A stretch of 64,000 nt of DNA from Saprospiraceae bacterium (lineage in GTDB: Bacteria; Bacteroidota; Bacteroidia; Chitinophagales; Saprospiraceae): positions 62,001 to 126,000 of the forward strand of contig CATQHI010000007.1 of assembly GCA_958295895.1 (NCBI GenBank), given 5' to 3'. Positions 1 through 64,000 of this stretch are shown here, piece after piece. The position numbers and the translations under genes were made by a program. The stretch's first letter is position 1. Each line of letters starts with the position of its first letter. The notes below the pieces were generated by a model. The model saw nothing but the letters and a program-made list of their open reading frames with translations. It searched no databases and had not been told where the DNA came from.

Positions 1-505
1 AAAAGTCTGGAAGCGAAAACTCGGCCAAACCGGTTTCATAAACATCATTTGCAAGCTTCAAAACATCGCGTACGTCTTTCACCTGTATTCTTAAAATCCC
101 GTACTTTTCAACTGTACTCAATACAAGATTACTGGACATAAACTTCGTGAGACTGGATTTACTGACGCCAGGCTTCAACTTAACTCTTACAGTTTTGGTT
201 GGAAACATTTTAAAATCTCCCCCGGGAGCTAACGAGAGAGCCGAAGTTATTTGATCAGGATTTCGGCTCATTAATTTATTAATGGAGAAATCCAAACTTT
301 TTCCTTCTAGAACAGTGAATCCGTTACTGGACGACACCTGAACGTCTTTGAATTGTTTTGTAATGTCATCTATTGGAGCTTCAAAAGAAATGAAAGCGTC
401 ACTCGACTTGTAGACCGTAACCTTCTCGCTACCATTATAATAGTAATCCTGTGAATGCGCCGCCATAAATCCTAAACAGAGAAACAGAGCATATAGGTAT
501 TTCAT
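1..505 (-). CDS. secreted S8-type serine peptidase, N-terminal part only (runs off the window)
   Basis: Reading leftwards from an ATG, the frame stays open to the window edge, giving about 168 residues. It begins with a signal peptide (MKYLYALFLCLGFMAAHSQ). The later part, VRVKLKPGVSKSSLTKFM followed by LANDVYETGLAEFSLPDF, is the typical end of the N-terminal prodomain that precedes the subtilisin catalytic domain in many Bacteroidota peptidases. The catalytic Asp/His/Ser would lie outside the window, so the assignment rests on the prodomain alone. Its DNA is clearly AT-richer than everything from about 900 onwards, which suggests a different origin or a compositional boundary. A perfect 7-bp inverted repeat (550-568) lies about 45 bp upstream of the start. 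Confidence 0.6.
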   Translation of the reverse strand, partial: MKYLYALFLCLGFMAAHSQDYYYNGSEKVTVYKSSDAFISFEAPIDDITKQFKDVQVSSSNGFTVLEGKSLDFSINKLMSRNPDQITSALSLAPGGDFKMFPTKTVRVKLKPGVSKSSLTKFMSSNLVLSTVEKYGILRIQVKDVRDVLKLANDVYETGLAEFSLPDF

Positions 506-974
506 GATTAGTTGTATTGTATGTTTATCGAGATGTTGATTATGTGAGCATGTTCTCGCTCAGAACATTTAGTGAGGATTGATGTCAGTGCAAAAGTTTT
601 GTGCATCTTTTGATCTATCTTCACAAGTAGCCACAAGAATTCAATTATGTGGCATTTTATGCAAAATTCAAGATCAGCAACGCGGGTAGAAAAGAAAATT
701 TGCAAAGGCCTAGTAGAGTCGCTGCTAGGATTAAAGGCTTTGAGAAGCCATCGCTGTAGAGGACTACAAAACAGTTTATTAAGATCGAAGTAAATTTACA
801 GCTCTCAAAGATTGAAAGCAACAGATCAGAAAGAATCTGCAAAACTTTAACTAAACCCAACCATCCGGGGACGAAGCCACTCTTTTGGTGTACCCCCGGC
901 CATCCACCCCGCACCCGCGCCCCGCCGCCCCCGTGTCCCACTTTCCCCCCATCTTTACCGCGTAAATCTACCCC
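506..974. other. 469-bp intergenic region, AT-rich then GC-rich
   Basis: No credible gene is visible; the open frames here are short and have no family features. Two inverted repeats stand out: ATGTTCT/AGAACAT (550-568) and GCCACA/TGTGGC (630-653, 12-nt loop). Either could be an operator for the leftward protease gene or part of a small hairpin. From about 890 the sequence turns abruptly C-rich, and a copy of the dispersed GC motif lies at 911-927. The rightward promoter of the beta-barrel/trp operon must lie here, but no clear TAnnTTTG box can be picked. Confidence 0.4.
911..927 (-). repeat. dispersed GC motif, divergent copy
   Basis: On the minus strand this reads GGCGGGGCGCGGGTGC, a shortened variant of the window-wide consensus GGCGGGGCCGCAGGTGCAA. 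It lies about 50 bp upstream of the beta-barrel gene. Confidence 0.4.
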
Positions 975-1850
975 ATGCGCCTACTCCAGTACTGCCTGCT
1001 TCTCCTCCTCCCCGGCACCCTGCTCCACGCCCAGGAGTTCAGTGGAGGCTTCCGGGCCGGACTCAACTTCATCTCCTTCGATGCCGATGCGGAAATGGAC
1101 GCCGATGGTATGACGCTCGAAGAATTCAAGCGCACCACCGGCTTCCACGTCGGGGCCACCTTCGCCTTCGAGATTACGGATTTGGTGGGGCTCAAGGCCG
1201 ACCTGATGTACAGCCAGAAGGGCGGAGAGGTACTGTATGAGGGACCGTCGTACCTGTTTCTCTACGCGCCCGACGGACAGGCCGAACGCATCCAGGGTAG
1301 CCTGCAGAGTGAACGTGATGTGCTCAATAGCTACATCGACATCCCCATCGTGGCCTATTACCGGCTCGGACCGCTGGAACTAGAGGGCGGATTCAGCGCT
1401 GGCCTGCTGGTCAATAGCCGGGCATCGGGTTCTGCCTCCTACTCCAATACGGTAGACCCCCAGGGGCGGGGACTGGGCAACATCGTCTACAACTACGACT
1501 ACAATTACTTCGAGGACGTCACCGGACGGGCAGCCGTACTGGAGTTTTCCGATGGTGCCGGGGGGCTGGCCAATATACCGGCGGTGGTCAATGCCTATTA
1601 CAATTCCACCGACAGTCGCCCACTCTACCGCCGCCTGGATTTCGGTCTGGTAGGAGGCCTATCTTTTTTCCTCAACAACGGACTCTACCTCGGCGCCCGC
1701 TACCAACTGGGACTCACCGACACCACACGGGGCGAAAACGACCAGCGGCTGTATAAAGACCCCAGTAGCGGTGACGATACCCTCGAGTACAACACCGACA
1801 ACAAGGACTACAACCGCGTCATCCAGGCCAGCGTAGGCTTTCGTTTCTAG
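975..1850 (+). CDS. outer-membrane beta-barrel protein (PorT-like)
   Basis: The 291-residue product has a signal peptide of about 20 residues (MRLLQYCLLLLLPGTLLHAQ). The mature part opens with GFRAGLNF and ends with the beta-strand ASVGFRF, closing on Phe as expected for an outer-membrane barrel. Alternating hydrophobic strands and Tyr/Gly-rich turns fit the 'outer membrane beta-barrel' (OMP_b-brl_2/PorT-like) families of Bacteroidota. It ends 3 bp before trpD, so it is probably the first gene of that transcript, although no functional link with tryptophan synthesis is apparent. The substrate or role is unknown. Confidence 0.75.
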   Translation: MRLLQYCLLLLLPGTLLHAQEFSGGFRAGLNFISFDADAEMDADGMTLEEFKRTTGFHVGATFAFEITDLVGLKADLMYSQKGGEVLYEGPSYLFLYAPDGQAERIQGSLQSERDVLNSYIDIPIVAYYRLGPLELEGGFSAGLLVNSRASGSASYSNTVDPQGRGLGNIVYNYDYNYFEDVTGRAAVLEFSDGAGGLANIPAVVNAYYNSTDSRPLYRRLDFGLVGGLSFFLNNGLYLGARYQLGLTDTTRGENDQRLYKDPSSGDDTLEYNTDNKDYNRVIQASVGFRF

Positions 1851-1853
1851 GGT

Positions 1854-2843
1854 ATGCAGACGCTCCTTTCCCAACTCTACGCCCGTGAGCCGCTGAGTCG
1901 ACAGACCGCTTACCAGACTCTCCTGCGCATCGCCAACGGAGAGGCCGCCGATCTAGAGATTGCCGCCGTGGTCTCGGCCATCAACATGCGTCCACCCTAC
2001 CTGAGTGAGATCCAGGGTTTTCGTGACGCCATGCTAGAACTGTCCGTGCCACTCGACCTCGAAGAGCGCCAGACTACGGACATCGTCGGCACTGGGGGCG
2101 ACGGCAAGCATACCTTTAATATCAGTACACTCTCCTGCGTGGTGGTGGCCGGGGCGGGCTATCCGGTGACCAAGCACGGCAGCTACGGGGTAAGTAGTAA
2201 GGTAGGTAGCAGTGACGTGCTACTTGCCCTCGGCTACGAATTTACCAACGACCGTGACCGATTACTGGCCGATCTGGACCGCGCAGGTATCTGCTTTTTG
2301 CACGCTCCCCTCTTCCACCCGGCCATGAAAAACGTGGTACCGGTGCGCAAGGCTTTACGGGTACGCACCTTCTTTAACTTACTGGGCCCGCTTATCAATC
2401 CAGCTCGTCCGACCTACCAGCTCTTCGGTACCTACGACCGCAGTGTGAGCCGTATTTTCGACTACATCCTTCAGGGGGAAGCGGGGCGGGAGTACGCTAT
2501 CGTCCATGCCCTGGATGGCTACGACGAGATCAGCCTCACGGACGGGGCCAGTGTGCGGGGCCGCAGGAGGCAAAGACTACTGTACGCCCGCGATTTCGGG
2601 CTGGCTCCGATCACTGCCCCCCAACTTTATGGTGGGGATACGCCCGAAGAAGGAAAGGCCATCTTCCTCGCCGTGCTGGACGGAACAGCTACCGCAGCGC
2701 AGCAGAACGTAGTGTGTGCCAATGCCGGCCTGGCTATCCAAGTGATCCACCCGGAACGAAGTCTGACGGACTGCGTGGCCGAAGCCCGCGAGAGCATCGT
2801 GAGCGGACGGGCCCGGACCGTGCTGCGGAAATTACAGGACTAG
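1854..2843 (+). CDS. trpD: anthranilate phosphoribosyltransferase
   Basis: Transfers phosphoribose from PRPP to anthranilate, the second step of tryptophan synthesis. The 329-residue length is normal for the family. The PRPP-binding glycine loop GTGGD is at 79-83, the NIST segment at 89-92, and KHGSYGVSS at 107-115 corresponds to the KHGN-type anthranilate/PRPP motif. It follows the beta-barrel gene with a 3-bp gap and precedes trpC. No trpE, trpG, trpB or trpA is next to it, so the pathway genes must be split in this genome. No leader peptide with a tryptophan run was seen upstream. Confidence 0.95.
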   Translation: MQTLLSQLYAREPLSRQTAYQTLLRIANGEAADLEIAAVVSAINMRPPYLSEIQGFRDAMLELSVPLDLEERQTTDIVGTGGDGKHTFNISTLSCVVVAGAGYPVTKHGSYGVSSKVGSSDVLLALGYEFTNDRDRLLADLDRAGICFLHAPLFHPAMKNVVPVRKALRVRTFFNLLGPLINPARPTYQLFGTYDRSVSRIFDYILQGEAGREYAIVHALDGYDEISLTDGASVRGRRRQRLLYARDFGLAPITAPQLYGGDTPEEGKAIFLAVLDGTATAAQQNVVCANAGLAIQVIHPERSLTDCVAEARESIVSGRARTVLRKLQD

Positions 2844-2896
2844 CCCAACCCCCTGCGTAGTTTGCACCTTATACTGTGCGACTTACCTTACCGTAC

Positions 2897-3715
2897 ATGG
2901 AGAACATACTCGACCGCATCGTAGCCCACAAACGACTGGAAGTCGACCGCCGCCGCGCGCAGCACTCCGTAGAGGCGCTCATGGATAGTGCCGGCTACGG
3001 ACTCCAGCGACGTAGCCTCTGTAAGGCCATCGAAAACAGTAAGGACTTCGGCATCATCGCCGAGTTCAAGCGCAAATCGCCCAGTCAGCAGGACATCAAC
3101 CTGGCAGCCGATCCGGTAGTGGTAGCAAGGGGCTACGTGGAGGCCGGGGCGGCGGCTATCTCCTGCTTAACCGATGTGCAGTTCTTCGGGGCTAAGCCCG
3201 ACGACATCGACCGGGTGCGGGCGGCGGTGGAGGTGCCCATCATCCGCAAGGACTTCATCATCGACCGCTACCAGGTGCACGAGGCCCGGGCCATGGGGGC
3301 CGATGCGATCCTGCTTATCGCCACCTGCCTCAGCGCTGCCCAGCTCGACGAACTGGCCGAGGAGGCGGGCGAGCTGGGTATGCAGGTAGTCTGCGAGGTG
3401 CACGACGAGGACGAGGTGGCTAAGATCAGTCCGAGCGTAGACATCATCGGCGTCAATAACCGTGATCTGGGCACCTTCAAGGTCGACATCAGCCGTAGCC
3501 TGGAGCTCGAACCCATCCTGCCGCCCGGCATTCTACGTATTTCCGAGAGTGGGATCGAGGACCCGCAGTCCATCGTCAAGCTGCGCCGCGAGAAATTCAG
3601 GGGCTTCCTGATCGGCACCTACTTTATGCGGCAGGCCGATCCGGGGCAGGCCTGCGCGGACTTCATCCGTAAGACCCACACCATTCACGATACCTATAAG
3701 GACGCCATTGCATGA
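2897..3715 (+). CDS. trpC: indole-3-glycerol phosphate synthase
   Basis: Closes the indole ring from carboxyphenylamino-deoxyribulose phosphate. I chose the ATG at 2897 (MENILDRIVAHK, 272 residues). An in-frame GTG 21 bp upstream would add residues not expected in the family. The TIM-barrel landmarks are in order: IIAEFKRKSPS (53-63) with the active-site lysines, IIRKDF (115-120) with the catalytic Lys118, Glu168 in VCEVHD, VNNRDL (186-191), and SESG (216-219). The last codons overlap trpF by 4 bp, which indicates translational coupling. Confidence 0.93.
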   Translation: MENILDRIVAHKRLEVDRRRAQHSVEALMDSAGYGLQRRSLCKAIENSKDFGIIAEFKRKSPSQQDINLAADPVVVARGYVEAGAAAISCLTDVQFFGAKPDDIDRVRAAVEVPIIRKDFIIDRYQVHEARAMGADAILLIATCLSAAQLDELAEEAGELGMQVVCEVHDEDEVAKISPSVDIIGVNNRDLGTFKVDISRSLELEPILPPGILRISESGIEDPQSIVKLRREKFRGFLIGTYFMRQADPGQACADFIRKTHTIHDTYKDAIA

Positions 3716-4368
3716 AAGTGAAGGTCTGCGGGATGCGCGAGCCCGACAACATCGCCGCCGTCAACGGCCTGGGAGTCGACTACCTGGGACTCGTCTTTCA
3801 CCCCGCCTCTCCCCGCTTCGCCGGCGACCCCGCCCTGGGCGAGTGGATCGGTGAGAATGAGGACCTCTTTGAACGCACCGAACTGGTCGGTGTGTTCGTC
3901 AATGCCGAGATTGACTACGTCCTAAATACGGTACACGATTACCACCTCGACTGGGTGCAGCTACACGGCAACGAGAGCCCCGGCTACTGCCAGGAACTCA
4001 AACTGCTGTGGAGTGTCAATACGCTGCGGAAAGCTAGTATTTGTAAGGCCTTTTCGATTACTCCCGACTTCAATTTCAACGACACGAATGGGTACGCGGG
4101 TAGCTGTCCGCTTTTTGTCTTCGACACCGGGGGCAGGGGACAGGCTGGGGGTACGGGTGCGCAGTGGGACTGGAATAAGCTGGAGGAATACAACAGTCCG
4201 GTGCCCTTTCTGCTGAGCGGGGGAATAGGGCCGGGGGATGCTCGGGCGATAAAAATGCTAGATCACCCGCAACTACGGGGGGTGGATGTGAATAGTATGT
4301 TTGAGACGGAGCCGGGGATTAAGGATGTAGAGGTGCTGCGGGGGTTTGTGGGGGAGCTTAGGTCCTAA
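3712..4368 (+). CDS. trpF: phosphoribosylanthranilate isomerase
   Basis: Catalyses the Amadori rearrangement between the TrpD and TrpC steps. The catalytic Cys6 (KVCGM) and Asp138 (FVFDTGG) are present, as are QLHGNE (83-88) and the phosphate-binding FLLSGGIGP (167-175). The length, 218 residues, is normal. The start overlaps the trpC stop in an ATGA arrangement. The gene ends the trp block; two tandem hairpins follow within 60 bp and may limit readthrough into the DUF2520 gene. Confidence 0.93.
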   Translation: MKVKVCGMREPDNIAAVNGLGVDYLGLVFHPASPRFAGDPALGEWIGENEDLFERTELVGVFVNAEIDYVLNTVHDYHLDWVQLHGNESPGYCQELKLLWSVNTLRKASICKAFSITPDFNFNDTNGYAGSCPLFVFDTGGRGQAGGTGAQWDWNKLEEYNSPVPFLLSGGIGPGDARAIKMLDHPQLRGVDVNSMFETEPGIKDVEVLRGFVGELRS

Positions 4369-4382
4369 CGTTTATAATTAGC

Positions 4383-4423
4383 GCAGCCGGAGGCTGCATT
4401 TTTCTGGCGCAGCCGGAGGCTGC
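4383..4423. repeat. two tandem GCAGCC hairpins
   Basis: GCAGCC-GGA-GGCTGC occurs twice (4383-4397 and 4409-4423), each with the same flanks (GCGCA upstream, ATT downstream). The same hairpin type occurs in cruciform elements near 16.3 kb and 55.0 kb. It fills most of the gap between trpF and the next start codon and lacks a T-run, so it is not a classical terminator. Confidence 0.7.
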
Positions 4424-4437
4424 ATTGTACTGGAACC

Positions 4438-5253
4438 TTGCTGAACACCGCTATCATTGGTACTGGACACCTGGCCTGGCACCTCAGCCAGGTGCTACCC
4501 GGGCGGGTGGTGGTAGTATCTCGTAGTCCTGTAGAATCATCCGACTGGCCGGTACCTATCCTAGCTTACGACGAACTGCAAAGCTACGAGCTCACCGCGG
4601 TATTCCTAGCCGTACCGGACAACACGATTGCGGGAGTAAGTAGCGTACTGAGCGAACTCCTTCCCCCTACCCTACCCATCTTCCATACCAGCGGCGCCAC
4701 CCCCATCGACCGTATCGACCCATACTTTCAGCACCGGGGGGTGCTCTGGCCCATCCGCTCGCTGCGCCGGGGTGAGCCGGTGACTGACTGGCGCGATCTA
4801 CCCCTGGTTTTCTTCGCGAGCGATCCTCCTACCCGGGCTTACATCACCGAGCTGGCCGATCAGCTCAGTGACACCACGGCCTACCTGGACGATACCCAAC
4901 GCGCCCAACTCCACCTTGCGGCGGTGTTTTCCAACAACTTCGTCACGGCGCTCTACGACGTGGCCCACCAACTCTGCCAGCAGCACGATATCCCCTTCGA
5001 GCTACTGCTGCCCATCATCCGTAATACCGCCGCCCAGCAGGACGGCACCCCACCCCGCGCCCGCCAGACCGGTGCCGCCGCCCGCGGAGATACCGCCACC
5101 ATCGAGCGTCACCTTTCCCTACTCACCGATCCTACCTACCACGATCTCTACCAAAGCCTGACCGACTTAATCCTCCAGTACCGGCTGCCCCAGCACCACC
5201 CGCACCTCGGGCGTGATGCGCACGATGACCTTGAGGATGAGGGGGTCGCGTAA
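4438..5253 (+). CDS. Rossmann-fold oxidoreductase-like protein with DUF2520 domain
   Basis: The N-terminus IIGTGHLAWHL (residues 5-15) is a dinucleotide-binding turn. IFHTSGATPID and the later FSNNFVTALYDVA match the Rossmann-like plus DUF2520 proteins (ProC/6-phosphogluconate dehydrogenase-like fold) common in Bacteroidota. The substrate is unknown. The only plausible start is TTG; no ATG lies upstream of the Rossmann motif. The usual domain ends near LILQYR, and the last 20 or so residues run into a convergent gene, giving an 87-bp overlap. That tail (QHHPHLGRDAHDDLEDEG) is probably a by-product of the overlap. Confidence 0.75.
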   Translation: MLNTAIIGTGHLAWHLSQVLPGRVVVVSRSPVESSDWPVPILAYDELQSYELTAVFLAVPDNTIAGVSSVLSELLPPTLPIFHTSGATPIDRIDPYFQHRGVLWPIRSLRRGEPVTDWRDLPLVFFASDPPTRAYITELADQLSDTTAYLDDTQRAQLHLAAVFSNNFVTALYDVAHQLCQQHDIPFELLLPIIRNTAAQQDGTPPRARQTGAAARGDTATIERHLSLLTDPTYHDLYQSLTDLILQYRLPQHHPHLGRDAHDDLEDEGVA

Positions 5254-5586
5254 GGGTGCCCGCGTCTGTCGCTGTAGCCGGTAGGCGGTGCGGATCGCGG
5301 TGAAGACCATGGTCAGCGCCGTTTCTCCCTTGTGCGCCACCAGCCGTTCCTTGATGGCTTCCTCGTTCCAGTCACTGTGCTGCCCCAGTAGTTCGACATT
5401 AAGCGAAGGGCTTAGCGCCAGGGCCATGGAGAAGCTGGTGATCTCTAGACCGTAGGTGCCAAGTGTAGGAAAGATGTCTAGCCAGTCTTCGATTAGCTTA
5501 TTAGTTCTATCCTTGGTGCCTTCGCCAACGGTGGTGGCTAGTCCGGCTACTGCTTTGCGGGCGCTGTCTAGGATTTCTTCTAGCAT
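5167..5586 (-). CDS. conserved hypothetical protein, 139 aa
   Basis: No family is recognised with certainty. The product begins with an amphipathic helix (MLEEILDSARKAVAGLATT), has a central DWLDIFPTLGTYGLEITSF segment, and ends in beta-strand-like ILKVIVRITPEVRVVLGQ. There is no signal peptide or membrane segment. It is considered real because its composition is protein-like throughout and it fills a slot between two convergent or divergent blocks. Its 3' end overlaps the end of the DUF2520 gene by 87 bp. Confidence 0.6.
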   Translation of the reverse strand: MLEEILDSARKAVAGLATTVGEGTKDRTNKLIEDWLDIFPTLGTYGLEITSFSMALALSPSLNVELLGQHSDWNEEAIKERLVAHKGETALTMVFTAIRTAYRLQRQTRAPLRDPLILKVIVRITPEVRVVLGQPVLED

Positions 5587-5646
5587 GTTTGAGGAAGCTT
5601 AGTGAGCAAGATACACCCCATAGCGCAGCCACAGCCACAATTTGCC

Positions 5647-5722
5647 GTCTAACGAGCCGAAGGCGACCTACCCGCGCAGCGGTCTACCCAGCGACAGCCG
5701 GTCTAACGAGCGAAGCGATCTA
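5647..5722. repeat. tandem hairpins punctuated by GTCTAAC/GGTCTA
   Basis: GTCTAACGAGCCGAAGGCGA, then CGCGCAGCGGTCTAC, then GGTCTAACGAGCGAAGCGA form a row of short hairpins with GAAG-type loops. The same punctuation words appear in the elements at 44.9 kb and 51.4 kb. The row lies between the hypothetical gene and the promoter region of rplU. Confidence 0.65.
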
Positions 5723-5778
5723 ATTTTTCCCTATCTTCGCGCCCCCAAATCATTTTCATCACCAACATCCCCCTACAG

Positions 5779-6093
5779 ATGTTTGCAATCGTAACCATAG
5801 CCGGTCAGCAATTCAAAGTTGAGGAAGGTCAGGAGATCTTCGTCCACCGGCTAGAAGCCCAGGCTGGCGACTCCGTCAGCTTCGATGCGGTGCACCTCCT
5901 CGCCGATGGCGATGACGTCACCGTCGGCACGCCGATGCTCAGTGGCGCCCTCATCGGTGCTACCGTCGTTGACCCCCTCGTCAAAGGAGACAAAGTCATT
6001 GTCTTCAAGAAGAAGCGCCGCAAGGGCTACCGCCTCAAGAAGGGCCACCGCCAGCAGTACACGAAGCTCAAGATCGACTCCATCGCCGGCTAA
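5779..6093 (+). CDS. rplU: 50S ribosomal protein bL21
   Basis: Large-subunit protein that binds 23S rRNA. The 104-residue length and the start MFAIVTIAGQQFKVEEGQ are typical, and the basic C-terminal half (KKKRRKGYRLKKGHRQQYT) contains the rRNA-binding signature. It is followed after 42 bp by bL27, the usual order. A weak TATCTTCG box lies about 40 bp upstream of the start and could be the -7 element. In some Bacteroidota bL21 carries a C-terminal extension; here it is the plain short form and the extension is on bL27. Confidence 0.97.
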   Translation: MFAIVTIAGQQFKVEEGQEIFVHRLEAQAGDSVSFDAVHLLADGDDVTVGTPMLSGALIGATVVDPLVKGDKVIVFKKKRRKGYRLKKGHRQQYTKLKIDSIAG

Positions 6094-6135
6094 CCCCCCT
6101 AACCTCCCCCTCCTAACCCCTCAAATAATAATATC

Positions 6136-6990
6136 ATGGCACATAAGAAAGGTGTAGGTAGTACCGACAACGGCCGCGACAGCCACTCCAAACGACTCGG
6201 CGTCAAACTTTTCGGCGGCCAGGCCGCTACGGCCGGCAACATCATTATCCGCCAGCGCGGTACCAAGTACCACCCCGGTGAAAATGTTTACATGGGTAAG
6301 GACTTCACCCTCCACGCCAAAGTAGACGGTAAGGTCACCTTCCGCAAGAGCCGCCTCAACCGCATGTACGTCAGCATCGACCCCAACACTTCGAATGACG
6401 ACGCACGGGCACAGCCGTCGGCGGGGCCGCAGGTGCAACGCAGTAGCCAACAGCAACCAGTTGCAACCGCTACCGCAAGTACTGGCAATGCGTCCACTGA
6501 GGAAAATGCTACTAGCGAGGTAGACGCTACCCTGACGGGCACCACCACCGAAGGTCCGGTGCACATCGACGACGCCCCCGAGATGCCCAGCGTGGCCCCC
6601 GGTATTACCGACGAGGCCGAACTGGCCGTAGCCGATAACCCCGAAGACGAAGCGCTCAATACCGCTGACTACACCGGTAGTGACCTGCCGCAGTACGAAG
6701 TACTCCCCAGCGGTCGCAAGATTGAGCTCGACGACCTCACCGTCATCGAGGGCGTAGGCCCGGCCATCGCCGGCCTGCTCAGCGCCAGCGGTATCGACAG
6801 CTGGCAGGCGCTAGCCGATGCAGACGCCGATTTCATTCAGGGCATCCTCAACGATGCCGGTCCCAACTACTCCGTCCACAACCCCGCTACCTGGAAGCAG
6901 CAGGCCGCCCTGGCCGCCGCCGGTAACTGGGACGAGCTGGAGCAGCTACAACAGCAGCTCGATGGGGGTAAGGAATCTAGCGACGCATAA
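6136..6990 (+). CDS. rpmA: 50S ribosomal protein bL27 fused to a C-terminal helix-hairpin-helix-like domain
   Basis: Residues 1-85 are a complete bL27: [10 protein letters not shown], then [18 protein letters not shown] (12-29), then the beta-rich core ending near YVSIDP. Normal bL27 is about 85 residues; this product has 284. An acidic, Ser/Thr/Ala-rich linker (about 86-196) leads to a folded-looking end (198-275) with [13 protein letters not shown] and [20 protein letters not shown]. This end resembles the helix-hairpin-helix/DUF4332-like domains that bind nucleic acid. The linker includes an exact copy of the dispersed GC motif, encoding SAGPQVQ. A strong terminator follows. That the fused domain acts on rRNA or DNA is inference. 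Confidence 0.9.
6420..6438 (+). repeat. dispersed GC motif, exact consensus copy
   Basis: GGCGGGGCCGCAGGTGCAA, 19 of 19. It lies inside the coding sequence of the bL27 fusion linker and is read in frame as AGPQVQ. Confidence 0.8.
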
Positions 6991-7017
6991 TTAGCGTACT
7001 TCCTTTCGTTCCCCTAA

Positions 7018-7052
7018 GGCCGACCGAAACGACCCGTTTCGGCCGGCTTTTT
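7018..7052 (+). terminator. intrinsic terminator of the bL21-bL27 transcript
   Basis: GCCGACCGAAACG, a short loop, and CGTTTCGGCCGGC form a long, nearly perfect stem followed by five T. It starts about 30 bp after the bL27 stop codon. Confidence 0.85.
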
Positions 7053-7102
7053 GCATTCGCGGGGGTAGGCTTCAACCATCCTCCAGTCCAGCCGTTTCTA
7101 TG

Positions 7103-7309
7103 AGTCCACACGTCACCCCGACCACTGGTTGACCCTACAGTTTATATAAATTAGGAAGTGACTTCGGGCTGTCTAGGGCGGGCCTCAGACCCTTCGACTT
7201 GTCAGGGTTCTCCTCCGGGAGCAAGGGGATTACTGAACCAGTCCAGCTATCCTAACCATGTTTTTATGAGGAGTCAAACCACTCCTGGAGGTGTCGTGTG
7301 GACTTTTTT
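7103..7309 (+). ncRNA. candidate 6S-like small RNA (long imperfect hairpin with terminal stem and T-run)
   Basis: The two ends are complementary: AGTCCACACG (7103-7112) pairs with CGTGTGGACT (7295-7304), and the stem continues with CACC (7114-7117)/GGTG (7090 block, 7290-7293). Further inside, TGGTTGAC (7126-7133) pairs with GTCAAACCA (7273-7281) with one bulge, and TTAGGA (7151-7156) pairs with TCCTAA (7250-7255). A loosely pairing AT-rich stretch lies between these last two helices. GGGCTG (7166-7171) pairs with CAGTCC (7239-7244), and small hairpins cap the structure. The 3' arm is followed by six T. A ~200-nt rod with an AT-rich central bubble and an intrinsic terminator is the 6S RNA architecture. 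No coding potential is evident. The family assignment is inference. Confidence 0.5.
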
Positions 7310-7312
7310 ACT

Positions 7313-7320
7313 TACTTTTG
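7313..7320 (+). promoter_or_regulatory. -7 box (TACTTTTG) for the DEAD-box helicase gene
   Basis: It matches the Bacteroidota TAnnTTTG element directly after the T-run of the candidate small RNA. No TTG lies at the ideal distance upstream. It would give the helicase mRNA an untranslated leader of about 130 nt, long for this window. Confidence 0.5.
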
Positions 7321-7457
7321 CGCCGCGAGCCGGGACCCGTTAGCTTCTCTCCGATCCACGCCTCGCCCCTATGACCGTACTTCCGGCATAGCACCATTCG
7401 GACCGAAGCTACTTTCCCCCTGCGACCACCCCGTGGTCCAACCCTTCCTATATTCCT

Positions 7458-8714
7458 ATGGACAATACCCGTCCCTCCCGCTCCGGCAAAGGCCGCAGCA
7501 ATGCTAATTCCAATAACAAAAAGAAATCGTACGGCCGTAACAGCGGCGGCGGTGGTAAGCGCGACCGGCGCGGCAGCGGCGGTGGCCGTTCCAACCACAA
7601 CTACATCCCGTTACCGGCCGAGATGATGGTGCACCAGGGCGTCCCCCTCAAAACCGTAGCGTACCACGCCGAGACCAAGTTCCCCGATTGGAAGATTAAC
7701 GCCAAGCTCAAGAGCGCCATCAAGGCCGCCGGCTGGGTCTACCCCACCGAGATCCAGGAAAAAACCTTCGAGGACATCGCCGCCATGAAGGACGTGATGG
7801 GCATCGCCACCACCGGTACCGGCAAGACGGGCGCCTTCCTCATCCCACTGATCGACGCCCTGCTTGAGAGCGACAAGCCCTTTCAGACCCTGGTACTGGC
7901 CCCCACCCGCGAGCTAGCCCTCCAGATCGAGCAGGAGTTCCGCACCCTCACCCTGGGCATGAAGTACAACGCCATCACCCTGATCGGTGGACGCAACATC
8001 AACACCGACATCGTCAACCTGAAGAAGCGCAGCTACCACCTCGTTGTAGCCACCCCCGGCCGCCTCAAGGACCTGTACCAGCAGGGAAAGATCGACCTGC
8101 AGGAAGCCTCCGTACTGGTGCTTGATGAGTTCGACCGGATGCTCGACATGGGCTTTCAGAAGGATGTCACCTACCTGGCCGACAAGATCGGCGAGCGCGA
8201 CCAGACGCTGCTCTTCTCCGCCACCCTCGATAAGAGTCAGCAGAAACTCATCGACCACTTCCTCACCGACCCGGTCACCGTCAAGGTCAGCAGTGGGGAG
8301 GCCTCGGCCGAGCACATCAACCAGACCGTCAAGTTCGTCGACCCCGACGATAAGTTCGACACCCTCATCGACATGCTTAAGGAGCCCGAGATGAAGCGCG
8401 TACTCATCTTCGCCGAGACCAAGCACCGCGTCAAGAAGGTCACCAAGAAGCTCAACCAGGCCGGCATCTCCGCCGATGAAATTCACGGGAATAAGAGTCA
8501 GAACTACCGCCAGAAGGCGCTTGGTGCCTTCAAGCAGGGCAAGATCAAGGCCCTCTGTGCCACCGACGTTGCCGCCCGCGGTCTCGACATCGACGACATC
8601 ACCCACGTGATCAACTTCGAGGCGCCTACGGATTACGACACCTACATCCACCGCGTAGGCCGTACGGGCCGTGCCGGTAAGGGAGGTGAGGCCATTACGC
8701 TCTACGACAAGTAG
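7458..8714 (+). CDS. DEAD-box ATP-dependent RNA helicase (RhlE-like)
   Basis: The 418-residue product unwinds RNA duplexes using ATP. Motifs in order: Q-motif region GWVYPTEIQ with Gln100, motif I ATTGTGKT (117-124), PTREL (149-153), TPGR (199-202), motif II DEFD (223-226) in place of DEAD, SAT (254-256), ARGLDID (about 374) and HRVGRTGRAG (about 397). The first 45 residues are a Gly/Arg/Lys/Asn-rich tail likely to bind RNA; such tails are more often C-terminal. The long leader is compatible with post-transcriptional or cold-type regulation, but no specific element was identified. Confidence 0.93.
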   Translation: MDNTRPSRSGKGRSNANSNNKKKSYGRNSGGGGKRDRRGSGGGRSNHNYIPLPAEMMVHQGVPLKTVAYHAETKFPDWKINAKLKSAIKAAGWVYPTEIQEKTFEDIAAMKDVMGIATTGTGKTGAFLIPLIDALLESDKPFQTLVLAPTRELALQIEQEFRTLTLGMKYNAITLIGGRNINTDIVNLKKRSYHLVVATPGRLKDLYQQGKIDLQEASVLVLDEFDRMLDMGFQKDVTYLADKIGERDQTLLFSATLDKSQQKLIDHFLTDPVTVKVSSGEASAEHINQTVKFVDPDDKFDTLIDMLKEPEMKRVLIFAETKHRVKKVTKKLNQAGISADEIHGNKSQNYRQKALGAFKQGKIKALCATDVAARGLDIDDITHVINFEAPTDYDTYIHRVGRTGRAGKGGEAITLYDK

Positions 8715-8734
8715 ATTAATTAAGAGGAGCTGAT

Positions 8735-9283
8735 TCAGATCCGGTCTTTATACGTCTTAATGACCGCCTCTTTCAGCTCCTCTTTATCCATCGTACTCCG
8801 CCCCTCCACATCAAGCTCCTGGGCACGGTCCATGATCTCTTCCTTTGTCAGTCCCTTCCCCTCGCTGAGCGCCCCGATCTCCACCAGCGTCCGCTGCACG
8901 ATGTCGGGGTAGTCAGCGAACTGCTTACCCTCATTGTCTTTCTGCTCCTTGGTCTGATTAGCCTTTTTGCGACCGTCTTCGGTCAGCAGCGCCCAGGCAT
9001 CGCGGGGCAGGTAGCGGGCCATGCCCTTAGCGCCGTCTGCTTCGGCCTTGCCGTCACTGGTCTGCCAGTCGTTTTCGGTCCACTTTTCGAGGCTTTTAGC
9101 GCCTTCATCCTTATCCCCCTTGTAGCCACCGCCCTGCTTCTCGTATTCCTTTACGAGCATTTGGCTCTTGCGGGCACTCCACTGTCCGGGCTTTCCGCCC
9201 TTGTCGGAGTCCATAAGCTCGTCTTTGATCTTGCGGCGTAGGTCGGGTTTGGTGTACTTTTCTTCGTAGTCGTCGTTGGCCAT
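8735..9283 (-). CDS. DUF5872 domain protein
   Basis: The 182-residue hydrophilic product has no signal peptide. Residues about 10-75 match DUF5872 as remembered: TKPDLRRKIKDELMDSDKGG, KPGQWSARKSQMLVKEYEKQ and SLEKWTENDWQT. The C-terminal part (EEIMDRAQELDVEGRSTMDKEEL) resembles a Rho-N/SAP-like helix-extended-loop-helix fold that could bind nucleic acid. The cellular role of the family is not established. It converges on the helicase gene, with 20 bp between the two stops. Confidence 0.75.
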   Translation of the reverse strand: MANDDYEEKYTKPDLRRKIKDELMDSDKGGKPGQWSARKSQMLVKEYEKQGGGYKGDKDEGAKSLEKWTENDWQTSDGKAEADGAKGMARYLPRDAWALLTEDGRKKANQTKEQKDNEGKQFADYPDIVQRTLVEIGALSEGKGLTKEEIMDRAQELDVEGRSTMDKEELKEAVIKTYKDRI

Positions 9284-9345
9284 GGGTAGGGTGGGTTTGT
9301 TGGTGCAACTGCCGGGCCTTCCTTGGGGTTCAAGTATCTTCCCGT

Positions 9346-10137
9346 GTGCAGTTTACTACGATCCTCCCACGCAGCCGCAGCGCCTGGAAATGTTACGGAT
9401 GCTTCTACCTCTTGACCTGTTCCGTGTATTATTTAGCTACTTGGTACGCCTACGGTGGTCTTCATCCCGGACATCCTCCCCTACTCAACCTGGAAGAATT
9501 TTGCGCTTCCGCCGGGCTCAAGTTCCTGGTCTTTTTCGTGGTCTCCCTCGGCATCTTCTTCGCCTGGGAGCGCTTCGCTCGGGGGATCTCTCGTTTACAG
9601 ATTATTGTTCTTCAGCTTGTAGCCCTAGTTGTGTTCGTGCTGGTCGCCGACCTGCTTCAGGACAACCTACTTGCCATCCGGGGCTGGGTCTATTTTTTCG
9701 GTGGACGTCTCGACATTTTCAACCACCTGCTGGCCGGCGGCTTTTACACCCTCCAACTCAATTTTCTGCTGCTGCTTTACCATCGGGGGGCGGGGCCGCA
9801 GGTGCAAACACCTTCTCTCCCCAAAGCCTACCTACTGACTACCAAAGGGACGGTTGAGGTACCCCTCACCACTGCCGAGATAGATTATCTAAAGGCAGCG
9901 GGTAACTATACTGAGGTGTACCGCGCGGGGGAGCGCTTCCTACTCGGATACGGTATCGGGCCGGCCTCCACTAAATTACCGGACGATTTCTTACGTATTC
10001 ATCGCTCTTACCTAGTTAACCTAGCAGCGGTGTACCAGATCCGGCGTGAGGGACGACGACACCTCGTCGTGCTGCGCGACGGAAGTGAACTCCCCGTCGG
10101 TAGGACTTACCTACCGGTACTGCGATCGCTGCGGTAG
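9346..10137 (+). CDS. membrane-anchored LytTR-domain transcriptional regulator
   Basis: A GTG start gives 263 residues. Four hydrophobic segments occupy about residues 14-160 (for example LKFLVFFVVSLGIFFAWERF and LQIIVLQLVALVVFVLVADL). They are followed by a linker encoded by an exact copy of the dispersed motif (GAGPQVQTPS) and a LytTR DNA-binding domain at about 170-263. The domain shows TAEIDYLKAAGNYTEVY, FLRIHRSYLVNL and LPVGRTYLPVLR, its signature strands and helix. It has no receiver domain, so signal input is probably through the membrane part. It precedes a MORN/PD40 secreted protein gene on the same strand. Confidence 0.85.
   Translation: MQFTTILPRSRSAWKCYGCFYLLTCSVYYLATWYAYGGLHPGHPPLLNLEEFCASAGLKFLVFFVVSLGIFFAWERFARGISRLQIIVLQLVALVVFVLVADLLQDNLLAIRGWVYFFGGRLDIFNHLLAGGFYTLQLNFLLLLYHRGAGPQVQTPSLPKAYLLTTKGTVEVPLTTAEIDYLKAAGNYTEVYRAGERFLLGYGIGPASTKLPDDFLRIHRSYLVNLAAVYQIRREGRRHLVVLRDGSELPVGRTYLPVLRSLR
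9789..9807 (+). repeat. dispersed GC motif, exact consensus copy
   Basis: GGCGGGGCCGCAGGTGCAA, 19 of 19. It lies in the linker between the membrane part and DNA-binding domain of the LytTR regulator, in the same reading frame as the bL27 copy (AGPQVQ). Confidence 0.8.
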
Positions 10138-10235
10138 CCAGAGTGATTCTCCGCCTTTCGTACCGTTCGTCAGTCGAATGCACCGTTCGTCACGGGGGAG
10201 TTGGGAAAGTCGGGGCGATACCCGTGTTTCGTGAC

Positions 10236-11357
10236 ATGAGTACTTGCACCTGCGTTCCCCGCCCCCTTCTTGTTTTAGTCTTTGTCCTGCTGTGCCTCGT
10301 GTGTCTTGGTCAACGACGTGAGGTGCGGGAGTACTACGCTGATGGTAGACCCAAGCCGTACCGTGGGGAGGTTGCCGGCCTGGCCGAGGGAGAATGGCTG
10401 GAGTGGTATCCAAACGGAACGCTTCGTTACCGGGCGGGTTGGCGAGCGGGAAAGGGCTACGGATTATGGGAATATTTTTATCCCGACGGCCAACTGCGCT
10501 CCGAGACGGTCTACATTGACGATCTACCCACGGGGATCGAACGGGCGTACCACCCAAGTGGAGTGCTCGCTCGGGAAACGGTATACCTAGAAGGCAGGCG
10601 ACACGGCACCGTAAGGACCTATGACCCCACGGGGGTAGAACTTACCCGTCAGTTGTATCTCGGCGATACCATCGTCCTGAATGAACCGCGTTTATTCGCG
10701 CCGGGGGTGATCTCTAAGCCGGAAACGGAGGAGTATGCGGTGGCCTTCAGTCCGGATGGCCAGACCCTTTACCTCACCCGCCGCGAACAGCAGGGCGTAC
10801 CCCAAAAGATCTACCGAAGCGAGTGGGATGGAGACGTCTGGTCAGAGCCGGTCGTCGAAGCGTTCTCAACGGATACGGACGAGGGAGCCAATCTGAGTAA
10901 GGATGGTGAGTGGCTCTACTTTGCGAGTTACCGTCCGCTACCCGGTCGGCCACCCCGACGGGAGCAGGACATGAACCTGTGGCGGGTGGCACGGTCTAGC
11001 AACGGCTGGGGGGAGCCGGAGCCGCTCGGTCCTTCAATCAACCGGGTAATGGCCGAAACGGACGACTGGCCCATCAGTTACGAGGCCGGCCCCTCTTTAG
11101 ATCCACGGGGGAACCTGTATTACTGGAGCGGTCTGGACACTACCCAGGGTGCCGATGTACTGTACGCTCCGCTGCTAGCTGATGGTAGTCATGGCACACC
11201 CTACTCCTTATCGAGCATCAACACGGTTGGGAACGAAGCTGGCGTGAGCTTTTCTGCAGATGGGCGCTACTTCTACTTCTCGCGTTCCGGTCCGGACGGG
11301 ACAGGGGCAGATATCTACTATATGGAAACTGCGTATCTATCCGTTCCACCGAAGTAA
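10236..11357 (+). CDS. secreted MORN-repeat / PD40 beta-propeller protein
   Basis: I place the start at the ATG giving MSTCTCVPRPLLVLVFVLLC, a signal peptide ending at CLGQ. Upstream in-frame codons would bury it. Residues about 30-140 contain YwqK/MORN-type repeats (GEWLEWYPNGTLRYRAGW, GYGLWEYFYPDGQLRSETVY, IERAYHPSGVLARETVY). The second half has WD40-like PD40 blades (VAFSPDGQTLYLTR, ANLSKDGEWLYFAS, VSFSADGRYFYFSR). Such proteins are usually periplasmic or outer-membrane associated; no OmpA domain is present. The function is unknown. The signal-peptide DNA carries a reverse copy of the dispersed GC motif. Confidence 0.75.
   Translation: MSTCTCVPRPLLVLVFVLLCLVCLGQRREVREYYADGRPKPYRGEVAGLAEGEWLEWYPNGTLRYRAGWRAGKGYGLWEYFYPDGQLRSETVYIDDLPTGIERAYHPSGVLARETVYLEGRRHGTVRTYDPTGVELTRQLYLGDTIVLNEPRLFAPGVISKPETEEYAVAFSPDGQTLYLTRREQQGVPQKIYRSEWDGDVWSEPVVEAFSTDTDEGANLSKDGEWLYFASYRPLPGRPPRREQDMNLWRVARSSNGWGEPEPLGPSINRVMAETDDWPISYEAGPSLDPRGNLYYWSGLDTTQGADVLYAPLLADGSHGTPYSLSSINTVGNEAGVSFSADGRYFYFSRSGPDGTGADIYYMETAYLSVPPK
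10244..10263 (-). repeat. dispersed GC motif, copy with one inserted base
   Basis: The minus strand reads GGCGGGGAACGCAGGTGCAA. It lies within the first codons of the MORN/PD40 protein and yields CTCVP in its signal peptide. Confidence 0.7.
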
Positions 11358-11400
11358 TCCGGTTAACTTCCCAGCCTCGATTTTGCCCATCAACTAGCTC

Positions 11401-11419
11401 TTGCACCGGCGGCCCCGCC
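11401..11419 (-). repeat. dispersed GC motif, 18 of 19
   Basis: The minus strand reads GGCGGGGCCGCCGGTGCAA. It lies in the 70-bp gap between the stops of the convergent MORN/PD40 and TerC genes. Confidence 0.75.
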
Positions 11420-11427
11420 CGCCTGCC

Positions 11428-12285
11428 CTACTCCATTCGCGCGTACTCCGCCTTACTGGCCGCTTCCTGGGCGTAGGTATTGAGTTTGACCTGATGGCCC
11501 GTGCCCTTGGGCCGGATGCGCATGTTGAGAAACTCAACCAGCAGCGAGAAGGCGATAGCAAAGTAGAGATAGCCCTTCGGTACCGTACCGATCTCACTGT
11601 CGAATACCTCTAGGTGGCCAAGGTGAGCGCCCTCAACAATGAGCATGAAGCCGATGAGGATAAGAAAGGCCAGGCCCAGCATCTGAATGGTGGGGTTGCG
11701 GTTGACGAAATTGCCGACCGGTACGGCGAAGGCCATCATGATACCGACCGAGACGATGACGGCAATGATCATGATCAGTAGGGCTCCGTAGAGCCCGTTG
11801 GTCATGCCAACGGCGGTGAGGATGGAGTCGAAGCTGAAGACGATGTTGATGATGGTAATCTGAATGATAACGGACTGCAAGGAGGCTCCTACAGTCGGCT
11901 CGCCGGGGTCGCCCTCTACGTGCTCGTCGCCCTCCAGCTTGTGGTGAATCTCGGAGGTCGATTTATAGAGCAGAAAGATGCCGCCGGCGAAGAGGATCAG
12001 GCTCTGCCCGCTGAAGCCGCCGCTAGCCCAGCCCCAGTCGAACTCGAAGAGGGGCTCTTCCAGGGAGATAAGCCAGGAGACGCCAAACAGCAGGGCGATG
12101 CGCAGCACCATGGCTAGGACAAGGCCGATGTTGGTGGCCTTCTTGCGATCGGCCTCCGACTTCAGTTTACCGGAGGCAATGGAGATGAAGATGATGTTGT
12201 CGATACCCAGTACGATCTCCAGGAACGTCAGGGTGAGAAGGGACAGCCAGACGGCACCGCTACCAAAATCGGGGATATCAAACAT
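11428..12285 (-). CDS. TerC-family integral membrane protein
   Basis: The start MFDIPDFGSGAVWLSLLTL gives 285 residues. Longer in-frame starts overlap the divergent gene and add low-complexity sequence. Membrane segments are spread along the length, with the TerC hallmarks LTFLEIVLGIDNIIFIS (acidic residues in the first helix) and IINIVFSFDSILTAVGM (the paired helix). Family members are linked to metal-ion efflux, manganese handling and tellurite resistance; the substrate cannot be told from sequence. Only 40 bp separate it from the divergent DUF6495 start. Confidence 0.88.
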   Translation of the reverse strand: MFDIPDFGSGAVWLSLLTLTFLEIVLGIDNIIFISIASGKLKSEADRKKATNIGLVLAMVLRIALLFGVSWLISLEEPLFEFDWGWASGGFSGQSLILFAGGIFLLYKSTSEIHHKLEGDEHVEGDPGEPTVGASLQSVIIQITIINIVFSFDSILTAVGMTNGLYGALLIMIIAVIVSVGIMMAFAVPVGNFVNRNPTIQMLGLAFLILIGFMLIVEGAHLGHLEVFDSEIGTVPKGYLYFAIAFSLLVEFLNMRIRPKGTGHQVKLNTYAQEAASKAEYARME

Positions 12286-12325
12286 ACTGGCAAAACTACC
12301 CCCCGGAGCATTTGTTTGTGCGGCC

Positions 12326-12814
12326 ATGAAGGAAACGAAGTTCCGCCGCCTGCGCCGCGATGAGCTGGAGGAGGTCACCCCGCAGTTTGTCAAGTTTCTG
12401 AGCGTAAACGGCATCGACGCCCAGAGCTGGGTCAGGATCAAGGAGGACGATCCGCGCCGTGCCGATGGGCTCATCCTGCAGTTCAGTCAGATCGTTTTCG
12501 CCGGGGTGATTGAAAAGATCGAGTACCTCGTGCAGCGCAAACCCCACGACCTACGGAGCTACCGCTGCGGATCGGACAAGATTGAGATGCGTGGCCTGCT
12601 AATTAGTGGAAATACCTCGGTCGACCTGACCGATGCAAGCCTTGCCCCCCGCCAAATCTTCGAGCAGCTCCGGGCGGACGGTGCTACCCCTAAACTCTAC
12701 ACCGCCGAGCGTGCTTACCTACCCATCGGCCGCGATCAGGATATCTTTCTACGTATGGAAGAGGGTGCGTTGATCGACAACGGCGAGCTGTTCCGTATCC
12801 TGGATGGCGTCTAA
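12326..12814 (+). CDS. DUF6495 family protein
   Basis: The 162-residue product begins MKETKFRRLRRDELEEVTPQ, giving the characteristic N-terminus of this small Bacteroidota family. It continues with FVKFLSVNGIDAQSWVRIKE and FSQIVFAGVIEKIEYLVQR. No signal peptide or catalytic motif is visible. Function is unknown. The open frame extends much further upstream, but that part is antisense to terC. The two starts face each other across 40 bp, so the genes may share regulation. Confidence 0.8.
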   Translation: MKETKFRRLRRDELEEVTPQFVKFLSVNGIDAQSWVRIKEDDPRRADGLILQFSQIVFAGVIEKIEYLVQRKPHDLRSYRCGSDKIEMRGLLISGNTSVDLTDASLAPRQIFEQLRADGATPKLYTAERAYLPIGRDQDIFLRMEEGALIDNGELFRILDGV

Positions 12815-12890
12815 ATCCTATTCTTTCGCGCCGACCAACCGAATAGCTTTACTTTAGCCCTACACCCCCGACGCTAACGCCCCGCCGCTC

Positions 12891-15278
12891 ATGCTGCTAC
12901 GCTTTCTCCCCTTCCTCTGCCTGTTGCTCTGCTCCTGCGACCAGCAACCCGCCCAGGATACCATGCCCAATACGGTGATGGCCGATAGCCCCAGCAGCAA
13001 TACGGAGCTAGCTATCTATAAGGACTCCACCCAGTCGGTCACCGACCGTATCGCCGACCTGATCGGTCGTATGACCACGGAGGAAAAGGTAGCCCAGGTG
13101 ACGGCGGTGTGGGCCGATAAGCATAAGATGGAGGATGAAGAGTTAAACTTCGACTCCAGCAAGGCCCAGGCCGTAATGCCCCACGGCATCGGTCACGTGA
13201 CGCGCCCGAGTGAGCTGACGGGGGGTGGAGACCCGGGCCGGACCGGCGAACAGGAAATCGCTTACGTCAACGCCATCCAGAAGTGGCTGGTCGAGAACAC
13301 CCGGCTGGGCATCCCCGCCCTGATGCACGAGGAGAGCCTGCACGGACTGGCGGCAAAGGACGCCACGAGCTGGGGGCAACCTATCTCCGTAGCCGCTACC
13401 TTCAATCGGGAGCTTACCCGGCGACTTTACGCTACGGCCGCCCGGCAGACGGCTAGCCGTGGAGCTCACGTGGTGCTTACACCGGTAGTCGACGTAGCCC
13501 GCGATCCCCGCTGGGGCCGGGTGGAAGAAACACTGGGCGAAGACCCCTACCTCGCCGCCCAGATCGGACTGCAGGCCGTGCTGGGTTTTCAGGGCGACGA
13601 CGAGAAGTGGGACGAGGGCGAGGTCTTCGCCACACTAAAGCACATGGCCGGCCACGGGGAGCCCGAGGGGGGCAATAATATCGGTCCGGCCCACATCAGC
13701 GAGCGTACCCTGCGCGAGGTCTTTCTCTACCCCTTCCGCTACATCGTCGACAACGGCAAAGTGCGCAACATCATGGCCAGCTACAACGAGGTCAATGGCG
13801 TACCGAGCCACGCCAACGGCTGGATGCTCAACGACGTACTGCGCGGCGAATGGGGCTACGAGGGCGCCGTCGTATCGGACTACTTTGCCGTAAAGGAACT
13901 GCACACCCGCCACGCCGTAGCGGCTACTCTGAAGGAGGCCGCCATCCGGGCCATCAGTAGTGGCGTCGACATTGAGCTACCCGACCGCGAGGCCTTTCCC
14001 TACCTGGTCGAGGCCGTCAATCAGGGCGAGCTCGACGAAGCTATTCTGGACCGCGCCGTAGGTCGCATCCTAAGACAAAAATTCGACCGCGGGCTCTTCG
14101 AAAATCCCTACACCGAACCGGGTACCGCCCTTTCCAACACCCCTACGGACGATGCACTGGTGCGGGAAGCGGGGAGCGAAGGCATGATTTTGCTCCAGAA
14201 CGACGGTATACTTCCCCTTACAGCTAAGAACCTCACCATCGCCGTAGTCGGCCCCAATGCGGATAAGGTGCTGCTGGGTGGTTATAGCGATCAGCCGCAG
14301 CATTTCATTACGCTGCGCCAGGGACTGGAAGCCTACGCCGAGGCAAACGATGTCACCGTGATCTATTCCGAGGGCACCCGCCTGACCGAGCCCGGCAGCT
14401 GGTACAAGGACACCGTAATTGCCGTCAGCGCCGAGGACGACCGCGCCCGCATCCAGCAGGCCATAAAGGACGTAGCGGAAGCCGACGTGATCATCCTGGC
14501 CGTCGGGGGCAACGAGCTTACCAGCCGCGAGGCCTGGGCCGAGTCGCACCTGGGCGACCGCCCCAGCCTGGAACTGATGGGCACCCAGAACGAGCTCATC
14601 GACGCCATGGCCACCCTCGGTAAGCCGATGATCGGACTGGTCTTCGGCGGCCGGCCTCTAAATATCAGTAACCTAGTAGAAAAGTCCGACGCGGTATTTC
14701 AGTGCTTTTACCTCGGACAGGAAACCGGCCACAGCGTAGCCGATGTACTCTTTGGTGATGTGAACCCCAGCGGCAAGCTGCCCATCAGCATCCCTCGGTC
14801 CGCCGGCCACATTCCGGCCTACTACAACTATAAGCCTACTGCCCGCCGGGGCTACCTCTTTGAAAATGTCAATGCGCTCTACTCCTTCGGCTACGGCCTG
14901 AGCTACACCGACTTCGAGATCGGCGTACCGGAGCTGGCCAGTGTGCAAATCCCTGCCGATGGCTCCACCACGGTCAGCGTACAGGTGACAAACACCGGTG
15001 ACCGGCCGGGCAAGGAGGTCGTCCAGCTCTACATCCGCGACGAATACAGCACCGTCACCCGTCCGGTCAAGGAGCTCAGGGGCTTCGAAAAAGTCTACCT
15101 AACCCCCGGCGAAACCAAAACGGTCACCTTCGAACTCGGCCCCGAGCAGCTAAAATACCTCAACCAGGAGATGAACTACGCCGTAGAGCCCGGCACCTTT
15201 CAAATCATGATCGGCAACAGCAGCCGCACCGAAGACCTCCGGCAGGTGACCCTTACGGTAGTGGGGCAGGCAAAATAG
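12891..15278 (+). CDS. glycoside hydrolase family 3 beta-glucosidase-like lipoprotein
   Basis: The 795-residue product has a lipoprotein signal with lipobox LLCSC. The family 3 (alpha/beta)8 domain includes GIPALMHEESLHG, the LKHMAGHGEPEGG segment and the nucleophile region GAVVSDYFAV, where the Asp of SDY is the expected nucleophile. The alpha/beta sandwich domain follows (GMILLQNDGILPL, AVVGPNADKVLLGGYS), then a fibronectin III-like end (TNTGDRPGKEVVQLYI). The order matches BglX/xylosidase-type enzymes. The lipidated form suggests periplasmic or surface action on beta-glucosides or xylosides. It stands alone, with no polysaccharide-utilisation partner alongside. Confidence 0.92.
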   Translation: MLLRFLPFLCLLLCSCDQQPAQDTMPNTVMADSPSSNTELAIYKDSTQSVTDRIADLIGRMTTEEKVAQVTAVWADKHKMEDEELNFDSSKAQAVMPHGIGHVTRPSELTGGGDPGRTGEQEIAYVNAIQKWLVENTRLGIPALMHEESLHGLAAKDATSWGQPISVAATFNRELTRRLYATAARQTASRGAHVVLTPVVDVARDPRWGRVEETLGEDPYLAAQIGLQAVLGFQGDDEKWDEGEVFATLKHMAGHGEPEGGNNIGPAHISERTLREVFLYPFRYIVDNGKVRNIMASYNEVNGVPSHANGWMLNDVLRGEWGYEGAVVSDYFAVKELHTRHAVAATLKEAAIRAISSGVDIELPDREAFPYLVEAVNQGELDEAILDRAVGRILRQKFDRGLFENPYTEPGTALSNTPTDDALVREAGSEGMILLQNDGILPLTAKNLTIAVVGPNADKVLLGGYSDQPQHFITLRQGLEAYAEANDVTVIYSEGTRLTEPGSWYKDTVIAVSAEDDRARIQQAIKDVAEADVIILAVGGNELTSREAWAESHLGDRPSLELMGTQNELIDAMATLGKPMIGLVFGGRPLNISNLVEKSDAVFQCFYLGQETGHSVADVLFGDVNPSGKLPISIPRSAGHIPAYYNYKPTARRGYLFENVNALYSFGYGLSYTDFEIGVPELASVQIPADGSTTVSVQVTNTGDRPGKEVVQLYIRDEYSTVTRPVKELRGFEKVYLTPGETKTVTFELGPEQLKYLNQEMNYAVEPGTFQIMIGNSSRTEDLRQVTLTVVGQAK

Positions 15279-15300
15279 CGCAGCTTACGCGCCGGATAGT

Positions 15301-15333
15301 AAAAAACCCAGCCCAACCGGGGGTCGGACTGGG
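15301..15333 (-). terminator. intrinsic terminator, leftward
   Basis: CCCAG/CTGGG encloses an imperfect GC stem, with six A on the left that become a T-run on the minus strand. It probably ends the transcript of the S24 gene; it also sits just past the GH3 stop, where it lacks a T-run for rightward transcription. Confidence 0.6.
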
Positions 15334-15449
15334 CGGCAAAACAAAAAACAGCAGGATAGGTCGTAACCGACAAAGCGGTGACCCGGCGCGTTGGACCGGA
15401 CCACCGCCTGAAGGGGATCGTGTATGTCGGGCGCGAGGCCCAGTGGTGA

Positions 15450-16181
15450 CTAAAGCTCGCTGATGCGCCGCTGCACTTCGTACAGGCGGGTATTCTTGTC
15501 CACCTCCTCGGTCCAGGGATCGTGCTCGAGGTAGTTGGCCGAGATGAGCTTCAGGGAGTGTACGCGGCCCTTCTTGTCCTTGACGGGCTGTACGTACTTC
15601 ACCCAGAGGCTACCCTTGGAGCGGACGGCGTAGATTTTGTTTTCCTTGATCTCGTGCACTCCGGCAATCTGGCGGCAGATGATTACGTCACCGTCGTTGA
15701 TCACCGGCTCCATGGAGTTGCCGTTAATGGGAAAGGCCACGTAGCCGTCACCAAACAGGTCGGGCAGACTGAAGAACTGCTGCTCCTCCTTGATGAAGCT
15801 GTCGGCATCCACGCTGGCACCGGCGAAGGCCTCGGTGGAAGTGAACAGGATGTTCTGCTTTACATCCTCGCCGTCGGCATCAGAGGCACTGGGCAGCTCC
15901 ATACCGAAGGGGGTACCGTTTCCTTCCAGCAGGTAGGAGGTATTGACACCGTACTCACTGCACACCCGGCGGGCCTGCTCGTAATTGATGCAGCGCTTGT
16001 CCTCTGCGTTGAGGTAAGCGCGGATGATGTGGCCGTAGGAGCGGTTGTTGAGGATGCGCTTGGCAAAGTCACCAAGTCCACGCCCGTTGCGGTCGTTCTT
16101 GATGATCTCCCCGCGGTCTTCCAGAATTTGGAACACCTCGATGAACCGGTCATTGAGATCGCGGCGGTCAGTGGTAATCAT
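15450..16181 (-). CDS. S24-type LexA/CI-like transcriptional regulator
   Basis: The 243-residue product has an N-terminal helical DNA-binding region with a CI/Xre-like helix-turn-helix (LNAEDKRCINYEQARRVCSE and VNTSYLLEGNGTP at about 57-92). A linker leads to a signal-peptidase-like S24 domain. NGNSMEP gives the catalytic Ser156, and Lys195 in SLWVKYV is the likely general base. No clear Ala-Gly or Cys-Gly self-cleavage bond was identified in the linker. No phage genes adjoin, so it is probably a resident stress or SOS-type regulator. The upstream 130 bp are AT-rich and contain a repeated GAAATTC (about 16247 and 16279), a possible operator. Confidence 0.78.
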   Translation of the reverse strand: MITTDRRDLNDRFIEVFQILEDRGEIIKNDRNGRGLGDFAKRILNNRSYGHIIRAYLNAEDKRCINYEQARRVCSEYGVNTSYLLEGNGTPFGMELPSASDADGEDVKQNILFTSTEAFAGASVDADSFIKEEQQFFSLPDLFGDGYVAFPINGNSMEPVINDGDVIICRQIAGVHEIKENKIYAVRSKGSLWVKYVQPVKDKKGRVHSLKLISANYLEHDPWTEEVDKNTRLYEVQRRISEL

Positions 16182-16310
16182 GTCGTAGTATCAGTTTATT
16201 CAGCAACAAATTAAAACATTTTCAAACAGCCACGCAAGTTTTCAACGGAAATTCTTAAATAAAACCGGGTTTTTTGCTGAAATTCGGGTGTTTTTGTTTG
16301 GAAATGTACG

Positions 16311-16372
16311 ATGCTGCCTCCGGCTGCGCTGGCAAAGGTCACGTCGCAACTACAAGTTGCGCGGCACAGCAT
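16311..16372. repeat. cruciform element with outer stem and two inner hairpins
   Basis: ATGCTG (16311-16316) pairs with CAGCAT (16367-16372). Inside are a GCTGCCTCCGGCTGC-type hairpin and CGCAACTACAAGTTGCG. The last hairpin contains the stop codon (minus strand) of the enoyl-CoA hydratase-family gene, so its final residues are encoded by the repeat. Confidence 0.7.
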
Positions 16373-17105
16373 TGCTGGAGATCACCCCGGCACTATACCG
16401 CGCCACAAACTCTAGCCCCTCCCCCACCGTATGGTCCCGCTGGTGCAGTAGCGCCGCCTTGATGCCGGCTACGATCCGCGGCGGCTTAGCGGCAATGGCA
16501 TCGGCCACCTGCCCCACCCGGTACTGCAGCTGCCGCTCGTTGCCGAGCGCCTCGGTGACCAGCCCGACGCGCTCGGCCTCCCTGCCATCCACCTTACGGG
16601 CGGTGTAGGCCAGCTCGGCGGCCAGCCCCGGATTGATGATGCGCGGCAGCCGCTGCAGTGTACCAAGATCGGCCACGATGCCCAGGTCAACCTCCTTGAC
16701 CGAAAAGGTGGCATCCTTCGTACAGTAGCGAATGTCACAGGCGGTGATGATATCGACCCCACCACCGATACAGCCGCCGTGGATACTGGCGATGACCGGC
16801 TTGCGGCAGCGCTCGAGGGCCGTGATACAATCCTGTAGGTTGCCGATGAATTCCACCAAATAAACCTCGGGATCCTGACCGCTGGCTTGTACCTGCCGCG
16901 GGAGTTCGCTCAGTACACTTAGGTCGATACCGGCACAAAAGTGCTTGCCCTGCCCGGAAAGTACCACTACCCGTACGTCCTCATCGCCATCCACCCGTTC
17001 GACGGCACTACGTAAAGCCTCCCACTCCGCCACATCAAGCGCATTGGCACGCTCGGGCCGGTCGAAGGTGAGGTAGGCGATGTGTTCCGTGACCCGGTAG
17101 TCCAT
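16350..17105 (-). CDS. enoyl-CoA hydratase/isomerase family protein, dienoyl-CoA isomerase-like
   Basis: The 251-residue crotonase-fold product has oxyanion-hole segments FCAGIDLS (56-63) and GGCIGGGVD (110-118). The stretch SVKEVDLGIVADLGTLQRLP (135-154) strongly recalls ECH1-type delta3,5-delta2,4-dienoyl-CoA isomerases, including the acidic pair equivalent to Glu138 and Asp146. That would place it in oxidation of polyunsaturated acyl chains; this is inference from motif similarity. It is the last gene of a tight operon (3-bp gap after the SDR). Its last seven or so residues (NAVPRNL) come from a repeat element carrying the stop codon. Confidence 0.85.
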   Translation of the reverse strand: MDYRVTEHIAYLTFDRPERANALDVAEWEALRSAVERVDGDEDVRVVVLSGQGKHFCAGIDLSVLSELPRQVQASGQDPEVYLVEFIGNLQDCITALERCRKPVIASIHGGCIGGGVDIITACDIRYCTKDATFSVKEVDLGIVADLGTLQRLPRIINPGLAAELAYTARKVDGREAERVGLVTEALGNERQLQYRVGQVADAIAAKPPRIVAGIKAALLHQRDHTVGEGLEFVARYSAGVISSNAVPRNL

Positions 17106-17108
17106 ATG

Positions 17109-17913
17109 CTATTCACTGAAGAGATTGACCAGCCGCATCCGGTTGCTGTGTAGGTGGTCCAGACCGTCGACATATAGGGTAGTGCCACTGGTGTAGCTGG
17201 CTAGCGGGCTGGCTAGGAACAGCACGGCGTTGGCTACCTCGTCCACCGTACCGTGGCGCTTCATCAGGTTATCTTCCTTCATTTGGTTCAGTAGCTCCCT
17301 GACGGGCTCGGCGTAGGTATTTAGCCCGGAGGAGATGATAGTGCCCGGGGCCACGCAGTTCGCCCGGATGTTGTAGCGGGCCCATTCCTGCGCTAGGCTC
17401 TTCATCAGGTTCTCCGCACCCGCGCGCGCCGCCCCCGTGTGTGCCATGCCGGGAAAGCCGCGGTCCATATTCACGATGATGGTTACGAGGTTGCCGGACT
17501 GCTGAGGGACGAAAAAAGCGCTCGGCCATCACGCGGCTCACGTAGAAGGTGCCGTTGAGGTTGGTATTGATGACGGCATCCCACCCCTTGTCGCTGATGT
17601 GCCGGGCTAGGCTGGGAAACTGTCCGCCGGCATTGTTGATGAGCACGTCCAGGCGGCCGAACTCCTCCTCAATCAGATCGGCTACCGCTGCCACCTCGTC
17701 CGGCTTCCGAATATCACAGGGGCGGTACACGCAGGTGCCCAGTTGTTGGAGGGCGGCCGCAGCCTCGGCGAGGGGTTCTTCCTTGCGCGAGCAGATGCAC
17801 ACTTTGGCTCCGTGGCGTAGCAACGCTTCTGCAATGCCGTAGCCGATACCCGAGCGCCCACCGGTGACCAGGGCAACGTTATCCTTAAATAAGTCAGGAG
17901 CGTAGTACGACAC
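17109..17913 (-). pseudogene. short-chain dehydrogenase/reductase, frameshifted (trans-2-enoyl-CoA reductase-like)
   Basis: The N-terminal half reads VALVTGGRSGIGYGIAEALL (Rossmann motif) and INNAGGQFPSLA up to VMAERFF. It then loses frame and reads nonsense. The C-terminal half continues in another frame (MDRGFPGMAHTGAARAGAEN, VAPGTIISSG, YTSGTTLYVDGL). Removing one base from a T6 run (A6 at 17512-17517, plus strand) restores FFVPQQSGNLVTIIVNMDRG and an intact protein of about 267 residues. The restored protein lacks the usual YxxxK at its normal place, as in peroxisomal enoyl-CoA reductase relatives. A homopolymer error in the assembly is as likely as a true mutation. It is the middle gene of the operon. 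Confidence 0.75.
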
Positions 17914-17916
17914 GGG

Positions 17917-18885
17917 CTAGTAATTTGCGAGAAGAGCAGCTTGCTCCTGGAGCGATAGCTTGAATTCCCGCTTCAGGCGCTGGATAAGCTCGGCGGCCGG
18001 CGGGTTATCGTCGATAGTAGCCACGCCATGACCGGCGCTCCAGAGGTTCTTCCAGGCCTTGGCCTCGTGCTCGGCACCGAAGTCGGCCTTCGCTTTCTGG
18101 TCCCACATTTCCTTGGTGATGCCGGCGGCCTCCAGGCTGGCCACCATCCAGTTGGCCGGGATACCGGAGACGGAGGCGGTGTAGATGATGTCGCGGGTGC
18201 CGGACTTGATGATCATGTCCTTATAGGCATCATCGGCGATAGCCTCCTGGGTATTGATGAAGCGGGTGCCCATGTAGGCTAGGTCGGCTCCCATCTGAAG
18301 GGCGGTAGCAACGTCACGGCCGCTACTGAGCGCACCGGCCAGCAGAATCACTCCGTCGAACATCTTTCTGATCTCGCTGACGAAGGGAATAGGATTGAGC
18401 GTGCCGGCGTGCCCACCGGCTCCGGCGCAGACCAGGATCAGCCCGTCGGCCCCGGCGTCGATCGCCTTCTGGGCGTGGTAGGTGTTGGTGACGTCGTGGA
18501 AGATGAGCCCCCCGTAGCTATGTACCGCATCGACTACCTCCTTGACCGCCCCCAGGCTCGTAATGACCAGTGGCACCTGTTGGCGTACGATCACCTCTAG
18601 GTCGGCCTGCACTCGGGGGTTGGTCTTGTGGACGATGAGGTTGACGCCGTAGGGGGGCAGCTTCTTACCCAGTCGTTCTTCCTCTGCCTTTAGTTCTTCT
18701 TTGATCTCGACCACCCACTCCTCGAAGCCCTTCGTAGTACGGTTATTGAGGGCGGGAAAGGTGCCCAGTACACCGTTCTTGCAGCACTCCAGTACCAGCT
18801 GCTGCTGGCTGACGATGAACATGGGGGAGACAACTACGGGGATGTCGAGGTGGAGGCTAGCCAGAATTTCTTGGGTGGTGGGCAT
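17917..18885 (-). CDS. nitronate monooxygenase / 2-nitropropane dioxygenase-family flavoprotein
   Basis: The start MPTTQEILASLHLDIPVVVS gives 322 residues; the longer frame upstream is repeat DNA. The TIM barrel has IPVVVSPMF, the FMN-binding VCAGAGGHAGT with the conserved His, and VILLAGALSSGRDVATALQMGADLAYMGTRF (phosphate site). These are hallmarks of FMN-dependent NMO-family enzymes. It is first in an operon with the SDR and the dienoyl-CoA isomerase-like gene (3-bp gaps), which suggests a role as an acyl-CoA- or enoyl-directed oxidoreductase rather than nitroalkane breakdown. This last point is inference from context. Confidence 0.85.
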   Translation of the reverse strand: MPTTQEILASLHLDIPVVVSPMFIVSQQQLVLECCKNGVLGTFPALNNRTTKGFEEWVVEIKEELKAEEERLGKKLPPYGVNLIVHKTNPRVQADLEVIVRQQVPLVITSLGAVKEVVDAVHSYGGLIFHDVTNTYHAQKAIDAGADGLILVCAGAGGHAGTLNPIPFVSEIRKMFDGVILLAGALSSGRDVATALQMGADLAYMGTRFINTQEAIADDAYKDMIIKSGTRDIIYTASVSGIPANWMVASLEAAGITKEMWDQKAKADFGAEHEAKAWKNLWSAGHGVATIDDNPPAAELIQRLKREFKLSLQEQAALLANY

Positions 18886-18906
18886 GGCCGCAAAGTAGCG
18901 AATTTT

Positions 18907-19000
18907 CGCCGTGCGATGCGGTCTACGACCACGCTGTTCCGCGCAGTTTACCGACTGCGCGAGCTGTCCACGCCGCAACTACAAGTTGCGGAGCACGGCG
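18907..19000. repeat. cruciform element with outer stem and three inner hairpins
   Basis: CGCCGTGC (18907-18914) pairs perfectly with GCACGGCG (18993-19000). Enclosed are GCGGTC-TAC-GACCAC, GCGCAGT/ACTGCGC (18941-18960) and CGCAACTACAAGTTGCG (18974-18990). It fills the gap between the divergent nitronate monooxygenase and helicase-nuclease genes. Confidence 0.75.
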
Positions 19001-19042
19001 CGGCTGGAAGCCACTTTCGCGCTCAGTATCTTCACCCCCCCG

Positions 19043-22000
19043 ATGAGCACCTCCCCCCGCAATAAAGCCCTCGCCGACCACTTCTACCGCCGCATCGCAC
19101 GGATCGGCGAGCAGGAAGGACAGGAACTGGCCAGTCAGCACGAGGCCCTACGTCGCCTGCTTCAGGAACAGTTCGAGCGGGCTACGGAGGAGGACCGGCT
19201 CAGCTTCTCTACCCGCTACGCCCGCATCAGCTACGTCGCCCACAAGCTTAGCCTACCGCGGCAGCTCACCTACTTCGAGCGGCAGTTTCGCAAGACGCGA
19301 GCGGAGGAGCAAAACGAAGATAGCCTTGCCCTGGGCCTGCGGGTAGCCACCGAACTGACCGAGCGGCTCTTCGAGGTCCCCGTTCCCCCGGGCTTACAGG
19401 CCATTGCCGAGCGCCCCTACCCTGACTACCGCGAGCCCGAGGTACGTGGCCACTACTACCAGTTACGGGTCCTGGCCCTGGAGGTCGATACCCGCGAGCA
19501 AGTCCTGCGCGTCAGCCCGGAAGACCGGCCCGAGCAGCGCTTCGTGATTCCCTACGGTGAGGACGAATTAGCGGAGGGCCCCGTCCCCACGGCGGTCGGG
19601 ATCCTAGAAAAGGTCAGCGGCCCCTACGTCGTCTGCAACCTCATCAACGCCCAGTTGCGCGACGGCGGCCGCCTCTATCCCAGCCAGATCGTCATCGAGC
19701 CCGACTTCCTGGTCAATGTCACCGACGTAGCCAGCTGCTTCGGTAGCGGACCCCACTACCAGGTCTGGTCTACCCTGCCCAAGCGCCTGCTGCCCTTCGA
19801 AAAGCGGCCGCCCCTGGTACGCGGTAGCATCGTCAACTCCTTCCTCGACTTCCTCGTGCAGGAGCCCGATATCTCCTTCGCCAAGATCAAGTCGCGCATC
19901 TTCGCCCTCCAGCCCCTGGAGCTGAGCCTGTTCAACGACGCCGAGAGCCGCCAGCTCATGGGCGACTTGAAGCACCACTTTCTCACGGTCCAAAAGTTCG
20001 TCCGCCAGCACCTCGACGAGCTCAGTATCGAGCGGGAAACGGTCACGCTGGAACCCTCTTTCCTAAGCCCCAGCTACGGGCTCCAGGGTCGCCTCGACCT
20101 GCTCGACTCCCAGGAAGACAGCGAGGGCGGCACCACCAGCATCGTCGAGCTCAAGACGAGCAAGATATTCCGCCCCAACGTCCACGGCATCCGCCCCGAC
20201 AACTTCATCCAGACGGTCCTCTACGACCTCATGATCAACCGGGCGCTGGGCAAGGAGGCGCAGGTGCGCAGCTACATTCTGTACAGTGTCGACTACGACC
20301 GCCCGGTGCGCTATGCCCCCCCGCAGTTCGTCCACCAGATGGAGGCGCTCACGGCGCGCAACAAACTCGTTGCGGTGGAGATGCTACTGGCCCAGTTGGG
20401 CGGGGACGCAGGTGCGGACTCCTCGCAGCGAGACCTAAGACAGCAGACCGACGCCCTATTCGCCCGCATCCAGCCCGAACGGCTACCGCCCCTCGGTTCC
20501 TTCACCGAAACGGACCACCGCACTACCCTATCCACCTACCAGCAACTCAGCGACCTGGAGCGCCGCTACCTGGGCGCCTTCATGGGCTTCGTAGCCCGGG
20601 AGCAGCGGCTGGCCAAGATCGGCGAGCAGAAGACGGACCACGTCAACGGCCTGGCCAGCCTCTGGCTCGACGAGCGCCGCGACAAGATCGAACGCTTCGA
20701 GCTGCTCGACGGACTCGCCTACGACCACTACGATCCGGAAGGCAACCGGCTCACCCTGCGGCGGCAGGATGATGACGAGATGCTCATCAAGTTCCGCCAG
20801 GGCGATATCGTCGCCCTCTACGGTACCGAGGAGCGGGAGAGCCAAACGGGGGATGCGGTCCGCTCCCAGATCCTGAAGTCGACCATCATCGCCGTTGACG
20901 AGCAGACCGTGCACCTGCGGCCCCGCAACCCCCAGCTGAACGACCGCGTGTTCCGCCGCAAACCCTACTGGGCCATCGAAAAGGACGTGCTGGACAGTAG
21001 CTTCAAGAACCACTACCTGGGGCTCTATCTCTGGGCCGCCTCCCCCCCGGACTTCCGCCGGCGCTGGCTCGGACTGCAACCCCCCGGACAGGCCGAACCC
21101 TACGCCGGCAACGTAGCCTCTGACCTGACCGACGAACAGCAGCGTATCCTACGCCGGGTCATCACCGCACCCGACTACTTCCTGCTCTGGGGACCGCCGG
21201 GCACGGGTAAGACCAGCATGATGCTACACCACCTGGTGCGCCACCTACTGCTGCATACAGATGAGCAAATTCTTCTAGTGGCCTACACCAACCGGGCCGT
21301 CGACGAGATCTGTGAGAGCATCGAGCGCATCCAGATCGACGGCGAGCCCTTCAGAGATTACCTGCGCATCGGTAGCCGACTCGGGACCGGGGAGGCCCAC
21401 CAGGGGCAACTGCTACAGGTGAAAAGCGAGGGCATTCAGCGGCGCAAAGAACTGCGCGCCCTGATCGACCGTACGCGGGTGGTCGTCGGCACCGTCTCCA
21501 GCGTGGGGGGGAAGAACGAGTTGTTCAAGCTCAAGACCTTCGACCGAGTGATCGTCGACGAGGCCAGTCAGATTCTGGAGCCGCTGCTGGCCAGTCTGCT
21601 CACGCGCGTGCCCCGCGCCCTGCTGATCGGCGACCACCGCCAACTGCCCGCTGTAGTGCAGCAGGCCGACGCCCTGACGCAGGTCAGTGATACGGTACTT
21701 CAGGAAGCCGGGCTAAAGAACCTAGGTACCAGTCTTTTCGAACGCCTCTACCTGACCGCCCGCCGCAACGAGTGGACCTGGGCCTACAACCAACTGAGCC
21801 GGCAGGGGCGGATGCACGAGACGATCATGGCCTTTCCGGCCCTGCACTTCTACGACGATACCCTACGTATTCTGCCGGAGTCCATCAGCCACCATCTGAA
21901 GCAGCGGGCACCGCTACGCATGAACGCCCCCGTCGGTGAACTGCAGACCGATTTGTGTCAGGACCGCCTCGTGTTCCTGTCCACCCCCGTAGACCACGAG

Positions 22001-22456
22001 ACCCCCGACCCCAAGGTCAACCGCCACGAGGCGGAGCTAATGGTACACCTGATCGAGGCCTTTATTGCACTCTACGGCAACACGCCTACGCCCATCCGCC
22101 CCGGCGACATCGGCATCATTACGCCCTACCGCGCCCAGATCGCCTACATCCGCCAGGAGCTGGCACGGGAGGGCTACGAGGCCGACGACTTCACGGTCGA
22201 CACCGTGGAGCGCTACCAGGGCAGTGCCAAGCGGATCATCCTCATGTCGCTCTGCGCCAATGACAGCGGGCAGCTCGACCGCCTTTCCCAGGTCTCGGAG
22301 GAGGGCGTGGACCGCAAGCTCAACGTAGCCATGACGCGGGCGCGCGAGCACCTGGTGCTGGTGGGCTGTCCGGACGTGCTGCGGCAGAGCGAGGTATACA
22401 ACAAGTTGTTAACGCACGTAACGGCGCAACCCCAGCGTTTGCCACTTGTATCTTAG
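19043..22456 (+). CDS. Dna2-like superfamily 1 helicase with PD-(D/E)XK nuclease region
   Basis: The start MSTSPRNKALADHFY gives 1137 residues; upstream in-frame codons lie in the cruciform repeat. About residues 349-374 contain GRLDLLDSQE and SIVELKTSK, a D...ExK pattern typical of PD-(D/E)XK nucleases. The helicase has Walker A LLWGPPGTGKTS (about 712-723), VIVDEASQI (about 835), IGDHRQLPAVV, DIGIITPYRAQ, DTVERYQGS and LNVAMTRAREHLVLVG (about 1092). This order matches Dna2/UPF1-type 5'-3' helicases joined to a nuclease, probably acting in DNA repair. No Fe-S cysteine cluster was recognised. Some such proteins belong to anti-phage systems, but no partner genes are adjacent. Confidence 0.82.
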   Translation: MSTSPRNKALADHFYRRIARIGEQEGQELASQHEALRRLLQEQFERATEEDRLSFSTRYARISYVAHKLSLPRQLTYFERQFRKTRAEEQNEDSLALGLRVATELTERLFEVPVPPGLQAIAERPYPDYREPEVRGHYYQLRVLALEVDTREQVLRVSPEDRPEQRFVIPYGEDELAEGPVPTAVGILEKVSGPYVVCNLINAQLRDGGRLYPSQIVIEPDFLVNVTDVASCFGSGPHYQVWSTLPKRLLPFEKRPPLVRGSIVNSFLDFLVQEPDISFAKIKSRIFALQPLELSLFNDAESRQLMGDLKHHFLTVQKFVRQHLDELSIERETVTLEPSFLSPSYGLQGRLDLLDSQEDSEGGTTSIVELKTSKIFRPNVHGIRPDNFIQTVLYDLMINRALGKEAQVRSYILYSVDYDRPVRYAPPQFVHQMEALTARNKLVAVEMLLAQLGGDAGADSSQRDLRQQTDALFARIQPERLPPLGSFTETDHRTTLSTYQQLSDLERRYLGAFMGFVAREQRLAKIGEQKTDHVNGLASLWLDERRDKIERFELLDGLAYDHYDPEGNRLTLRRQDDDEMLIKFRQGDIVALYGTEERESQTGDAVRSQILKSTIIAVDEQTVHLRPRNPQLNDRVFRRKPYWAIEKDVLDSSFKNHYLGLYLWAASPPDFRRRWLGLQPPGQAEPYAGNVASDLTDEQQRILRRVITAPDYFLLWGPPGTGKTSMMLHHLVRHLLLHTDEQILLVAYTNRAVDEICESIERIQIDGEPFRDYLRIGSRLGTGEAHQGQLLQVKSEGIQRRKELRALIDRTRVVVGTVSSVGGKNELFKLKTFDRVIVDEASQILEPLLASLLTRVPRALLIGDHRQLPAVVQQADALTQVSDTVLQEAGLKNLGTSLFERLYLTARRNEWTWAYNQLSRQGRMHETIMAFPALHFYDDTLRILPESISHHLKQRAPLRMNAPVGELQTDLCQDRLVFLSTPVDHETPDPKVNRHEAELMVHLIEAFIALYGNTPTPIRPGDIGIITPYRAQIAYIRQELAREGYEADDFTVDTVERYQGSAKRIILMSLCANDSGQLDRLSQVSEEGVDRKLNVAMTRAREHLVLVGCPDVLRQSEVYNKLLTHVTAQPQRLPLVS
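20399..20417 (+). repeat. dispersed GC motif, 16 of 19
   Basis: GGCGGGGACGCAGGTGCGG lies inside the helicase-nuclease coding sequence, encoding a GGDAGADSSQ linker between the nuclease-like and helicase parts. Confidence 0.55.
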
Positions 22457-22474
22457 GGTGAACACTCCCCGACT

Positions 22475-23845
22475 ATGACGCTGACTACCCTGCTGCTCTA
22501 CATTGGCATTGCCGCGCTTTCGCTGACGGCGCTGACGCACGTGTTTTTGCGCGCTACCCGGAGTCTGCCGGTGAGTCTACTGCAGAATTTTGCCGGGGCG
22601 CTGTTCATTTTCTCGGGCTACGTCAAGGCCATCGACCCCCTGGGCACGGCCTATAAGATGGAGCAGTATTTCGCGGAATTCGAGGCCACTGCCGCGGGCG
22701 CAGGTGCGGGGTTTTTGGCGCCGGTCTTTCCTACCCTTAGCGAGTACTCTGCGGGCTTTTCGGTGACGATGATCGTCCTGGAGATTATGCTGGGGCTGAT
22801 GCTGGTAGTAGGCGCTAAGCCAAAGTTGACGAGCTGGCTCTTCTTCACCATCGTAGCCTTCTTTACGGTCCTGACGGGCTACACCTACCTGACGGGCTAC
22901 GTACCGGCTGGGGAGAACTTTTTTACCTTCGCCAGTTGGGGCGAGTACGCCGAGAGCAACATGAAGGTGACCGATTGTGGTTGCTTCGGTGACTTTTTAA
23001 AATTGGAGCCGCGGACTAGTTTCCTGAAGGATGTAGCACTGCTCCTTCCTGCCCTGGTCTTTCTCTTTGCTCCGCGGCGGATGCACCAGGTGTTCTCGCC
23101 CGGTATGCGCTCGGCGCTAGTACTGGGCACCGGAGCGCTGGCCGTCTTTTACTGCCTGAGTAATTTCGTGTGGGACCTGCCGGGTCAGGACTTCCGTCCC
23201 TTTAAAGTGGGCACCGACGTAGCTGCTGTGAAGCAAGCCGAAGAGGACGCTACAGCCAACGTACAAGTATTAGGATATATGGCGACCAATAAAGCCGACG
23301 GACAGGTACTCAAGATGAGTACGGAGGACTTCCTCAAGGTGTATAAAGACTATCCAGAAACGGAATGGAACCTGGAACAATACAAATCCGAACCTACCAT
23401 CCTACCCACCAAGATCAGTGATTTCGAGGTTACAGATATGGAGGGCCACAATGTGGTACCAGAGTTGCTGGCTAATCCCGGCTACACCTTCATCATCGTG
23501 GCCTATAAGCTCAAGGGCGAACCCGGTGCGTGGGATACCGATTACCTGGCTGACTGGCGCGACGATATCCAGCCCGTGGTCGAGCAGGCCCGCAGTGCCG
23601 GTCACAACGTGGTAGCAATGACCAAGTTGAACAGTGACGCGGCCCTAGAAGACTTCAGTAAGGCAGTGGGCGCCGACTACCCCTTCTACCGCGGCGACGA
23701 CATCCTACTCAAGACCATCATCCGCTCCAACCCCGGGGTGGTACTGATGAAGCAGGGTGTGATCGTCAACAAGTGGCACCACAGCAAACTACCCAGTTTT
23801 ACGGACATCGCCAGCCGCGATATTCTGGCATCCTCCAGTAAGTAG
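22475..23845 (+). CDS. BT_3928-family membrane protein with DoxX/MauE-like domain
   Basis: The first half of the 456-residue product is a multi-span membrane domain. It includes QNFAGALFIFSGYVKAIDPL and the redox-type motif DCGCFGDFLKLEPRTSF that characterises the MauE/DoxX-like part of BT_3928 proteins. Further spans follow, and then a soluble thioredoxin-like C-terminal region (PTILPTKISDFEVTDMEG, YTFIIVAYKLKG) without a CxxC. The Cys pair suggests membrane thiol chemistry, though function is untested. It starts 18 bp after the helicase and precedes nusB. In Bacteroidota this family commonly sits in core-gene neighbourhoods. Confidence 0.82.
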   Translation: MTLTTLLLYIGIAALSLTALTHVFLRATRSLPVSLLQNFAGALFIFSGYVKAIDPLGTAYKMEQYFAEFEATAAGAGAGFLAPVFPTLSEYSAGFSVTMIVLEIMLGLMLVVGAKPKLTSWLFFTIVAFFTVLTGYTYLTGYVPAGENFFTFASWGEYAESNMKVTDCGCFGDFLKLEPRTSFLKDVALLLPALVFLFAPRRMHQVFSPGMRSALVLGTGALAVFYCLSNFVWDLPGQDFRPFKVGTDVAAVKQAEEDATANVQVLGYMATNKADGQVLKMSTEDFLKVYKDYPETEWNLEQYKSEPTILPTKISDFEVTDMEGHNVVPELLANPGYTFIIVAYKLKGEPGAWDTDYLADWRDDIQPVVEQARSAGHNVVAMTKLNSDAALEDFSKAVGADYPFYRGDDILLKTIIRSNPGVVLMKQGVIVNKWHHSKLPSFTDIASRDILASSSK

Positions 23846-23859
23846 TCGGGCTTTTTTCG

Positions 23860-23889
23860 TTGCTTTGCGGGGCGCTAGGGGTAGTTTCG
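23860..23889 (+). promoter_or_regulatory. promoter upstream of nusB
   Basis: TTG (23860-23862) and TAGTTTCG (23882-23889) are separated by 19 bp, one base off the TAnnTTTG consensus. The start codon follows 29 bp later. Confidence 0.5.
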
Positions 23890-23918
23890 CCCACAGCGCG
23901 TTGAAACCCCGGACCCCC

Positions 23919-24830
23919 ATGTTGAGTCGTCGCAACGTTCGCATCAAAATCATGCAGGTGCTCTACGCCGCCCAGCGGCAGGAGCGCGACGAGCTGCGGG
24001 CCATCCGGAGTCACTACCAGCAGCTGGTGCGTCGATCCTACGAGCTGTACCTCCAGAACCTGCTCATCCTACAGCGCTGCTGCGAGTACGCCAAGCAGGA
24101 TGCTGCCACCCGTAAGGCCAAGCTGCGACCTAGCGAAGAGGACCTTGCCTTCGAACCCACGCTGGCGACTAATCCGGCCGTCCGCTCGCTTACCGAAAAC
24201 AAGGAGCTCAGCCGCATCTACGACCGCTATTACACCCGTAGCCTCACCGACGGCGATCAGATCAAGCAGCTCTACCGCGACTTCCTCGGCACGGAAGCTT
24301 ACACCACTTACGCCGCCCTGGAGCAGCCAGACGCAAAGGCCACCACCAAGGTGCTGCTGGCCCTCTACAAGTGGCTGCAATCCCAGGAGCTTTTCCTGAC
24401 CATGGTCGAAGACCACTTTCCGCTCTGGCAAGAGGATAAAAGTCTTGTGGTGGGAGCGATGAAAAAGACCATCAAAGCACTGCCCGCCGACGGTGACTTC
24501 GTTAAGGAGTATGAGACGAATTCGGAGGCCGTCACGGAGTTCGGCGAGGTGCTCCTCCGCTTCGTCGTCGAAGCCAATGACCAGCTGCTGTCCCGCATCA
24601 CCCCCGTACTCCAGAACTGGGACGCCGAGCGCGTAGCCATCATCGACATGATCCTGCTCAAGATGGCCATGGCCGAGTTCCTCGAGTTCGACTCTATCCC
24701 GCCCCAGGTCACCCTGAATGAGTACCTCGATATCTCTAAGCTCTACAGTACGGACAAGAGCCGTGAGTTTTTGAACGGGGTGCTAGACCGGGTGCTTAAG
24801 GAGTTGCAGGCTGAGGGGTTAGTGAAGTGA
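23919..24830 (+). CDS. nusB: transcription antitermination factor NusB
   Basis: The start MLSRRNVRIKIMQVLYAAQR gives 303 residues, about twice the length of E. coli NusB. As in other Bacteroidota, a long helical insertion precedes the conserved C-terminal bundle. The C-terminal core is intact: WDAERVAIIDMILLKMAMAE, IPPQVTLNEYLDISKLYST and REFLNGVLDRVLKEL. The protein binds boxA RNA and helps rRNA operon transcription. An upstream in-frame alternative would start within the promoter. The stop codon abuts a large cruciform element. Confidence 0.92.
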   Translation: MLSRRNVRIKIMQVLYAAQRQERDELRAIRSHYQQLVRRSYELYLQNLLILQRCCEYAKQDAATRKAKLRPSEEDLAFEPTLATNPAVRSLTENKELSRIYDRYYTRSLTDGDQIKQLYRDFLGTEAYTTYAALEQPDAKATTKVLLALYKWLQSQELFLTMVEDHFPLWQEDKSLVVGAMKKTIKALPADGDFVKEYETNSEAVTEFGEVLLRFVVEANDQLLSRITPVLQNWDAERVAIIDMILLKMAMAEFLEFDSIPPQVTLNEYLDISKLYSTDKSREFLNGVLDRVLKELQAEGLVK

Positions 24831-24978
24831 TATGCGATTCTCGATATGCGATCTATGAGGTAGCTGCCGCAAGAAGATGCTCGCTTCGCTCGTCTGACAT
24901 TAATAGGACGAGCGAAGCGAGCAGATAACAGCGGCAGCACCTCGCATATCGAGTATCGCATATCATATATCGCATATC
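24831..24978. repeat. large nested inverted-repeat element (GATATGCGA arms)
   Basis: The outer arms are repeats of GATATGCGA: GATATGCGATTCTCGATATG on the left (from 24829), and its near reverse complement on the right. AGCTGCCGC/GCGGCAGC continues the stem. The core is a perfect 16-bp inverted repeat, GCTCGCTTCGCTCGTC (24879-24894) and GACGAGCGAAGCGAGC (24907-24922), with a 12-nt loop. The right end repeats the arm word three more times. It occupies the whole gap between the convergent nusB and arfB genes and could terminate both. Confidence 0.8.
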
Positions 24979-24985
24979 AAAACCC

Positions 24986-25383
<398 letters not shown>

Positions 25384-25387
<4 letters not shown>

Positions 25388-26079
25388 CGGTCCAGGTTGG
25401 GTACGAAGGTAAAGGTACGCTCGTCGAGGTTCATGGCGCAGAGGTGACCCATACCGGGCTTGACGTGGAAGCAGCCGGCGTCAATGTCAAAGACGGGGTA
25501 GGCGCGGCGGCGCGGGTGGCCCTGGGCCTCGACCTGGAGGCGGGTCAGGGGAGTGTGACCGTGCACGATCTTGCGGTCGCCGAGCCAGTCGTAGTCGATG
25601 TGACGGTACCAGTTGCGGCGGTTGAGCATGGCCTTTTTACCCTTGAGGGGGTTGCGGCGACGGAAATTGAGGCCGGCGTGGATCAGGATGTAATCTTCGA
25701 GCAGATAGTAGTAGGGTAGCTCGTTGAGCCAGAAGACGTGGATGGGGTCGATGCGGCCCTCGGGATTATCTTCGGTGACGTAGCTCTTTTTGGTGGAATT
25801 AGCGCCGGCGCTGCGCCAGGCGGCCCGGGAGCGTTTGTCGCCGATCAGGATAGCGTCGACCATGTACTGATCGTGGTTGCCGCGCAGGCCGTGCACCCGG
25901 TAGCCATCGTCCTGTAGCTTCATAATGTACTCCAGTACCTGGGCACTGCGAGGCCCCCGGTCCACAAAATCACCGAGCAGGTAGAGCTCGTCGGTGGTGC
26001 CGAAGCTGATCCGATCCAGCAGGGCTTCGAAGGTACGGGCACAGCCGTGGATATCGGAAATAGCTAGTCTACGGGGCAT
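25384..26079 (-). CDS. PPP-type metallophosphoesterase (serine/threonine phosphatase-like)
   Basis: The 231-residue product carries the metal-binding signatures of the PPP/calcineurin family: DIHG (8-11), GDFVDRGP (36-43) and LRGNHD (64-69), then downstream ILIHAGLNF and KIVHGHTPL supplying His ligands. Relatives dephosphorylate phosphoproteins or cleave diadenosine tetraphosphate; the substrate is not evident. It is translationally coupled to arfB by a 4-bp overlap. An intrinsic terminator for the preceding gene lies just upstream of its start. Confidence 0.88.
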
Positions 26080-26109
26080 CTGGTCGGAAGGGCCGGCAAA
26101 AGTAACGAA

Positions 26110-26145
26110 AACGCCCCATCCGCAGCAAGCTGCGAATGGGGCGTT
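26110..26145 (-). terminator. intrinsic terminator of the DUF1573 gene
   Basis: AACGCCCCATCCGCAGC and its reverse complement (one mismatch) form a 17-bp stem with a 2-nt loop. On the minus strand it runs into TTTTCG...CTTTTG. It starts 25 bp after the DUF1573 stop. Confidence 0.85.
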
Positions 26146-26169
26146 CGGTAGTTCGTGATTGAAACTTAC

Positions 26170-26682
26170 CTACTGGGTAGCCGCGTTGGGGTCGGCTACT
26201 ACGGTACCGTCTAGCGAGATGTAGGTCTGAGCGGGCTCGGTGTTGGCCGTGATGGTCACGCGCTGGTTGCGCTCACCGACCTTGTTGCGGGTATCGAAGC
26301 GGACGGTGATCTCACCGGTCTCACCCGGGGCGATGGGGGCCGTGGGCTTGGAGGGCACGGTGCAACCGCAGGTGCCACGGGCGTCGGCAACCACCAGGGG
26401 CTCCTCACCGGTGTTGGTGAAGTTAAAGGTGTGGGTGATGATCTCGCCCTCGGTGACGCTACCGAAGTTGAAGGAGCTCTCGGCGAAGCTCAGACTAGTG
26501 GTAGGGCCGGCGGGGGTCACTACACCGGGTTGGGCGGGAGCGGCGGCGGCTGGGTTAGCCGGCATCGTGGTTTCGATGTCCTGGCGGGCGGCGTCGCGGA
26601 CCTCGTCGTTGCCCTGCTGGCAGGAGAAGAGGCCTACGGCGAGCAGGGAGGTCACGAGAAAGGTAGAACGGAAGGCAAACAT
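26170..26682 (-). CDS. DUF1573 lipoprotein
   Basis: The 170-residue product has a lipoprotein signal (MFAFRSTFLVTSLLAVGLFSC) with the modified Cys at 21, and an Ala/Pro-rich spacer. The immunoglobulin-like DUF1573 domain follows: FNFGSVTEGEIITHTFNFTN, then RGTCGCTVP (the hallmark Cys pair) and NKVGERNQRVTITAN. Such proteins are abundant periplasmic or surface lipoproteins of Bacteroidota with unknown function. It is monocistronic, bounded by its own terminator, and its start region is 85 bp from the divergent yjjG. Confidence 0.9.
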   Translation of the reverse strand: MFAFRSTFLVTSLLAVGLFSCQQGNDEVRDAARQDIETTMPANPAAAAPAQPGVVTPAGPTTSLSFAESSFNFGSVTEGEIITHTFNFTNTGEEPLVVADARGTCGCTVPSKPTAPIAPGETGEITVRFDTRNKVGERNQRVTITANTEPAQTYISLDGTVVADPNAATQ

Positions 26683-26767
26683 AGTAAGCGTGTTTTGTTA
26701 GTCACAATTGAGGGGTAAACAGCCTGAAGTCTTAAATGGATATGCGGACCTTGTTAACGCTTTGTCA

Positions 26768-27451
26768 ATGACCCCCTACACCTGGCTTTTGTTTGATGCC
26801 GACAATACCCTGTGGGACTTCGACGCCGCCGAGGCCCACGCCCTGGAGCAGACGCTACTGGAGCGCGACATCGCCTGGTCGGCCGAGGTACTGGGCACCT
26901 ACCGACTCATCAACCGCGCGGCCTGGGATGACTACGAGGCCGGCCGCCTACCGAAGGAGCAACTGCGTGACATCCGCTTCCGCCGCCTGCTGGAGCACTA
27001 CCGGCAGGACCACCCCGCCGAAGCACTCTCCCTGAGCTACCGCAATTATCTGGCCGCTAGCCACCACCTGCTCGACGGAGCTATGGAAGTGCTTGAGTAC
27101 GCGCAGTCGCGCTACCACCTGGGCCTCATCACTAACGGACTTCAGGAGGTACAGCGCCCGCGTCTGGCCAATACCGGCATTGCGGATTACTTCGCATTCA
27201 TCGCCATCAGCGACGAGCTTGGGGTAGCAAAGCCACAGGCCGCCTTTTTCGACCACGCCCATGCGCAGATGGGGCGGCCGCCCCGTAAGGAGGTACTGGT
27301 CATTGGAGACAATCCTAACGCGGACGTAAAGGGGGCTATCGACTACGGCTTTGCGGCCTGCTGGCTGCGGCATCCGGGGGCGGCGGATCGTAGGCACCTA
27401 GGGGAGACCTTCCGTATCCGAAAGATCACCGAGTTGCTGAGGTATATATAA
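26768..27451 (+). CDS. yjjG: YjjG-family noncanonical pyrimidine nucleotidase (HAD hydrolase)
   Basis: The start MTPYTWLLFDADNTLWDFDA gives 227 residues; an in-frame start further upstream lies in leader DNA. HAD motif I is DADNTLW, with nucleophile Asp10 and Asp12. Motif II is in LITNGLQEVQ, with the following Lys in ELGVAKPQAAFF. Motif IV is VLVIGDNPNADVKGA. The residue after the first Asp pair (Asn-Thr-Leu-Trp) is characteristic of YjjG, which removes phosphate from noncanonical nucleotides such as dUMP and oxidised pyrimidines. Confidence 0.9.
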   Translation: MTPYTWLLFDADNTLWDFDAAEAHALEQTLLERDIAWSAEVLGTYRLINRAAWDDYEAGRLPKEQLRDIRFRRLLEHYRQDHPAEALSLSYRNYLAASHHLLDGAMEVLEYAQSRYHLGLITNGLQEVQRPRLANTGIADYFAFIAISDELGVAKPQAAFFDHAHAQMGRPPRKEVLVIGDNPNADVKGAIDYGFAACWLRHPGAADRRHLGETFRIRKITELLRYI

Positions 27452-27454
27452 AAA

Positions 27455-27482
27455 CCGCCGACTCCCGGGCGGGAATCGGCGG
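27455..27482 (-). terminator. intrinsic terminator of dps (possibly bidirectional)
   Basis: CCGCCGACTCCCG and GGGAATCGGCGG form a GC-rich stem with one wobble. The minus strand continues TTTTTATATATA. It lies 25 bp past the dps stop and immediately after the yjjG stop. Confidence 0.85.
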
Positions 27483-27507
27483 TACGGTAATTTGTGTATC
27501 GCGTGAG

Positions 27508-28062
27508 CTAGTTCGCGGCGGCCTCTTCCTCGCTGTGGAGGAAACCAATCGATAGACTGTCCTCACCGAGGAAGTGCTCGCAGTGGTGAGCGCGGTCTTC
27601 GATTTTGAAGAGGAACTTCTCGAGCATCGACTTGGTGCCGTAATCGCCGAGCTCAAAGGCCTTCTGGATCGACTTACGGAACTCCTGGGCGATCTTTTTC
27701 TCGTTATTCATATCGGCCTTGATTCCGTCGCGAATGTGGAAGACACCCTCGGGCTCCTGCTCGATGTAGCTTAGCTCGACGTAGTTTTCCATACGGGTGG
27801 TAGGGTCATAACCCAGCAGCGTGATGCGTTCAGCCACGGCATCGGCCTGCTTATGAATTTCGTTGTAATTATCCTCCAAAAAGAGGTGCAGGTCGCGAAA
27901 CTGCGGGCCTTCCACCAGCCAGTGGTGCTTATGGTACTGAAAGTACTGGATCCAGAGGGCGGCTAGGTGGCGATCGAGGTGCTCGCGCATCGTGCTGCAA
28001 GCCTCATCGCTCAGTCCTACTGGGTTACCTTCATACTCCTTGTGATCTCTTAATTTATTCAT
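27508..28062 (-). CDS. dps: Dps-family DNA-binding ferritin-like protein
   Basis: The start MNKLRDHKEYEGNPVGLSDE gives 184 residues; the longer frame adds unlikely basic sequence. The ferroxidase ligands are visible in YFQYHKHHWLVEGPQFRDLH and LFLEDNYNEIHKQAD (two His, Asp and Glu across the dimer interface). AERITLLGYDPTTRMENYVE follows. The product is expected to form a dodecamer that oxidises and stores iron and protects DNA from peroxide. It is monocistronic with its own terminator; the upstream region is AT-rich but no PerR- or OxyR-type operator was recognised. Confidence 0.92.
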   Translation of the reverse strand: MNKLRDHKEYEGNPVGLSDEACSTMREHLDRHLAALWIQYFQYHKHHWLVEGPQFRDLHLFLEDNYNEIHKQADAVAERITLLGYDPTTRMENYVELSYIEQEPEGVFHIRDGIKADMNNEKKIAQEFRKSIQKAFELGDYGTKSMLEKFLFKIEDRAHHCEHFLGEDSLSIGFLHSEEEAAAN

Positions 28063-28240
28063 TTTGTTGGGTGGTTTTTTCTTTTTGCAACGGAGGCTAA
28101 GCCTACGATGTTCGGCTCTTGGCACTAGGGCGGCGGCCGCGTCCGTTCCTTGACAAAGGGCTACCTTACCGCTCCCCCACCCTGACTTTTGGCCGCACTT
28201 TGCGTCCCAGTTACGTTAGTACACAAAATCCCCAAAGAAC

Positions 28241-29065
28241 ATGAGCCGCCTCCGTCTCGCCATCCTCGACCTCTATAACGGTATCCCTAACCAGGGCATG
28301 CGCTGCATCCTGGAACTGGTGGAACAGTTCGCCGACGTCCTCGACTACGAGGTCTTCGACGTACGGGCTAAGCACGAGGTGCCCGATCTATCCTTCGATA
28401 TCTACATCAGCTCCGGAGGGCCCGGTGATCCCCGCGAGGGAGATGGCGTGTGGGAGCCCCTGTGGGGGCAGTGGTTCGATGCGGTACGGGAGCACAACGC
28501 CAGCTCGGCCAGCCGTAAGTTCATATTCTTCATCTGCCACAGCTTTCAGATGGCCGTGCACCACCTGGGCATGGCCGAGGTAACCCAGCGCCGCAGCCTC
28601 AGTTTTGGCACCTTTCCCATGCACATCACGCAGTCCGGCGCCGACGATCCCATTTTTGCCGGATTGCCGGACCCCTTCACCGCCGCCGATTTTCGGCGTT
28701 ATCAGGTAGTGCAGCCGCGGGCCGAACGCATGCAAGAGCTCGGTGCCACCATCCTGGCCATCGAAAAGGACCGCCCCCACGTCGATCTGGAGCGTGCCAC
28801 CATGGCCATCCGCTGGACGCCCGAGATCGTCGGTACCCAGTTCCACCCCGAAGCGGATGCAGAGGGCATGCTCCAGCACTTTAGTCGTCCCGATATTAAA
28901 GCGGAGGTAATTGCCGAGCACGGCCGCGATAAGTGGATCAACCTGATTACCGACCTGAGTGATGTGTCCAAGATTGCGCGCACCCACGATACCGTCATCC
29001 CCAGCTTTCTGCGTCGCGCTATTGCCGTGCTCTCCCCCGAGGCAGAAGTAGCCGGCCGACTGTAA
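28241..29065 (+). CDS. class I glutamine amidotransferase (GMP synthase-like)
   Basis: The 274-residue product carries the GATase1 triad: Cys99 in FFICHSFQMA, and His202 and Glu204 in GTQFHPEADAEG. YISSGGPGDPREG (about 55-67) forms the oxyanion region. There is no synthase domain, so the amide acceptor would be a partner or another substrate. The C-terminal 60 residues (IKAEVIAEHGRDKWINLITD) are an extension seen in stand-alone Bacteroidota members. No obvious partner gene is adjacent. A weak GCACTTTG box upstream may be its promoter. Confidence 0.82.
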   Translation: MSRLRLAILDLYNGIPNQGMRCILELVEQFADVLDYEVFDVRAKHEVPDLSFDIYISSGGPGDPREGDGVWEPLWGQWFDAVREHNASSASRKFIFFICHSFQMAVHHLGMAEVTQRRSLSFGTFPMHITQSGADDPIFAGLPDPFTAADFRRYQVVQPRAERMQELGATILAIEKDRPHVDLERATMAIRWTPEIVGTQFHPEADAEGMLQHFSRPDIKAEVIAEHGRDKWINLITDLSDVSKIARTHDTVIPSFLRRAIAVLSPEAEVAGRL

Positions 29066-29103
29066 ATGCGCTGCGGGCAGGTACCTTCTGTACCGGATTA
29101 GGT

Positions 29104-29111
29104 TACCTTTG
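29104..29111 (+). promoter_or_regulatory. -7 box (TACCTTTG) for the SDR gene
   Basis: It is an exact TAnnTTTG match 33 bp before the start codon. No convincing -33 TTG is present at 17-23 bp. Confidence 0.5.
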
Positions 29112-29143
29112 GGTCGCGTAGCACACTTGAACACACGACCCTT

Positions 29144-30013
29144 ATGACTAAGCCACTCACCTCCCACCCCGCCGCCGAATGGGTACTTATCACCGGGGGG
29201 TCGCACGGGATCGGACTGGCTCTGGCACAGGAATGCCAGCGACAGGGTCTCGGAGTTGCCATCGTGGCCCTGCCAGACGCGCAGCTTACCACCGCCCGTA
29301 GGCTACTTACCCAGGCGGGCCTTCCACCGGTTCGCTTTCTTGGCCTTGACCTCACCGCCCCCCAGGCCATCGACCGGGTCGTCGACTGGTTGGCCGAGGA
29401 GCGCATTGCCCTCCACTACCTGATCAACAATGCCGGTTTCGGCCGCGGTGGGCTCTTCGAGCATACGCCCTGGGTCGAGTACCGGACCATGCTGCAACTG
29501 AACAATCAGGTCATGGTGGAGCTCATCCACCGGCTGCTGCCCCAACTCAAAGCTATCCGTGGGGGCATCCTCAACATGAGTAGTATGGAAGCTACCCTTC
29601 CTCTACCCTACAAGACGGTCTATACCGGTACCAAGGGAATGGTGTACAACTTTAGCCTGGCACTACGCGAAGAATTTAGGCACCACGGGGTGAGCGTCTC
29701 CGTCCTCTGCCCCGGCCCGGTGATCACCAACGAAGATGGCCTACGCCGCGTGGAGGCCCAGGGTGCCCGCGCCCGCCTGCTGGTCACTATGCCCGAGGAC
29801 ATTGCCCCCGAGGCCATCCGCGGCATGCTAGCCGGTAAGGCCGTCATCGTACCCGGTCGGCTGATACGGCTGCTGGTGGGCGTGAGTTACCTCACCCCCC
29901 GGCCCCTGCGTATGCGCATTCTCGAACGGCTCTTCAGCCGCTACCGGGATACCCCTCCGATCGTCAGTACGGCTCCCCCGGCCGCCTTACCAAGCTCAGC
30001 CGTTAACACGTAA
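29144..30013 (+). CDS. short-chain dehydrogenase/reductase (classical SDR)
   Basis: The 289-residue product has the cofactor motif ITGGSHGIG (16-24), NNAG at 95-98, and the catalytic Ser near 147 in ILNMSSMEA. Tyr160 and Lys164 (YTGTK) complete the active site. The extended C-terminus (LLVGVSYLTPRPLRMRILER) resembles membrane-associated SDRs of the 17-beta-hydroxysteroid or 3-ketoacyl reductase type. The substrate is unknown. Its 3' end overlaps the convergent SDR by 11 bp. Confidence 0.87.
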   Translation: MTKPLTSHPAAEWVLITGGSHGIGLALAQECQRQGLGVAIVALPDAQLTTARRLLTQAGLPPVRFLGLDLTAPQAIDRVVDWLAEERIALHYLINNAGFGRGGLFEHTPWVEYRTMLQLNNQVMVELIHRLLPQLKAIRGGILNMSSMEATLPLPYKTVYTGTKGMVYNFSLALREEFRHHGVSVSVLCPGPVITNEDGLRRVEAQGARARLLVTMPEDIAPEAIRGMLAGKAVIVPGRLIRLLVGVSYLTPRPLRMRILERLFSRYRDTPPIVSTAPPAALPSSAVNT

Positions 30014-30839
30014 ACGTAAACCCGGTCAGTCGCTCACTCTCCTCCCAGAGCCGCGCGGCCTCCGATTCAGAGTAGGAGCTGGAGTGCGATTGCTTGGGTC
30101 GGCAGTCGTCCCAGTAGAGACCACTCGGCGGCGTATCAGCTACCGTAGCCAGAAATATGCTCGTAGCCGCGCCCTGCGCTGCCGTCTTGTGCCCGCTCAT
30201 TCGCCGCCGCACCCGCCAGGCCAGCCGGTGTAGCCAGGTGTTGCCCTTGAGCCCGATGTCGGTCTGCACCAGTCCGGGTTGGATGGCACAGATCACCGTA
30301 TCGTTCGTACAGCGCCGTTCGTATTCGTAGCAGAACAGTACGTTGGCCAGCTTGCTCTGGGCGTACGACCGCAGCCCGTGGTACCTCCCCTGTAGACTCA
30401 GGTCGTCAAAGTGCATCCCCCTCATCTGCTCATGGCTATCGCTCGCCACGCACAGCACCCGCGCCCCCGCCTGGAGGTGTGACTGCAGTAAGCCCGTGAG
30501 CAGGAAGTAGGCCAGGTGGTTGACCGCGAAGGTCCGCTCGATGCCCTCTGCGGTCAGTTCGCGGGTGGAATTCCAGACGCCGGCGTTGTTGATCAGCACG
30601 TCTAGCCGGGGGTGGTCGCGGCGTACGGTCGCGGCAAGCGCACGTACTGCGGACTGCTCACTCAGCTCGGCGGCCAGGGGCACCAACGTACCCGTGCCAA
30701 TCTCCGCCACGGCGGCCTCGGCGCGCTCCAGCGTACGACCGTGCAGCAGCACCCGCCACCCCTGCCGGGCCAGGGCGCGTGCGGTCTCCAGCCCGATGCC
30801 GGAGGTAGCGCCGGTGATGAGTACGGTTTTTTGCGGCAT
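30003..30839 (-). CDS. SDR family oxidoreductase (retinol-dehydrogenase-like)
   Basis: The 278-residue product contains ITGATSGIG (8-16), INNAGVWNSTR (about 86), FAVNHLAYFLLTGLL, and RSYAQSKLANVLF with the YxxxK pair. The AVNHLAYF and SYAQSKLAN strings are typical of the retinol dehydrogenase/WWOX-like branch that reduces carbonyls with NADPH. It is transcribed after xseB with a 3-bp gap and overlaps the opposite SDR at its 3' end. The codon for QAGARVLCVAS includes a partial dispersed-motif copy. Confidence 0.85.
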   Translation of the reverse strand: MPQKTVLITGATSGIGLETARALARQGWRVLLHGRTLERAEAAVAEIGTGTLVPLAAELSEQSAVRALAATVRRDHPRLDVLINNAGVWNSTRELTAEGIERTFAVNHLAYFLLTGLLQSHLQAGARVLCVASDSHEQMRGMHFDDLSLQGRYHGLRSYAQSKLANVLFCYEYERRCTNDTVICAIQPGLVQTDIGLKGNTWLHRLAWRVRRRMSGHKTAAQGAATSIFLATVADTPPSGLYWDDCRPKQSHSSSYSESEAARLWEESERLTGFTFTC

Positions 30840-30842
30840 GGC

Positions 30843-31025
30843 TTAGTCAGTCTGCTGGCGCAGTTCGGCCAGTCCCTCCTCCACCCCGCGGAGTTTGGCG
30901 CGGCAGGCGGCCAGGAGCTGCTCGGCGCGGGCTACGCGGGCGTGGAGCTGATCGATATCGGCGGGAACTTCGCGGAGCTGAGCCAGGATCTGTTCCAGCT
31001 CGGCCATTGCCTCGGCGTAGGTCAT
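30843..31025 (-). CDS. xseB: exodeoxyribonuclease VII small subunit
   Basis: The start MTYAEAMAELEQILAQLREV gives 60 residues, matching the small helical XseB family (AELEQILAQL, DIDQLHARVARAEQLLAACR). XseB binds XseA to form the single-strand-specific exonuclease VII. A longer in-frame start would add unrelated sequence. xseA is not present in the window, which is unusual since the two are often neighbours. The gene is coupled to the downstream SDR by a 3-bp gap. Confidence 0.85.
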   Translation of the reverse strand: MTYAEAMAELEQILAQLREVPADIDQLHARVARAEQLLAACRAKLRGVEEGLAELRQQTD

Positions 31026-31131
31026 GGCGCGAAAGTAGTGCCTGCGGGCCGTCAATTCAAAGCCGCAGCCCCCGCGGGAAAGAACACGCCCCCCCGCAAC
31101 GGACGTTATACCGCCAAACACTACCTCAACG

Positions 31132-31800
31132 ATGCGTTACACTCTCCTTACCTTATTCATCCTACTCTGCACCTGCGTCCGCGCCCAGACGCCTAACACC
31201 CAGGGTACCGGCGGGGCCGAAACTACCAACCTCGCTACCGGCAGTGAGATGGAAGAATGGGCCGGCATCTTCGAGGAAAGCAACGTGGGCTTCCTGCACG
31301 TGTACGTCGACCCCGCCGTGGACCCCCTGGAAACCTACCTCTTCCGCGGCGTGGAAATGGGCGAGGGTGAGGTGTCGCAATTGCCGCAAGCGTACTTCTC
31401 CGATCTCGGTGCTACGGAGGGTAAGTTCTACGCCGCCATGGCCGTGCGCGGTATCGAGGAAAACCTTTACTTAGTGCGCTTTCAGGGCGAGGAGGGGGGC
31501 CGCATCGATCAGTTTGCCATCCGCGACGAGCAACCCATACACCTCAAGACGCTGGCCTACCTGAGGTGCGACGATCCCGGCACCTGCGCCCAGCTCGACA
31601 GTTACATCACGGACGTGAACCTGGATACTGACTTCGACCTTATCCAGATCAGCCGCCAGGATGCAGCGGATACCGAGGAGGAGCGCCACGTCTACACCAT
31701 GCCCCGTGAAACCCGCGAGTGGGCCGAGACCGAGGAGCTCGACGTGCCCTGGGAGGGCATCATTTTCTACGAGCACCCCTCGGCCAATCGTAACCACTAG
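31132..31800 (+). CDS. secreted protein of unknown function, 222 aa
   Basis: A signal peptide MRYTLLTLFILLCTCVRAQ is followed by an acidic mature domain. It has no family I recognise; VGFLHVYVDPAVDPLETYLF and EGIIFYEHPSANRNH are among its more ordered stretches. The mature part contains one Cys pair (LRCDDPGTCAQ) that may form a disulfide. The signal-peptide DNA carries a reverse copy of the dispersed GC motif that encodes CTCV. It converges on the next gene with no gap. Confidence 0.65.
   Translation: MRYTLLTLFILLCTCVRAQTPNTQGTGGAETTNLATGSEMEEWAGIFEESNVGFLHVYVDPAVDPLETYLFRGVEMGEGEVSQLPQAYFSDLGATEGKFYAAMAVRGIEENLYLVRFQGEEGGRIDQFAIRDEQPIHLKTLAYLRCDDPGTCAQLDSYITDVNLDTDFDLIQISRQDAADTEEERHVYTMPRETREWAETEELDVPWEGIIFYEHPSANRNH
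31168..31185 (-). repeat. dispersed GC motif, signal-peptide copy
   Basis: The minus strand reads GGCGCGGACGCAGGTGCA. On the coding strand it yields CTCVRA at the end of the signal peptide. Confidence 0.55.
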
Positions 31801-32085
31801 TCATTCTTCCTCTCCGCTCAGGCCAACGAAGCGGGCCAGGCGGCGTAGTAATTTTGCCGAGGGGGCGGTCAGTTCGGGCGTCGGCTCGCGGTACTGCGAC
31901 AGGATATCGTAGAGCACGTTGATGCGCCCCTCGGTGTCGTAGAAACGGTTGACGATCACAATCTTACGCTGCTCCACCAGGCAGTAGCCGGAGGTGAAGT
32001 TGCCCTTTTCGTAGCGCACGGTGTAGCCCAGTTCACGCAGCAGCGTTTCCAGTTTTTTCAGGCTGTGTTTCGTAGTGGGTACCAT
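31801..32085 (-). CDS. conserved small Bacteroidota protein, 94 aa
   Basis: The start MVPTTKHSLKKLETLLRELG is chosen because upstream codons overlap the dispersed motif and are not conserved-looking. The segment VRYEKGNFTSGYCLVEQRKI followed by VIVNRFYDTEGRINVLYDIL recurs in many Bacteroidota genomes as a conserved hypothetical protein near core genes. Function is unknown; the single Cys is in GYCLV. It begins 65 bp from the divergent beta-barrel gene. Confidence 0.7.
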   Translation of the reverse strand: MVPTTKHSLKKLETLLRELGYTVRYEKGNFTSGYCLVEQRKIVIVNRFYDTEGRINVLYDILSQYREPTPELTAPSAKLLRRLARFVGLSGEEE

Positions 32086-32086
32086 G

Positions 32087-32105
32087 GGCGGGGCCGCCGG
32101 TGCGG
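32087..32105 (+). repeat. dispersed GC motif, 16 of 19
   Basis: GGCGGGGCCGCCGGTGCGG lies directly upstream of the start codon of the leftward 94-aa gene, in the divergent promoter region. Confidence 0.6.
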
Positions 32106-32150
32106 GGCAAGTGGAAGCGGCCAAAGGTAGCCGCCCGTTACATTTATCCC

Positions 32151-32744
32151 ATGTGGAAGCTGATGTTCCTTCTCGCGCTGAGTACCGCAACCCTCGGCGG
32201 ACAGACCTTCCGGGCTGCCGCCCTGGCGGGCTTGAACCTGAGTCAGCTCGACGGGGATGACCTGCTGGGCTTTCACCAGCCGGGGCTCAACGCGGGGCTA
32301 CGGGTGGTCGCTGTGCTGAACGAGCACTGGCGGGTGGGACCCGAAATCCTGTTTAGCCAGCAGGGGGCAAAGCGCAATACAAATTCCGTCACACAGAGCA
32401 GCTTCGACGCCTTTCGGTTCCAGACCGTGGAGCTACCGGTGATGGTGTACTACCACGACTGGCGCCTGACGGCCGGGGCGGGAGTGAGCTACCAGCGCCT
32501 GCTGAGCTACCGGGTCGTCAACACCCTGGGAGAAGATGTAACGGACGATGTCCATCTGCGGGATGATGCGCTCGTGTTGCACCTGGGGGCAACGCTCGAC
32601 CTAAGTCCGCGCCTGGGCCTCAACTTCCGGTGGAGCCGTCACCTGACGAATCAGCAGGCGGGGGCCGGCCCGCGCTTCGTGAGTCGCTCGCTTACCTTCC
32701 GCGCGGTGTACACCATCGGGCGGGCTACTGACTTACCCCAATAA
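32151..32744 (+). CDS. outer-membrane beta-barrel protein (PorT-like), 197 aa
   Basis: The start MWKLMFLLALSTATLGGQ supplies a signal peptide; a longer frame begins inside the motif copy. The mature part opens FRAAALAGLNLSQLDGDD and has repeated amphipathic strands (NAGLRVVAVLNEHWRVGPEI, LTAGAGVSYQRLL, RSLTFRAVYTIG). This pattern matches the outer-membrane beta-barrel (PorT-like) family. Its role is unknown. It precedes gppA by 19 bp and is probably co-transcribed. Confidence 0.75.
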   Translation: MWKLMFLLALSTATLGGQTFRAAALAGLNLSQLDGDDLLGFHQPGLNAGLRVVAVLNEHWRVGPEILFSQQGAKRNTNSVTQSSFDAFRFQTVELPVMVYYHDWRLTAGAGVSYQRLLSYRVVNTLGEDVTDDVHLRDDALVLHLGATLDLSPRLGLNFRWSRHLTNQQAGAGPRFVSRSLTFRAVYTIGRATDLPQ

Positions 32745-32763
32745 TTTAACCTACTTACCACCC

Positions 32764-33708
32764 ATGACTACCGACCTACGTGCCGTGATCGACCTCGGTA
32801 CGAACACCTTTCACCTGCTCATCGGGCGACTGCTAGACGATGGGCGCATCGAGGAAGTGTACCGCGAGCGCGTGTTCGTAAAATTGGCGAGCGAGGGAAT
32901 TGAGCTGATCGGTCCCGACCCATTCGCACGGGGCATCGCAGCACTGAACCACTTCCGGAAAATTTTGGAGGAGTACGAAGTAGAGCGAGTTACCGCCATC
33001 GGTACGGCGGCGCTACGCACGGCCTCCAACGGGGAGGTATTCGTGCGTACGGCGGAGGTGGAGAGTGGCATTATCATTCATCTGATCCCGGGCGATACGG
33101 AGGCCGCCTACATCACGCGGGGCGTACTGGCCGCCCTGCCCCCCCTGGAGGACCGCATCCTGATCATGGACATCGGTGGCGGGTCGACGGAGTACATCAT
33201 CGCCTCGGCCGAGGGGGTGCACTGGCGGCGCAGCTTTCCGATCGGGGTGGCCGTACTACAGCGGCTATTTCACCACACGGACCCCATTAGCGAGGAAGAG
33301 ATACGGCTGCTGGAAGTATTTTTGGACGAACAGCTACTGCCCCTGCAGGATGCGCTGGAGGAATACCCCGCCCACCATCTGGTCGGTGCTGCCGGCACCT
33401 TCGACGTGATGACTGACGTGTTGCTGGACCGGGGGGCGGAGGCGCACGCGACCAGTCACCGGCTGGCCCTGGCGGGACTGGAGGAATTACACTTTGCCAT
33501 CATTGCGGCCACGGCCGAGGAGCGGCTGGCGATGCCGGGTATCCCACCGGAGCGGGTCAACCTGATCGTGGTGGCCATGCTGCTGATTCGGCACACCATG
33601 CAGCTAGCGGGAATCCAGAAAATTACGGTGAGCGACTACGCCATGAAGGAGGGCATTCTGCTGGAGGAAGCTGACCCCATCAGTGCGTCTGGTCAAAATC
33701 CTGAATGA
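32764..33708 (+). CDS. Ppx/GppA phosphatase family (exopolyphosphatase-like)
   Basis: The 314-residue product has the ASKHA nucleotide-binding motifs AVIDLGTNTFHLLIG (6-20) and LIMDIGGGSTEYI (about 134-146), plus VGAAGTFDV. It corresponds to the Ppx/GppA catalytic core without the C-terminal HD domain of E. coli Ppx, a form common in Bacteroidota. It would hydrolyse polyphosphate or pppGpp. The 3' end overlaps the convergent DUF3137 gene by 29 bp. Confidence 0.9.
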   Translation: MTTDLRAVIDLGTNTFHLLIGRLLDDGRIEEVYRERVFVKLASEGIELIGPDPFARGIAALNHFRKILEEYEVERVTAIGTAALRTASNGEVFVRTAEVESGIIIHLIPGDTEAAYITRGVLAALPPLEDRILIMDIGGGSTEYIIASAEGVHWRRSFPIGVAVLQRLFHHTDPISEEEIRLLEVFLDEQLLPLQDALEEYPAHHLVGAAGTFDVMTDVLLDRGAEAHATSHRLALAGLEELHFAIIAATAEERLAMPGIPPERVNLIVVAMLLIRHTMQLAGIQKITVSDYAMKEGILLEEADPISASGQNPE

Positions 33709-34612
33709 CCCCGAGCATCAGCGTAATGTCGGCGTAAAAGCGGCGGATAAGTTGGAAGGATAGGTTGGAACGGAAGAAACGCGGCTCCAGCAGGTCGTAG
33801 CCGTGCTCGAGCCCGATGAAGAGGTCCCGGTCGTGGACGGCGAAGTAAAGATCGCGCTGCTCCCGCTGGTAGAAAGCCAGGAGGGCATCCTGCATCGGTG
33901 GGGTAAGAATACTGGCCACCTTCGTACCCGGATGGGCGTAAACGGCGAAGGTTTCCCGGAAGTTGTCATTGAGGATCTCTATATCTGCTGAGCGGCCCTG
34001 CCCGGTGATGTAAGCATCAATCGTGCGCTTGAGGCGCCGCAGGTGATGGCGGGGCCAGACGGCCACCCGGCCTTCCGTGGGCTCGTTAAAGATCGCGTGG
34101 ACGAACAGCCCACTGAACACCAGTTGCAGGCGGTTGCTCGCCGGGCTGATCTCCTGTACGTAGGCCTCACCCATTTCAAAGGCCATCTCGCCGACCAGTC
34201 CGCAGATGTAGTCCTCCGCCCGGTAGCTATCCGGATGCGGACGGAACAGCCCGCTGCGCTCGAAGCGGTCGCGTAGGATGGGCCGCTTGGCGTCGTACTG
34301 TAGGGAGCGAAAGTTGGGCGAGTCATTGATGAAGTCCAGTAGCAACTGAATCACAGCCGGCTTGAAGGATTGCCGGAAGCGCTCGATGCGTAGGTATAGC
34401 CAGCCTATGTAGAATGCTACGGGCACTACCAACAGCAGGTTAAGAAAGCCCAGGTCGTACACTACAAAAGTGGTGGTAGCAACAAAAATACCTAGTAAGG
34501 AGAGGGCCATACCCCATAGGATACGCCTGCGCAGGGCCTCCAGGCGCAGGAGCTCCGGACGGATGGTGGTGTTGTAGTACAGGCGAAGCTCGGGGAGGCG
34601 GGGGGGGAGCAT
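33680..34612 (-). CDS. DUF3137 membrane protein
   Basis: The start MLPPRLPELRLYYNTTIRPE gives 310 residues; codons further upstream lie in a repeat element. Two adjacent membrane helices follow at about 30-75 (GMALSLLGIFVATTTFVVYD and FLNLLLVVPVAFYIGWLYL). A large soluble domain comes after: FRPHPDSYRAEDYICGLVG, LFVHAIFNEPTEGRVAVWP and IGLEHGYDLLEPRFFRSN. This layout matches DUF3137, a family of unknown function frequent in Bacteroidota. It overlaps gppA at the 3' end, and its start codon abuts a cruciform element. Confidence 0.82.
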   Translation of the reverse strand: MLPPRLPELRLYYNTTIRPELLRLEALRRRILWGMALSLLGIFVATTTFVVYDLGFLNLLLVVPVAFYIGWLYLRIERFRQSFKPAVIQLLLDFINDSPNFRSLQYDAKRPILRDRFERSGLFRPHPDSYRAEDYICGLVGEMAFEMGEAYVQEISPASNRLQLVFSGLFVHAIFNEPTEGRVAVWPRHHLRRLKRTIDAYITGQGRSADIEILNDNFRETFAVYAHPGTKVASILTPPMQDALLAFYQREQRDLYFAVHDRDLFIGLEHGYDLLEPRFFRSNLSFQLIRRFYADITLMLGVIQDFDQTH

Positions 34613-34613
34613 A

Positions 34614-34779
34614 GTACGAAGCGGTCTATGACCGCGCTGTGCTCCGCAACTTGCAGTTACGGAGTCAAGGCTGGACAGTACGGCCAAATATATGGATGTA
34701 GACCGGACAGGTAGGCCGTCGCAACGGCAAGTTGCGCGGAACGGCGTCCCGATAGCTATCGGGACAAGCCACTTCGTAC
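34614..34779. repeat. 166-bp cruciform element with several inner hairpins
   Basis: GTACGAAG (34614-34621) pairs perfectly with CTTCGTAC (34772-34779). Inside are GCGGTCTATGACCGC (34621-34635), CTCCGCAACT/AGTTACGGAG, a GTCGCAACGGCAAGTTGCG hairpin, and the perfect 18-bp palindrome TCCCGATAGCTATCGGGA (34747-34764). It fills the divergent gap between the DUF3137 gene and bamD and ends before the bamD promoter. Confidence 0.8.
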
Positions 34780-34805
34780 ACTAACCAACCCTACCCCACC
34801 AATAC

Positions 34806-34832
34806 TTGTCTATCCTAAAACCCTTACCTTTG
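34806..34832 (+). promoter_or_regulatory. promoter of the bamD-rpoZ-coaBC operon
   Basis: TTG (34806-34808) and an exact TAnnTTTG box TACCTTTG (34825-34832) are 16 bp apart. The bamD ATG is only 7 bp after the box, so the mRNA would be nearly leaderless. Confidence 0.55.
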
Positions 34833-34839
34833 CGCGCTT

Positions 34840-35673
34840 ATGCAGTACGGCATCAAATTAACCGTCCTTTTCCTAGCCCTCTTCCTGGTGGGCTGCCGCA
34901 GTGAGTTCGAGACGATTCGGACGAGCACGGACCCGGCGCTGATCCTACAAAAGGCGGATGCCTACTACGACGCCGGGGAGTACCAGCGGGCCCAGACCCT
35001 GTACGAACTAGTGATCGCGCCCTACCGCGGCCGGGCCGAGGCTGAGCAGATCGCCTACCGTTACGCCTACACCTACTACTACACCGAGCAGTACGTACTG
35101 GCGAGCTACTACTTTAAGAACTTCGCCACGACCTACGGAGGTAGCCCCTTGCGGGAAGAGGCGGATTTTATGTCGGCCTATTCCAACTACCAGCTCAGTC
35201 CTACCTACCGCCTCGATCAGAGCTACAGCGTGAAGGCCATCGAGGGCTTCGAGGAGTTCGCTAACCGCTACCCCAGCAGCGAGCGGGTTGACGAAGCTAA
35301 CGGGCTCATCGACGAGATGCGCGCCAAGATGGAACTCAAGGATTTCGAGAGTGCTAAGCTTTATATGGACATCGAGCGTTATGAGTCTGCCCTCGTAAGT
35401 TTCGAGAACGTCCTTAAGGAGTACCCGGAGACCAAACGGGCCGAGGAAATTCGCTACCTGATGACTCGGGTGCAGTACGAATACGCCGACCGCAGCTTCC
35501 GACTCCGTAAGCCGGAGCGCCTGGAGGCTACCATTGAATTGGCGGATAACTTTCTGGCCCGTTTCCCTAATAGCCAGTACCAGGACGAGGTCACCACCAT
35601 CCTGGCCAAATCACAGAAAGAACTAAACGATCTAGCAGATGTCAGATATCAAAGCACGAGCACAGGGTCTTAG
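34840..35673 (+). CDS. bamD: outer-membrane protein assembly factor BamD
   Basis: The 277-residue lipoprotein has lipobox LVGC (Cys19). TPR-type helices run through the protein (ALILQKADAYYDAGEYQRAQ, ADFMSAYSNYQLSPTYRLDQ, YESALVSFENVLKEYPETKR). This is the BamD/YfiO pattern; the protein joins BamA in inserting beta-barrels into the outer membrane. It heads a compact run bamD-rpoZ-coaBC-DUF4835 that is conserved in order across many Bacteroidota. Its last 35 bp overlap rpoZ. Confidence 0.92.
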   Translation: MQYGIKLTVLFLALFLVGCRSEFETIRTSTDPALILQKADAYYDAGEYQRAQTLYELVIAPYRGRAEAEQIAYRYAYTYYYTEQYVLASYYFKNFATTYGGSPLREEADFMSAYSNYQLSPTYRLDQSYSVKAIEGFEEFANRYPSSERVDEANGLIDEMRAKMELKDFESAKLYMDIERYESALVSFENVLKEYPETKRAEEIRYLMTRVQYEYADRSFRLRKPERLEATIELADNFLARFPNSQYQDEVTTILAKSQKELNDLADVRYQSTSTGS

Positions 35674-35989
35674 CCCCGACACCGCCGCCCGCGACATACA
35701 ACGCGTCGTCGGACAGACCGGCAATATCTATGAGGCCCTCGCCATCGTGAGCCGCCGCGCCCGCCAGTTGGCCGTCGACATCAAGCACGAGCTCGACCAG
35801 AAGCTGGAGGAGTTCGCCGAAGTCACTGACACCATCGAGGAGGTCGTGGAGAATAAGGAGCAGATCGAGATCTCCAAGTTCTACGAAAAGCTACCCAACC
35901 CGGTACTAATCGCCATGCGGGAGTACCTGGACGACGAGCTCTACAGCCGCTACAACGAGCGCCGCGAGGAGGACGAGGACGACCTGTAG
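35639..35989 (+). CDS. rpoZ: RNA polymerase omega subunit (Bacteroidota-type RpoZ)
   Basis: The 116-residue product has the omega-like core TGNIYEALAIVSRRARQLAV, followed by helices KHELDQKLEEFAEVTDT and an acidic tail (ERREEDEDDL). Bacteroidota omega proteins diverge from E. coli RpoZ but keep the NIYEALAIVSRRA helix. The gene begins inside the end of bamD (35-bp overlap) and is followed 5 bp later by coaBC, the usual Bacteroidota order. It supports RNA polymerase assembly. Confidence 0.85.
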   Translation: MSDIKARAQGLSPDTAARDIQRVVGQTGNIYEALAIVSRRARQLAVDIKHELDQKLEEFAEVTDTIEEVVENKEQIEISKFYEKLPNPVLIAMREYLDDELYSRYNERREEDEDDL

Positions 35990-35994
35990 TCCCC

Positions 35995-37191
35995 TTGCTG
36001 GCCGGCAAGAAAATCATCCTTGGGGTCAGCGGTAGCATCGCGGCCTATAAGTCGGCCCTCATCGTCCGGGGGCTCATCCGGGCGGGGGCGCAGGTGCGGG
36101 TACTGATGACGCCAGCCGCCACCGAGTTTATTTCCCCACTCACCCTTGCTACCCTGTCTAAACACGAGGTTATCACCTCCGTACACAGCGAGGCGGGCTG
36201 GAATAACCACGTCGAACTGGGACTATGGGCCGACGCCTACCTAATCGCTCCCACCACCGCCACCACCCTGGCTAAGCTAGCCCACGGCATTTGCGATACC
36301 GCCCTGGTGGCCGTGTACCTATCCGCGCGCTGCCCGGTCTTTTTCGCCCCGGCCATGGACGTAGATATGTGGCTACATCCCGCCACGGGGGCCAACGTAG
36401 CCAGGCTGCAGTCCTACGGCAACCACCTCATCGACGTCGAGAGCGGCGAACTAGCTAGTGGGCTCCACGGACAGGGCCGTCTGGCCGAGCCGGAGCATAT
36501 TCTCGAGATTCTGGCTGACCACTTTGCCACTCGAGCTGACCTGGCCGGTGAGCGTATCCTGATTACAGCGGGACCTACCCATGAAGACCTCGATCCGGTA
36601 CGCTTCCTCGGCAATCGTAGTACGGGTAGAATGGGTATCGCACTAGCCGAGGCCGCAGCGGCACGCGGAGCTAGCGTCGAGCTCATTCTCGGCCCGACCG
36701 AGCTATCGACTACCGCAAGCGGGGTTACGGTCACCGCGGTGCGCTCCGCCCGCGAGATGCACGCAGCGGCCATCAGCCAGTGGTCCGAGTGTACCACCGC
36801 CATCCTCTGCGCCGCTGTAGCCGATTACCGTCCGGCCGAGGTAGCGGAGGAAAAGATCAAGAAAAAGGAAGGCGAGCTCCATCTTCGCCTGGTCCGCAAT
36901 CCCGATATCGCCGCCGATCTGGGGACCAGCAAACGCCCCGACCAGCTCCTAATCGGCTTTGCGCTGGAAACCGAGCACGGACTGGCCAACGCCCGCGAAA
37001 AGCTGACCCGTAAGAACCTGGACTTCATCGTCCTCAACTCCCCCCGCACCCCCGGCGCCGGCTTCGGTCACGCCACCAACCAAATCCAACTCGTAGACCG
37101 CAATAAGGTCACCGACTTCGAGTTAAAATCGAAGCGCGCCGTGGCCGAAGACATCCTGGACCGCCTCGTAGCCGTTAAACAGACACGATGA
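35995..37191 (+). CDS. coaBC: bifunctional phosphopantothenoylcysteine decarboxylase / phosphopantothenate-cysteine ligase
   Basis: Joins cysteine to 4'-phosphopantothenate and decarboxylates the product on the route to coenzyme A. The start is TTG, five bases after the rpoZ stop; no ATG is available before LGVSGSIAAYKS. The CoaC half has His72 in NNHVELGLWAD and PAMDVDMW, where most homologues have PAMNxxM. The flap reads ELASGLHGQGRL without an obvious Cys. The CoaB half has ITAGPTHEDLDPVRFLGNRS. The stop overlaps the DUF4835 start by 4 bp. The dispersed-motif-like word encoding RAGAQVR may be coincidental, since that peptide is normal in the family. Confidence 0.93.
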   Translation: MLAGKKIILGVSGSIAAYKSALIVRGLIRAGAQVRVLMTPAATEFISPLTLATLSKHEVITSVHSEAGWNNHVELGLWADAYLIAPTTATTLAKLAHGICDTALVAVYLSARCPVFFAPAMDVDMWLHPATGANVARLQSYGNHLIDVESGELASGLHGQGRLAEPEHILEILADHFATRADLAGERILITAGPTHEDLDPVRFLGNRSTGRMGIALAEAAAARGASVELILGPTELSTTASGVTVTAVRSAREMHAAAISQWSECTTAILCAAVADYRPAEVAEEKIKKKEGELHLRLVRNPDIAADLGTSKRPDQLLIGFALETEHGLANAREKLTRKNLDFIVLNSPRTPGAGFGHATNQIQLVDRNKVTDFELKSKRAVAEDILDRLVAVKQTR

Positions 37192-38156
37192 AACTGACCG
37201 CCTGCCTCCTAGTCCTCTGCCTGCCCCTGCTGCTATCCGCCCAGGGCGAGATCAACTGGACCATCAATCTCAATACCCAGCAGATCACCCAGACCGATAA
37301 GCGGGTACTGCAGACGCTGGAAAAGGACCTGGTCATCTTCCTCAACGGGCAGACCTGGACCGACGACCGCTTCGAGCCCGAGGAGCGCATTCAGGCGACT
37401 CTCTTTCTCACCCTGGCGGAGGAAACCGACGAGGGCAACGGCAGCGAATCCGAAGTAGTGGTGCCTGATCGGTTCAAGGGGACGCTAGCGGTACAGACCT
37501 CGCGGCCCATCTACGGCATCGGTGAGGTAACCCCCGTACTCAACTACCAGGACAAACGCCTGAGCTTCGGCTACCAGCAGTTCGAGGCCATCCAGCTGTC
37601 GGAGCAGGCCTTTACCTCGGAGCTTGCCTCGCTCATGGGCTTTTACGCCTACATCATCCTGGGACTAGATTACGATACCTTCTCCCCCCTCGGCGGACAG
37701 CCCTACTACGAGCGGGCCCAGGAGATCTACAACCGTCTGCCCAGTGCCCTACAGGGTAGCGGCGGATGGACTGCGGTTGGCAAGACGAATAACCGCTACT
37801 TCCTACTCGAAAATTTGCTAAGCCCCCGCATGCTCCCCGCGCGGCGGGCACTGTACAGCTACCACCGGATGGGGCTAGACCTGATGCTGACCGACCCGGT
37901 AGCGGCCCGCAATAATATCACGCTGGCCATTGAGGACATGCAGCTAGCTAACCAGGCGTATCCGAGCTCGGCGCTCGTACAGTCCTTCGTGGATGCCAAG
38001 CGGGAGGAGATCATCGAGATCTACCGCGGGGCTACTGGGGCGGAGCAGAACGCCGTAATCCAGATGATGAGCCGCATCGACCCCTCGGGTGCCGGTCGCT
38101 ACCGAGAAATCACGGCTACCGCCTCCGCTAGCCGTGGGCGAGCCGGTAGGCGATGA
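37188..38156 (+). CDS. DUF4835 family protein (PorD-like)
   Basis: A signal peptide MKLTACLLVLCLPLLLSAQ precedes the 303-residue mature protein, which begins EINWTINLNTQQITQTDKRV and carries IYGIGEVTPVLNYQDKRLSF and MGFYAYIILGLDYDTFSPLG. This is the DUF4835 family; some members are annotated PorD and linked to type IX secretion, a link I recall but cannot verify here. It occupies its usual place after coaBC. recN, often next in other genomes, is replaced here by a convergent topoisomerase gene, whose 3' end it overlaps by 29 bp. Confidence 0.85.
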   Translation: MKLTACLLVLCLPLLLSAQGEINWTINLNTQQITQTDKRVLQTLEKDLVIFLNGQTWTDDRFEPEERIQATLFLTLAEETDEGNGSESEVVVPDRFKGTLAVQTSRPIYGIGEVTPVLNYQDKRLSFGYQQFEAIQLSEQAFTSELASLMGFYAYIILGLDYDTFSPLGGQPYYERAQEIYNRLPSALQGSGGWTAVGKTNNRYFLLENLLSPRMLPARRALYSYHRMGLDLMLTDPVAARNNITLAIEDMQLANQAYPSSALVQSFVDAKREEIIEIYRGATGAEQNAVIQMMSRIDPSGAGRYREITATASASRGRAGRR

Positions 38157-39183
38157 TCTCGTCGTGATCGAACTCCCCGTCAAACTGCCGTTCCTCCTTC
38201 GCCGTGACCGAGTCCTCCGCCGGCACCCGCTCCTCGGCTACCGCCGCCAGTACGCTGGGGTGGATATAGTACTTACGGCAAACCGCGGTGGTGTTGCCGA
38301 GAAAGTGGGCGACGCGCTCGACCACCCGCAGGTCCGGGCGCTCGGGTAACTTACCGCCGTTTTCTTCCTGTAGCTCCCAGTAGGCATCCACGGCAGCTGC
38401 GGTGCCGGCCCAGGTGCGAAAAAACTTGCTACTGAAGCCGGGGCCGACCAGCTCACGCACCATGTCGTTGACATCGCCGCTATCCAGGTTGTGCATACGC
38501 CCATCGTCGCCACGGTAGCGGAACACCTCGTAGCCCGGTAGCTCCGTCATGTTAGTGAGTAGCTGAATGAGGTTGGGGTCGGTCAGGTCCACCTCCCGCT
38601 CCTGTCCGCTCTTGCCGATGTAGTCGAAGTGTAGTCCCTGATCGTCGACCTCCACGTGCTTACGGCGCAGGGTGGTCAGCCCGATGGTGCCGTTGCGCTT
38701 ACGGTAGGAGCTATTGCCCACCCGCATGCCGGTCTCGTCCATAAGGGCTACGGCAATACCGGCGACACGCTCGCGGGTCCAGCCCCAGGAGGGATCGGAG
38801 ATGATACCCCGCAGGGTACGGCGGGCACCGGGCAGGGCACCGGCGAACTCCAAAAGGGTGTTGAATTTATTAAGCTGCTTGAAGGCCAGCCAGTCCGGAT
38901 GGTAGCGGTACTGCTTGCGGCCGGCCTCGTCGCGGCCCGTGCTGAGCAGGTGGCCATTTTCGAGGGGGCAGATCCAGACCTCGGTCCAGGCCGGGGGGAT
39001 GGCCAGGGAGCTGAGGCGGTCGTGCACGAGTTTGTCCTCGATCAGGCTACCGTCCTCGCGGAAATAGTCGAAGCCCTTGTCTGGGCGGCGCTGGCGCGTC
39101 CAACCGGGTTGCTCGTCGGAGACGTGGACGAGATCGGGTACGGTAGAAGTAGTGGTGTGGGAAGATGAGCGGGCGGCCCCCAT
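38128..39183 (-). CDS. DNA topoisomerase IB (poxvirus/bacterial type)
   Basis: The start MGAARSSSHTTTSTVPDLVH gives 351 residues; earlier in-frame codons belong to the neighbouring gene's reverse strand. PAWTEVWICPLENGHLLSTG (with RDEAGRKQYRYH following) and GNSSYRKRNGTIGLTTLRRK carry the catalytic Arg/Lys region. SGQEREVDL follows, and TAVCRKYYIHPSVL contains the active-site Tyr. The enzyme relaxes supercoils via a 3'-phosphotyrosyl link. It overlaps the convergent DUF4835 gene by 29 bp. Confidence 0.92.
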   Translation of the reverse strand: MGAARSSSHTTTSTVPDLVHVSDEQPGWTRQRRPDKGFDYFREDGSLIEDKLVHDRLSSLAIPPAWTEVWICPLENGHLLSTGRDEAGRKQYRYHPDWLAFKQLNKFNTLLEFAGALPGARRTLRGIISDPSWGWTRERVAGIAVALMDETGMRVGNSSYRKRNGTIGLTTLRRKHVEVDDQGLHFDYIGKSGQEREVDLTDPNLIQLLTNMTELPGYEVFRYRGDDGRMHNLDSGDVNDMVRELVGPGFSSKFFRTWAGTAAAVDAYWELQEENGGKLPERPDLRVVERVAHFLGNTTAVCRKYYIHPSVLAAVAEERVPAEDSVTAKEERQFDGEFDHDEIIAYRLAHG

Positions 39184-39235
39184 GGGTAAGCGGTTAACTG
39201 ACCCAGGTATAAGGAAATTCGGGCGCTCAGGTTTT

Positions 39236-39478
39236 CTAGTCCACGTCGCGGGCACGCAGGGCATCGATGCGGGCGCGGATGTCGCCGAGGAGCTCGGGCG
39301 GGGGGGACTGGGGGCGCAAGTTGCGCTTGAGTAAGACGCTAAAGGCGGCCTCGTCGCTGAGGTGGGCGGTAGCTTGAACGTGTTCTTCCGGTGTGGGACA
39401 CTCGGGTTCGGCTACCTCGGGGAGTGAACGGCCGGGGCGATGCTGGGCCCCGTTGCGGGAGGGATGACTGGGAAACAT
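39236..39478 (-). CDS. small protein, possible sigma-factor partner
   Basis: The 80-residue product is hydrophilic, with no membrane segment. Its last third, AAFSVLLKRNLRPQSPPPEL followed by LGDIRARIDAL, recalls the C-terminal helix of small anti-sigma factors. The zinc-binding His/Cys pattern is absent apart from one Cys (EPECPTPEEH). It lies downstream of the ECF sigma gene in the same direction, but an intrinsic terminator separates the two. The assignment is weak; it may be an unrelated small gene. Confidence 0.45.
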   Translation of the reverse strand: MFPSHPSRNGAQHRPGRSLPEVAEPECPTPEEHVQATAHLSDEAAFSVLLKRNLRPQSPPPELLGDIRARIDALRARDVD

Positions 39479-39495
39479 AGCGGGGGAAATTAAAA

Positions 39496-39528
39496 CGTGC
39501 CGCCCCGACGGGAATCGGTGGCGGCACG
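39496..39528 (-). terminator. intrinsic terminator after the ECF sigma gene
   Basis: CGTGCCGCC and GGCGGCACG pair, and a CCGA/TCGG stem extends inside. On the minus strand it continues TTTTAATTT. It starts 8 bp past the sigma stop codon. Confidence 0.8.
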
Positions 39529-39535
39529 CGGTGAA

Positions 39536-40114
39536 TTAGCCTAGGTTGCGGGTATTGACGATACCGAAGGTCGATTCGGCGTAGCCCTGTAGTTGCTTGA
39601 TGAGCGCAATACGGGCGCGGCGGGTCACGCTCTTGACCGTATTCAGCGGTAGCTCCATGGCCTCGGCGATCTCCTTTTCGGCGAAGTCGTAGAGGTCGGC
39701 CATCAGTACCACGGCGCGTTGCTTATCGTTGAGTAGCGTCATGGCGCGCATGATGGGATCGGAGAAGTCCTTATCGAGCGCCCCGGCGATCCGCAGATCG
39801 GCAAAGCCGGCCATGGGGCCCGTCTCATCGCGGTACTGGTAGGCCGTGCGCTCGTCCAGCTCCTGCTCGCCCCGCCGCTTGCGCTTGCGGTAGTCGTTGA
39901 GGAATAGGTTACGGGCCAGGCAGAAGAGCCAGGCGCGGCCGTTGGTGCCGCTTTCGTAGTGGTCGAGTTTCTGGTAGGCACGTGCGTAGGTCTCCTGGGT
40001 CAGGTCGGCGGCATCGCTGCCACTGCCGGTCATGCGCAATAGAAAATTGTAGACCACTTGGTAGTGGACCAGCAGCTCCGCCTCGAAAACGTGCTCGCGG
40101 GTCGTGCGTGCCAT
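39536..40114 (-). CDS. ECF-type RNA polymerase sigma factor
   Basis: The start MARTTREHVFEAELLVHYQV gives 192 residues; upstream in-frame Met codons read the promoter region. Region 2 is clear: YNFLLRMTGSGSDAADLTQE and TYARAYQKLDHYESGTNGRA, followed by WLFCLARNLFLNDYRKRKRR. Region 4 has a helix-turn-helix: LNDKQRAVVLMADLYDFAEK and EIAEAMELPLNTVKSVTRRA. It may be controlled by the small downstream gene or by another factor. It is divergent from the secreted DUF1800/DUF1501 pair across a 312-bp intergenic region, which suggests, but does not show, that it controls them. Confidence 0.92.
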   Translation of the reverse strand: MARTTREHVFEAELLVHYQVVYNFLLRMTGSGSDAADLTQETYARAYQKLDHYESGTNGRAWLFCLARNLFLNDYRKRKRRGEQELDERTAYQYRDETGPMAGFADLRIAGALDKDFSDPIMRAMTLLNDKQRAVVLMADLYDFAEKEIAEAMELPLNTVKSVTRRARIALIKQLQGYAESTFGIVNTRNLG

Positions 40115-40198
40115 GGTAAGGGTGATTAAACGGGTGTGCGTAGAGAATGTGCCGCTGCCTACGATAAGTTGCAGCAAGAGGAAAAAAACTTCTCCACG

Positions 40199-40217
40199 GG
40201 CGGGGCCGCAGGTGCAA
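40199..40217 (+). repeat. dispersed GC motif, exact consensus copy
   Basis: GGCGGGGCCGCAGGTGCAA, 19 of 19, in noncoding DNA 85 bp upstream of the ECF sigma start codon. Confidence 0.8.
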
Positions 40218-40281
40218 GGCCAATCGAACGGGCTTACAAAATCTATCCGAACGCTAAAAAGATTATGCAGAAAGAATAAAT

Positions 40282-40312
40282 TTGGTGACTACTTATTTAC
40301 ACCCTATGTTTA
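40282..40312 (+). promoter_or_regulatory. promoter of the DUF1800-DUF1501 operon
   Basis: TTG (40282-40284) and TATGTTTA (40305-40312) have exactly 20 bp between them; only the last base departs from TAnnTTTG. About 110 bp of leader follow before the DUF1800 start. Confidence 0.5.
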
Positions 40313-40426
40313 CCCCGACTTCTCCCCAAAGAACTGCCCTGGTTTAAGGTACCCCTACCCCGGCACCCCCGCTTGCACGCGGCGGGTGACTGACACCATT
40401 CGTACACGCTTAAACCAACACCATAC

Positions 40427-42037
40427 ATGTCAGCAGATGTACTTACCGCGCCGGCGCCGCCAGCGGCGGCGGCGGGCCTCAATGCCTATACCGGCACCTT
40501 CGGCCGCAGGGAGGCTGGCCACTTGCTCCGCCGTACCATTTTCGGCCCCACCCTAAAGGAAATCGACGACGCCGTCGCCCGGGGGCTTTCCGCGACCATC
40601 GACCTCCTCGTTGCACCGGCGGCCCCGCCCTCTCCCCCGCTGAACCACTTTTTTACCGACGACCCGAACGTACCCGTGGGTCAGACCTGGATTAACAGCC
40701 CCTTTTTGGACTCCGCCGACGTCGGGGAATACCGCTGGCCGAGTCTACGCGGCTGGTATATGAACAACCTGATCGAGGCGCCCACCCGGCTACGGGAGAA
40801 GATGGCCATGTTCTGGATGAACCACTTCGGGATGGCCGACGTGGGCGACCACCGGGTGCAGTACGACTACGTGCAACTGTTTCGCCGCTACGCTACGGGC
40901 AACTTTCGCAAGCTCATCGAGGAGATCACCGTGCACCCCTCTATGCTTACCTTCCTCAACGGGCGGTATAGCTACAAGGACGCGCCGGATGAGAACTACG
41001 CCCGCGAGCTGCTGGAGCTCTTCACCGTCCAGAAGGGGCAGCCCGGGGACGTGAACTATACCGAGGACGATATTCGCCAGATCGCCCGCATCCTCACCGG
41101 CTGGCGGGTACGCAACATGTGGAGCCAGGAGGAGGGGCCCGTAGAAAGCTACTTCGATGCCGGCTGGCACGACGAGCAGCCCAAGCAGCTCAGTAGCTAC
41201 TTCAATAATGCGGTGATCGCGAACGGCGGGGCCGGGGAGTACAGGACTCTGATCGGCATCATCTTCGACCACCCGGAGACCGCACGCGCCATTTGCCGCG
41301 ACCTCCACCTCTACTTCGTCGGCGAGCTGAGCTACAAGGTGGAGACCTGGGTGATCCCCCGACTGGCCCGTCTGCTGGTGGAGAGCGACTTCGAACTGGA
41401 GCCAGTGCTGCGTAACCTACTGGGATCCAACCACTTTGCGAAAGCGCAGCGGCAGGGTACCATCGTGAAGAACCCCTATGAGTTCATGCTTTCGATGGCC
41501 CGTCCGCTCGGGGGCTACGGCCACCTGGGGCTCGATCTCAAAACCGGGTACAACCTCGGCAATGCCTACCACTGGTGGGCAAGCACGATGGATATGGACT
41601 TCCTCTACCTGCCCACCGTATCGGGCTGGAAGGCCTACTACCAGGCACCGGGCTACTACCGGAGCTGGATCACGTCTACCACCCTGCAGCGCCGCCGCCG
41701 ACTCGTTCAGGACATTTGCTGGGGCGGCGTATGGACCGAGGGCCAGGGCCGGCCCTTCGATTGGTTCGGCTTCATCGCCCGCCTGACTACGCCGGACGAC
41801 GTCAATGCCCTGATCGATGATGTTGCCGCCCTCTTTCTATCCACACCGCCCCACCCCGATCAGCTTACGGGACTGAAGGACGTACTGCTGCCCGGCCTCC
41901 CCGACCTGGAGTGGACCATCCAGTACCGGCAGTACCTCGCTAATCCCGAGAACCCCGAGTTCGCCAATCCGCTGCTGAGCAAGATCAAGGACTTCTTCCG
42001 CGCCCTCTTCAGCCTCGCCGAATTTCACCTCCAATAA
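40427..42037 (+). CDS. DUF1800 family protein
   Basis: The 536-residue product matches DUF1800: FGRREAGHLLRRTIFGPTLK at the start, then RLREKMAMFWMNHFGMADVG, APDENYARELLELFTVQKGQ, YTEDDIRQIARILTGWR and NLLGSNHFAKAQRQGTIVKN. No classical signal peptide is evident; the N-terminus is Ala/Pro-rich. DUF1800 and DUF1501 proteins are regularly encoded together and are thought to be exported, but their function is unknown. An 18-of-19 dispersed-motif copy encodes the low-complexity VAPAAPPSPP near residue 62. Confidence 0.88.
   Translation: MSADVLTAPAPPAAAAGLNAYTGTFGRREAGHLLRRTIFGPTLKEIDDAVARGLSATIDLLVAPAAPPSPPLNHFFTDDPNVPVGQTWINSPFLDSADVGEYRWPSLRGWYMNNLIEAPTRLREKMAMFWMNHFGMADVGDHRVQYDYVQLFRRYATGNFRKLIEEITVHPSMLTFLNGRYSYKDAPDENYARELLELFTVQKGQPGDVNYTEDDIRQIARILTGWRVRNMWSQEEGPVESYFDAGWHDEQPKQLSSYFNNAVIANGGAGEYRTLIGIIFDHPETARAICRDLHLYFVGELSYKVETWVIPRLARLLVESDFELEPVLRNLLGSNHFAKAQRQGTIVKNPYEFMLSMARPLGGYGHLGLDLKTGYNLGNAYHWWASTMDMDFLYLPTVSGWKAYYQAPGYYRSWITSTTLQRRRRLVQDICWGGVWTEGQGRPFDWFGFIARLTTPDDVNALIDDVAALFLSTPPHPDQLTGLKDVLLPGLPDLEWTIQYRQYLANPENPEFANPLLSKIKDFFRALFSLAEFHLQ
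40611..40629 (-). repeat. dispersed GC motif, 18 of 19
   Basis: The minus strand reads GGCGGGGCCGCCGGTGCAA, identical to the copy at 11401. It lies in the Ala/Pro linker of the DUF1800 protein. Confidence 0.75.
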
Positions 42038-42048
42038 GCCCACCCACC

Positions 42049-43899
42049 ATGAACCGTAGAAACTTTCTGCGCCAGACCGGCGCCATCTCCCTTCCTCTGC
42101 TTGGTGGCCTCAGCGGCGTTCAAGCCCTGCACAGCAGTCGCCTAAGTCAGCTCCTTGACGGCGTTGATAACGACAAGGTGCTGGTGCTGATCCAGCTACT
42201 CGGAGGTAACGATGGGCTCAACACCCTCATCCCCCTCGACCAGCTCAGCGCCCTAAACACCGTGCGGCCTAACGTAGTGCTACCCGAAGGCAGCTTGCTA
42301 CAACTTAACCCCGGCGCTGCCCAGGCCTTCCACCCCCGTATGCAGGGCTTTCGGCAGCTGTACGGCGAGGGCAAACTCAGTATCGTACAGAGCGTGGGCT
42401 ACCCCAACCAGAACCGCAGCCACTTCCGCTCCACCGATATCTGGAGCACGGCCTCCCCGGCCGAGGTCGAGTACACCACCGGCTGGGCGGGCCGCTACCT
42501 GGAAAGCCGGAACCCCGGCTACCCGGAGGGCTACCCCAATCCGGACCGCCCCGATCCGCTGGCCATCACCATGGGCAATGCTGCCAGCGAGACCTGCCAG
42601 GGCACGGTGACTAATATGTGCCAGACGGTCAACAATCCCTTCGAGATCACCTCCCTGGCCACCGGCGGCAACACGCCGCTGCCGGACAACCGCTTCGGCG
42701 AGCAGGTGGACTTTCTGCGCATCGCCATCAGTCAGACCAACGCCTACGGAGCCTCCATCAACGAAGCGGCCGAGGCCGGAACGTCCACGGCGACCTACCC
42801 AGATAGCAATTTCGGCCGCCAGTTGCAGAATGTGGTGCGCATGGTTAGCGGCGGGCTGCAGACAAAGGTGTACGTCGTACAACTGGGTGGCTTCGACACT
42901 CACGCTCAGCAGGTCAGCGGCAACAAAACGGAGGGCCGCCACGCCGATCTCCTCGGTGACCTGGCTAGCGGGCTGGCTGCCTTCCAGAGTGACCTGGAGG
43001 ACCAGGGGCTAGCCGATCGGGTACTGGGCATGACCTTCAGTGAGTTCGGCCGCCAGGTGCGCTCCAACGGTAGCAACGGCACCGACCACGGGGATGCCGC
43101 TCCGCTCTTTGTGTTCGGCAACTGCGCCAGTAGCTCCGTGCTGGGGGAAAGCCCCACGATCGACACCGAGGGCGAGCCGGGCCTGGCCGTACCCATGCAG
43201 TATGATTTCCGCGACGTGTACGGCTCGGTGCTCATGGACTGGTTCGAGGTGCCGGAGGACAGGGTGCGCCAACTCATCTACCCGGGCTTTCGGTACCTGC
43301 CAGTAGCCGGTGGCTGCTCGACCGCCGTAGCCGCAGCGGCGGATAGGCTCAGCGGCGCAGCTAAGGGACTGGAGACCTCCGTCCTGCTCGACTGGCAGAC
43401 GACCGACGAGCGCGAGTACCGCGGTTTTGAGATCGAGCGCAGTGAGGACGGTCGCACCTTCACCTTCATTGCCTGGCAGCCCACCCTGGCCCCCGCCGGC
43501 GGGGGTGCTGGTTATCACTTCGAGGACCCTGACGTGCAGCTGGGCCCGCTGTACTACTACCGGCTGCGGAAGATGGCCTTCGACGGCAGCTCCGAGCTCA
43601 GCCCCATCATGACCGCCCGCCTGGCGGGTACGGCCATTGCGGAGTGGACAGTAGGCCTGCCCTACCCCAACCCCGTGGTGGACCGGACGACGATCAAGGT
43701 CTATGCGCCCACCGACGATCGCATTACCTGGAGCGTACTGGACCTTACGGGTCGGCGGCTTCTGCAGGATAGCGCCAGCGTAGTAGGCCGCCAGGATAAC
43801 CTCATCGAGGTACGCACCGGTCGGTTGCCGGCGGGGGTTTACCTGATCCGCCTGGAGGGAAGATTAGTGAACGAGACGCGGCAGATCAGGGTACGCTAG
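42049..43899 (+). CDS. DUF1501 family protein with type IX secretion C-terminal sorting domain
   Basis: The 616-residue product starts with a Tat/Sec-like leader (MNRRNFLRQTGAISLPLLGG). The sulfatase-like DUF1501 domain follows (VLIQLLGGNDGLNTLIPLDQ, KVYVVQLGGFDTHAQQ, MTFSEFGRQVRSNGSNGTDH). After about residue 440 comes an FnIII-like module (VLLDWQTTDEREYRGFEIER). The end is a type A sorting domain: LPYPNPVVDRTTIKV, then YLIRLEGRLVNETRQIRVR. This predicts export by the type IX system and anchoring or release at the surface. It starts 11 bp after DUF1800, so the two are one operon. Confidence 0.92.
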   Translation: MNRRNFLRQTGAISLPLLGGLSGVQALHSSRLSQLLDGVDNDKVLVLIQLLGGNDGLNTLIPLDQLSALNTVRPNVVLPEGSLLQLNPGAAQAFHPRMQGFRQLYGEGKLSIVQSVGYPNQNRSHFRSTDIWSTASPAEVEYTTGWAGRYLESRNPGYPEGYPNPDRPDPLAITMGNAASETCQGTVTNMCQTVNNPFEITSLATGGNTPLPDNRFGEQVDFLRIAISQTNAYGASINEAAEAGTSTATYPDSNFGRQLQNVVRMVSGGLQTKVYVVQLGGFDTHAQQVSGNKTEGRHADLLGDLASGLAAFQSDLEDQGLADRVLGMTFSEFGRQVRSNGSNGTDHGDAAPLFVFGNCASSSVLGESPTIDTEGEPGLAVPMQYDFRDVYGSVLMDWFEVPEDRVRQLIYPGFRYLPVAGGCSTAVAAAADRLSGAAKGLETSVLLDWQTTDEREYRGFEIERSEDGRTFTFIAWQPTLAPAGGGAGYHFEDPDVQLGPLYYYRLRKMAFDGSSELSPIMTARLAGTAIAEWTVGLPYPNPVVDRTTIKVYAPTDDRITWSVLDLTGRRLLQDSASVVGRQDNLIEVRTGRLPAGVYLIRLEGRLVNETRQIRVR

Positions 43900-43919
43900 C
43901 GGGGCTGGTTCGACTGTTG

Positions 43920-43927
43920 TACCTTTG
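43920..43927 (+). promoter_or_regulatory. -7 box (TACCTTTG) for the CorA-type gene
   Basis: Exact TAnnTTTG match 26 bp before the start codon. No clear TTG lies at the preferred distance. Confidence 0.5.
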
Positions 43928-43953
43928 CGGGCGCTTCACCAAAACGCCCCGCC

Positions 43954-44904
43954 ATGATCAGCTACTACGCCAGTGCTTCCGGCCGCCTGGGACAGGTGGA
44001 GCAGGCGGGCCCCGACAGTTGGATTCACGTCTGCCCGCCCTTCGCCTCCGATGAGCTTTCCGATCTGGCCGAGCGCTATGAACTGCCGATTGACTTTCTG
44101 ACCGACCCGCTGGACATCGACGAGCGCTCGCGCTACGAGCGGGAGGACGAGGCGCGGCTGATCGTCATCAATACCCCCGTGCTGAGCGAGTCGGAGACGG
44201 AAAACGACAGCATCTACATCACCGTGCCGATCGGTATCATTCTGACGCCCGAGGCGCTGATCACCATCACCTCGGCCCGGGAGCACCCGGTACTGCAGCT
44301 GTTTATCGACAACAAGGTGCGCAACGTCGATACGGCCCGGCGGAGCCAGTTCGTGCTGCGCATCTTCGAGCACACAGTGTACCGCTTCCTCACCTGCCTC
44401 AAGCGACTGAACGTACGGCGCAACCTCATCGAGCAGGAGCTCTACGACTCCAGCCGCAACCGCGAGCTCAAGCAGCTGCTGAGCATCGAGAAATCGCTGG
44501 TCTACTTCATCAATGCCCTCAATGGCAACGAGCTGCTTAAGATGAAGATGAAACGGGCCGACTTTCTCGGCATCCGCCAGGACGAGGACCTCTGGGACCT
44601 CTTCGAGGACATCATCATTGACAACGGTCAGGCCCTTGAAATGGCTAATATTTACACCAATATCCTCAACGGCACCATGGACGCCTACGGCTCCATCATA
44701 TCTAATAACCTCAACATTACCATTCAGCGACTTACCCTCATCACTATTGTGCTCACCGTACCCATGGTAGTGGCCAGTTTCTATGGAATGAACGTCAACA
44801 TGCCGCTACAGGAAAAATGGTACGCTTTTCCGGTCATCCTGGTACTCTCAGTGATCTTGAGCCTGGCTGTTATCTTTTACTTCCGGCGCAAACGACTCTT
44901 TTAG
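43954..44904 (+). CDS. corA: CorA-family magnesium/divalent cation transporter
   Basis: The 316-residue product has a large N-terminal cytoplasmic domain. Two C-terminal membrane helices follow, separated by the selectivity motif FYGMNVNMP (about 272-280). The first helix, LTLITIVLTVPMVVASFYGM, and the last, AFPVILVLSVILSLAVIFYF, end in a basic tail (RRKRLF), as in the pentameric CorA channel. The gene stands alone, followed by a tandem-hairpin element. Confidence 0.92.
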   Translation: MISYYASASGRLGQVEQAGPDSWIHVCPPFASDELSDLAERYELPIDFLTDPLDIDERSRYEREDEARLIVINTPVLSESETENDSIYITVPIGIILTPEALITITSAREHPVLQLFIDNKVRNVDTARRSQFVLRIFEHTVYRFLTCLKRLNVRRNLIEQELYDSSRNRELKQLLSIEKSLVYFINALNGNELLKMKMKRADFLGIRQDEDLWDLFEDIIIDNGQALEMANIYTNILNGTMDAYGSIISNNLNITIQRLTLITIVLTVPMVVASFYGMNVNMPLQEKWYAFPVILVLSVILSLAVIFYFRRKRLF

Positions 44905-44907
44905 ACG

Positions 44908-44995
44908 CTGTCGCTGGTTAGACGCCTTCGGCTGGTAGACGGTCCGACCAGCGCAGCATCTACCCGGCCGAAGGCCGGTCTAACAAGCCGTAGGC
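44908..44995. repeat. tandem hairpins punctuated by GTTAGAC/GTAGAC
   Basis: The row includes GGTTAGACGCCTTCGGCTGG, GTAGACGGTCCGACC, CCGGCCGAAGGCCGG and GGTCTAAC, with CGCTGG and CCAGCG as an additional pair. It is the same class as the elements at 5.6 kb and 51.4 kb and fills the gap between corA and fabH. Confidence 0.65.
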
Positions 44996-45041
44996 AATCT
45001 ATTCTCTACCTTTACCCCTTTAGTGCTAAGCCCTCACCTTC

Positions 45042-46124
45042 ATGCCATACACCACCATCACCGGGATAGGTCACTACGTGCCGAAAAATGTCGTTACTAA
45101 TCAGGACCTAACCGCAGTAATGGAAACCAGCGACGCGTGGATCCGCGAACGCACCGGGATCGAGGAGCGCCGCTACATCGACCGGACCAAGGAGACCACC
45201 ACCTCACTGGCCGTGGAGGCCTCCCTACGGGCAATCGCCGATGCGGGAATTGACAAGGAAGAAATTGACTTTATCGTTTTCGCTACCCTGAGCCCCGACT
45301 ACTACTTTCCGGGTAGCGGTGTGCTCCTACAGCGGGAGCTGGGAATCAGCGGTACGGAGATTGCCGCCCTCGACATTCGTGCGCAGTGCTCGGGCTTCAT
45401 CTACGGGCTCAGCACCGCCGACCAGTTCATCAAATCGGGGATGTACAAGAAGATCCTCTTGGTGGGGGCCGAGGTGCACAGTGTGGGACTCGATTTTACC
45501 ACCCGGGGGCGCAACGTCAGTGTCATTTTCGGAGACGGGGCCGGGGCGGTGATCCTGGAGGCTACGGAGGATAAGGACCAGGCGGTGCTTTCCACCGTAA
45601 TGCACAGCGACGGCACCTACGCCGAGAAACTCAGCTACATGTACCCGGGGGCCCACGGGGGCTACTTCATCGAGAAGTACGGCCTGGAGGGCTTCGACGT
45701 CGAGTACGACCTGGAAAACAACCAGTACGGCGGCGTTTTCTGGAATCAGGACATGCTTGACCAGGCCCGCGTATACCCCCACATGGAGGGGCAGGCGGTC
45801 TTTAAGATGGCGGTGCGCAAGTTCCCAGAGGTGATCATGGAGGCCCTCACCAAGGCTGGCCTGGGCATCGAGGACCTTAATTTACTTATTCCCCACCAGG
45901 CCAATCTGCGCATCAATCAATTTGTGGCCAATACCATGGGGCTCTGCGACCACCAGGTGTACAACAACATCATGCGGTACGGCAACACCACGGCGGCCTC
46001 GATCCCCCTGGCGCTCTCCGAGGCCCGCGATGAGGGCAAGGTGAAAAAGGGGGATGTCGTCACGCTGGCAGCATTTGGCGCAGGTTTCACCTGGGCGGCG
46101 GCGGTGCTGCGCTGGGGGAAGTAG
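45042..46124 (+). CDS. fabH: 3-oxoacyl-ACP synthase III (FabH-type ketoacyl synthase)
   Basis: The 360-residue thiolase-fold product has the triad Cys116 (DIRAQCSGFI), His near 286 (IPHQANLRIN) and Asn near 316 (RYGNTTAASIPLAL). It starts fatty-acid synthesis by condensing acyl-CoA with malonyl-ACP. It is about 40 residues longer than E. coli FabH owing to an insertion around SYMYPGAHGGYFIEKYGLEG, as seen in a Bacteroidota paralogue subgroup. A TACCTTTA box lies 28 bp upstream of the start. Confidence 0.9.
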   Translation: MPYTTITGIGHYVPKNVVTNQDLTAVMETSDAWIRERTGIEERRYIDRTKETTTSLAVEASLRAIADAGIDKEEIDFIVFATLSPDYYFPGSGVLLQRELGISGTEIAALDIRAQCSGFIYGLSTADQFIKSGMYKKILLVGAEVHSVGLDFTTRGRNVSVIFGDGAGAVILEATEDKDQAVLSTVMHSDGTYAEKLSYMYPGAHGGYFIEKYGLEGFDVEYDLENNQYGGVFWNQDMLDQARVYPHMEGQAVFKMAVRKFPEVIMEALTKAGLGIEDLNLLIPHQANLRINQFVANTMGLCDHQVYNNIMRYGNTTAASIPLALSEARDEGKVKKGDVVTLAAFGAGFTWAAAVLRWGK

Positions 46125-46153
46125 CCGTAGCGACGGCTTGAGCCGCCAGGCTA

Positions 46154-47461
46154 TCAGAGTACCTCGGCTACGGTAAAGATGCTACCGCCCACGAAGACGA
46201 TATCCTTCTGTGAGGCCGCCTTTAGGGCCGCCCGGTACCCCTTCTGTACCGAACCGAACGTCTCCCCAATAAGGCGGTACTCCGCTGCCGCAGCCACCAG
46301 GTCCTCCGCCGCCAGCCCGCGCGGAATATCCGCCTTCACGAAGTAGTAGCTGGCATTCGTGGGGAAGAGGGGCAGTACGTGGTGTAGATCCTTGTCGTTC
46401 ACCACCCCGAGTACAATGTGCTGGTGCCCCTTCCGGTAGGCATTCTGCTCGTTCAGCAGGGCAATCACCGGTCCGAGCCCCTCCCCATTATGGGCACTAT
46501 CCGCGATGACCAGGGGGGTAGACCGCAACACCTGCCAGCGCCCAATGTAGTAGGTAAGCCCGTGCAGGTTTCCCCACGCCCGCCGAACGGCTTCGGGATC
46601 GAGGTCGAGGTAGTCGCGGTGATCCAGTTCGATCAGCGCGGCGATGGCCGTTCGGTGGTTCTCCACTACGTAGGGGCCATCGACCGATACGGCAATTGGG
46701 AACTCCAGCGGTGGGATGGCTTCCCCGGCAAACAAATGCTGCCGGCTGTAATCATCCTCCCGGGTGAAGTTGGCCCGGATACTGTACTCCTGGTCTGCGA
46801 AGTGGATAGGGGCACTGACCTCCCTGGCTTTCTTGCGGAATACCGGTTGCGTCTCGGCCTGGGTCAGACCAATCACTACCGGCCGCCCCGGCTTGATGAT
46901 GCCCGCCTTTTCCCCGGCAATTTCGGGTAGGGTATCGCCGAGAAACTGCAGGTGATCGTAGCCAATGTTGGTGATTACACTTAGCACCGGGTCTACCACA
47001 TTGGTGCTATCCAGCCGCCCGCCCAGTCCTACCTCCAGCACCACCCACTGCACCTGCGCCCCCGCAAAGTAGTCCAGGGCCATAGCCACCGTGATCTCGA
47101 AAAAGCTCGGCTCGATCCGCTCGATGGCCGGCTCGATCCGCTCTACGAAGTTCACCACCGCATCCGGTGGGATAAACTCCCCGTTGATCTTGATCCGCTC
47201 CCGAAAATCTTTGTAGTGTGGACTAGTGTATAATCCTACCCGGTTGCCGTGCGTCTGTAGGGCTGCGGCGATCAGGTGGCTCACCGTACCCTTGCCGTTC
47301 GTCCCGCCCACGTGCACGAAGCGCAGGCCCCGCTCCGGGTGCCCCAACTCCTCCAGCAGCAGGCGGATATTCGTGAGGTCCTTTTTCATGGCCACGTCGC
47401 CCTGCCGCTGGTACATGGGCAGGCGGGTGAGGAGGTAGTCGAGGGTCTCCGGGTACGTCAT
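46154..47461 (-). CDS. folC: bifunctional dihydrofolate synthase / folylpolyglutamate synthase
   Basis: The 435-residue Mur-ligase-fold product has the P-loop VGGTNGKGTVSHLI (51-64), YTSPHYKDFRERI, the magnesium-binding LEVGLGGRLDSTNVV, and ADSAHNGEGLGPV in the C-terminal domain. It glutamylates dihydropteroate and tetrahydrofolate. A weak dispersed-motif copy (47049-47065) encodes FAGAQVQW. The start codon is 11 bp from the divergent TPR-like gene; the stop region faces fabH across 29 bp. Confidence 0.92.
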   Translation of the reverse strand: MTYPETLDYLLTRLPMYQRQGDVAMKKDLTNIRLLLEELGHPERGLRFVHVGGTNGKGTVSHLIAAALQTHGNRVGLYTSPHYKDFRERIKINGEFIPPDAVVNFVERIEPAIERIEPSFFEITVAMALDYFAGAQVQWVVLEVGLGGRLDSTNVVDPVLSVITNIGYDHLQFLGDTLPEIAGEKAGIIKPGRPVVIGLTQAETQPVFRKKAREVSAPIHFADQEYSIRANFTREDDYSRQHLFAGEAIPPLEFPIAVSVDGPYVVENHRTAIAALIELDHRDYLDLDPEAVRRAWGNLHGLTYYIGRWQVLRSTPLVIADSAHNGEGLGPVIALLNEQNAYRKGHQHIVLGVVNDKDLHHVLPLFPTNASYYFVKADIPRGLAAEDLVAAAAEYRLIGETFGSVQKGYRAALKAASQKDIVFVGGSIFTVAEVL

Positions 47462-47472
47462 ACCTTCGCAAG

Positions 47473-47792
47473 ATGAGCAGAAAGGAGCAGATTATCAGTA
47501 TGCTGGAGCAGTCGCCCAGGGACGCCTTCCTGCGCTTCGCACTGGCTAAAGAATGGGAGGGTAACGACCCGGCCGCCCTCAACATCTACCGCAGCCTCGT
47601 CAACGACCAGCCGGACTACATCGGCACCTACTACCACCTGGTAAGACGCTGGAACGGATGGAGCGGCCGCGGGAAGCCTGGCGGGTCTATACCGAGGGGA
47701 TGGCGATCACCAAACGGCTCGGGGAGCAGCACGCGATGCGGGAGCTAGCCGGGGCGCGCATGGAGCTGGGGGACGAGGAAGACTTTACCTAG
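47473..47792 (+). pseudogene. TPR-like small protein, frameshifted
   Basis: The first 56 residues read MSRKEQIISMLEQSPRDAFL, ALAKEWEGNDPAALNIYRSL and PDYIGTYYHL, a clean TPR helix pair. After CACCTGGTAAG (about 47635-47645) the frame fails. Restoring one G (CTGGGTAAG) gives HLGKTLERMERPREAWRVYT and EGMAITKRLGEQHAMRELAG, ending in DEEDFT, a protein of about 106 residues. Whether this is decay or a base-calling error cannot be told. The reconstructed end overlaps the convergent anti-sigma gene by 48 bp. Confidence 0.65.
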
Positions 47793-48182
47793 AGGCGGTA
47801 CTTCTGGGGCTACGGTGAGCCGGGCGGTGGGTTCGTTGCGGGATACTAGCGTACCATCAGCCCGACCGTCGTCTAGGGGTGCGTAGGGGGCAATGCGGAT
47901 CGTAGCGGGGGTAGCCGCGTCGAGTGGAAGCTCCTCCATCGACTGCGCACGCTGGGCCAGTACATCGCTGTCCGGGGTAGCCGGCAGGGCGGTCAGGGCG
48001 GCGTAGCCGGCCACGAGCAGAAGTACGGCGGCGATCATCCAGGGGCGGAGGCCGAATACGCGACCCCTACCCCGGCGGTCGAGGCGCTGCTCGATGCGGT
48101 CCCAGTTTTTGGGATCAGGACGGCGGCGCAGGCCCCGGGCGGTGCGGCGGAACTGACGGTCGAAGGTATCGGGACTAGACAT
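47745..48182 (-). CDS. putative membrane-anchored anti-sigma factor
   Basis: The 145-residue product has a basic cytoplasmic N-terminus (FDRQFRRTARGLRRRPDPKNW, with WDRIEQRLD). A single membrane helix (PWMIAAVLLLVAGYAALTAL) and a periplasmic tail follow. This layout and its position 13 bp downstream of an ECF sigma gene are typical of Bacteroidota anti-sigma regulators. No zinc motif is present. The function is inferred from context and topology. Confidence 0.6.
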   Translation of the reverse strand: MSSPDTFDRQFRRTARGLRRRPDPKNWDRIEQRLDRRGRGRVFGLRPWMIAAVLLLVAGYAALTALPATPDSDVLAQRAQSMEELPLDAATPATIRIAPYAPLDDGRADGTLVSRNEPTARLTVAPEVPPLGKVFLVPQLHARPG

Positions 48183-48195
48183 GGTGGTGGTAGGG

Positions 48196-48746
48196 TTAGC
48201 GGGCGGGGTAGCCCAATTTTTCGAGTTGCTCGCGCAGGCGCTTCTTGGCCAGGATGAGCTGTGATTTACTGGTGTTGATGCTGATCTTGAGGAGCTCGGC
48301 GATCTCGCGGTGCTTGTAGCCCTCGATCACGTAGAGGTTGAAGACGGTGCGGTAGCCGGTTGGAAGTCCATCAAGCAGCCTGAGGATATCGCGCTCAGCT
48401 AATCGCTCGGCGGCGGCGGCCGGTACGCTATAGCTGGCGGGGTTCACCTCGGTAAGCTCGGCGGCCCGCTTCAGAGCGTGTTTTTTGCGCAGCAGCATCA
48501 GTGCCTCGTTGACCCACGATGCGGCGTATCCACCCCTCGAAGCTACCCGTATCGTTGAAGGTGTCGATCTTATCGAAGACCCGGAAAAAGGCGGTGACCA
48601 GTACATCGTCGGCGTCAGACTCCGCTGGCGGCAGTAAGCGGCGGGCTACCGCCCCCATCAGCGGGGCGTACTGCTCGTTAGACTGCGCGCTGGGCCCGTC
48701 GGTCGTTCGCTCTGCAGCCGGCGATGAGTTCCTGCTCCGTGGTCAA
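48196..48746 (-). pseudogene. ECF RNA polymerase sigma factor with two frameshifts
   Basis: Three frames together give one sigma factor. TTG at 48746 opens TTEQELIAGCRANDRRAQRA. One extra A (T at 48678-48679) interrupts YEQYAPLMGAVARRLLPP. Region 2 (SDADDVLVTAFFRVFDKIDT, GSFEGWIRRI) follows. One extra G (CCC at 48513-48515) precedes VNEALMLLRKKHALKRAAEL. Region 4 is intact (LDGLPTGYRTVFNLYVIEGY, KHREIAELLKISINTSKSQL). Removing both bases yields a protein of about 180 residues. It lies between lipB (7-bp gap) and the anti-sigma gene. Two indels in 170 bp suggest either a dead gene or poor local base quality. Confidence 0.75.
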
Positions 48747-48753
48747 AGGGGGG

Positions 48754-49500
48754 TTAAAGATTGGTTCGGGACTTAAGATGCTCGGTTGCGGCTACTTTGG
48801 TGGGTGTGAAGGTGAACACCTCGGCGAAGTGCCGCTCCATGCGGGGTAACACCTCGGTGAGCTCCAGGGGTCTACCCAGCTCTACACTCATACTGGTCAC
48901 GGCGCGATCGGCCTCGGCGATACCGCAGGGTACGATGTGATTGAAGTGGCTCAGATTGGGCCGTACGTTGAGGGCCAGTCCGTGCATGGTCGTCCAGCGG
49001 CTCAGGTGCACCCCGATGGCGCAGATCTTGCGGCGGGGCGGGCGGCGGGCGGGATCACCGGCCAGCCATACACCCGTGTAGCCTGGATCGCGCTGGCCCA
49101 CGAGTCCGAAGTCGGCCAGCGTGCGGATCACCACCTCCTCCAGGCTGCGGACGTAGCGGTGCACGTCGTTGAAGAACTCGTCGAGGTCAAAGATGGGATA
49201 GGCGACAAGCTGGCCGGGGCCGTGGTAGGTGATGTCGCCGCCGCGGTTGATGCGGTGGAAGGCGATGCCCTGCTGGGCTAGTTGGGCTTCGGTGAGCAGC
49301 AGGTGGTCTACGGAGCCTGACTTGCCCAGGGTGTAGACGGGTGGGTGCTCGACGAAGAGTAGGTGGTGGTGTTGGGTTACAGCTTCTCCTCTGCGGGCGG
49401 CTAGCTTGCGGGCTACTACTTCTTGGTGTAGTTGGGTCTGTAGGTCCCAGGCTTGTTGGTAGGGGAGGTGGGTTAGGGGGTGGAGGTGGACAGCGGGCAT
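48754..49500 (-). CDS. lipB: octanoyl-(ACP) : protein N-octanoyltransferase
   Basis: Transfers octanoyl groups from ACP to lipoate-dependent enzymes. The 248-residue product has LFVEHPPVYTLGKSG, the signature RINRGGDITYHGPGQLVAYP, the catalytic Lys in RKICAIGVHLSRW, and the catalytic Cys in IVPCGIAEADRAVTS. lipA is not in the window. It ends 7 bp before the frameshifted sigma factor and has an intrinsic terminator upstream of its start, closing the previous transcript. Confidence 0.94.
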   Translation of the reverse strand: MPAVHLHPLTHLPYQQAWDLQTQLHQEVVARKLAARRGEAVTQHHHLLFVEHPPVYTLGKSGSVDHLLLTEAQLAQQGIAFHRINRGGDITYHGPGQLVAYPIFDLDEFFNDVHRYVRSLEEVVIRTLADFGLVGQRDPGYTGVWLAGDPARRPPRRKICAIGVHLSRWTTMHGLALNVRPNLSHFNHIVPCGIAEADRAVTSMSVELGRPLELTEVLPRMERHFAEVFTFTPTKVAATEHLKSRTNL

Positions 49501-49542
49501 GGAGAGGCGAATAGCAGCTTAGGTATACACTCGGCGGACGAA

Positions 49543-49573
49543 CTTTTTAGAGCGCTGTGGGCGCTCTAAAAAG
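49543..49573. terminator. bidirectional intrinsic terminator
   Basis: CTTTTTAGAGCGC and GCGCTCTAAAAAG form a perfect 13-bp stem around the loop TGTGG, with a T-run on both strands. It lies 15 bp past the quinone oxidoreductase stop and 42 bp upstream of lipB. Confidence 0.9.
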
Positions 49574-49587
49574 AATTACGCTACAGG

Positions 49588-50580
49588 TTAGGGATCGACG
49601 ATACCTATGGTCATAACGATTTTGCCGACGTTGGCGTTGCTGGCCATGTAGCGGTGGGCATCGCCGACCTGCTCCCAGTCGTAAATGGTATCGACTACCG
49701 GTGCCAGGGTGCCATCGGCGAAGTGGGGCCAAATCTTGTCGCGGAAGTCGGCCGTGAGCTGCTGGCGGTAGTGGTCGGAGCGGCTGCGCATGGTGGTACC
49801 CGTAAGCTGAATACGCTTGCGCAAAAAGGGCGCCATGCTGAAGTCAGCCACGCGGGCACCCCCCAGGGCGGCCAGGCTAACGATGCGGGCGTCGGTGGCG
49901 CAGCAGGCCAGATTCTTGTTGAGGTAGGGCCCGCCCACGAAGTCAAGTACGATGTCTACGCCCTTGCCCTCGGTGAAGTCCAGCACCGCCTCGGCAAAGT
50001 CTCGCTGGTGGTAGTCGATACAGATGGCCGCGCCCAGCTCGAAGAGCCGCTCGTGCTTGTGCCCGCTGGCCGTGACGACAGGCAGGGCCCCGGCTAGCTT
50101 AGCCAGTTGGATAGCTGCCGTACCCACCCCGCTCGCCCCGGCGTGGATCAGCACCGTATCACCCGACTGCACCCGTCCGATCCAGTGGAGCGCCTGGAAG
50201 GCCGTCAGGAAGGCCTCCGGGATCGCTGCCGCCTTAGTGAAGGATAGCCGTTCGGGTAGCTTGAGGAGCATGCGGTAGTCCACCGCAATCTGTTGGGCGT
50301 AGCCGCCGCCGTTGACCAGGGCGCAGACATTATCTCCTACCTCAAAGCCCTTTGCTTCGGGGCCTACCTCCAGCACCGTCCCCGCCACTTCGAGGCCCAG
50401 AATGGGGCTAGCTCCCTCCGGTACCGGGTACCTGCCCTCTCGTTGTAGCAGGTCGGCGCGGTTCAGGGCGGTAGCGGCAATGTGTAACAGCACGTCCGGG
50501 GCCGCAGGTGCGGGCTCAGCTACGTCGGCCAGATGCAACTGGTGGGCATCCCCCGGCGTGTCGAATACGATAGCTTTCAT
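49588..50580 (-). CDS. NAD(P)H-quinone oxidoreductase, zinc-free MDR family (PIG3-like)
   Basis: The 330-residue product is a medium-chain dehydrogenase with a GroES-like N-domain (LLQREGRYPVPEGASPILGL, EVAGTVLEVG) and a Rossmann domain (VLIHAGASGVGTAAIQLAKL). It lacks the structural-zinc cysteines. LQREGRYPVPEGASPILGLE is typical of the PIG3/TP53I3 quinone reductase group. A dispersed-motif copy encodes EPAPAAPD near residue 22. It follows proC with a 3-bp gap, in one transcript ended by the terminator at 49543. Confidence 0.88.
   Translation of the reverse strand: MKAIVFDTPGDAHQLHLADVAEPAPAAPDVLLHIAATALNRADLLQREGRYPVPEGASPILGLEVAGTVLEVGPEAKGFEVGDNVCALVNGGGYAQQIAVDYRMLLKLPERLSFTKAAAIPEAFLTAFQALHWIGRVQSGDTVLIHAGASGVGTAAIQLAKLAGALPVVTASGHKHERLFELGAAICIDYHQRDFAEAVLDFTEGKGVDIVLDFVGGPYLNKNLACCATDARIVSLAALGGARVADFSMAPFLRKRIQLTGTTMRSRSDHYRQQLTADFRDKIWPHFADGTLAPVVDTIYDWEQVGDAHRYMASNANVGKIVMTIGIVDP
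50495..50513 (+). repeat. dispersed GC motif, partial copy
   Basis: The last 14 bases (GGGGCCGCAGGTGC and beyond) match the consensus; the first few differ. It encodes a Pro/Ala linker on the opposite strand, in the quinone oxidoreductase N-domain. Confidence 0.5.
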
Positions 50581-50583
50581 CGG

Positions 50584-51387
50584 TCAGTTTTTACCCAGCG
50601 CAATGGCCCGGTCGAGGGCGGCACGCGCCCCGCTCTTGATGTCTTCGAATACGCTGGTGGCCGCAAAGGTGGTCATGGCCGCCTCCGTGGTCCCGCCCTT
50701 ACTCGATACCCGGGCGATCCACTCGCGGCAACTGAGGTCGTTTTTCATCTGTAGCTCGACGGCCCCGCGGAACGTTTGGGCTACCAGCAGTTCGGCCTGA
50801 CTTTCGTTGAAGCCCATCTCGGTAGCCGCCTCGATCATGGCCTCCATGAAGTAGAGCACGTAGGCCGGGCCGCTGCCGCTGATCGCGGTGGTCGCATCAA
50901 TACTGTACTCGGTATCGACGTAGATGGCCTTACCGGTCGTATTGAGTAAGTTCTGCACGAGCACGAGCTCGATGCGGGTCACGGCCTCACTGGCGGTGTA
51001 GCTGGTCATACCCAGACCGATCTGCGCCGGTAGATTCGGCATGGCCCGGATCACCTTCTCCACCCCCAGTCCCTGCTGAATCGACGCGATGGTCACCCCG
51101 GCCATGATGGACAAGTACACCTGCTGCGGATCGGCGTGGGGCCGCAGACTCCGGAACAGCGCAGCGCTATCCTGCGGCTTTACGGCCAGGATGATTAAAT
51201 CTGCGGCGGCCAGACAGTGTTCAGCACTAGTGTAAATAGTACCTAGCTCCTCGCGCCGCAGTTCCTCTGCTTTTTCTTCCTGGCGTTCCAGGATCATCAG
51301 GTCGTCCTGACGCACCAGGTGGGCCCGTAGCAAACTCCTGGCGTAGGTTTTGCCCATATTACCGCCGCCGATGACGAGGATTTTCAT
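50584..51387 (-). CDS. proC: pyrroline-5-carboxylate reductase
   Basis: Reduces pyrroline-5-carboxylate to proline with NAD(P)H. The 267-residue product begins ILVIGGGNMGKTYARSLL (Rossmann motif), with LIILAVKPQD and SIMAGVTIASIQQGLG. The C-terminal ProC signature is STEYSIDATTAISGSGPAYV with YFMEAMIEAATEMGF after it. Length and order are normal. It is the first gene of a two-gene transcript with the quinone oxidoreductase. proA and proB are not nearby. Confidence 0.94.
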   Translation of the reverse strand: MKILVIGGGNMGKTYARSLLRAHLVRQDDLMILERQEEKAEELRREELGTIYTSAEHCLAAADLIILAVKPQDSAALFRSLRPHADPQQVYLSIMAGVTIASIQQGLGVEKVIRAMPNLPAQIGLGMTSYTASEAVTRIELVLVQNLLNTTGKAIYVDTEYSIDATTAISGSGPAYVLYFMEAMIEAATEMGFNESQAELLVAQTFRGAVELQMKNDLSCREWIARVSSKGGTTEAAMTTFAATSVFEDIKSGARAALDRAIALGKN

Positions 51388-51412
51388 TGCTCAGTCTTTG
51401 GGTGCAAGGTAA

Positions 51413-51520
51413 GTAGATCGCCTTCGGCTCGTTAGACGCTGCGCCTTAGACCTCCCTTCGGTCGGGTAGATCGCCTTCGGCCCGTTAGACCCCTTCGGGG
51501 GTAGACCGCTGCGCGGTAGT
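51413..51520. repeat. tandem hairpins punctuated by GTAGATC/GTTAGAC
   Basis: GTAGATCGCCTTCGGCTCG is followed by GTTAGACGCTGCGCC, then CCTCCCTTCGGTCGG, a second GTAGATCGCCTTCGGCCCG, another GTTAGACC, CCCTTCGGGGG and GTAGACCGCTGCGCGG. The GTAGATCGCCTTCGGC unit is thus a direct repeat spaced by 54 bp. Most loops are TTCG. It fills the divergent gap between proC and the MarR gene. Confidence 0.7.
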
Positions 51521-51604
51521 ATGGCCCGCTCCCAAAAACCTCAACGACGCAACAACCCCTCCCCCCTCACCAGTGTATCTATTGTAACAACACGAAAGCC
51601 CTAC

Positions 51605-52060
51605 ATGCCTACCCTAGAACAAGAAATCCAGCAGACTACCTTTACCTCACCGGCGCACCGGACGCAGTTGAATATTCTTTATACGGCGGGGTGGATCAAC
51701 CAGCAGACGATGCAGGCGCTACGGCCCTTTGGGCTGAGTATTCAGCAGTTTAATATCCTGCGGATCCTGCGGGGCAGAAAGGGGGAGCCGGCAACGGTAA
51801 AACTGCTGACCGAGCGGATGCTGGACAAGATGAGTAACGCCAGCCGCCTGGTGGACAAACTGAAAGAAAAGGGCTACGTAAAGCGGCAGGAGTGCGAGAC
51901 CGATCGCCGCCGCGTAGATATCATAATTACTGAGAAGGGACTCGATATCGTGGGCCAGGCCAGTGAGGCGATGGAGCGTGACGTGATACACCGCTTCAGT
52001 CACCTAGAACCCGAGGAATTCGACCGCTTGTCGGAGTTGCTAGACCGGCTGAGGGGATGA
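51605..52060 (+). CDS. MarR-family transcriptional regulator
   Basis: The start MPTLEQEIQQTTFTSPAHRT gives 151 residues; the upstream frame reads repeat DNA. The winged helix-turn-helix is plain: GLSIQQFNILRILRGRKGEP, LLTERMLDKMSNASRLVDKL (recognition helix) and GYVKRQECETDRRRVDIIIT (wing with DRR). These proteins usually bind a palindrome at their own or a neighbouring promoter and respond to small ligands. It is followed by the TonB receptor gene on the same strand. Confidence 0.9.
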   Translation: MPTLEQEIQQTTFTSPAHRTQLNILYTAGWINQQTMQALRPFGLSIQQFNILRILRGRKGEPATVKLLTERMLDKMSNASRLVDKLKEKGYVKRQECETDRRRVDIIITEKGLDIVGQASEAMERDVIHRFSHLEPEEFDRLSELLDRLRG

Positions 52061-52071
52061 ACTTGCCGATA

Positions 52072-52160
52072 TGCTAGTACTAAGCTTTGGGGTGGTAAAT
52101 CGCCAGAAAAGCAGTTTCATTTGAACCGAATAGTCTAGTACCTTGGCTGGACTAATCCAG
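52072..52160. promoter_or_regulatory. possible MarR operator region
   Basis: CTAGTAC occurs twice (about 52074 and 52135), and CTGGA-CTAA-TCCAG (52147-52160) is an inverted repeat of the size bound by MarR dimers. It lies in the 120-bp gap between the MarR gene and the TonB receptor gene. The regulatory role is inferred. Confidence 0.25.
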
Positions 52161-52180
52161 TACTTAATACACTACTAGCT

Positions 52181-54961
52181 ATGGGACTACGTCTACACCT
52201 CCTGCTGTTGCTCTGCTGCGTCACTGGCCTTACGCTATCGGCACAACTCTCTTCCTCCGGCCCCCGCACCATCACCGGTACGGTGAGCGACGATACGGGT
52301 GAACCGCTGCCGGGCGCGTACATCACCGTAAAGGGTTCTACGTTAGGGACGACGACAGATGTAGAAGGAGAATACACCATCTCCCTACCCGGGGCAGCCA
52401 ATACCCTGGTGTTCTCCTTTCTGGGCTTTGGGACCATTGAAGTACTGGTAGGAGAAAGTGACCAAATCGACGCCGTGCTCTCCGCCGGTACCGTGCTGGA
52501 TGAGATCGTGCTGGTGGGTTCGCGCTCGGCGGGTCGCACCAAACTAACGACCCCCGTACCCGTCGATATCGTGGACGTGACCGAGGTAGCCTCCGCCTCC
52601 GCCCAGACCAATGTGAACCAACTGCTGAACTACGTGGCACCGAGCTTCAGCTCCAACACCCAGACGATTTCTGACGGAACGGACCACATCGACCCGGCCT
52701 CGCTGCGTGGCCTGGGGCCCGATCAGGTGCTGGTGCTCATCAACGGCAAGCGCCGGCACAATACCTCACTGGTGAACGTAAACGGTACCTTCGGGCGGGG
52801 TAACGTAGGCACGGACCTGAACTCCATCCCGGTGGCGGCCATCGACCGCATCGAGATTTTGCGTGACGGGGCCTCGGCCCAGTACGGCTCGGATGCGATT
52901 GCCGGGGTGATCAATATCATTCTGAAGGAATCGGCCGGGCTCCGGCTGAACGCCGAAACCGGGGCCTACGTCAGTTCCGAGATCCCTGACTACCAGGGCA
53001 GTACCGACGGAGAGTTCAACCAGATCAGTGCTAACTACGGCATCCAGCTCAACGAAAACGGTGGGGTGCTCAACTTCACCGGGGTGTTCGACGACCGCAA
53101 CTTCACCAACCGCATGCAGGAGTTCACGGGTAGCATCTTCAGCGGGTACAATAATCCGGACTACGATGGTGATCCGAGCGATGACATCACCGAGTCGGAG
53201 CTGGCCCGCCTTGGTCTGCAGCGCAGCGATTTCAATATGCGCGTCGGCCAGTCCGCGCTACGCAACGGTGGGGCGATGTATAACTTTAAGCTGCCCGTAG
53301 CGGCCGCCACCGAGATTTACAGCTTCGGCGGCCTAAACTACCGCCGCGGCAACGCCACCGGTTTTTACCGCCTGCCGAACCAGGAGCGTACGGTCACGGA
53401 TATCTACCCCAACGGTTTCCTGCCGGCCATCAACTCCAACATCAACGACGCCAGTGTGGCCGTGGGTATCCTTAGCGTGTACAACAAGTGGGAGGTCGAC
53501 TTCTCGAACGTCTACGGCCGCAATAGCTTCGGCTACCTGATCGATAATACCCTCAACGCCAGCTTGGGCTCAGCCAGTCCGACCTCCTTCGATGCCGGTG
53601 GCTTCAGCTTCGCGCAGAATACCTCCAACCTGGACATTCGCCGTTACTTCGATGATGCCCTTAGTGGGCTCAACATCGCCTTCGGGGCCGAGTACCGCCT
53701 GGAGAACTACCGCATCACGGCCGGCGAGGAGGGGAGCTACACCGACTACGGGGCAGCTAGCGAGTTCATCAGCCGGGGGGGTGATACCATCGTGATCCGC
53801 GATGGGTCGGGACCCATCAGTACGGTGTTCGATCCGCTGGGGCGTAGCCGTCCGGGCGGCGCGCAGGTCTTTCCCGGCTTCCGACCCGACAATGAAGTCG
53901 ATGCCTACCGCAATAGCGTAGGTGTGTACGGCGACATTGAGGCCGATCTGACCGAGCGCTTTCTGCTGGGGGCCGCCGTGCGCTTTGAGAACTACTCCGA
54001 TTTCGGCTCCACGGTCAACGGTAAACTCACCGCCCGCATCAACCTCAGCGAGAACTGGACGCTGCGCGGCGGGGCCAGCACCGGCTTCCGGGCCCCGAGT
54101 CTGCACCAGCTTAATTTCAACTCGACCTCTACCCTGTTCGTAGATGGTGTGCCCTTCGAAGTCGGCGTATTCAGTAACGATAGCCGGCCGGCCCAACTGC
54201 TCGGCATCCCGCAGCTCAAGCAGGAACGCAGTGTCAACTACAGCGCCGGCTTCACCGGTCGCATCCCAGACGCAAATTTGAGCATCACCATCGACGGCTA
54301 CCTGATCGACATCAACGATCGCGTGGTGCTCACCGGACAGTTCCAGGGGGGCGATGCTACACCTCAGTTGCAGGAGATTAGTCGCCTCCTGCAACAGGCC
54401 AACGCCAACCGCGCCGCCTTCTTCGCCAACGCCATCGACAGCCGTACCCGTGGTATCGACGTGGTAGTGACCCACAATGCCCGCCTCGGAAATAATACCC
54501 TACGTACCTCGCTGGCCGCCACCTTTGCCAAAACCACCCTAGAAGAAGTCAACACCAGCTCCGTACTGGAGGGCTTCGAGGACACCTACTTCGACCGCAC
54601 GAGCCAGATCTTTCTGGAGTCCGCCGTACCGCGCACCAAGGCCAACCTAACCTTCAACTACGACCTGAACAAGTTCACCATCTTTCTGCGCAACGTCTAC
54701 TTCGGTCCCGTGGATGAGGCCACCAACAGCCTTGCCAACGACCAGGTGTTTTCCGGTAAGGTGATCACCGACCTGAGCTTCGGCTACAACATCAGCGAGC
54801 GGCTGGGCCTGACCGTCGGTTCTAACAACCTCCTGGACATCTACCCCGATCTGAACTCGCCGGAGAATCAGAGTGACGGGCGCTTCCTGTACAGTCGTCG
54901 CTCGCAGCAGTTTGGAGCTAATGGGCGGTATCTTTTTGCTCGGGTACGCTTTAGCCTTTAA
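52181..54961 (+). CDS. TonB-dependent outer-membrane receptor
   Basis: The 926-residue product has a signal peptide (MGLRLHLLLLLCCVTGLTLS, then AQ) and a carboxypeptidase-regulatory-like domain at about 28-105 (ITGTVSDDTGEPLPGAYITV). The plug includes LRGLGPDQVLVLINGKRR and RIEILRDGASAQYGSDAIAG. A 22-strand barrel follows, ending NGRYLFARVRFSL with a small C-terminal signature. No SusD partner follows, so it is more likely a stand-alone transporter than a SusCD pair. The neighbouring GH140 gene hints at pectin-derived sugars; this is inference. Confidence 0.9.
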   Translation: MGLRLHLLLLLCCVTGLTLSAQLSSSGPRTITGTVSDDTGEPLPGAYITVKGSTLGTTTDVEGEYTISLPGAANTLVFSFLGFGTIEVLVGESDQIDAVLSAGTVLDEIVLVGSRSAGRTKLTTPVPVDIVDVTEVASASAQTNVNQLLNYVAPSFSSNTQTISDGTDHIDPASLRGLGPDQVLVLINGKRRHNTSLVNVNGTFGRGNVGTDLNSIPVAAIDRIEILRDGASAQYGSDAIAGVINIILKESAGLRLNAETGAYVSSEIPDYQGSTDGEFNQISANYGIQLNENGGVLNFTGVFDDRNFTNRMQEFTGSIFSGYNNPDYDGDPSDDITESELARLGLQRSDFNMRVGQSALRNGGAMYNFKLPVAAATEIYSFGGLNYRRGNATGFYRLPNQERTVTDIYPNGFLPAINSNINDASVAVGILSVYNKWEVDFSNVYGRNSFGYLIDNTLNASLGSASPTSFDAGGFSFAQNTSNLDIRRYFDDALSGLNIAFGAEYRLENYRITAGEEGSYTDYGAASEFISRGGDTIVIRDGSGPISTVFDPLGRSRPGGAQVFPGFRPDNEVDAYRNSVGVYGDIEADLTERFLLGAAVRFENYSDFGSTVNGKLTARINLSENWTLRGGASTGFRAPSLHQLNFNSTSTLFVDGVPFEVGVFSNDSRPAQLLGIPQLKQERSVNYSAGFTGRIPDANLSITIDGYLIDINDRVVLTGQFQGGDATPQLQEISRLLQQANANRAAFFANAIDSRTRGIDVVVTHNARLGNNTLRTSLAATFAKTTLEEVNTSSVLEGFEDTYFDRTSQIFLESAVPRTKANLTFNYDLNKFTIFLRNVYFGPVDEATNSLANDQVFSGKVITDLSFGYNISERLGLTVGSNNLLDIYPDLNSPENQSDGRFLYSRRSQQFGANGRYLFARVRFSL

Positions 54962-54962
54962 G

Positions 54963-56381
54963 GTGCGGGGGGCAGTACAATGCGGTCTCCGACCGCGCCA
55001 GAAAAATGCAGCCTCCGGCTGCGCTGGTAGCTCGCGTATTGTACTTTTCGTACTTCTCTGCACCTGCGTCCCCGCCCTCCTCACCGCCCAGCTCCGGCTA
55101 GCCATCAGCGCCGACGGCAGCCACATCGTAAACGTCAGCCAGGACGACGCCCCCTTCTTCTACCTCGGCGATACCGCTTGGGAACTGCTACACCGTGCGG
55201 ATGAAGCCGAGACACGGATGTACCTCAAAGACCGACAGGCTAAGGGCTTTAATGTCATCCAAACCGTAGTCCTGGCCGAGCTGGATGGCTTGACCACACC
55301 GAACGCCAATGGGGACTTGGCGCTCATTAACCTCGACCCCACCGACTGGAACGAACCCTACTTCGCCCACGTAGACCGGGTAGCGGAGCTAGCCGATAGC
55401 CTCGGCATTTTCCTGGGTCTGCTACCTACCTGGGGTGATAAATTCAATAAGAAGTGGGGAGTAGGACCGGAAGTATTCACGCCGGAAAATGCGGAAGTAT
55501 ACGGTCGTATGCTAGGCGAGCGCTACGGCGACCACAACGTGATCTGGATACTGGGCGGCGACCGCAACCCAGAAAATGAGGAAGATTTTGCCATCGTCCG
55601 GGCCATGGCTGCTGGGCTGCGGGAGGCCGTCGGCACCACACAACTAATTACCTACCACCCCCAGGGCGGCTACCGCTCCTCCCAGTTTTTTGCCGACGAC
55701 GAATGGATCGACTTCCACATGTTTCAGTCCGGCCACGGCAGCCTAAACGACAAGCAGAACTACGACTTTCCCCGTGATGTAAACCGGGAGGCCCCCGGCA
55801 AACCGGTCGTAAATGGCGAGCCCGCTTACGAGGACCACCCCATCAACTGGCGGCCGGTCAACGGCTGGTTCGATGACTTCGACGCCCGGCAGGCGGCCTG
55901 GTGGAGCGTGCTTTCGGGCACGGATGGCCACACCTTCGGCAACCACAACATCTGGCAAATGTGGCAACCGGGGCGGGAGCCCATTAGCAGTGCCCGTACC
56001 CCCTGGAAGGAGGCTGTGCACTACCCCGGGGCGGCGCAGATGGGGCACCTGCGGCGGTTGATGGAGTCGCTGCCGTACTACGATCTGGAGGTAGATTGGG
56101 ATTTTCTGACCGCCGGGCCGAATAGCAGTGGGCGGGAGACGGTGGTGGCACGGACGCCTGTCCGCGACTTAGTGATGGCCTATACACCTTACGGAGATGA
56201 GTTACGGATGCCTAGCGACCGCATGCATCCAAACAGTGTCTTCACCTGGTATAATCCTCGGTCTGGTGAGCGCGTCCCGTTTAAACCCCAGTCAGTTGGT
56301 AGCGAGCTTGTGTTTGATCCGCCCTTAGATCCTCAGCGTGGAAATGATTGGGTACTCATCGGTCAGCGGTTTTACGACTGA
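54963..56381 (+). CDS. GH140-type apiosidase-like glycoside hydrolase (DUF4038)
   Basis: The mature protein begins near QLRLAISADGSHIVNVSQDD. GDTAWELLHRADEAETRMYL and the TIM-barrel segments KGFNVIQTVVLAEL and WILGGDRNPENEED follow, with VNGEPAYEDHPINW containing a likely catalytic Glu, and a C-terminal sandwich (VWYNPRSGERVPFK-like). These match DUF4038/GH140. The start is uncertain: a GTG at 54963 gives a 472-residue form whose first 25 residues are encoded by a cruciform repeat, and the hydrophobic signal core IVLFVLLCTCVPALLTAQ begins inside the repeat's right arm. No ATG is available in between. Confidence 0.75.
   Translation: MRGAVQCGLRPRQKNAASGCAGSSRIVLFVLLCTCVPALLTAQLRLAISADGSHIVNVSQDDAPFFYLGDTAWELLHRADEAETRMYLKDRQAKGFNVIQTVVLAELDGLTTPNANGDLALINLDPTDWNEPYFAHVDRVAELADSLGIFLGLLPTWGDKFNKKWGVGPEVFTPENAEVYGRMLGERYGDHNVIWILGGDRNPENEEDFAIVRAMAAGLREAVGTTQLITYHPQGGYRSSQFFADDEWIDFHMFQSGHGSLNDKQNYDFPRDVNREAPGKPVVNGEPAYEDHPINWRPVNGWFDDFDARQAAWWSVLSGTDGHTFGNHNIWQMWQPGREPISSARTPWKEAVHYPGAAQMGHLRRLMESLPYYDLEVDWDFLTAGPNSSGRETVVARTPVRDLVMAYTPYGDELRMPSDRMHPNSVFTWYNPRSGERVPFKPQSVGSELVFDPPLDPQRGNDWVLIGQRFYD
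54974..55045. repeat. cruciform element with outer stem and two inner hairpins
   Basis: AGTACAAT (54974-54981) pairs perfectly with ATTGTACT (55038-55045). Inside are GCGGTC-TCC-GACCGC (54982-54996) and GCAGCC-TCC-GGCTGC (55008-55022). Its right arm codes for IVL in the signal peptide of the GH140 protein. Confidence 0.8.
55059..55076 (-). repeat. dispersed GC motif, signal-peptide copy
   Basis: The minus strand reads GGCGGGGACGCAGGTGCA, 17 of 18. On the coding strand it yields CTCVPA in the GH140 signal peptide. Confidence 0.65.
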
Positions 56382-56394
56382 GTTTGGACTTGTA

Positions 56395-57009
56395 CTACCC
56401 AGCTGTGGTTGGTAGCAGATCGAGTACAGCTACCTGCCCGGCAAAAGGACTACTAAAGGTCTCCGACGGACTGTAGTGAGTAAATTGCTTATAGACACCA
56501 CTCATCCTATCTGGTGACAGGTAGACCTCGACCTGTTGCTCCTTAACGTTCACGATCCAATACTCCACTATCCCGGCTAGGGCATACGCCGCCTGCTTCG
56601 AAGTGCGATCCATTTTGACGGTACTATCCGCCACCTCAATAACTACTTTGACGTCGTTGGGCCCAGGGTGGTTAGTAAGGTAAAAGTCATCGCGAAACTC
56701 TGCGATGATACAATCGGGCTCCGGCATAGAATCATTCAATAGAACAACTGAATTTTCCGTTCGTATTTCGTAGTTCGGAAAGCGTCTGGAAAAGTAGCGC
56801 TTTGTTTTAGAGACACAGGCAGCGTGTGGACTGTGAATGGATATTTTACTGATACTTGTTCCGAAAAAAAGTTCTACCCGATCTTCCTCCCCTAGCGTAC
56901 CATTAAGAATAGCCGCTTGGTAGCGTTCGATGGACCAGTAGAATTTTCTACCCGACCTAAGAAGATCAAGCTCTACCTCATAGGTAAATAGCTCCGCTAC
57001 GGCAGTCAT
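56395..57009 (-). CDS. Uma2/DUF820-family putative endonuclease
   Basis: The 204-residue product matches Uma2: SVVLLNDSMPEPDCIIAEFR gives the conserved PEPD, and VKVVIEVADSTVKMDRTSKQ gives the E...D/K active-site pattern of the PD-(D/E)XK fold. YALAGIVEYWIVNVKEQQVE completes the pattern. The biological role of the family is unsettled. Its DNA is visibly AT-richer than the flanking genes, and Uma2 genes often move horizontally, so recent acquisition is plausible. Confidence 0.85.
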   Translation of the reverse strand: MTAVAELFTYEVELDLLRSGRKFYWSIERYQAAILNGTLGEEDRVELFFGTSISKISIHSPHAACVSKTKRYFSRRFPNYEIRTENSVVLLNDSMPEPDCIIAEFRDDFYLTNHPGPNDVKVVIEVADSTVKMDRTSKQAAYALAGIVEYWIVNVKEQQVEVYLSPDRMSGVYKQFTHYSPSETFSSPFAGQVAVLDLLPTTAG

Positions 57010-57039
57010 ACCAAATTCATTTCAGTTCTAACAAGCGAT

Positions 57040-58110
57040 TCACAACTCACGGTTGCCATCTAACCCCAGAATCCGCTGATTAGCCGCCGCATCCGTCCCC
57101 GCATCCGCAAAGTCATCAAAGGCCCGGTCGGTCACCTGGATGATGTGCTCGGCAATAAAGGGTGCCCCCTCGGCCGCCCCCTGATCACTGCTCTTGATGG
57201 CACACTCCCACTCCAGCACGGCCCAGCTGTCGTAGTCGTACTGGCTCAACTTAGAGAAAATGCCCTTGAAGTCAACCTGCCCGTCGCCCAGACTACGGAA
57301 GCGGCCAGCCCGGTCGACCCAGCCCTGGTAACCGCCGTACACTCCCTGCTTGCCGGTAGGGTTAAACTCGGCATCCTTCACGTGGAAGGCACAGATGCGG
57401 TCGTGGTAGAGGTCGATAAACTCTAGGTAATCCAGCTGCTGCAGCACGAAGTGACTCGGGTCGTAGTTGATCTGCGCCCGCGGGTGGCCGTCCAGGTAGT
57501 CGACGAACATTTCGAAGCTGATGCCATCGTGCAGGTCCTCGCCGGGGTGCAGCTCGTAGCCCACGTCCACGCCCACCTCATCGAAGGCATCCAGGATGGG
57601 TTTCCACCGCTTAGCTAGCTCGGTGAAGGCCTGCTCGACCAGTCCGGCCGGCCGCTGCGGCCAGGGGTACACGAAGGGCCACAGCAGGGCCCCGCTAAAA
57701 CTGGGGTGGGCGGTGAGTCCCATATTTGCACTCGCCCTGGCGTTGAGCAGCATCTGCTGGGTGCCCCACTCCATTTTCGCCTTCCGGTTGTTGTTGGCCT
57801 CCTTCGGGGCGAAGGCATTATACATTGTATCGTAGGCCGGGTGCACGGCCACCATTTGCCCCTGTAGGTGGCTGGCTAGCTCAGTGATTTCCAGCCCGTG
57901 CTCACCGACCCGCCCCTTGAGCTCGTCGCAGTAGGTCTTGCTCTCGGCGGCTTTTTCCAGGTCGATCAGGCGGCTGTCCCAGGTAGGGATCTGCACACCC
58001 TTATAGCCCAGTCCGGCCATGTAGCCGCAGATGTCATCAAGGTTATTGAAGGGGGGCTCGTCGCCCATGAACTGAGCGAGGAAGATGGCGGGGCCTTTGA
58101 TGGTGGTCAT
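57040..58110 (-). CDS. sugar phosphate isomerase/epimerase family TIM-barrel protein
   Basis: The 356-residue xylose-isomerase-like barrel includes YMAGLGYKGVQIPTWDSR, LGLEI-like GLEITELASHLQGQMVA, VDVGYELHPGEDLHDG (metal ligands), INYDPSHFVLQQLDYLEFI, ICAFHVKDAEFNPTGKQGVY and WAVLEWECAIKSSDQGAAEG. The Glu/Asp/His/Glu metal set fits the sugar phosphate isomerase/epimerase family. The substrate is unknown. Its start codon abuts a large intergenic inverted-repeat element. Confidence 0.87.
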   Translation of the reverse strand: MTTIKGPAIFLAQFMGDEPPFNNLDDICGYMAGLGYKGVQIPTWDSRLIDLEKAAESKTYCDELKGRVGEHGLEITELASHLQGQMVAVHPAYDTMYNAFAPKEANNNRKAKMEWGTQQMLLNARASANMGLTAHPSFSGALLWPFVYPWPQRPAGLVEQAFTELAKRWKPILDAFDEVGVDVGYELHPGEDLHDGISFEMFVDYLDGHPRAQINYDPSHFVLQQLDYLEFIDLYHDRICAFHVKDAEFNPTGKQGVYGGYQGWVDRAGRFRSLGDGQVDFKGIFSKLSQYDYDSWAVLEWECAIKSSDQGAAEGAPFIAEHIIQVTDRAFDDFADAGTDAAANQRILGLDGNREL

Positions 58111-58112
58111 GT

Positions 58113-58384
58113 GGATTTACGATTTACGATGTTTGATGTACGATGTGGCTACCGCTGTTGCAGGCGCTACGTGCGTGGTAGGCGGGCGGGGCCGCGGGTG
58201 CAAGGAACGTTGCGCGCGCCACCGGGGCTAACATAGGCAAAATCACCTGTACCTACTTACCATACCGTTCTCCAGTAGCACTTACCTTCCCCCCTCGCAC
58301 TTCACCTCCCACGAGCGAAGTGAGCTGCCCCATAACCGCCGAAGGCAGCAGCGCAGCTAATCGTACGTCGTAAATCCCAAATCC
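58113..58384. repeat. 272-bp intergenic element bounded by GATTTACGA inverted arms
   Basis: The left arm, GGATTTACGATTTACGATG (58113-58131) with a following TGTACGATG, and the right arm, TCGTACGTCGTAAATCCC (58361-58378), are imperfect inverted copies. Between them lie an 18-of-19 dispersed-motif copy and a GAGCGAAGTGAGCTGCC hairpin. The arms abut the start codons of the isomerase gene and the DinB gene. No open frame or transposase is inside. It resembles a non-autonomous mobile element (MITE-like), or a shared promoter region rebuilt by one. Confidence 0.6.
58185..58203 (+). repeat. dispersed GC motif, 18 of 19
   Basis: GGCGGGGCCGCGGGTGCAA, noncoding, nested inside the inverted-arm element. 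Confidence 0.7.
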
Positions 58385-58386
58385 CC

Positions 58387-58908
58387 ATGACCGCCGCCGA
58401 CCTCCAAGCTACCGAATACGCCGAATTCTACGCCGGCTACGTCAGCCTGGTACCGCTCACCATCAGCCTACGCACCGCCCTCGACGATAGCGAAGCCCTC
58501 CTTACGGACTACCTCAGTAGCGTACCGGACGAGCGGGTCGATTTCGCCTACGCCCCCGGCAAGTGGTCCGTGAAACAGGCCCTGCAACACCTACTTGATA
58601 GCGAACGCATCTTTGCCTACCGCACCCTACGCCTCGGCCGGCACGATGCCACGCCGCTGCCGGGCTTCGAGCAAAATGATTACGTCCTGAACGCGGAGCT
58701 AAGCTCCCGGGAATTCGGCCGGATGGTGGAGGAGTTTCGCACCGTCCGCAAGAGCACGATATCGCTGGTGAGTGGACTAAGTGACGAGAACCTACACTTT
58801 CGCGGTACGGTAAGCGGACACACCATGTCGTGCCGGGCCATGGCCTTCATCCTCTGCGGTCATACCTACCACCACCATACGATTTATCGCGAACGCTACG
58901 GCCTTTAG
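58387..58908 (+). CDS. DinB family protein
   Basis: The 173-residue four-helix-bundle product has DFAYAPGKWSVKQALQHLLD with the first metal His, HLLDSERIFAYRTLRLGRHD, and the C-terminal GHTYHHHTIYRERYGL with the other His ligands. DinB/YfiT proteins are metal-dependent thiol transferases or hydrolases; the target here is unknown. The 3' end overlaps the open frame of the next gene only if an unlikely early start of that gene is used. Confidence 0.87.
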   Translation: MTAADLQATEYAEFYAGYVSLVPLTISLRTALDDSEALLTDYLSSVPDERVDFAYAPGKWSVKQALQHLLDSERIFAYRTLRLGRHDATPLPGFEQNDYVLNAELSSREFGRMVEEFRTVRKSTISLVSGLSDENLHFRGTVSGHTMSCRAMAFILCGHTYHHHTIYRERYGL

Positions 58909-58958
58909 GTACCGAAGCTCCCAACCGGCACGTTAGCACCTCCATATCCCCCTCCGCC

Positions 58959-60461
58959 TTGGTTCGTTTTCTTACCTGCACCCTGTTGCTACTCTTAGTG
59001 GGCCATCTCCACGCCGTTGACCTCACCGGCCGCCTGCGTATGCTGTATCCCGGCGAAAGCCCAGCGGCCGTCCAGCAGCGGCAGTATCTGGGCAAGCAAC
59101 TGGAAAATCTGTTCGTCCGCCTCAACCACTACGACCGGGTCAACCGGCGCTCCCGCCGTAAGCAAATCGAGCGCATCGAGCAACGCTGCCGCCGCGAACT
59201 GCTGCTGCACTATGACCCCAGCGCCGAGCTGACCGACGCCTTCCGCGACGGCCGCTACAACGATGCCACCGCCGCCCTGCTTTACGGCCTGGCCCTGGAA
59301 AAGTATAACATCCCGTACGAGGGCCGCGTGGATCACTGGGAGAGCTACCTCATCGTAGACCCCCAGGGCAAAAGACCCGTCCGCCTGTACGCCCCGGCAG
59401 TACGCCCCCGCACCACGGCGGCCGAGCGAAGCTACCGGCGGGAATACCTGGCCCTGGTACGCAGTACGCTCGACGAAGACCTCACCACCCTGAGCCCCAC
59501 GGCCGCCGACCGGCTCTACCAACAGTACTACTACGCGCCGGATCAGCGCCTAAACTTTCGCGAGCTCTCGGCCTACGCCCAGTTTCGCCGCGCTCAGCGA
59601 GCCTTCGCCGGTAGGGACTACCCGGCTACGCTGGCTTACCTCACCGAGGCCCGAGTCCTAGACGAGCGCCCCGCCTTCCGCCTCTACCAACGGGCCGTCG
59701 CGCTACAGCAGGCCAGTCTCACCGTACCCAACGAAGAAGCCGTGGTGAAAGAACTCTTCGTACAGTGGCGGGAAGACCCCGGCAGTCAGTATCTCCCGGC
59801 CCGCCTCCTGCGGTACTTCGACGCACAGCAACAACTGCTACTGACACGGGGAGAGGCGGAAGGTGCCCTCGACCTGCTCAACCGCTACTGCACCCGCGCA
59901 CCCGCCCACACCCCCGACTGGTGCGCGGAGCTGGGCATGCTACAGAGTCTGCGGCTACTGGCGTACTACCAGGCGCGCGGCGAAAACGTGCAGGCCCTGC
60001 ACCTGGCCGAGTCACTCCTGAATGCCCACCCCGAGGATACCCGACTGCAGGGCTACGTGGCCGAGCTCACACTGGTCAACCTGCGCCAGACCTATCCCGA
60101 TGCGCAGGAACTGGTGGACCAGGCCAAACTAGCCGCCCGCCGCTATCCTTTTTTGCTGAAGCACGACCGCTACGCCGATATTGTACTGCGGCAGACCGCC
60201 CTACGGGTGCGGGACCTGTTCGCCGCCGAAAACGAGACCGCCGGACTGCTAGAACTAGCCCACTTTCGTGAGCAGCTCACAGAGATTCCGAATGGCTACG
60301 ACCGGACCCTATGGACGCTGACGGCCTTCGTGGCAGCTAGCAATTACTACTTCGCGGAGGAAGACTATGCGCCGGCGCGCGCCTACATCGAGGAGGCGCT
60401 GCGGTACGACCCCGCTAACGACTTTCTACTCCACCAGCAGGACCTGCTGGCGCGCTACTGA
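58959..60461 (+). CDS. secreted TPR-like protein of unknown function
   Basis: I place the start at the TTG that gives (M)VRFLTCTLLLLLVGHLHAVD, a signal peptide, making a 500-residue protein. Earlier codons overlap the DinB gene. A Lys/Arg-rich helical region follows (NRRSRRKQIERIEQRCRREL). Further on are TPR-like helices: FRRAQRAFAGRDYPATLAYL and SNYYFAEEDYAPARAYIEEA, the latter leading into LRYDPANDFLLHQQ. No catalytic motif was found. The 3' end overlaps the convergent TlpA-like gene by 47 bp. Confidence 0.65.
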   Translation: MVRFLTCTLLLLLVGHLHAVDLTGRLRMLYPGESPAAVQQRQYLGKQLENLFVRLNHYDRVNRRSRRKQIERIEQRCRRELLLHYDPSAELTDAFRDGRYNDATAALLYGLALEKYNIPYEGRVDHWESYLIVDPQGKRPVRLYAPAVRPRTTAAERSYRREYLALVRSTLDEDLTTLSPTAADRLYQQYYYAPDQRLNFRELSAYAQFRRAQRAFAGRDYPATLAYLTEARVLDERPAFRLYQRAVALQQASLTVPNEEAVVKELFVQWREDPGSQYLPARLLRYFDAQQQLLLTRGEAEGALDLLNRYCTRAPAHTPDWCAELGMLQSLRLLAYYQARGENVQALHLAESLLNAHPEDTRLQGYVAELTLVNLRQTYPDAQELVDQAKLAARRYPFLLKHDRYADIVLRQTALRVRDLFAAENETAGLLELAHFREQLTEIPNGYDRTLWTLTAFVAASNYYFAEEDYAPARAYIEEALRYDPANDFLLHQQDLLARY

Positions 60462-61791
60462 GTAGCTCCTGCACCGAACGATCGAAGCTCTCGACGAACT
60501 CGCCGTACTTCGAGGTGGCCGGTCCGTTGAAGCCGGTGTGAATGCGGCGTACCTGGTTGTCGCGGTCCACGAAGAGCATGGTGGGGTAGCTAATCACTTG
60601 GGAGAGCATGGGCAGGGCACGCCCCGCTTCGTTTTTGTCGTTGCTGCCGGCCAGTAGGATGGGCCAATCCACCCCCTGGTTTTCCCGGTAGCGGCGGATG
60701 GCGGCACGGCTGCGGTCGTCATCGGCGCCGTAGCGTTCGAAGGCTAGGGCGATTACTTGTAGGTCCTCGGTGTCGTGGGTGGCCAGGTACTCCTGTAGGA
60801 AGTTGGTCTCGTCGCGGCAGTTGGGGCACCAGGTGCCGAAAAGCTGGATGAGTTTTGGTCCCTTGATGTCGCTCAGCCGCACCGTATCACCCTCAGCGGT
60901 AGGAAAGGCAAAAGCCAGGGGGACGTCGTCACGTAGCCGGGTCAGCGCATCGGGATCCGTAAGCTCGGCAGTATCATCGCGCGTGGCCGTCCAGTCAGTG
61001 ATGTAGTGGCGGCCGCTGCGAAAGGTGCCCGTGAGGCTGCCATCGTCCTTGATCAGGGCCTCGAAGAGGAAGGCATGGCTACCGTCGAACACGCTGAGGT
61101 ACAGCTTATGGCCCTGCACGGTACCCTCCAGGTAGCGGTAGTCGCCGGTCTCGGTGCGGAAGGTGCCGGTGAGGTGGTTGCCTTCCTGTTTGAACTCAGC
61201 TACGCCCGGATAGGGATCTTCGGTGGCGTCGCCGGCGAAGGTCACCGCCCAGGTGCCGGTCACGTCGGCGGCCGGCTCCTTCTGTAGGGGGGTGAAGCGG
61301 AAGTCCTTACCGAAGTAGGCCTTGAAGGGGATCACGTAGTTGTCGCGGTAGTGTACCACCCACACCCCCTCGATCACATTCTCCTCGTGGTAGGCGCTGA
61401 TGTGGGTATCGTAGACCGGGAAGTCGATGCGCAGCGTATCGCGGCCCGCCTGCTGGTCGCGCCCGGCGGTGATGTTTTCAGCCGGCACCAGAATGCTTTC
61501 TTCCCCGTTGTGGATCACGAGGTGAAAGGCCGTATCGCTATCGTACACCACGTCGAAGGTGAAGGGTAGCTGCCCCTGCGTCACCTCATCGAACTCCAGA
61601 TTGACCTTTTCGGGGATGGGGGCGCCCTTGGGGTTGGGTACGATGGGGTTATACTCCAGTTCGAGCACGCCGCGGTAGGGCCCGGGGGGCAGAAACTGGT
61701 AGCGCTGCTGCACGAACACGCAGGCGGTGCCCAGCAGTACGAGCAGGAGGGCGCTACACGCAGGTGCAACGAAGGGGCGAAGGGCGGGCAT
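60415..61791 (-). CDS. TlpA-family thioredoxin-like exported protein
   Basis: The 458-residue product has an N-terminal signal anchor (CSALLLVLLGTACVFVQQR). A beta-rich middle domain follows (YRGVLELEYNPIVPNPKG and WAVTFAGDATEDPYPGVAEF), common in Bacteroidota TlpA-like proteins. The thioredoxin domain has IQLFGTWCPNCRDETNFLQE, with the redox Cys pair near residue 330, and VISYPTMLFVDRDNQVRRIH with the cis-Pro. It would act on disulfides in the periplasm. A partial dispersed-motif copy overlaps the signal (VAPAC). Confidence 0.85.
   Translation of the reverse strand: MPALRPFVAPACSALLLVLLGTACVFVQQRYQFLPPGPYRGVLELEYNPIVPNPKGAPIPEKVNLEFDEVTQGQLPFTFDVVYDSDTAFHLVIHNGEESILVPAENITAGRDQQAGRDTLRIDFPVYDTHISAYHEENVIEGVWVVHYRDNYVIPFKAYFGKDFRFTPLQKEPAADVTGTWAVTFAGDATEDPYPGVAEFKQEGNHLTGTFRTETGDYRYLEGTVQGHKLYLSVFDGSHAFLFEALIKDDGSLTGTFRSGRHYITDWTATRDDTAELTDPDALTRLRDDVPLAFAFPTAEGDTVRLSDIKGPKLIQLFGTWCPNCRDETNFLQEYLATHDTEDLQVIALAFERYGADDDRSRAAIRRYRENQGVDWPILLAGSNDKNEAGRALPMLSQVISYPTMLFVDRDNQVRRIHTGFNGPATSKYGEFVESFDRSVQELLSSAPAGPAGGVESR
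61757..61769 (+). repeat. dispersed GC motif, partial copy
   Basis: CACGCAGGTGCAA retains the 3' half of the consensus. It lies in the signal-anchor codons of the TlpA-like gene. Confidence 0.35.
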
Positions 61792-61840
61792 GGCGGGGGG
61801 TTCGGTTTTGAGCTAAGACAACGCTTTTCGGTGGGGGTAG

Positions 61841-61871
61841 TTGGTGATGTGGGGGCGGGGCCGTACTTTTG
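61841..61871 (+). promoter_or_regulatory. promoter of tRNA-Arg
   Basis: TTG (61841-61843) and the exact box TACTTTTG (61864-61871) have 20 bp between them, the best-matching pair in the window. Transcription would begin just before the tRNA at 61884. Confidence 0.7.
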
Positions 61872-61883
61872 CGTCCGTTTCCG

Positions 61884-61955
61884 GGTCTCGTAGTACAACG
61901 GATAGTATACAGGTTTCCGAAGCCTGCGATGATGGTTCGATTCCATCCGAGACCA
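61884..61955 (+). tRNA. tRNA-Arg, anticodon CCG
   Basis: The acceptor stem GGTCTCG pairs with CGAGACC (61948-61954), with discriminator A. The anticodon stem CAGGT/GCCTG encloses the loop TTCCGAA, giving anticodon CCG, which reads CGG (Arg). The T arm is GATGG-TTCGATT-CCATC. The D arm is GTAC-type with GG in the loop. No CCA is encoded. Downstream is CCTTTTT, and the next coding frame begins 9 bp after the tRNA end. Confidence 0.93.
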
Positions 61956-61964
61956 CCTTTTTAA

Positions 61965-63146
61965 ATGCCGCTCACCGGAATCCTTCCCCCCTTATTCTTC
62001 AGCCTAGCCTTCCTACTGCCGGCCTGGTGGCTGTACCGGACCGGAAGGCGCGCCATCAGTATCGCACCGGCGTGTACCGCCCTCCTGCTTGCGGGGACTA
62101 CGGTGGCCATCTACGTGAATGAGGTGCGACACACCCAGGCCCGCTACGATTTGGACCTGCTGCTCGAAAATCTTTCGGAAGACGAACTCTATACGACTAC
62201 GGCGCTGCGGGACGAGCGGGAGACCCTGTTTCTATTTTCCGCCGCCAGTCAGGCGCTGTACCGGGGGCTGGACTATGCTCCGGAGCGTAAAGGGACCATC
62301 GACTCGGTGCTGCTGCGCATGGCCGACTGGACGCGCCGGGCCAGCAACCTGCCGCAGTGGAATGCCGGCACGGACTGGGACCGCTCGGTCTTCTTTTTGG
62401 CTCACGCCGGGGCCGTGCTGGGGCACTACCAACTGGCTACCAACGACGAGCGGTACGCACCCTACTTCCGGCGCATCGGGGACTACCTGGGCCAGCGGAT
62501 GGTGCGAGGGCACTACAAGCACCTGGGGAGTAGCGGCGATGAGAGTCTGCTACGGCCGGCGGATAATGCGGCGGCGATCTACGTGCTTACCCTCTTCGAT
62601 GCCTACTACGGGGAGGCTTATGCAGAGGTTACCCGGCGGGAGTGGACGGACTATATCCAAAAAGAGCTCTACTACGCCGAAAGCCGGCTGCCGTGTGCGG
62701 CCTTTAACGTGACCAACCGCTGTAGCCTGGAGCCTAGCGCGGTGGCCAGCGGACTCTACATCGCCTACCGGGCGGCATCGGCTCCGGAGGGGGAGGTACG
62801 GGACGATATTCCCTACCGGGAGTGGCTGCACTACTTCAAGCGATTTAGCGGTAGTCCGTTCAGTCTATCGATCCGGCCCAATATGCGGCGAGGGGAGGTG
62901 GCCCGGCTGTGTAATGCGGGGGTGGCACCGCTGGACTGTGGCTGGTACGAGGACGCGGTGGGGCTGTGGGCGGCGGCCGAATACCGGGGGGGCTATACCT
63001 ACTTTCGGCTGTTTGCCGGGGCGGTGTTTGAGCGGTGGTTCGGGGGCCGACCGGACTTCGGGGCGCTACGGCCGGCGCTACGGGTCAAGGCGCTGACGGT
63101 GGTGGCGCTACGCTGCATCGGGGAGGGGACCGTGCGGGTGGGGTGA
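61965..63146 (+). CDS. membrane-anchored protein of unknown function, 393 aa
   Basis: Two membrane segments lie at the N-terminus (PLFFSLAFLLPAWWLYR and ACTALLLAGTTVAIYV). A large extracytoplasmic helical domain follows, with repeats such as AHAGAVLGHYQLATNDERYA, NAAAIYVLTLFDAYYGEAYA and AVGLWAAAEYRGGYTYFRLF. The helical, aromatic-rich pattern recalls alpha/alpha-toroid enzymes, but no family is recognised and no catalytic residues are assigned. The start codon is 9 bp from the tRNA-Arg 3' end, so it is probably read from the tRNA promoter or from one inside the tRNA gene. Confidence 0.65.
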   Translation: MPLTGILPPLFFSLAFLLPAWWLYRTGRRAISIAPACTALLLAGTTVAIYVNEVRHTQARYDLDLLLENLSEDELYTTTALRDERETLFLFSAASQALYRGLDYAPERKGTIDSVLLRMADWTRRASNLPQWNAGTDWDRSVFFLAHAGAVLGHYQLATNDERYAPYFRRIGDYLGQRMVRGHYKHLGSSGDESLLRPADNAAAIYVLTLFDAYYGEAYAEVTRREWTDYIQKELYYAESRLPCAAFNVTNRCSLEPSAVASGLYIAYRAASAPEGEVRDDIPYREWLHYFKRFSGSPFSLSIRPNMRRGEVARLCNAGVAPLDCGWYEDAVGLWAAAEYRGGYTYFRLFAGAVFERWFGGRPDFGALRPALRVKALTVVALRCIGEGTVRVG

Positions 63147-63209
63147 ACCAAAATCCGGCCAGTTGCTTTCGTAGCTAACACTGACCGTACGACCCCAAAT
63201 TTATTTTGT

Positions 63210-64000
63210 ATGCCCAACGATTTCGACGTCATCATCATCGGCTCCGGTGCCGGTGGGGGTACCATTGCCTACACCCTGGCCGATACCGGCAAGAAAATCC
63301 TCATTCTGGAACAGGGCTCCTTCCTGCCGCGCGAGAAACGCAATTGGGACCCAGTCTTCATTTTTGGTGAGGACGGCTATAAGGCCAAGGTCAAGTGGGA
63401 GGGACCGGACGGCGAAACGGTCAACCCGGTGTTGTACCACCGCGTGGGCGGCAACACCAAGATGTACGGCGCCCTGCTACACCGGCAGCGGCCGGAGGAC
63501 TTTCAGGACCAGCACCACAAGGGTGGGCTGAGTCCGGGCTGGCCGGTGAGCTACGACGAGTTCGAGTCCTACTACATGATGGCCGAGCACGTGATGAAGA
63601 TCCACGGCAACCGGGGCGAGGACCCCTCGGCGGGCTGGTCCAGCGGGCCCTTTCCCTTCAAGGCCTTTCCGCACGAGCGGCGGATTCAGGAGGTTTCGGA
63701 TGCCTTTGCCGAACTGGGGCTACACCCCCACCATTCCAACCTGGCGCTCAACCGTGACATTGACGAGCCCTGGCGGCGGCCCTGTATCGCCTGCAACACC
63801 TGCGATCCGTTCCCCTGCATGCTGCACGCGAAGTCGGATGCCGAGACCGCCCTGGTGCGGCCGGCCCTGGAGCACGACAACGTGACCCTGTGGACCGGGG
63901 CCTACGTCGATAAGCTGATCGAGGAAGGGGGCAAGATCGTCCGCATTGAGGGCACCCGCGACGGGGAACCGATGCGCCTGAGCGCCGATCTGGTGGTGGT
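63210..64000 (+). CDS. GMC-family FAD oxidoreductase, N-terminal part (runs off the window)
   Basis: The 263 visible residues begin MPNDFDVIIIGSGAGGGTIA, the FAD-binding GxGxxG, then ILILEQGSFLPREKRN and VGGNTKMYGALLHRQRPEDF, which matches the GMC signature. A Cys-rich segment, CIACNTCDPFPCMLHAKSD, lies near residue 192 and is found in Bacteroidota GMC proteins that pair with gluconate-dehydrogenase-subunit-3-like partners. The catalytic His and any partner gene lie beyond the window edge. The substrate, probably a sugar or alcohol, is unknown. Confidence 0.88.
   Translation, partial: MPNDFDVIIIGSGAGGGTIAYTLADTGKKILILEQGSFLPREKRNWDPVFIFGEDGYKAKVKWEGPDGETVNPVLYHRVGGNTKMYGALLHRQRPEDFQDQHHKGGLSPGWPVSYDEFESYYMMAEHVMKIHGNRGEDPSAGWSSGPFPFKAFPHERRIQEVSDAFAELGLHPHHSNLALNRDIDEPWRRPCIACNTCDPFPCMLHAKSDAETALVRPALEHDNVTLWTGAYVDKLIEEGGKIVRIEGTRDGEPMRLSADLVV

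What the first reader, a model, noticed from the sequence alone, without database searches (positions are those of the whole stretch)
911..61769. A 19-bp GC-rich motif recurs about 16 times on both strands, inside genes and between them
Consensus GGCGGGGCCGCAGGTGCAA. Exact copies are at 6420, 9789 and 40199. One-mismatch copies are at 11401(-), 40611(-) and 58185. Weaker copies are at 911(-), 10244(-), 20399, 22694, 31168(-), 32087, 36081, 47049(-), 50495, 55059(-) and 61757. Chance occurrence of three exact 19-mers in 64 kb is negligible even at high GC. Copies show no strand bias, which argues against a Chi or KOPS role. They sit in poorly conserved positions (linkers, signal peptides, intergenic). 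Possible roles include a DNA-uptake word, a nucleoid- or methylase-binding site, or a mobile oligonucleotide; none is established. The copies at 36081 and 47049 may be coincidental, since their peptides are normal for the families.
Basis: seen in the sequence. Interest (0 to 1): 0.75.

Follow-up and report, generated by a model that had tools for sequence, protein, structure and literature searches.

The report
Genus-wide dispersed DNA tag
This marine bacterium and most of its sequenced relatives carry the same kind of long DNA word scattered hundreds of times through the genome, with species spellings, in the pattern known from the tags that some bacteria use to recognise and take up DNA of their own kind.

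Summary
The 19-mer (up to 3 mismatches) occurs 13 times in the window against 0.04 expected, and 861 times in the genome against 12 for the reversed pattern. It is genus-specific (Neolewinella/Lewinella, Saprospiraceae): enriched in 18 of 20 congeners, at most 7 core sites in 144 genomes of other genera. In clade B it is a ~45-bp asymmetric DNA motif with core GGCGnGGnCGCnGGTGCA, much alike between genes and, in both orientations, inside genes. Spelling varies by species; G011, which lacks it, has another word 533 times. Copies are evenly spaced in the two best-sampled clade B genomes (not in G000), show no strand excess on five contigs, often form inward pairs in clade B, are missing from a 73-kb island, and arose without insertion at two clear sites (one contrary). 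This is the signature of DNA uptake sequences (DUS/USS). ComEC and DprA are present, but no type IV pilus motor was found. Uptake is untested. Best reading: a DUS-like self-DNA tag (0.5); main rival: sites of an abundant chromosomal protein.

The parts
6420..6438 (+). exact motif copy, in the linker between the ribosomal L27 domain and an HHH_5 domain of one ORF (6136-6990)
9789..9807 (+). exact motif copy, inside a predicted LytTR-domain ORF (9538-10137)
11401..11419 (-). motif copy, 1 mismatch to the 19-mer, core perfect, intergenic
20399..20417 (+). motif copy, 3 mismatches, in a variable loop of a helicase/nuclease-like gene; 24-27 bases longer here than in four orthologues
31167..31185 (-). 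motif copy, core perfect, in signal-peptide codons of ORF 31132-31800; four orthologues without it align without gaps
32087..32105 (+). motif copy directly upstream of a start codon; recognisable in several congeners in their own spelling
36081..36099 (+). motif-like copy in a conserved coding position, probably coincidental
40199..40217 (+). exact motif copy, intergenic between a sigma-70-family gene and a DUF1800 gene
40611..40629 (-). motif copy, core perfect, near the start of the DUF1800 gene
47048..47066 (-). motif-like copy in a conserved coding position, probably coincidental
55058..55076 (-). motif copy, core perfect, near the start of predicted ORF 54921-56381 (signal-peptide-like CTCVPA)
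58185..58203 (+). motif copy, core perfect, intergenic; similar words at the aligned place in G009, G017 and G004
10244..10262 (-). weak copy, 4 mismatches, intergenic
22691..22709 (+). weak copy, 5 mismatches, in coding sequence
30453..30471 (-). weak copy, 4 mismatches, in coding sequence
50495..50513 (+). weak copy, 4 mismatches, in coding sequence
59888..59906 (-). weak copy, 4 mismatches, in coding sequence

Best explanation
The motif is a DNA uptake sequence-like self-recognition tag. Competent cells would bind and import free DNA carrying their own species' word better than other DNA (inferred), and recombination of such DNA would keep restoring and spreading the word wherever genes tolerate it: between genes, in protein linkers and in signal peptides (inferred). 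Shown here: over-representation, a common ~45-bp motif in intergenic, sense and antisense copies, genus restriction with species spellings, even spacing in two genomes, no strand excess, inward-facing pairs in one clade, one motif-free island, gain without length change at two sites, and conserved ComEC and DprA genes. Not shown: that any member takes up DNA, that uptake is biased, or what the receptor is.
For: Genome-wide excess: 861 against 12; 942 and 1,698 core sites in G000 and G005 against 7 and 2 for the reversed pattern. Genus-restricted. Perfect cores outnumber single mismatches in G005 (90 to 33) and G014 (73 to 45), not in G000 (27 to 35). Spellings: mainly GGCGCGG in G002, G005, G006, G014, GGCGCTG common in the cut G013 list, CGCAGGAGC at several G004 and some G017 sites, GGCGGAGCGCAGGT in G001 (4 exact in 60 kb); a private word TTCAAAGTAGCAA, 266 + 267 at up to 1 mismatch, in G011 and at most 10 in each of the other 20 genomes. 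Same extended motif in 136 intergenic, 44 sense and 45 antisense singles of four clade B genomes. Intergenic copies about 3 times expectation, interior coding copies 0.4 times (G005, G014) and 0.7 times (G000). Spacing more even than all 500 simulations in G005 and 498-499 of 500 in G014. No strand excess on 5 of 5 contigs. Inward orientation in 38 of 49 close pairs. Gain without indel at 31167 and L150:1027. A 72.8-kb motif-free stretch. ComEC in 21 of 21, DprA in 20 of 21. These match published descriptions of DUS/USS (passages of PMC1939737, PMC12616744, PMC3630211; abstracts of PMC2346458, PMC7371117). Precedent in the phylum: Riemerella columbina prefers its own DNA over R. anatipestifer or E. 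coli DNA in competition, with no motif established (PMC7965970, section 16).
Against: No type IV pilus motor: the T2SSE profile matches 20 of 21 genomes, 11 marginally over its cut-off, but only at about 25 bits or less over part of the profile, and the one of these proteins that I scanned is a ClpB/ClpC-type ATPase; ComP of Neisseria and the predicted Pasteurellaceae receptor are minor pilins (PMC12616744). ComEC and DprA are common in bacteria (10 and 11 of 14 control genomes), and the ComF-like match (20 of 21) is far below its curated cut-off and rings in 14 of 14 controls, so it says little. In G000 spacing is uneven (CV 1.43, raised by the island) and inward pairs are about 5%; evenness is not significant in G002 and borderline in G006. 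The motif is long for a DUS (to 13 bases) or a USS core (9). Antisense copies are in excess just upstream of starts in G000. Site 20399 looks like a length insertion. Drive and selection for a binding site cannot be told apart from sequence alone. No paper on competence in this genus was found (Lewinella with natural transformation: 0; Lewinella with uptake sequence: 0).
Confidence: 0.5

Rival explanations
1. The motif is the binding site of an abundant intracellular DNA-binding protein that organises or regulates the chromosome, evolving species-specific site preferences together with that protein.
For: Even spacing in G005 and G014, long asymmetric ~45-bp footprint, oriented pairs, preference for gene starts in G000, a recognisable word kept at 32087 across species.
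Against: About 940-1,700 near-consensus sites per genome is unusual for a regulator (recalled knowledge); co-directional intergenic copies in G005 and G014 have no orientation preference (35 antisense, 39 sense); counts at 3 mismatches or fewer vary 22-fold among the 18 enriched congeners (68 to 1,505), although spelling differences inflate this.
Confidence: 0.27
2. The motif is a mobile oligonucleotide or the ends of small transposon-derived elements.
For: Inward-facing pairs 50-400 bases apart resemble terminal inverted repeats; one length difference at 20399; slightly more flank similarity than column-shuffled controls in G005.
Against: 63-81% of clade B copies have no inward partner, not even a degenerate one; no two copies share 70% of 70 flanking bases; word gained without clear length change at two sites; a pair in L150 is recognisable in G008, its left copy decayed, although the sequence between has changed.
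Confidence: 0.1
3. The motif is an mRNA leader or other RNA-level element.
For: Excess of the reverse complement around start codons: 44 antisense, 6 sense within 60 bases of a predicted start; 7 antisense, 1 sense in co-directional spacers of G000.
Against: 21 of 29 early coding copies are in the one antisense frame that makes CTCxRAQ-like signal-peptide ends; the larger clade B sample shows no orientation preference in co-directional spacers; the same extended motif occurs sense and antisense in genes; the six sequences folded are no more stable than shuffles; the only Rfam match in the window is a tRNA away from the copies.
Confidence: 0.07
4. A Chi-, KOPS- or methylase-type word.
For: Over-represented and species-specific.
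Against: No strand excess within five contigs of 100-400 kb (where they lie relative to the replication origin is unknown); far too long (inference).
Confidence: 0.04
5. By-product of codon usage or repeated protein motifs.
For: Some copies are conserved protein positions (20909, 36081, 47048).
Against: Order-5 Markov simulations give 0 or 1 against 62 and 123; copies occur in five reading frames and 56-61% lie between genes in G005 and G014.
Confidence: 0.02

Closest known systems
DNA uptake sequence (DUS), Neisseriaceae
   Same: hundreds to thousands of copies, intergenic excess, inverted pairs, dialects by species with a shared core, absence from a probable island
   Different: different phylum, unrelated and much longer sequence, no type IV pilus motor found, uptake untested
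Uptake signal sequence (USS), Pasteurellaceae
   Same: asymmetric core plus weaker flanking segments, even spacing, no chromosome polarity, point-mutation origin, many copies inside genes, bias towards gene ends
   Different: core is GC-rich and about 18 bases rather than 9; tail weak and purine-rich; no pilus motor found
Self-DNA preference of Riemerella columbina (PMC7965970)
   Same: Bacteroidota; own DNA competes better than foreign DNA
   Different: there uptake is shown but no motif is established (the listed top k-mers are A/T-rich words up to 10 bases); here a motif is shown but no uptake
HIP1 of cyanobacteria (recalled; also in the listing)
   Same: abundant dispersed DNA word of unclear function
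   Different: HIP1 is a short palindrome; this motif is long and asymmetric
REP/MITE-type repeats (recalled)
   Same: dispersed, inverted pairs
   Different: mostly singles, single copies fold no better than shuffles, inside genes in five frames, no copy-paste signature

Membership tests
DUS/USS uptake sequences | strong genome-wide over-representation of a near-invariant core | tested here: met
DUS/USS uptake sequences | both orientations equally, no polarity along the chromosome | tested here: met
   5 of 5 contigs of 100 kb or more; replichore positions unknown
DUS/USS uptake sequences | intergenic excess but many copies inside genes in tolerated frames | tested here: met
DUS/USS uptake sequences | even spacing | tested here: inconclusive
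   significant in G005 and G014, borderline in G006, not in G002, opposite in G000
DUS/USS uptake sequences | part of the copies in inverted pairs | tested here: met
   for clade B; not enriched in G000
DUS/USS uptake sequences | species dialects with a shared core | tested here: met
   the G001 form rests on few copies, and the G011 word shares no clear core and may be independent
DUS/USS uptake sequences | arise by point mutation rather than insertion | tested here: inconclusive
   met at two sites, possible insertion at 20399; few sites alignable
DUS/USS uptake sequences | depleted in acquired DNA | tested here: inconclusive
   one 72.8-kb motif-free stretch with HsdM and a transposase-like gene
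DUS/USS uptake sequences | core transformation genes present | tested here: met
   ComEC 21 of 21, DprA 20 of 21, both common in control genomes; ComF-like weak and unspecific
DUS/USS uptake sequences | type IV pilus with a minor-pilin receptor (as in the known systems) | tested here: not met
   only weak T2SSE matches, the one examined is Clp-type; minor pilins and secretin not searched
DUS/USS uptake sequences | preferential uptake of motif-bearing DNA | not testable with these tools
   needs an uptake assay
Chi / KOPS polar words | strand polarity relative to replication | tested here: not met
   on five contigs
REP/RAYT repeats | palindromic extragenic hairpin | tested here: not met
MITE / IS ends | paired terminal repeats with similar copies | tested here: not met
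   target duplications only inspected by eye

The most novel reading that the evidence does not exclude
Neolewinella carries a third, independently evolved uptake-sequence system, the first with a defined word in Bacteroidota and working without a type IV pilus. Receptor and word change together: G011, the only one of 21 genomes in which DUF5689 was found (three domains in a lipoprotein-like protein beside a CarboxypepD-reg outer-membrane protein, like an essential transformation pair of Riemerella), is also the only one with the other word.
Probability: 0.35. Interest if true: 0.9.

Novelty: new variant of a known kind. Interest (0 to 1): 0.78.

Why it matters
The uptake sequences described in the papers seen here come from two proteobacterial families that take up DNA with type IV pili. 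A third case in a distant phylum without pilus motors would show that self-DNA recognition evolves repeatedly, would point to an unknown surface receptor, could explain the self-DNA preference reported for Riemerella columbina, and would give a handle for transforming marine Bacteroidota. The range of spellings and copy numbers across about 20 species, with one apparent word replacement, would make the long-debated drive-versus-selection origin of such words testable. If it is a protein-binding site instead, it would still be an unusually abundant and long dispersed motif.

Tried and rejected
Hymenobacter was my first guess for the genus, used; wrong. An mRNA-leader reading, suggested by the first, smaller sample, was weakened by the larger one. 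A terminal-inverted-repeat reading, suggested by the pairs, was weakened. A first tree was discarded because twelve of the twenty loci were in reverse orientation; one search replaces it: one locus of about 1.35 kb, 20 of 21 genomes (G018 missing), two groups called clade A (G000, G009, G020, G016, G012, G001, G007, G004, G017) and clade B (the ten others except G011), root by midpoint, G011 on a long branch of unsure place. The first genome-contig scan found nothing. TAGGCGGTAGG in G019 is mostly local tandem arrays, not a dialect. The helix-hairpin-helix protein of L214 is a glycogen-binding-type protein, not ComEA-like.

Literature: no report of this motif was seen in the listings (listings only, cut where many papers matched; subscription papers and preprints are not held). 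What I saw: PMC8459023 abstract and sections 19-20; PMC7965970 abstract passage, section 16 and passages; PMC12616744, PMC1939737 and PMC3630211 passages; PMC2346458 and PMC7371117 abstracts.

Weak points: genes were called by a simple script, so start positions are approximate. Samples were 464 kb of G000, 500 kb of G014, 480 kb of G005, 140 kb of G002 and 100 kb of G006; whole-genome numbers come only from pattern searches. One search placed 164 of 185 sites; one search placed 62 of 62 (G000), 121 of 123 (G005), 118 of 118 (G014), 19 of 21 (G006) and 24 of 29 (G002). Close pairs and spacing use up to 2 core mismatches. Spacer lengths at L150:1027 were read by eye: about 21-30 bases in G014, G003, G008, G005, G002 and G018, longer in G006.

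Full report
Observation. The window holds 13 copies of GGCGGGGCCGCAGGTGCAA within 3 mismatches, against 0.04 expected from shuffles. The whole genome (G000, 4.77 Mb, window in contig C7) has 464 forward and 397 reverse matches against 9 and 3 for the reversed pattern; the list, cut short, shows 100 exact copies. In sampled sequence, six order-5 Markov simulations per genome give 0 or 1 core sites against 62 (G000) and 123 (G005) observed.

Host and range. The motif is enriched in 18 of 20 congeners (68 to 1,505 matches at 3 mismatches or fewer); G001 (15) and G011 (7) are the exceptions. With the core GGCGnGGnCGCnGGTGCA at one mismatch or fewer, G000 has 942, G002 938, G005 1,698, G017 522 and G013 324 sites, while 144 genomes of other genera in the order have at most 7.

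What the motif is. In 225 unpaired copies from four clade B genomes the motif reaches from about -6 to +39: a T-rich lead, the GC-rich core, then a weaker GnAAGGTTT-like and purine-rich tail. It is much the same in intergenic copies (136) and in sense (44) and antisense (45) copies in genes, which points to double-stranded DNA as the object of recognition. Perfect cores outnumber single mismatches in G005 and G014 but not in G000. Six single-copy sequences fold no better than shuffles.

Where it sits. In 480-500 kb of G005 and G014 there are 121 and 118 placed core sites against none in the reversed sequence. Intergenic copies are about 3 times expectation (74 against 22.8; 66 against 19.9), interior coding copies about 0.4 times; in G000 26 against 9.7 and 0.7 times. 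Coding copies use five of six frames, giving GGAAGA, xAGPQVQ, APAAP, LHLRPR or CTCxRAQ; the sixth was not seen. The CTCxRAQ frame makes signal-peptide ends. An excess of antisense copies near starts (44 against 6 within 60 bases) comes in good part from such signal peptides; co-directional spacers in G005 and G014 show 35 antisense and 39 sense, while G000 keeps an excess there, 7 against 1. Uptake sequences of Pasteurellaceae are also biased to gene ends, with one orientation commoner in the reading frame (PMC2346458, abstract).

Spacing and pairs. After merging neighbours, spacing is more even than all 500 simulations in G005 and 498-499 of 500 in G014, borderline in G006, not significant in G002, and the reverse in G000, where a 72.8-kb stretch without motif raises the spread. 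Ten proteins of that stretch were scanned; they include HsdM, a DDE transposase-like protein and several metabolic enzymes, so it is probably acquired DNA. Of 49 neighbouring pairs closer than 400 bases in five genomes, 38 face inward. In clade B 19-37% of sites have an inward partner within 400 bases and 1 of 282 a same-direction partner downstream; in G000 inward partners are about 5%. Five contigs of 100-400 kb have no strand excess.

Origin of copies. At 31167 G000 and G009 have the word in a signal peptide while four orthologues without it align without gaps. At L150:1027 G014 (2 core mismatches) and G003 (1) have it in a spacer of about the same length as in four species without it; a fifth, G006, has a longer spacer. 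A pair in L150 is recognisable in G008, with its left copy decayed, although the sequence between has changed. Among the flanks of 62, 123 and 118 copies no two share 70% of 70 bases; G005 shows slightly more similarity than shuffled columns. Against this, 20399 has 24-27 extra bases relative to four orthologues.

Spellings. G002, G005, G006 and G014 use mainly GGCGCGG, G013 often GGCGCTG, G004 and partly G017 CGCAGGAGC, G001 GGCGGAGCGCAGGT (few copies). G011, which lacks the motif, has TTCAAAGTAGCAA 533 times at one mismatch or fewer, half on each strand, while no other of the 21 genomes has more than 10. In 60 kb of G011 about two thirds of 17 such places are intergenic and some are in inverted pairs. 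I could not align the two words convincingly; the G011 word may be an independent invention.

Mechanism. These features match what is described for uptake sequences: hundreds to thousands of copies, often in inverted repeats, in dialects (PMC12616744, PMC3630211), evenly spaced, without orientation bias, in excess outside genes, arising by point mutation in existing sequence (PMC1939737), and atypically distributed in mobile elements (PMC7371117, abstract). ComEC is in 21 of 21 genomes and DprA in 20 of 21, the miss being a 55% complete genome. A ComF-like match in 20 of 21 is weak and rings in all 14 control genomes. G000 ComEC itself contains a motif copy and has two more beside it. No type IV pilus motor was found: T2SSE matches are weak, 11 of 21 marginally over the cut-off, and the one scanned is a ClpB/ClpC-type ATPase. 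In Bacteroidota, Riemerella anatipestifer is transformable with ComEC, DprA, ComF, RecA and four proteins unlike known machinery, among them a DUF5689 protein next to a CarboxypepD-reg protein (PMC8459023, sections 19-20), and R. columbina prefers its own DNA in competition, though no motif is established there (PMC7965970, section 16). DUF5689 was found in only 1 of 21 genomes here, G011, beside a CarboxypepD-reg/Plug protein. This is a single coincidence and only a lead.

Verdict. The motif is distributed like an uptake sequence and may work like one; I do not file it as a DUS or USS, because preferential uptake is untested and the pilus of the known systems was not found. The main rival is a set of sites for an abundant chromosomal protein.

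Noticed in passing
L216:733-5601 (G011): CarboxypepD-reg/Plug outer-membrane-type protein followed by a lipoprotein-like protein with three DUF5689 domains, resembling an essential transformation pair of Riemerella; DUF5689 was not found in the other 20 congeners.
   Followed up: partly
window 6136-6990: Ribosomal protein L27 fused to a C-terminal helix-hairpin-helix domain; in G004, G012 and G017 the open frame ends soon after L27, and similar HHH segments recur in other proteins of the genus.
   Followed up: no
G000 contig C3, about 230-303 kb (L072-L076): A 72.8-kb motif-free stretch with HsdM, a transposase-like gene and many short single genes; probably a genomic island.
   Followed up: partly
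L150:19440-19535: A second dispersed repeat; stretches of 27-87 bases of it recur at 76-93% identity in other clade B samples.
   Followed up: no
L150:13985-14070: An element with 13 listed copies at about 80-86% identity in G011.
   Followed up: no
G007 samples (L104-L106): AAAGACTAAAAGACTAA-type words strongly over-represented, probably a local repeat array.
   Followed up: no
window 44901-44940: Short segment after the CorA gene that matches many places in G009; no second copy in the loci searched locally.
   Followed up: partly
L208 / G001: The G001 spelling GGCGGAGCGCAGGT is, by eye, one base shorter between the two core halves than the common form, as is the weak place at window 909.
   Followed up: no
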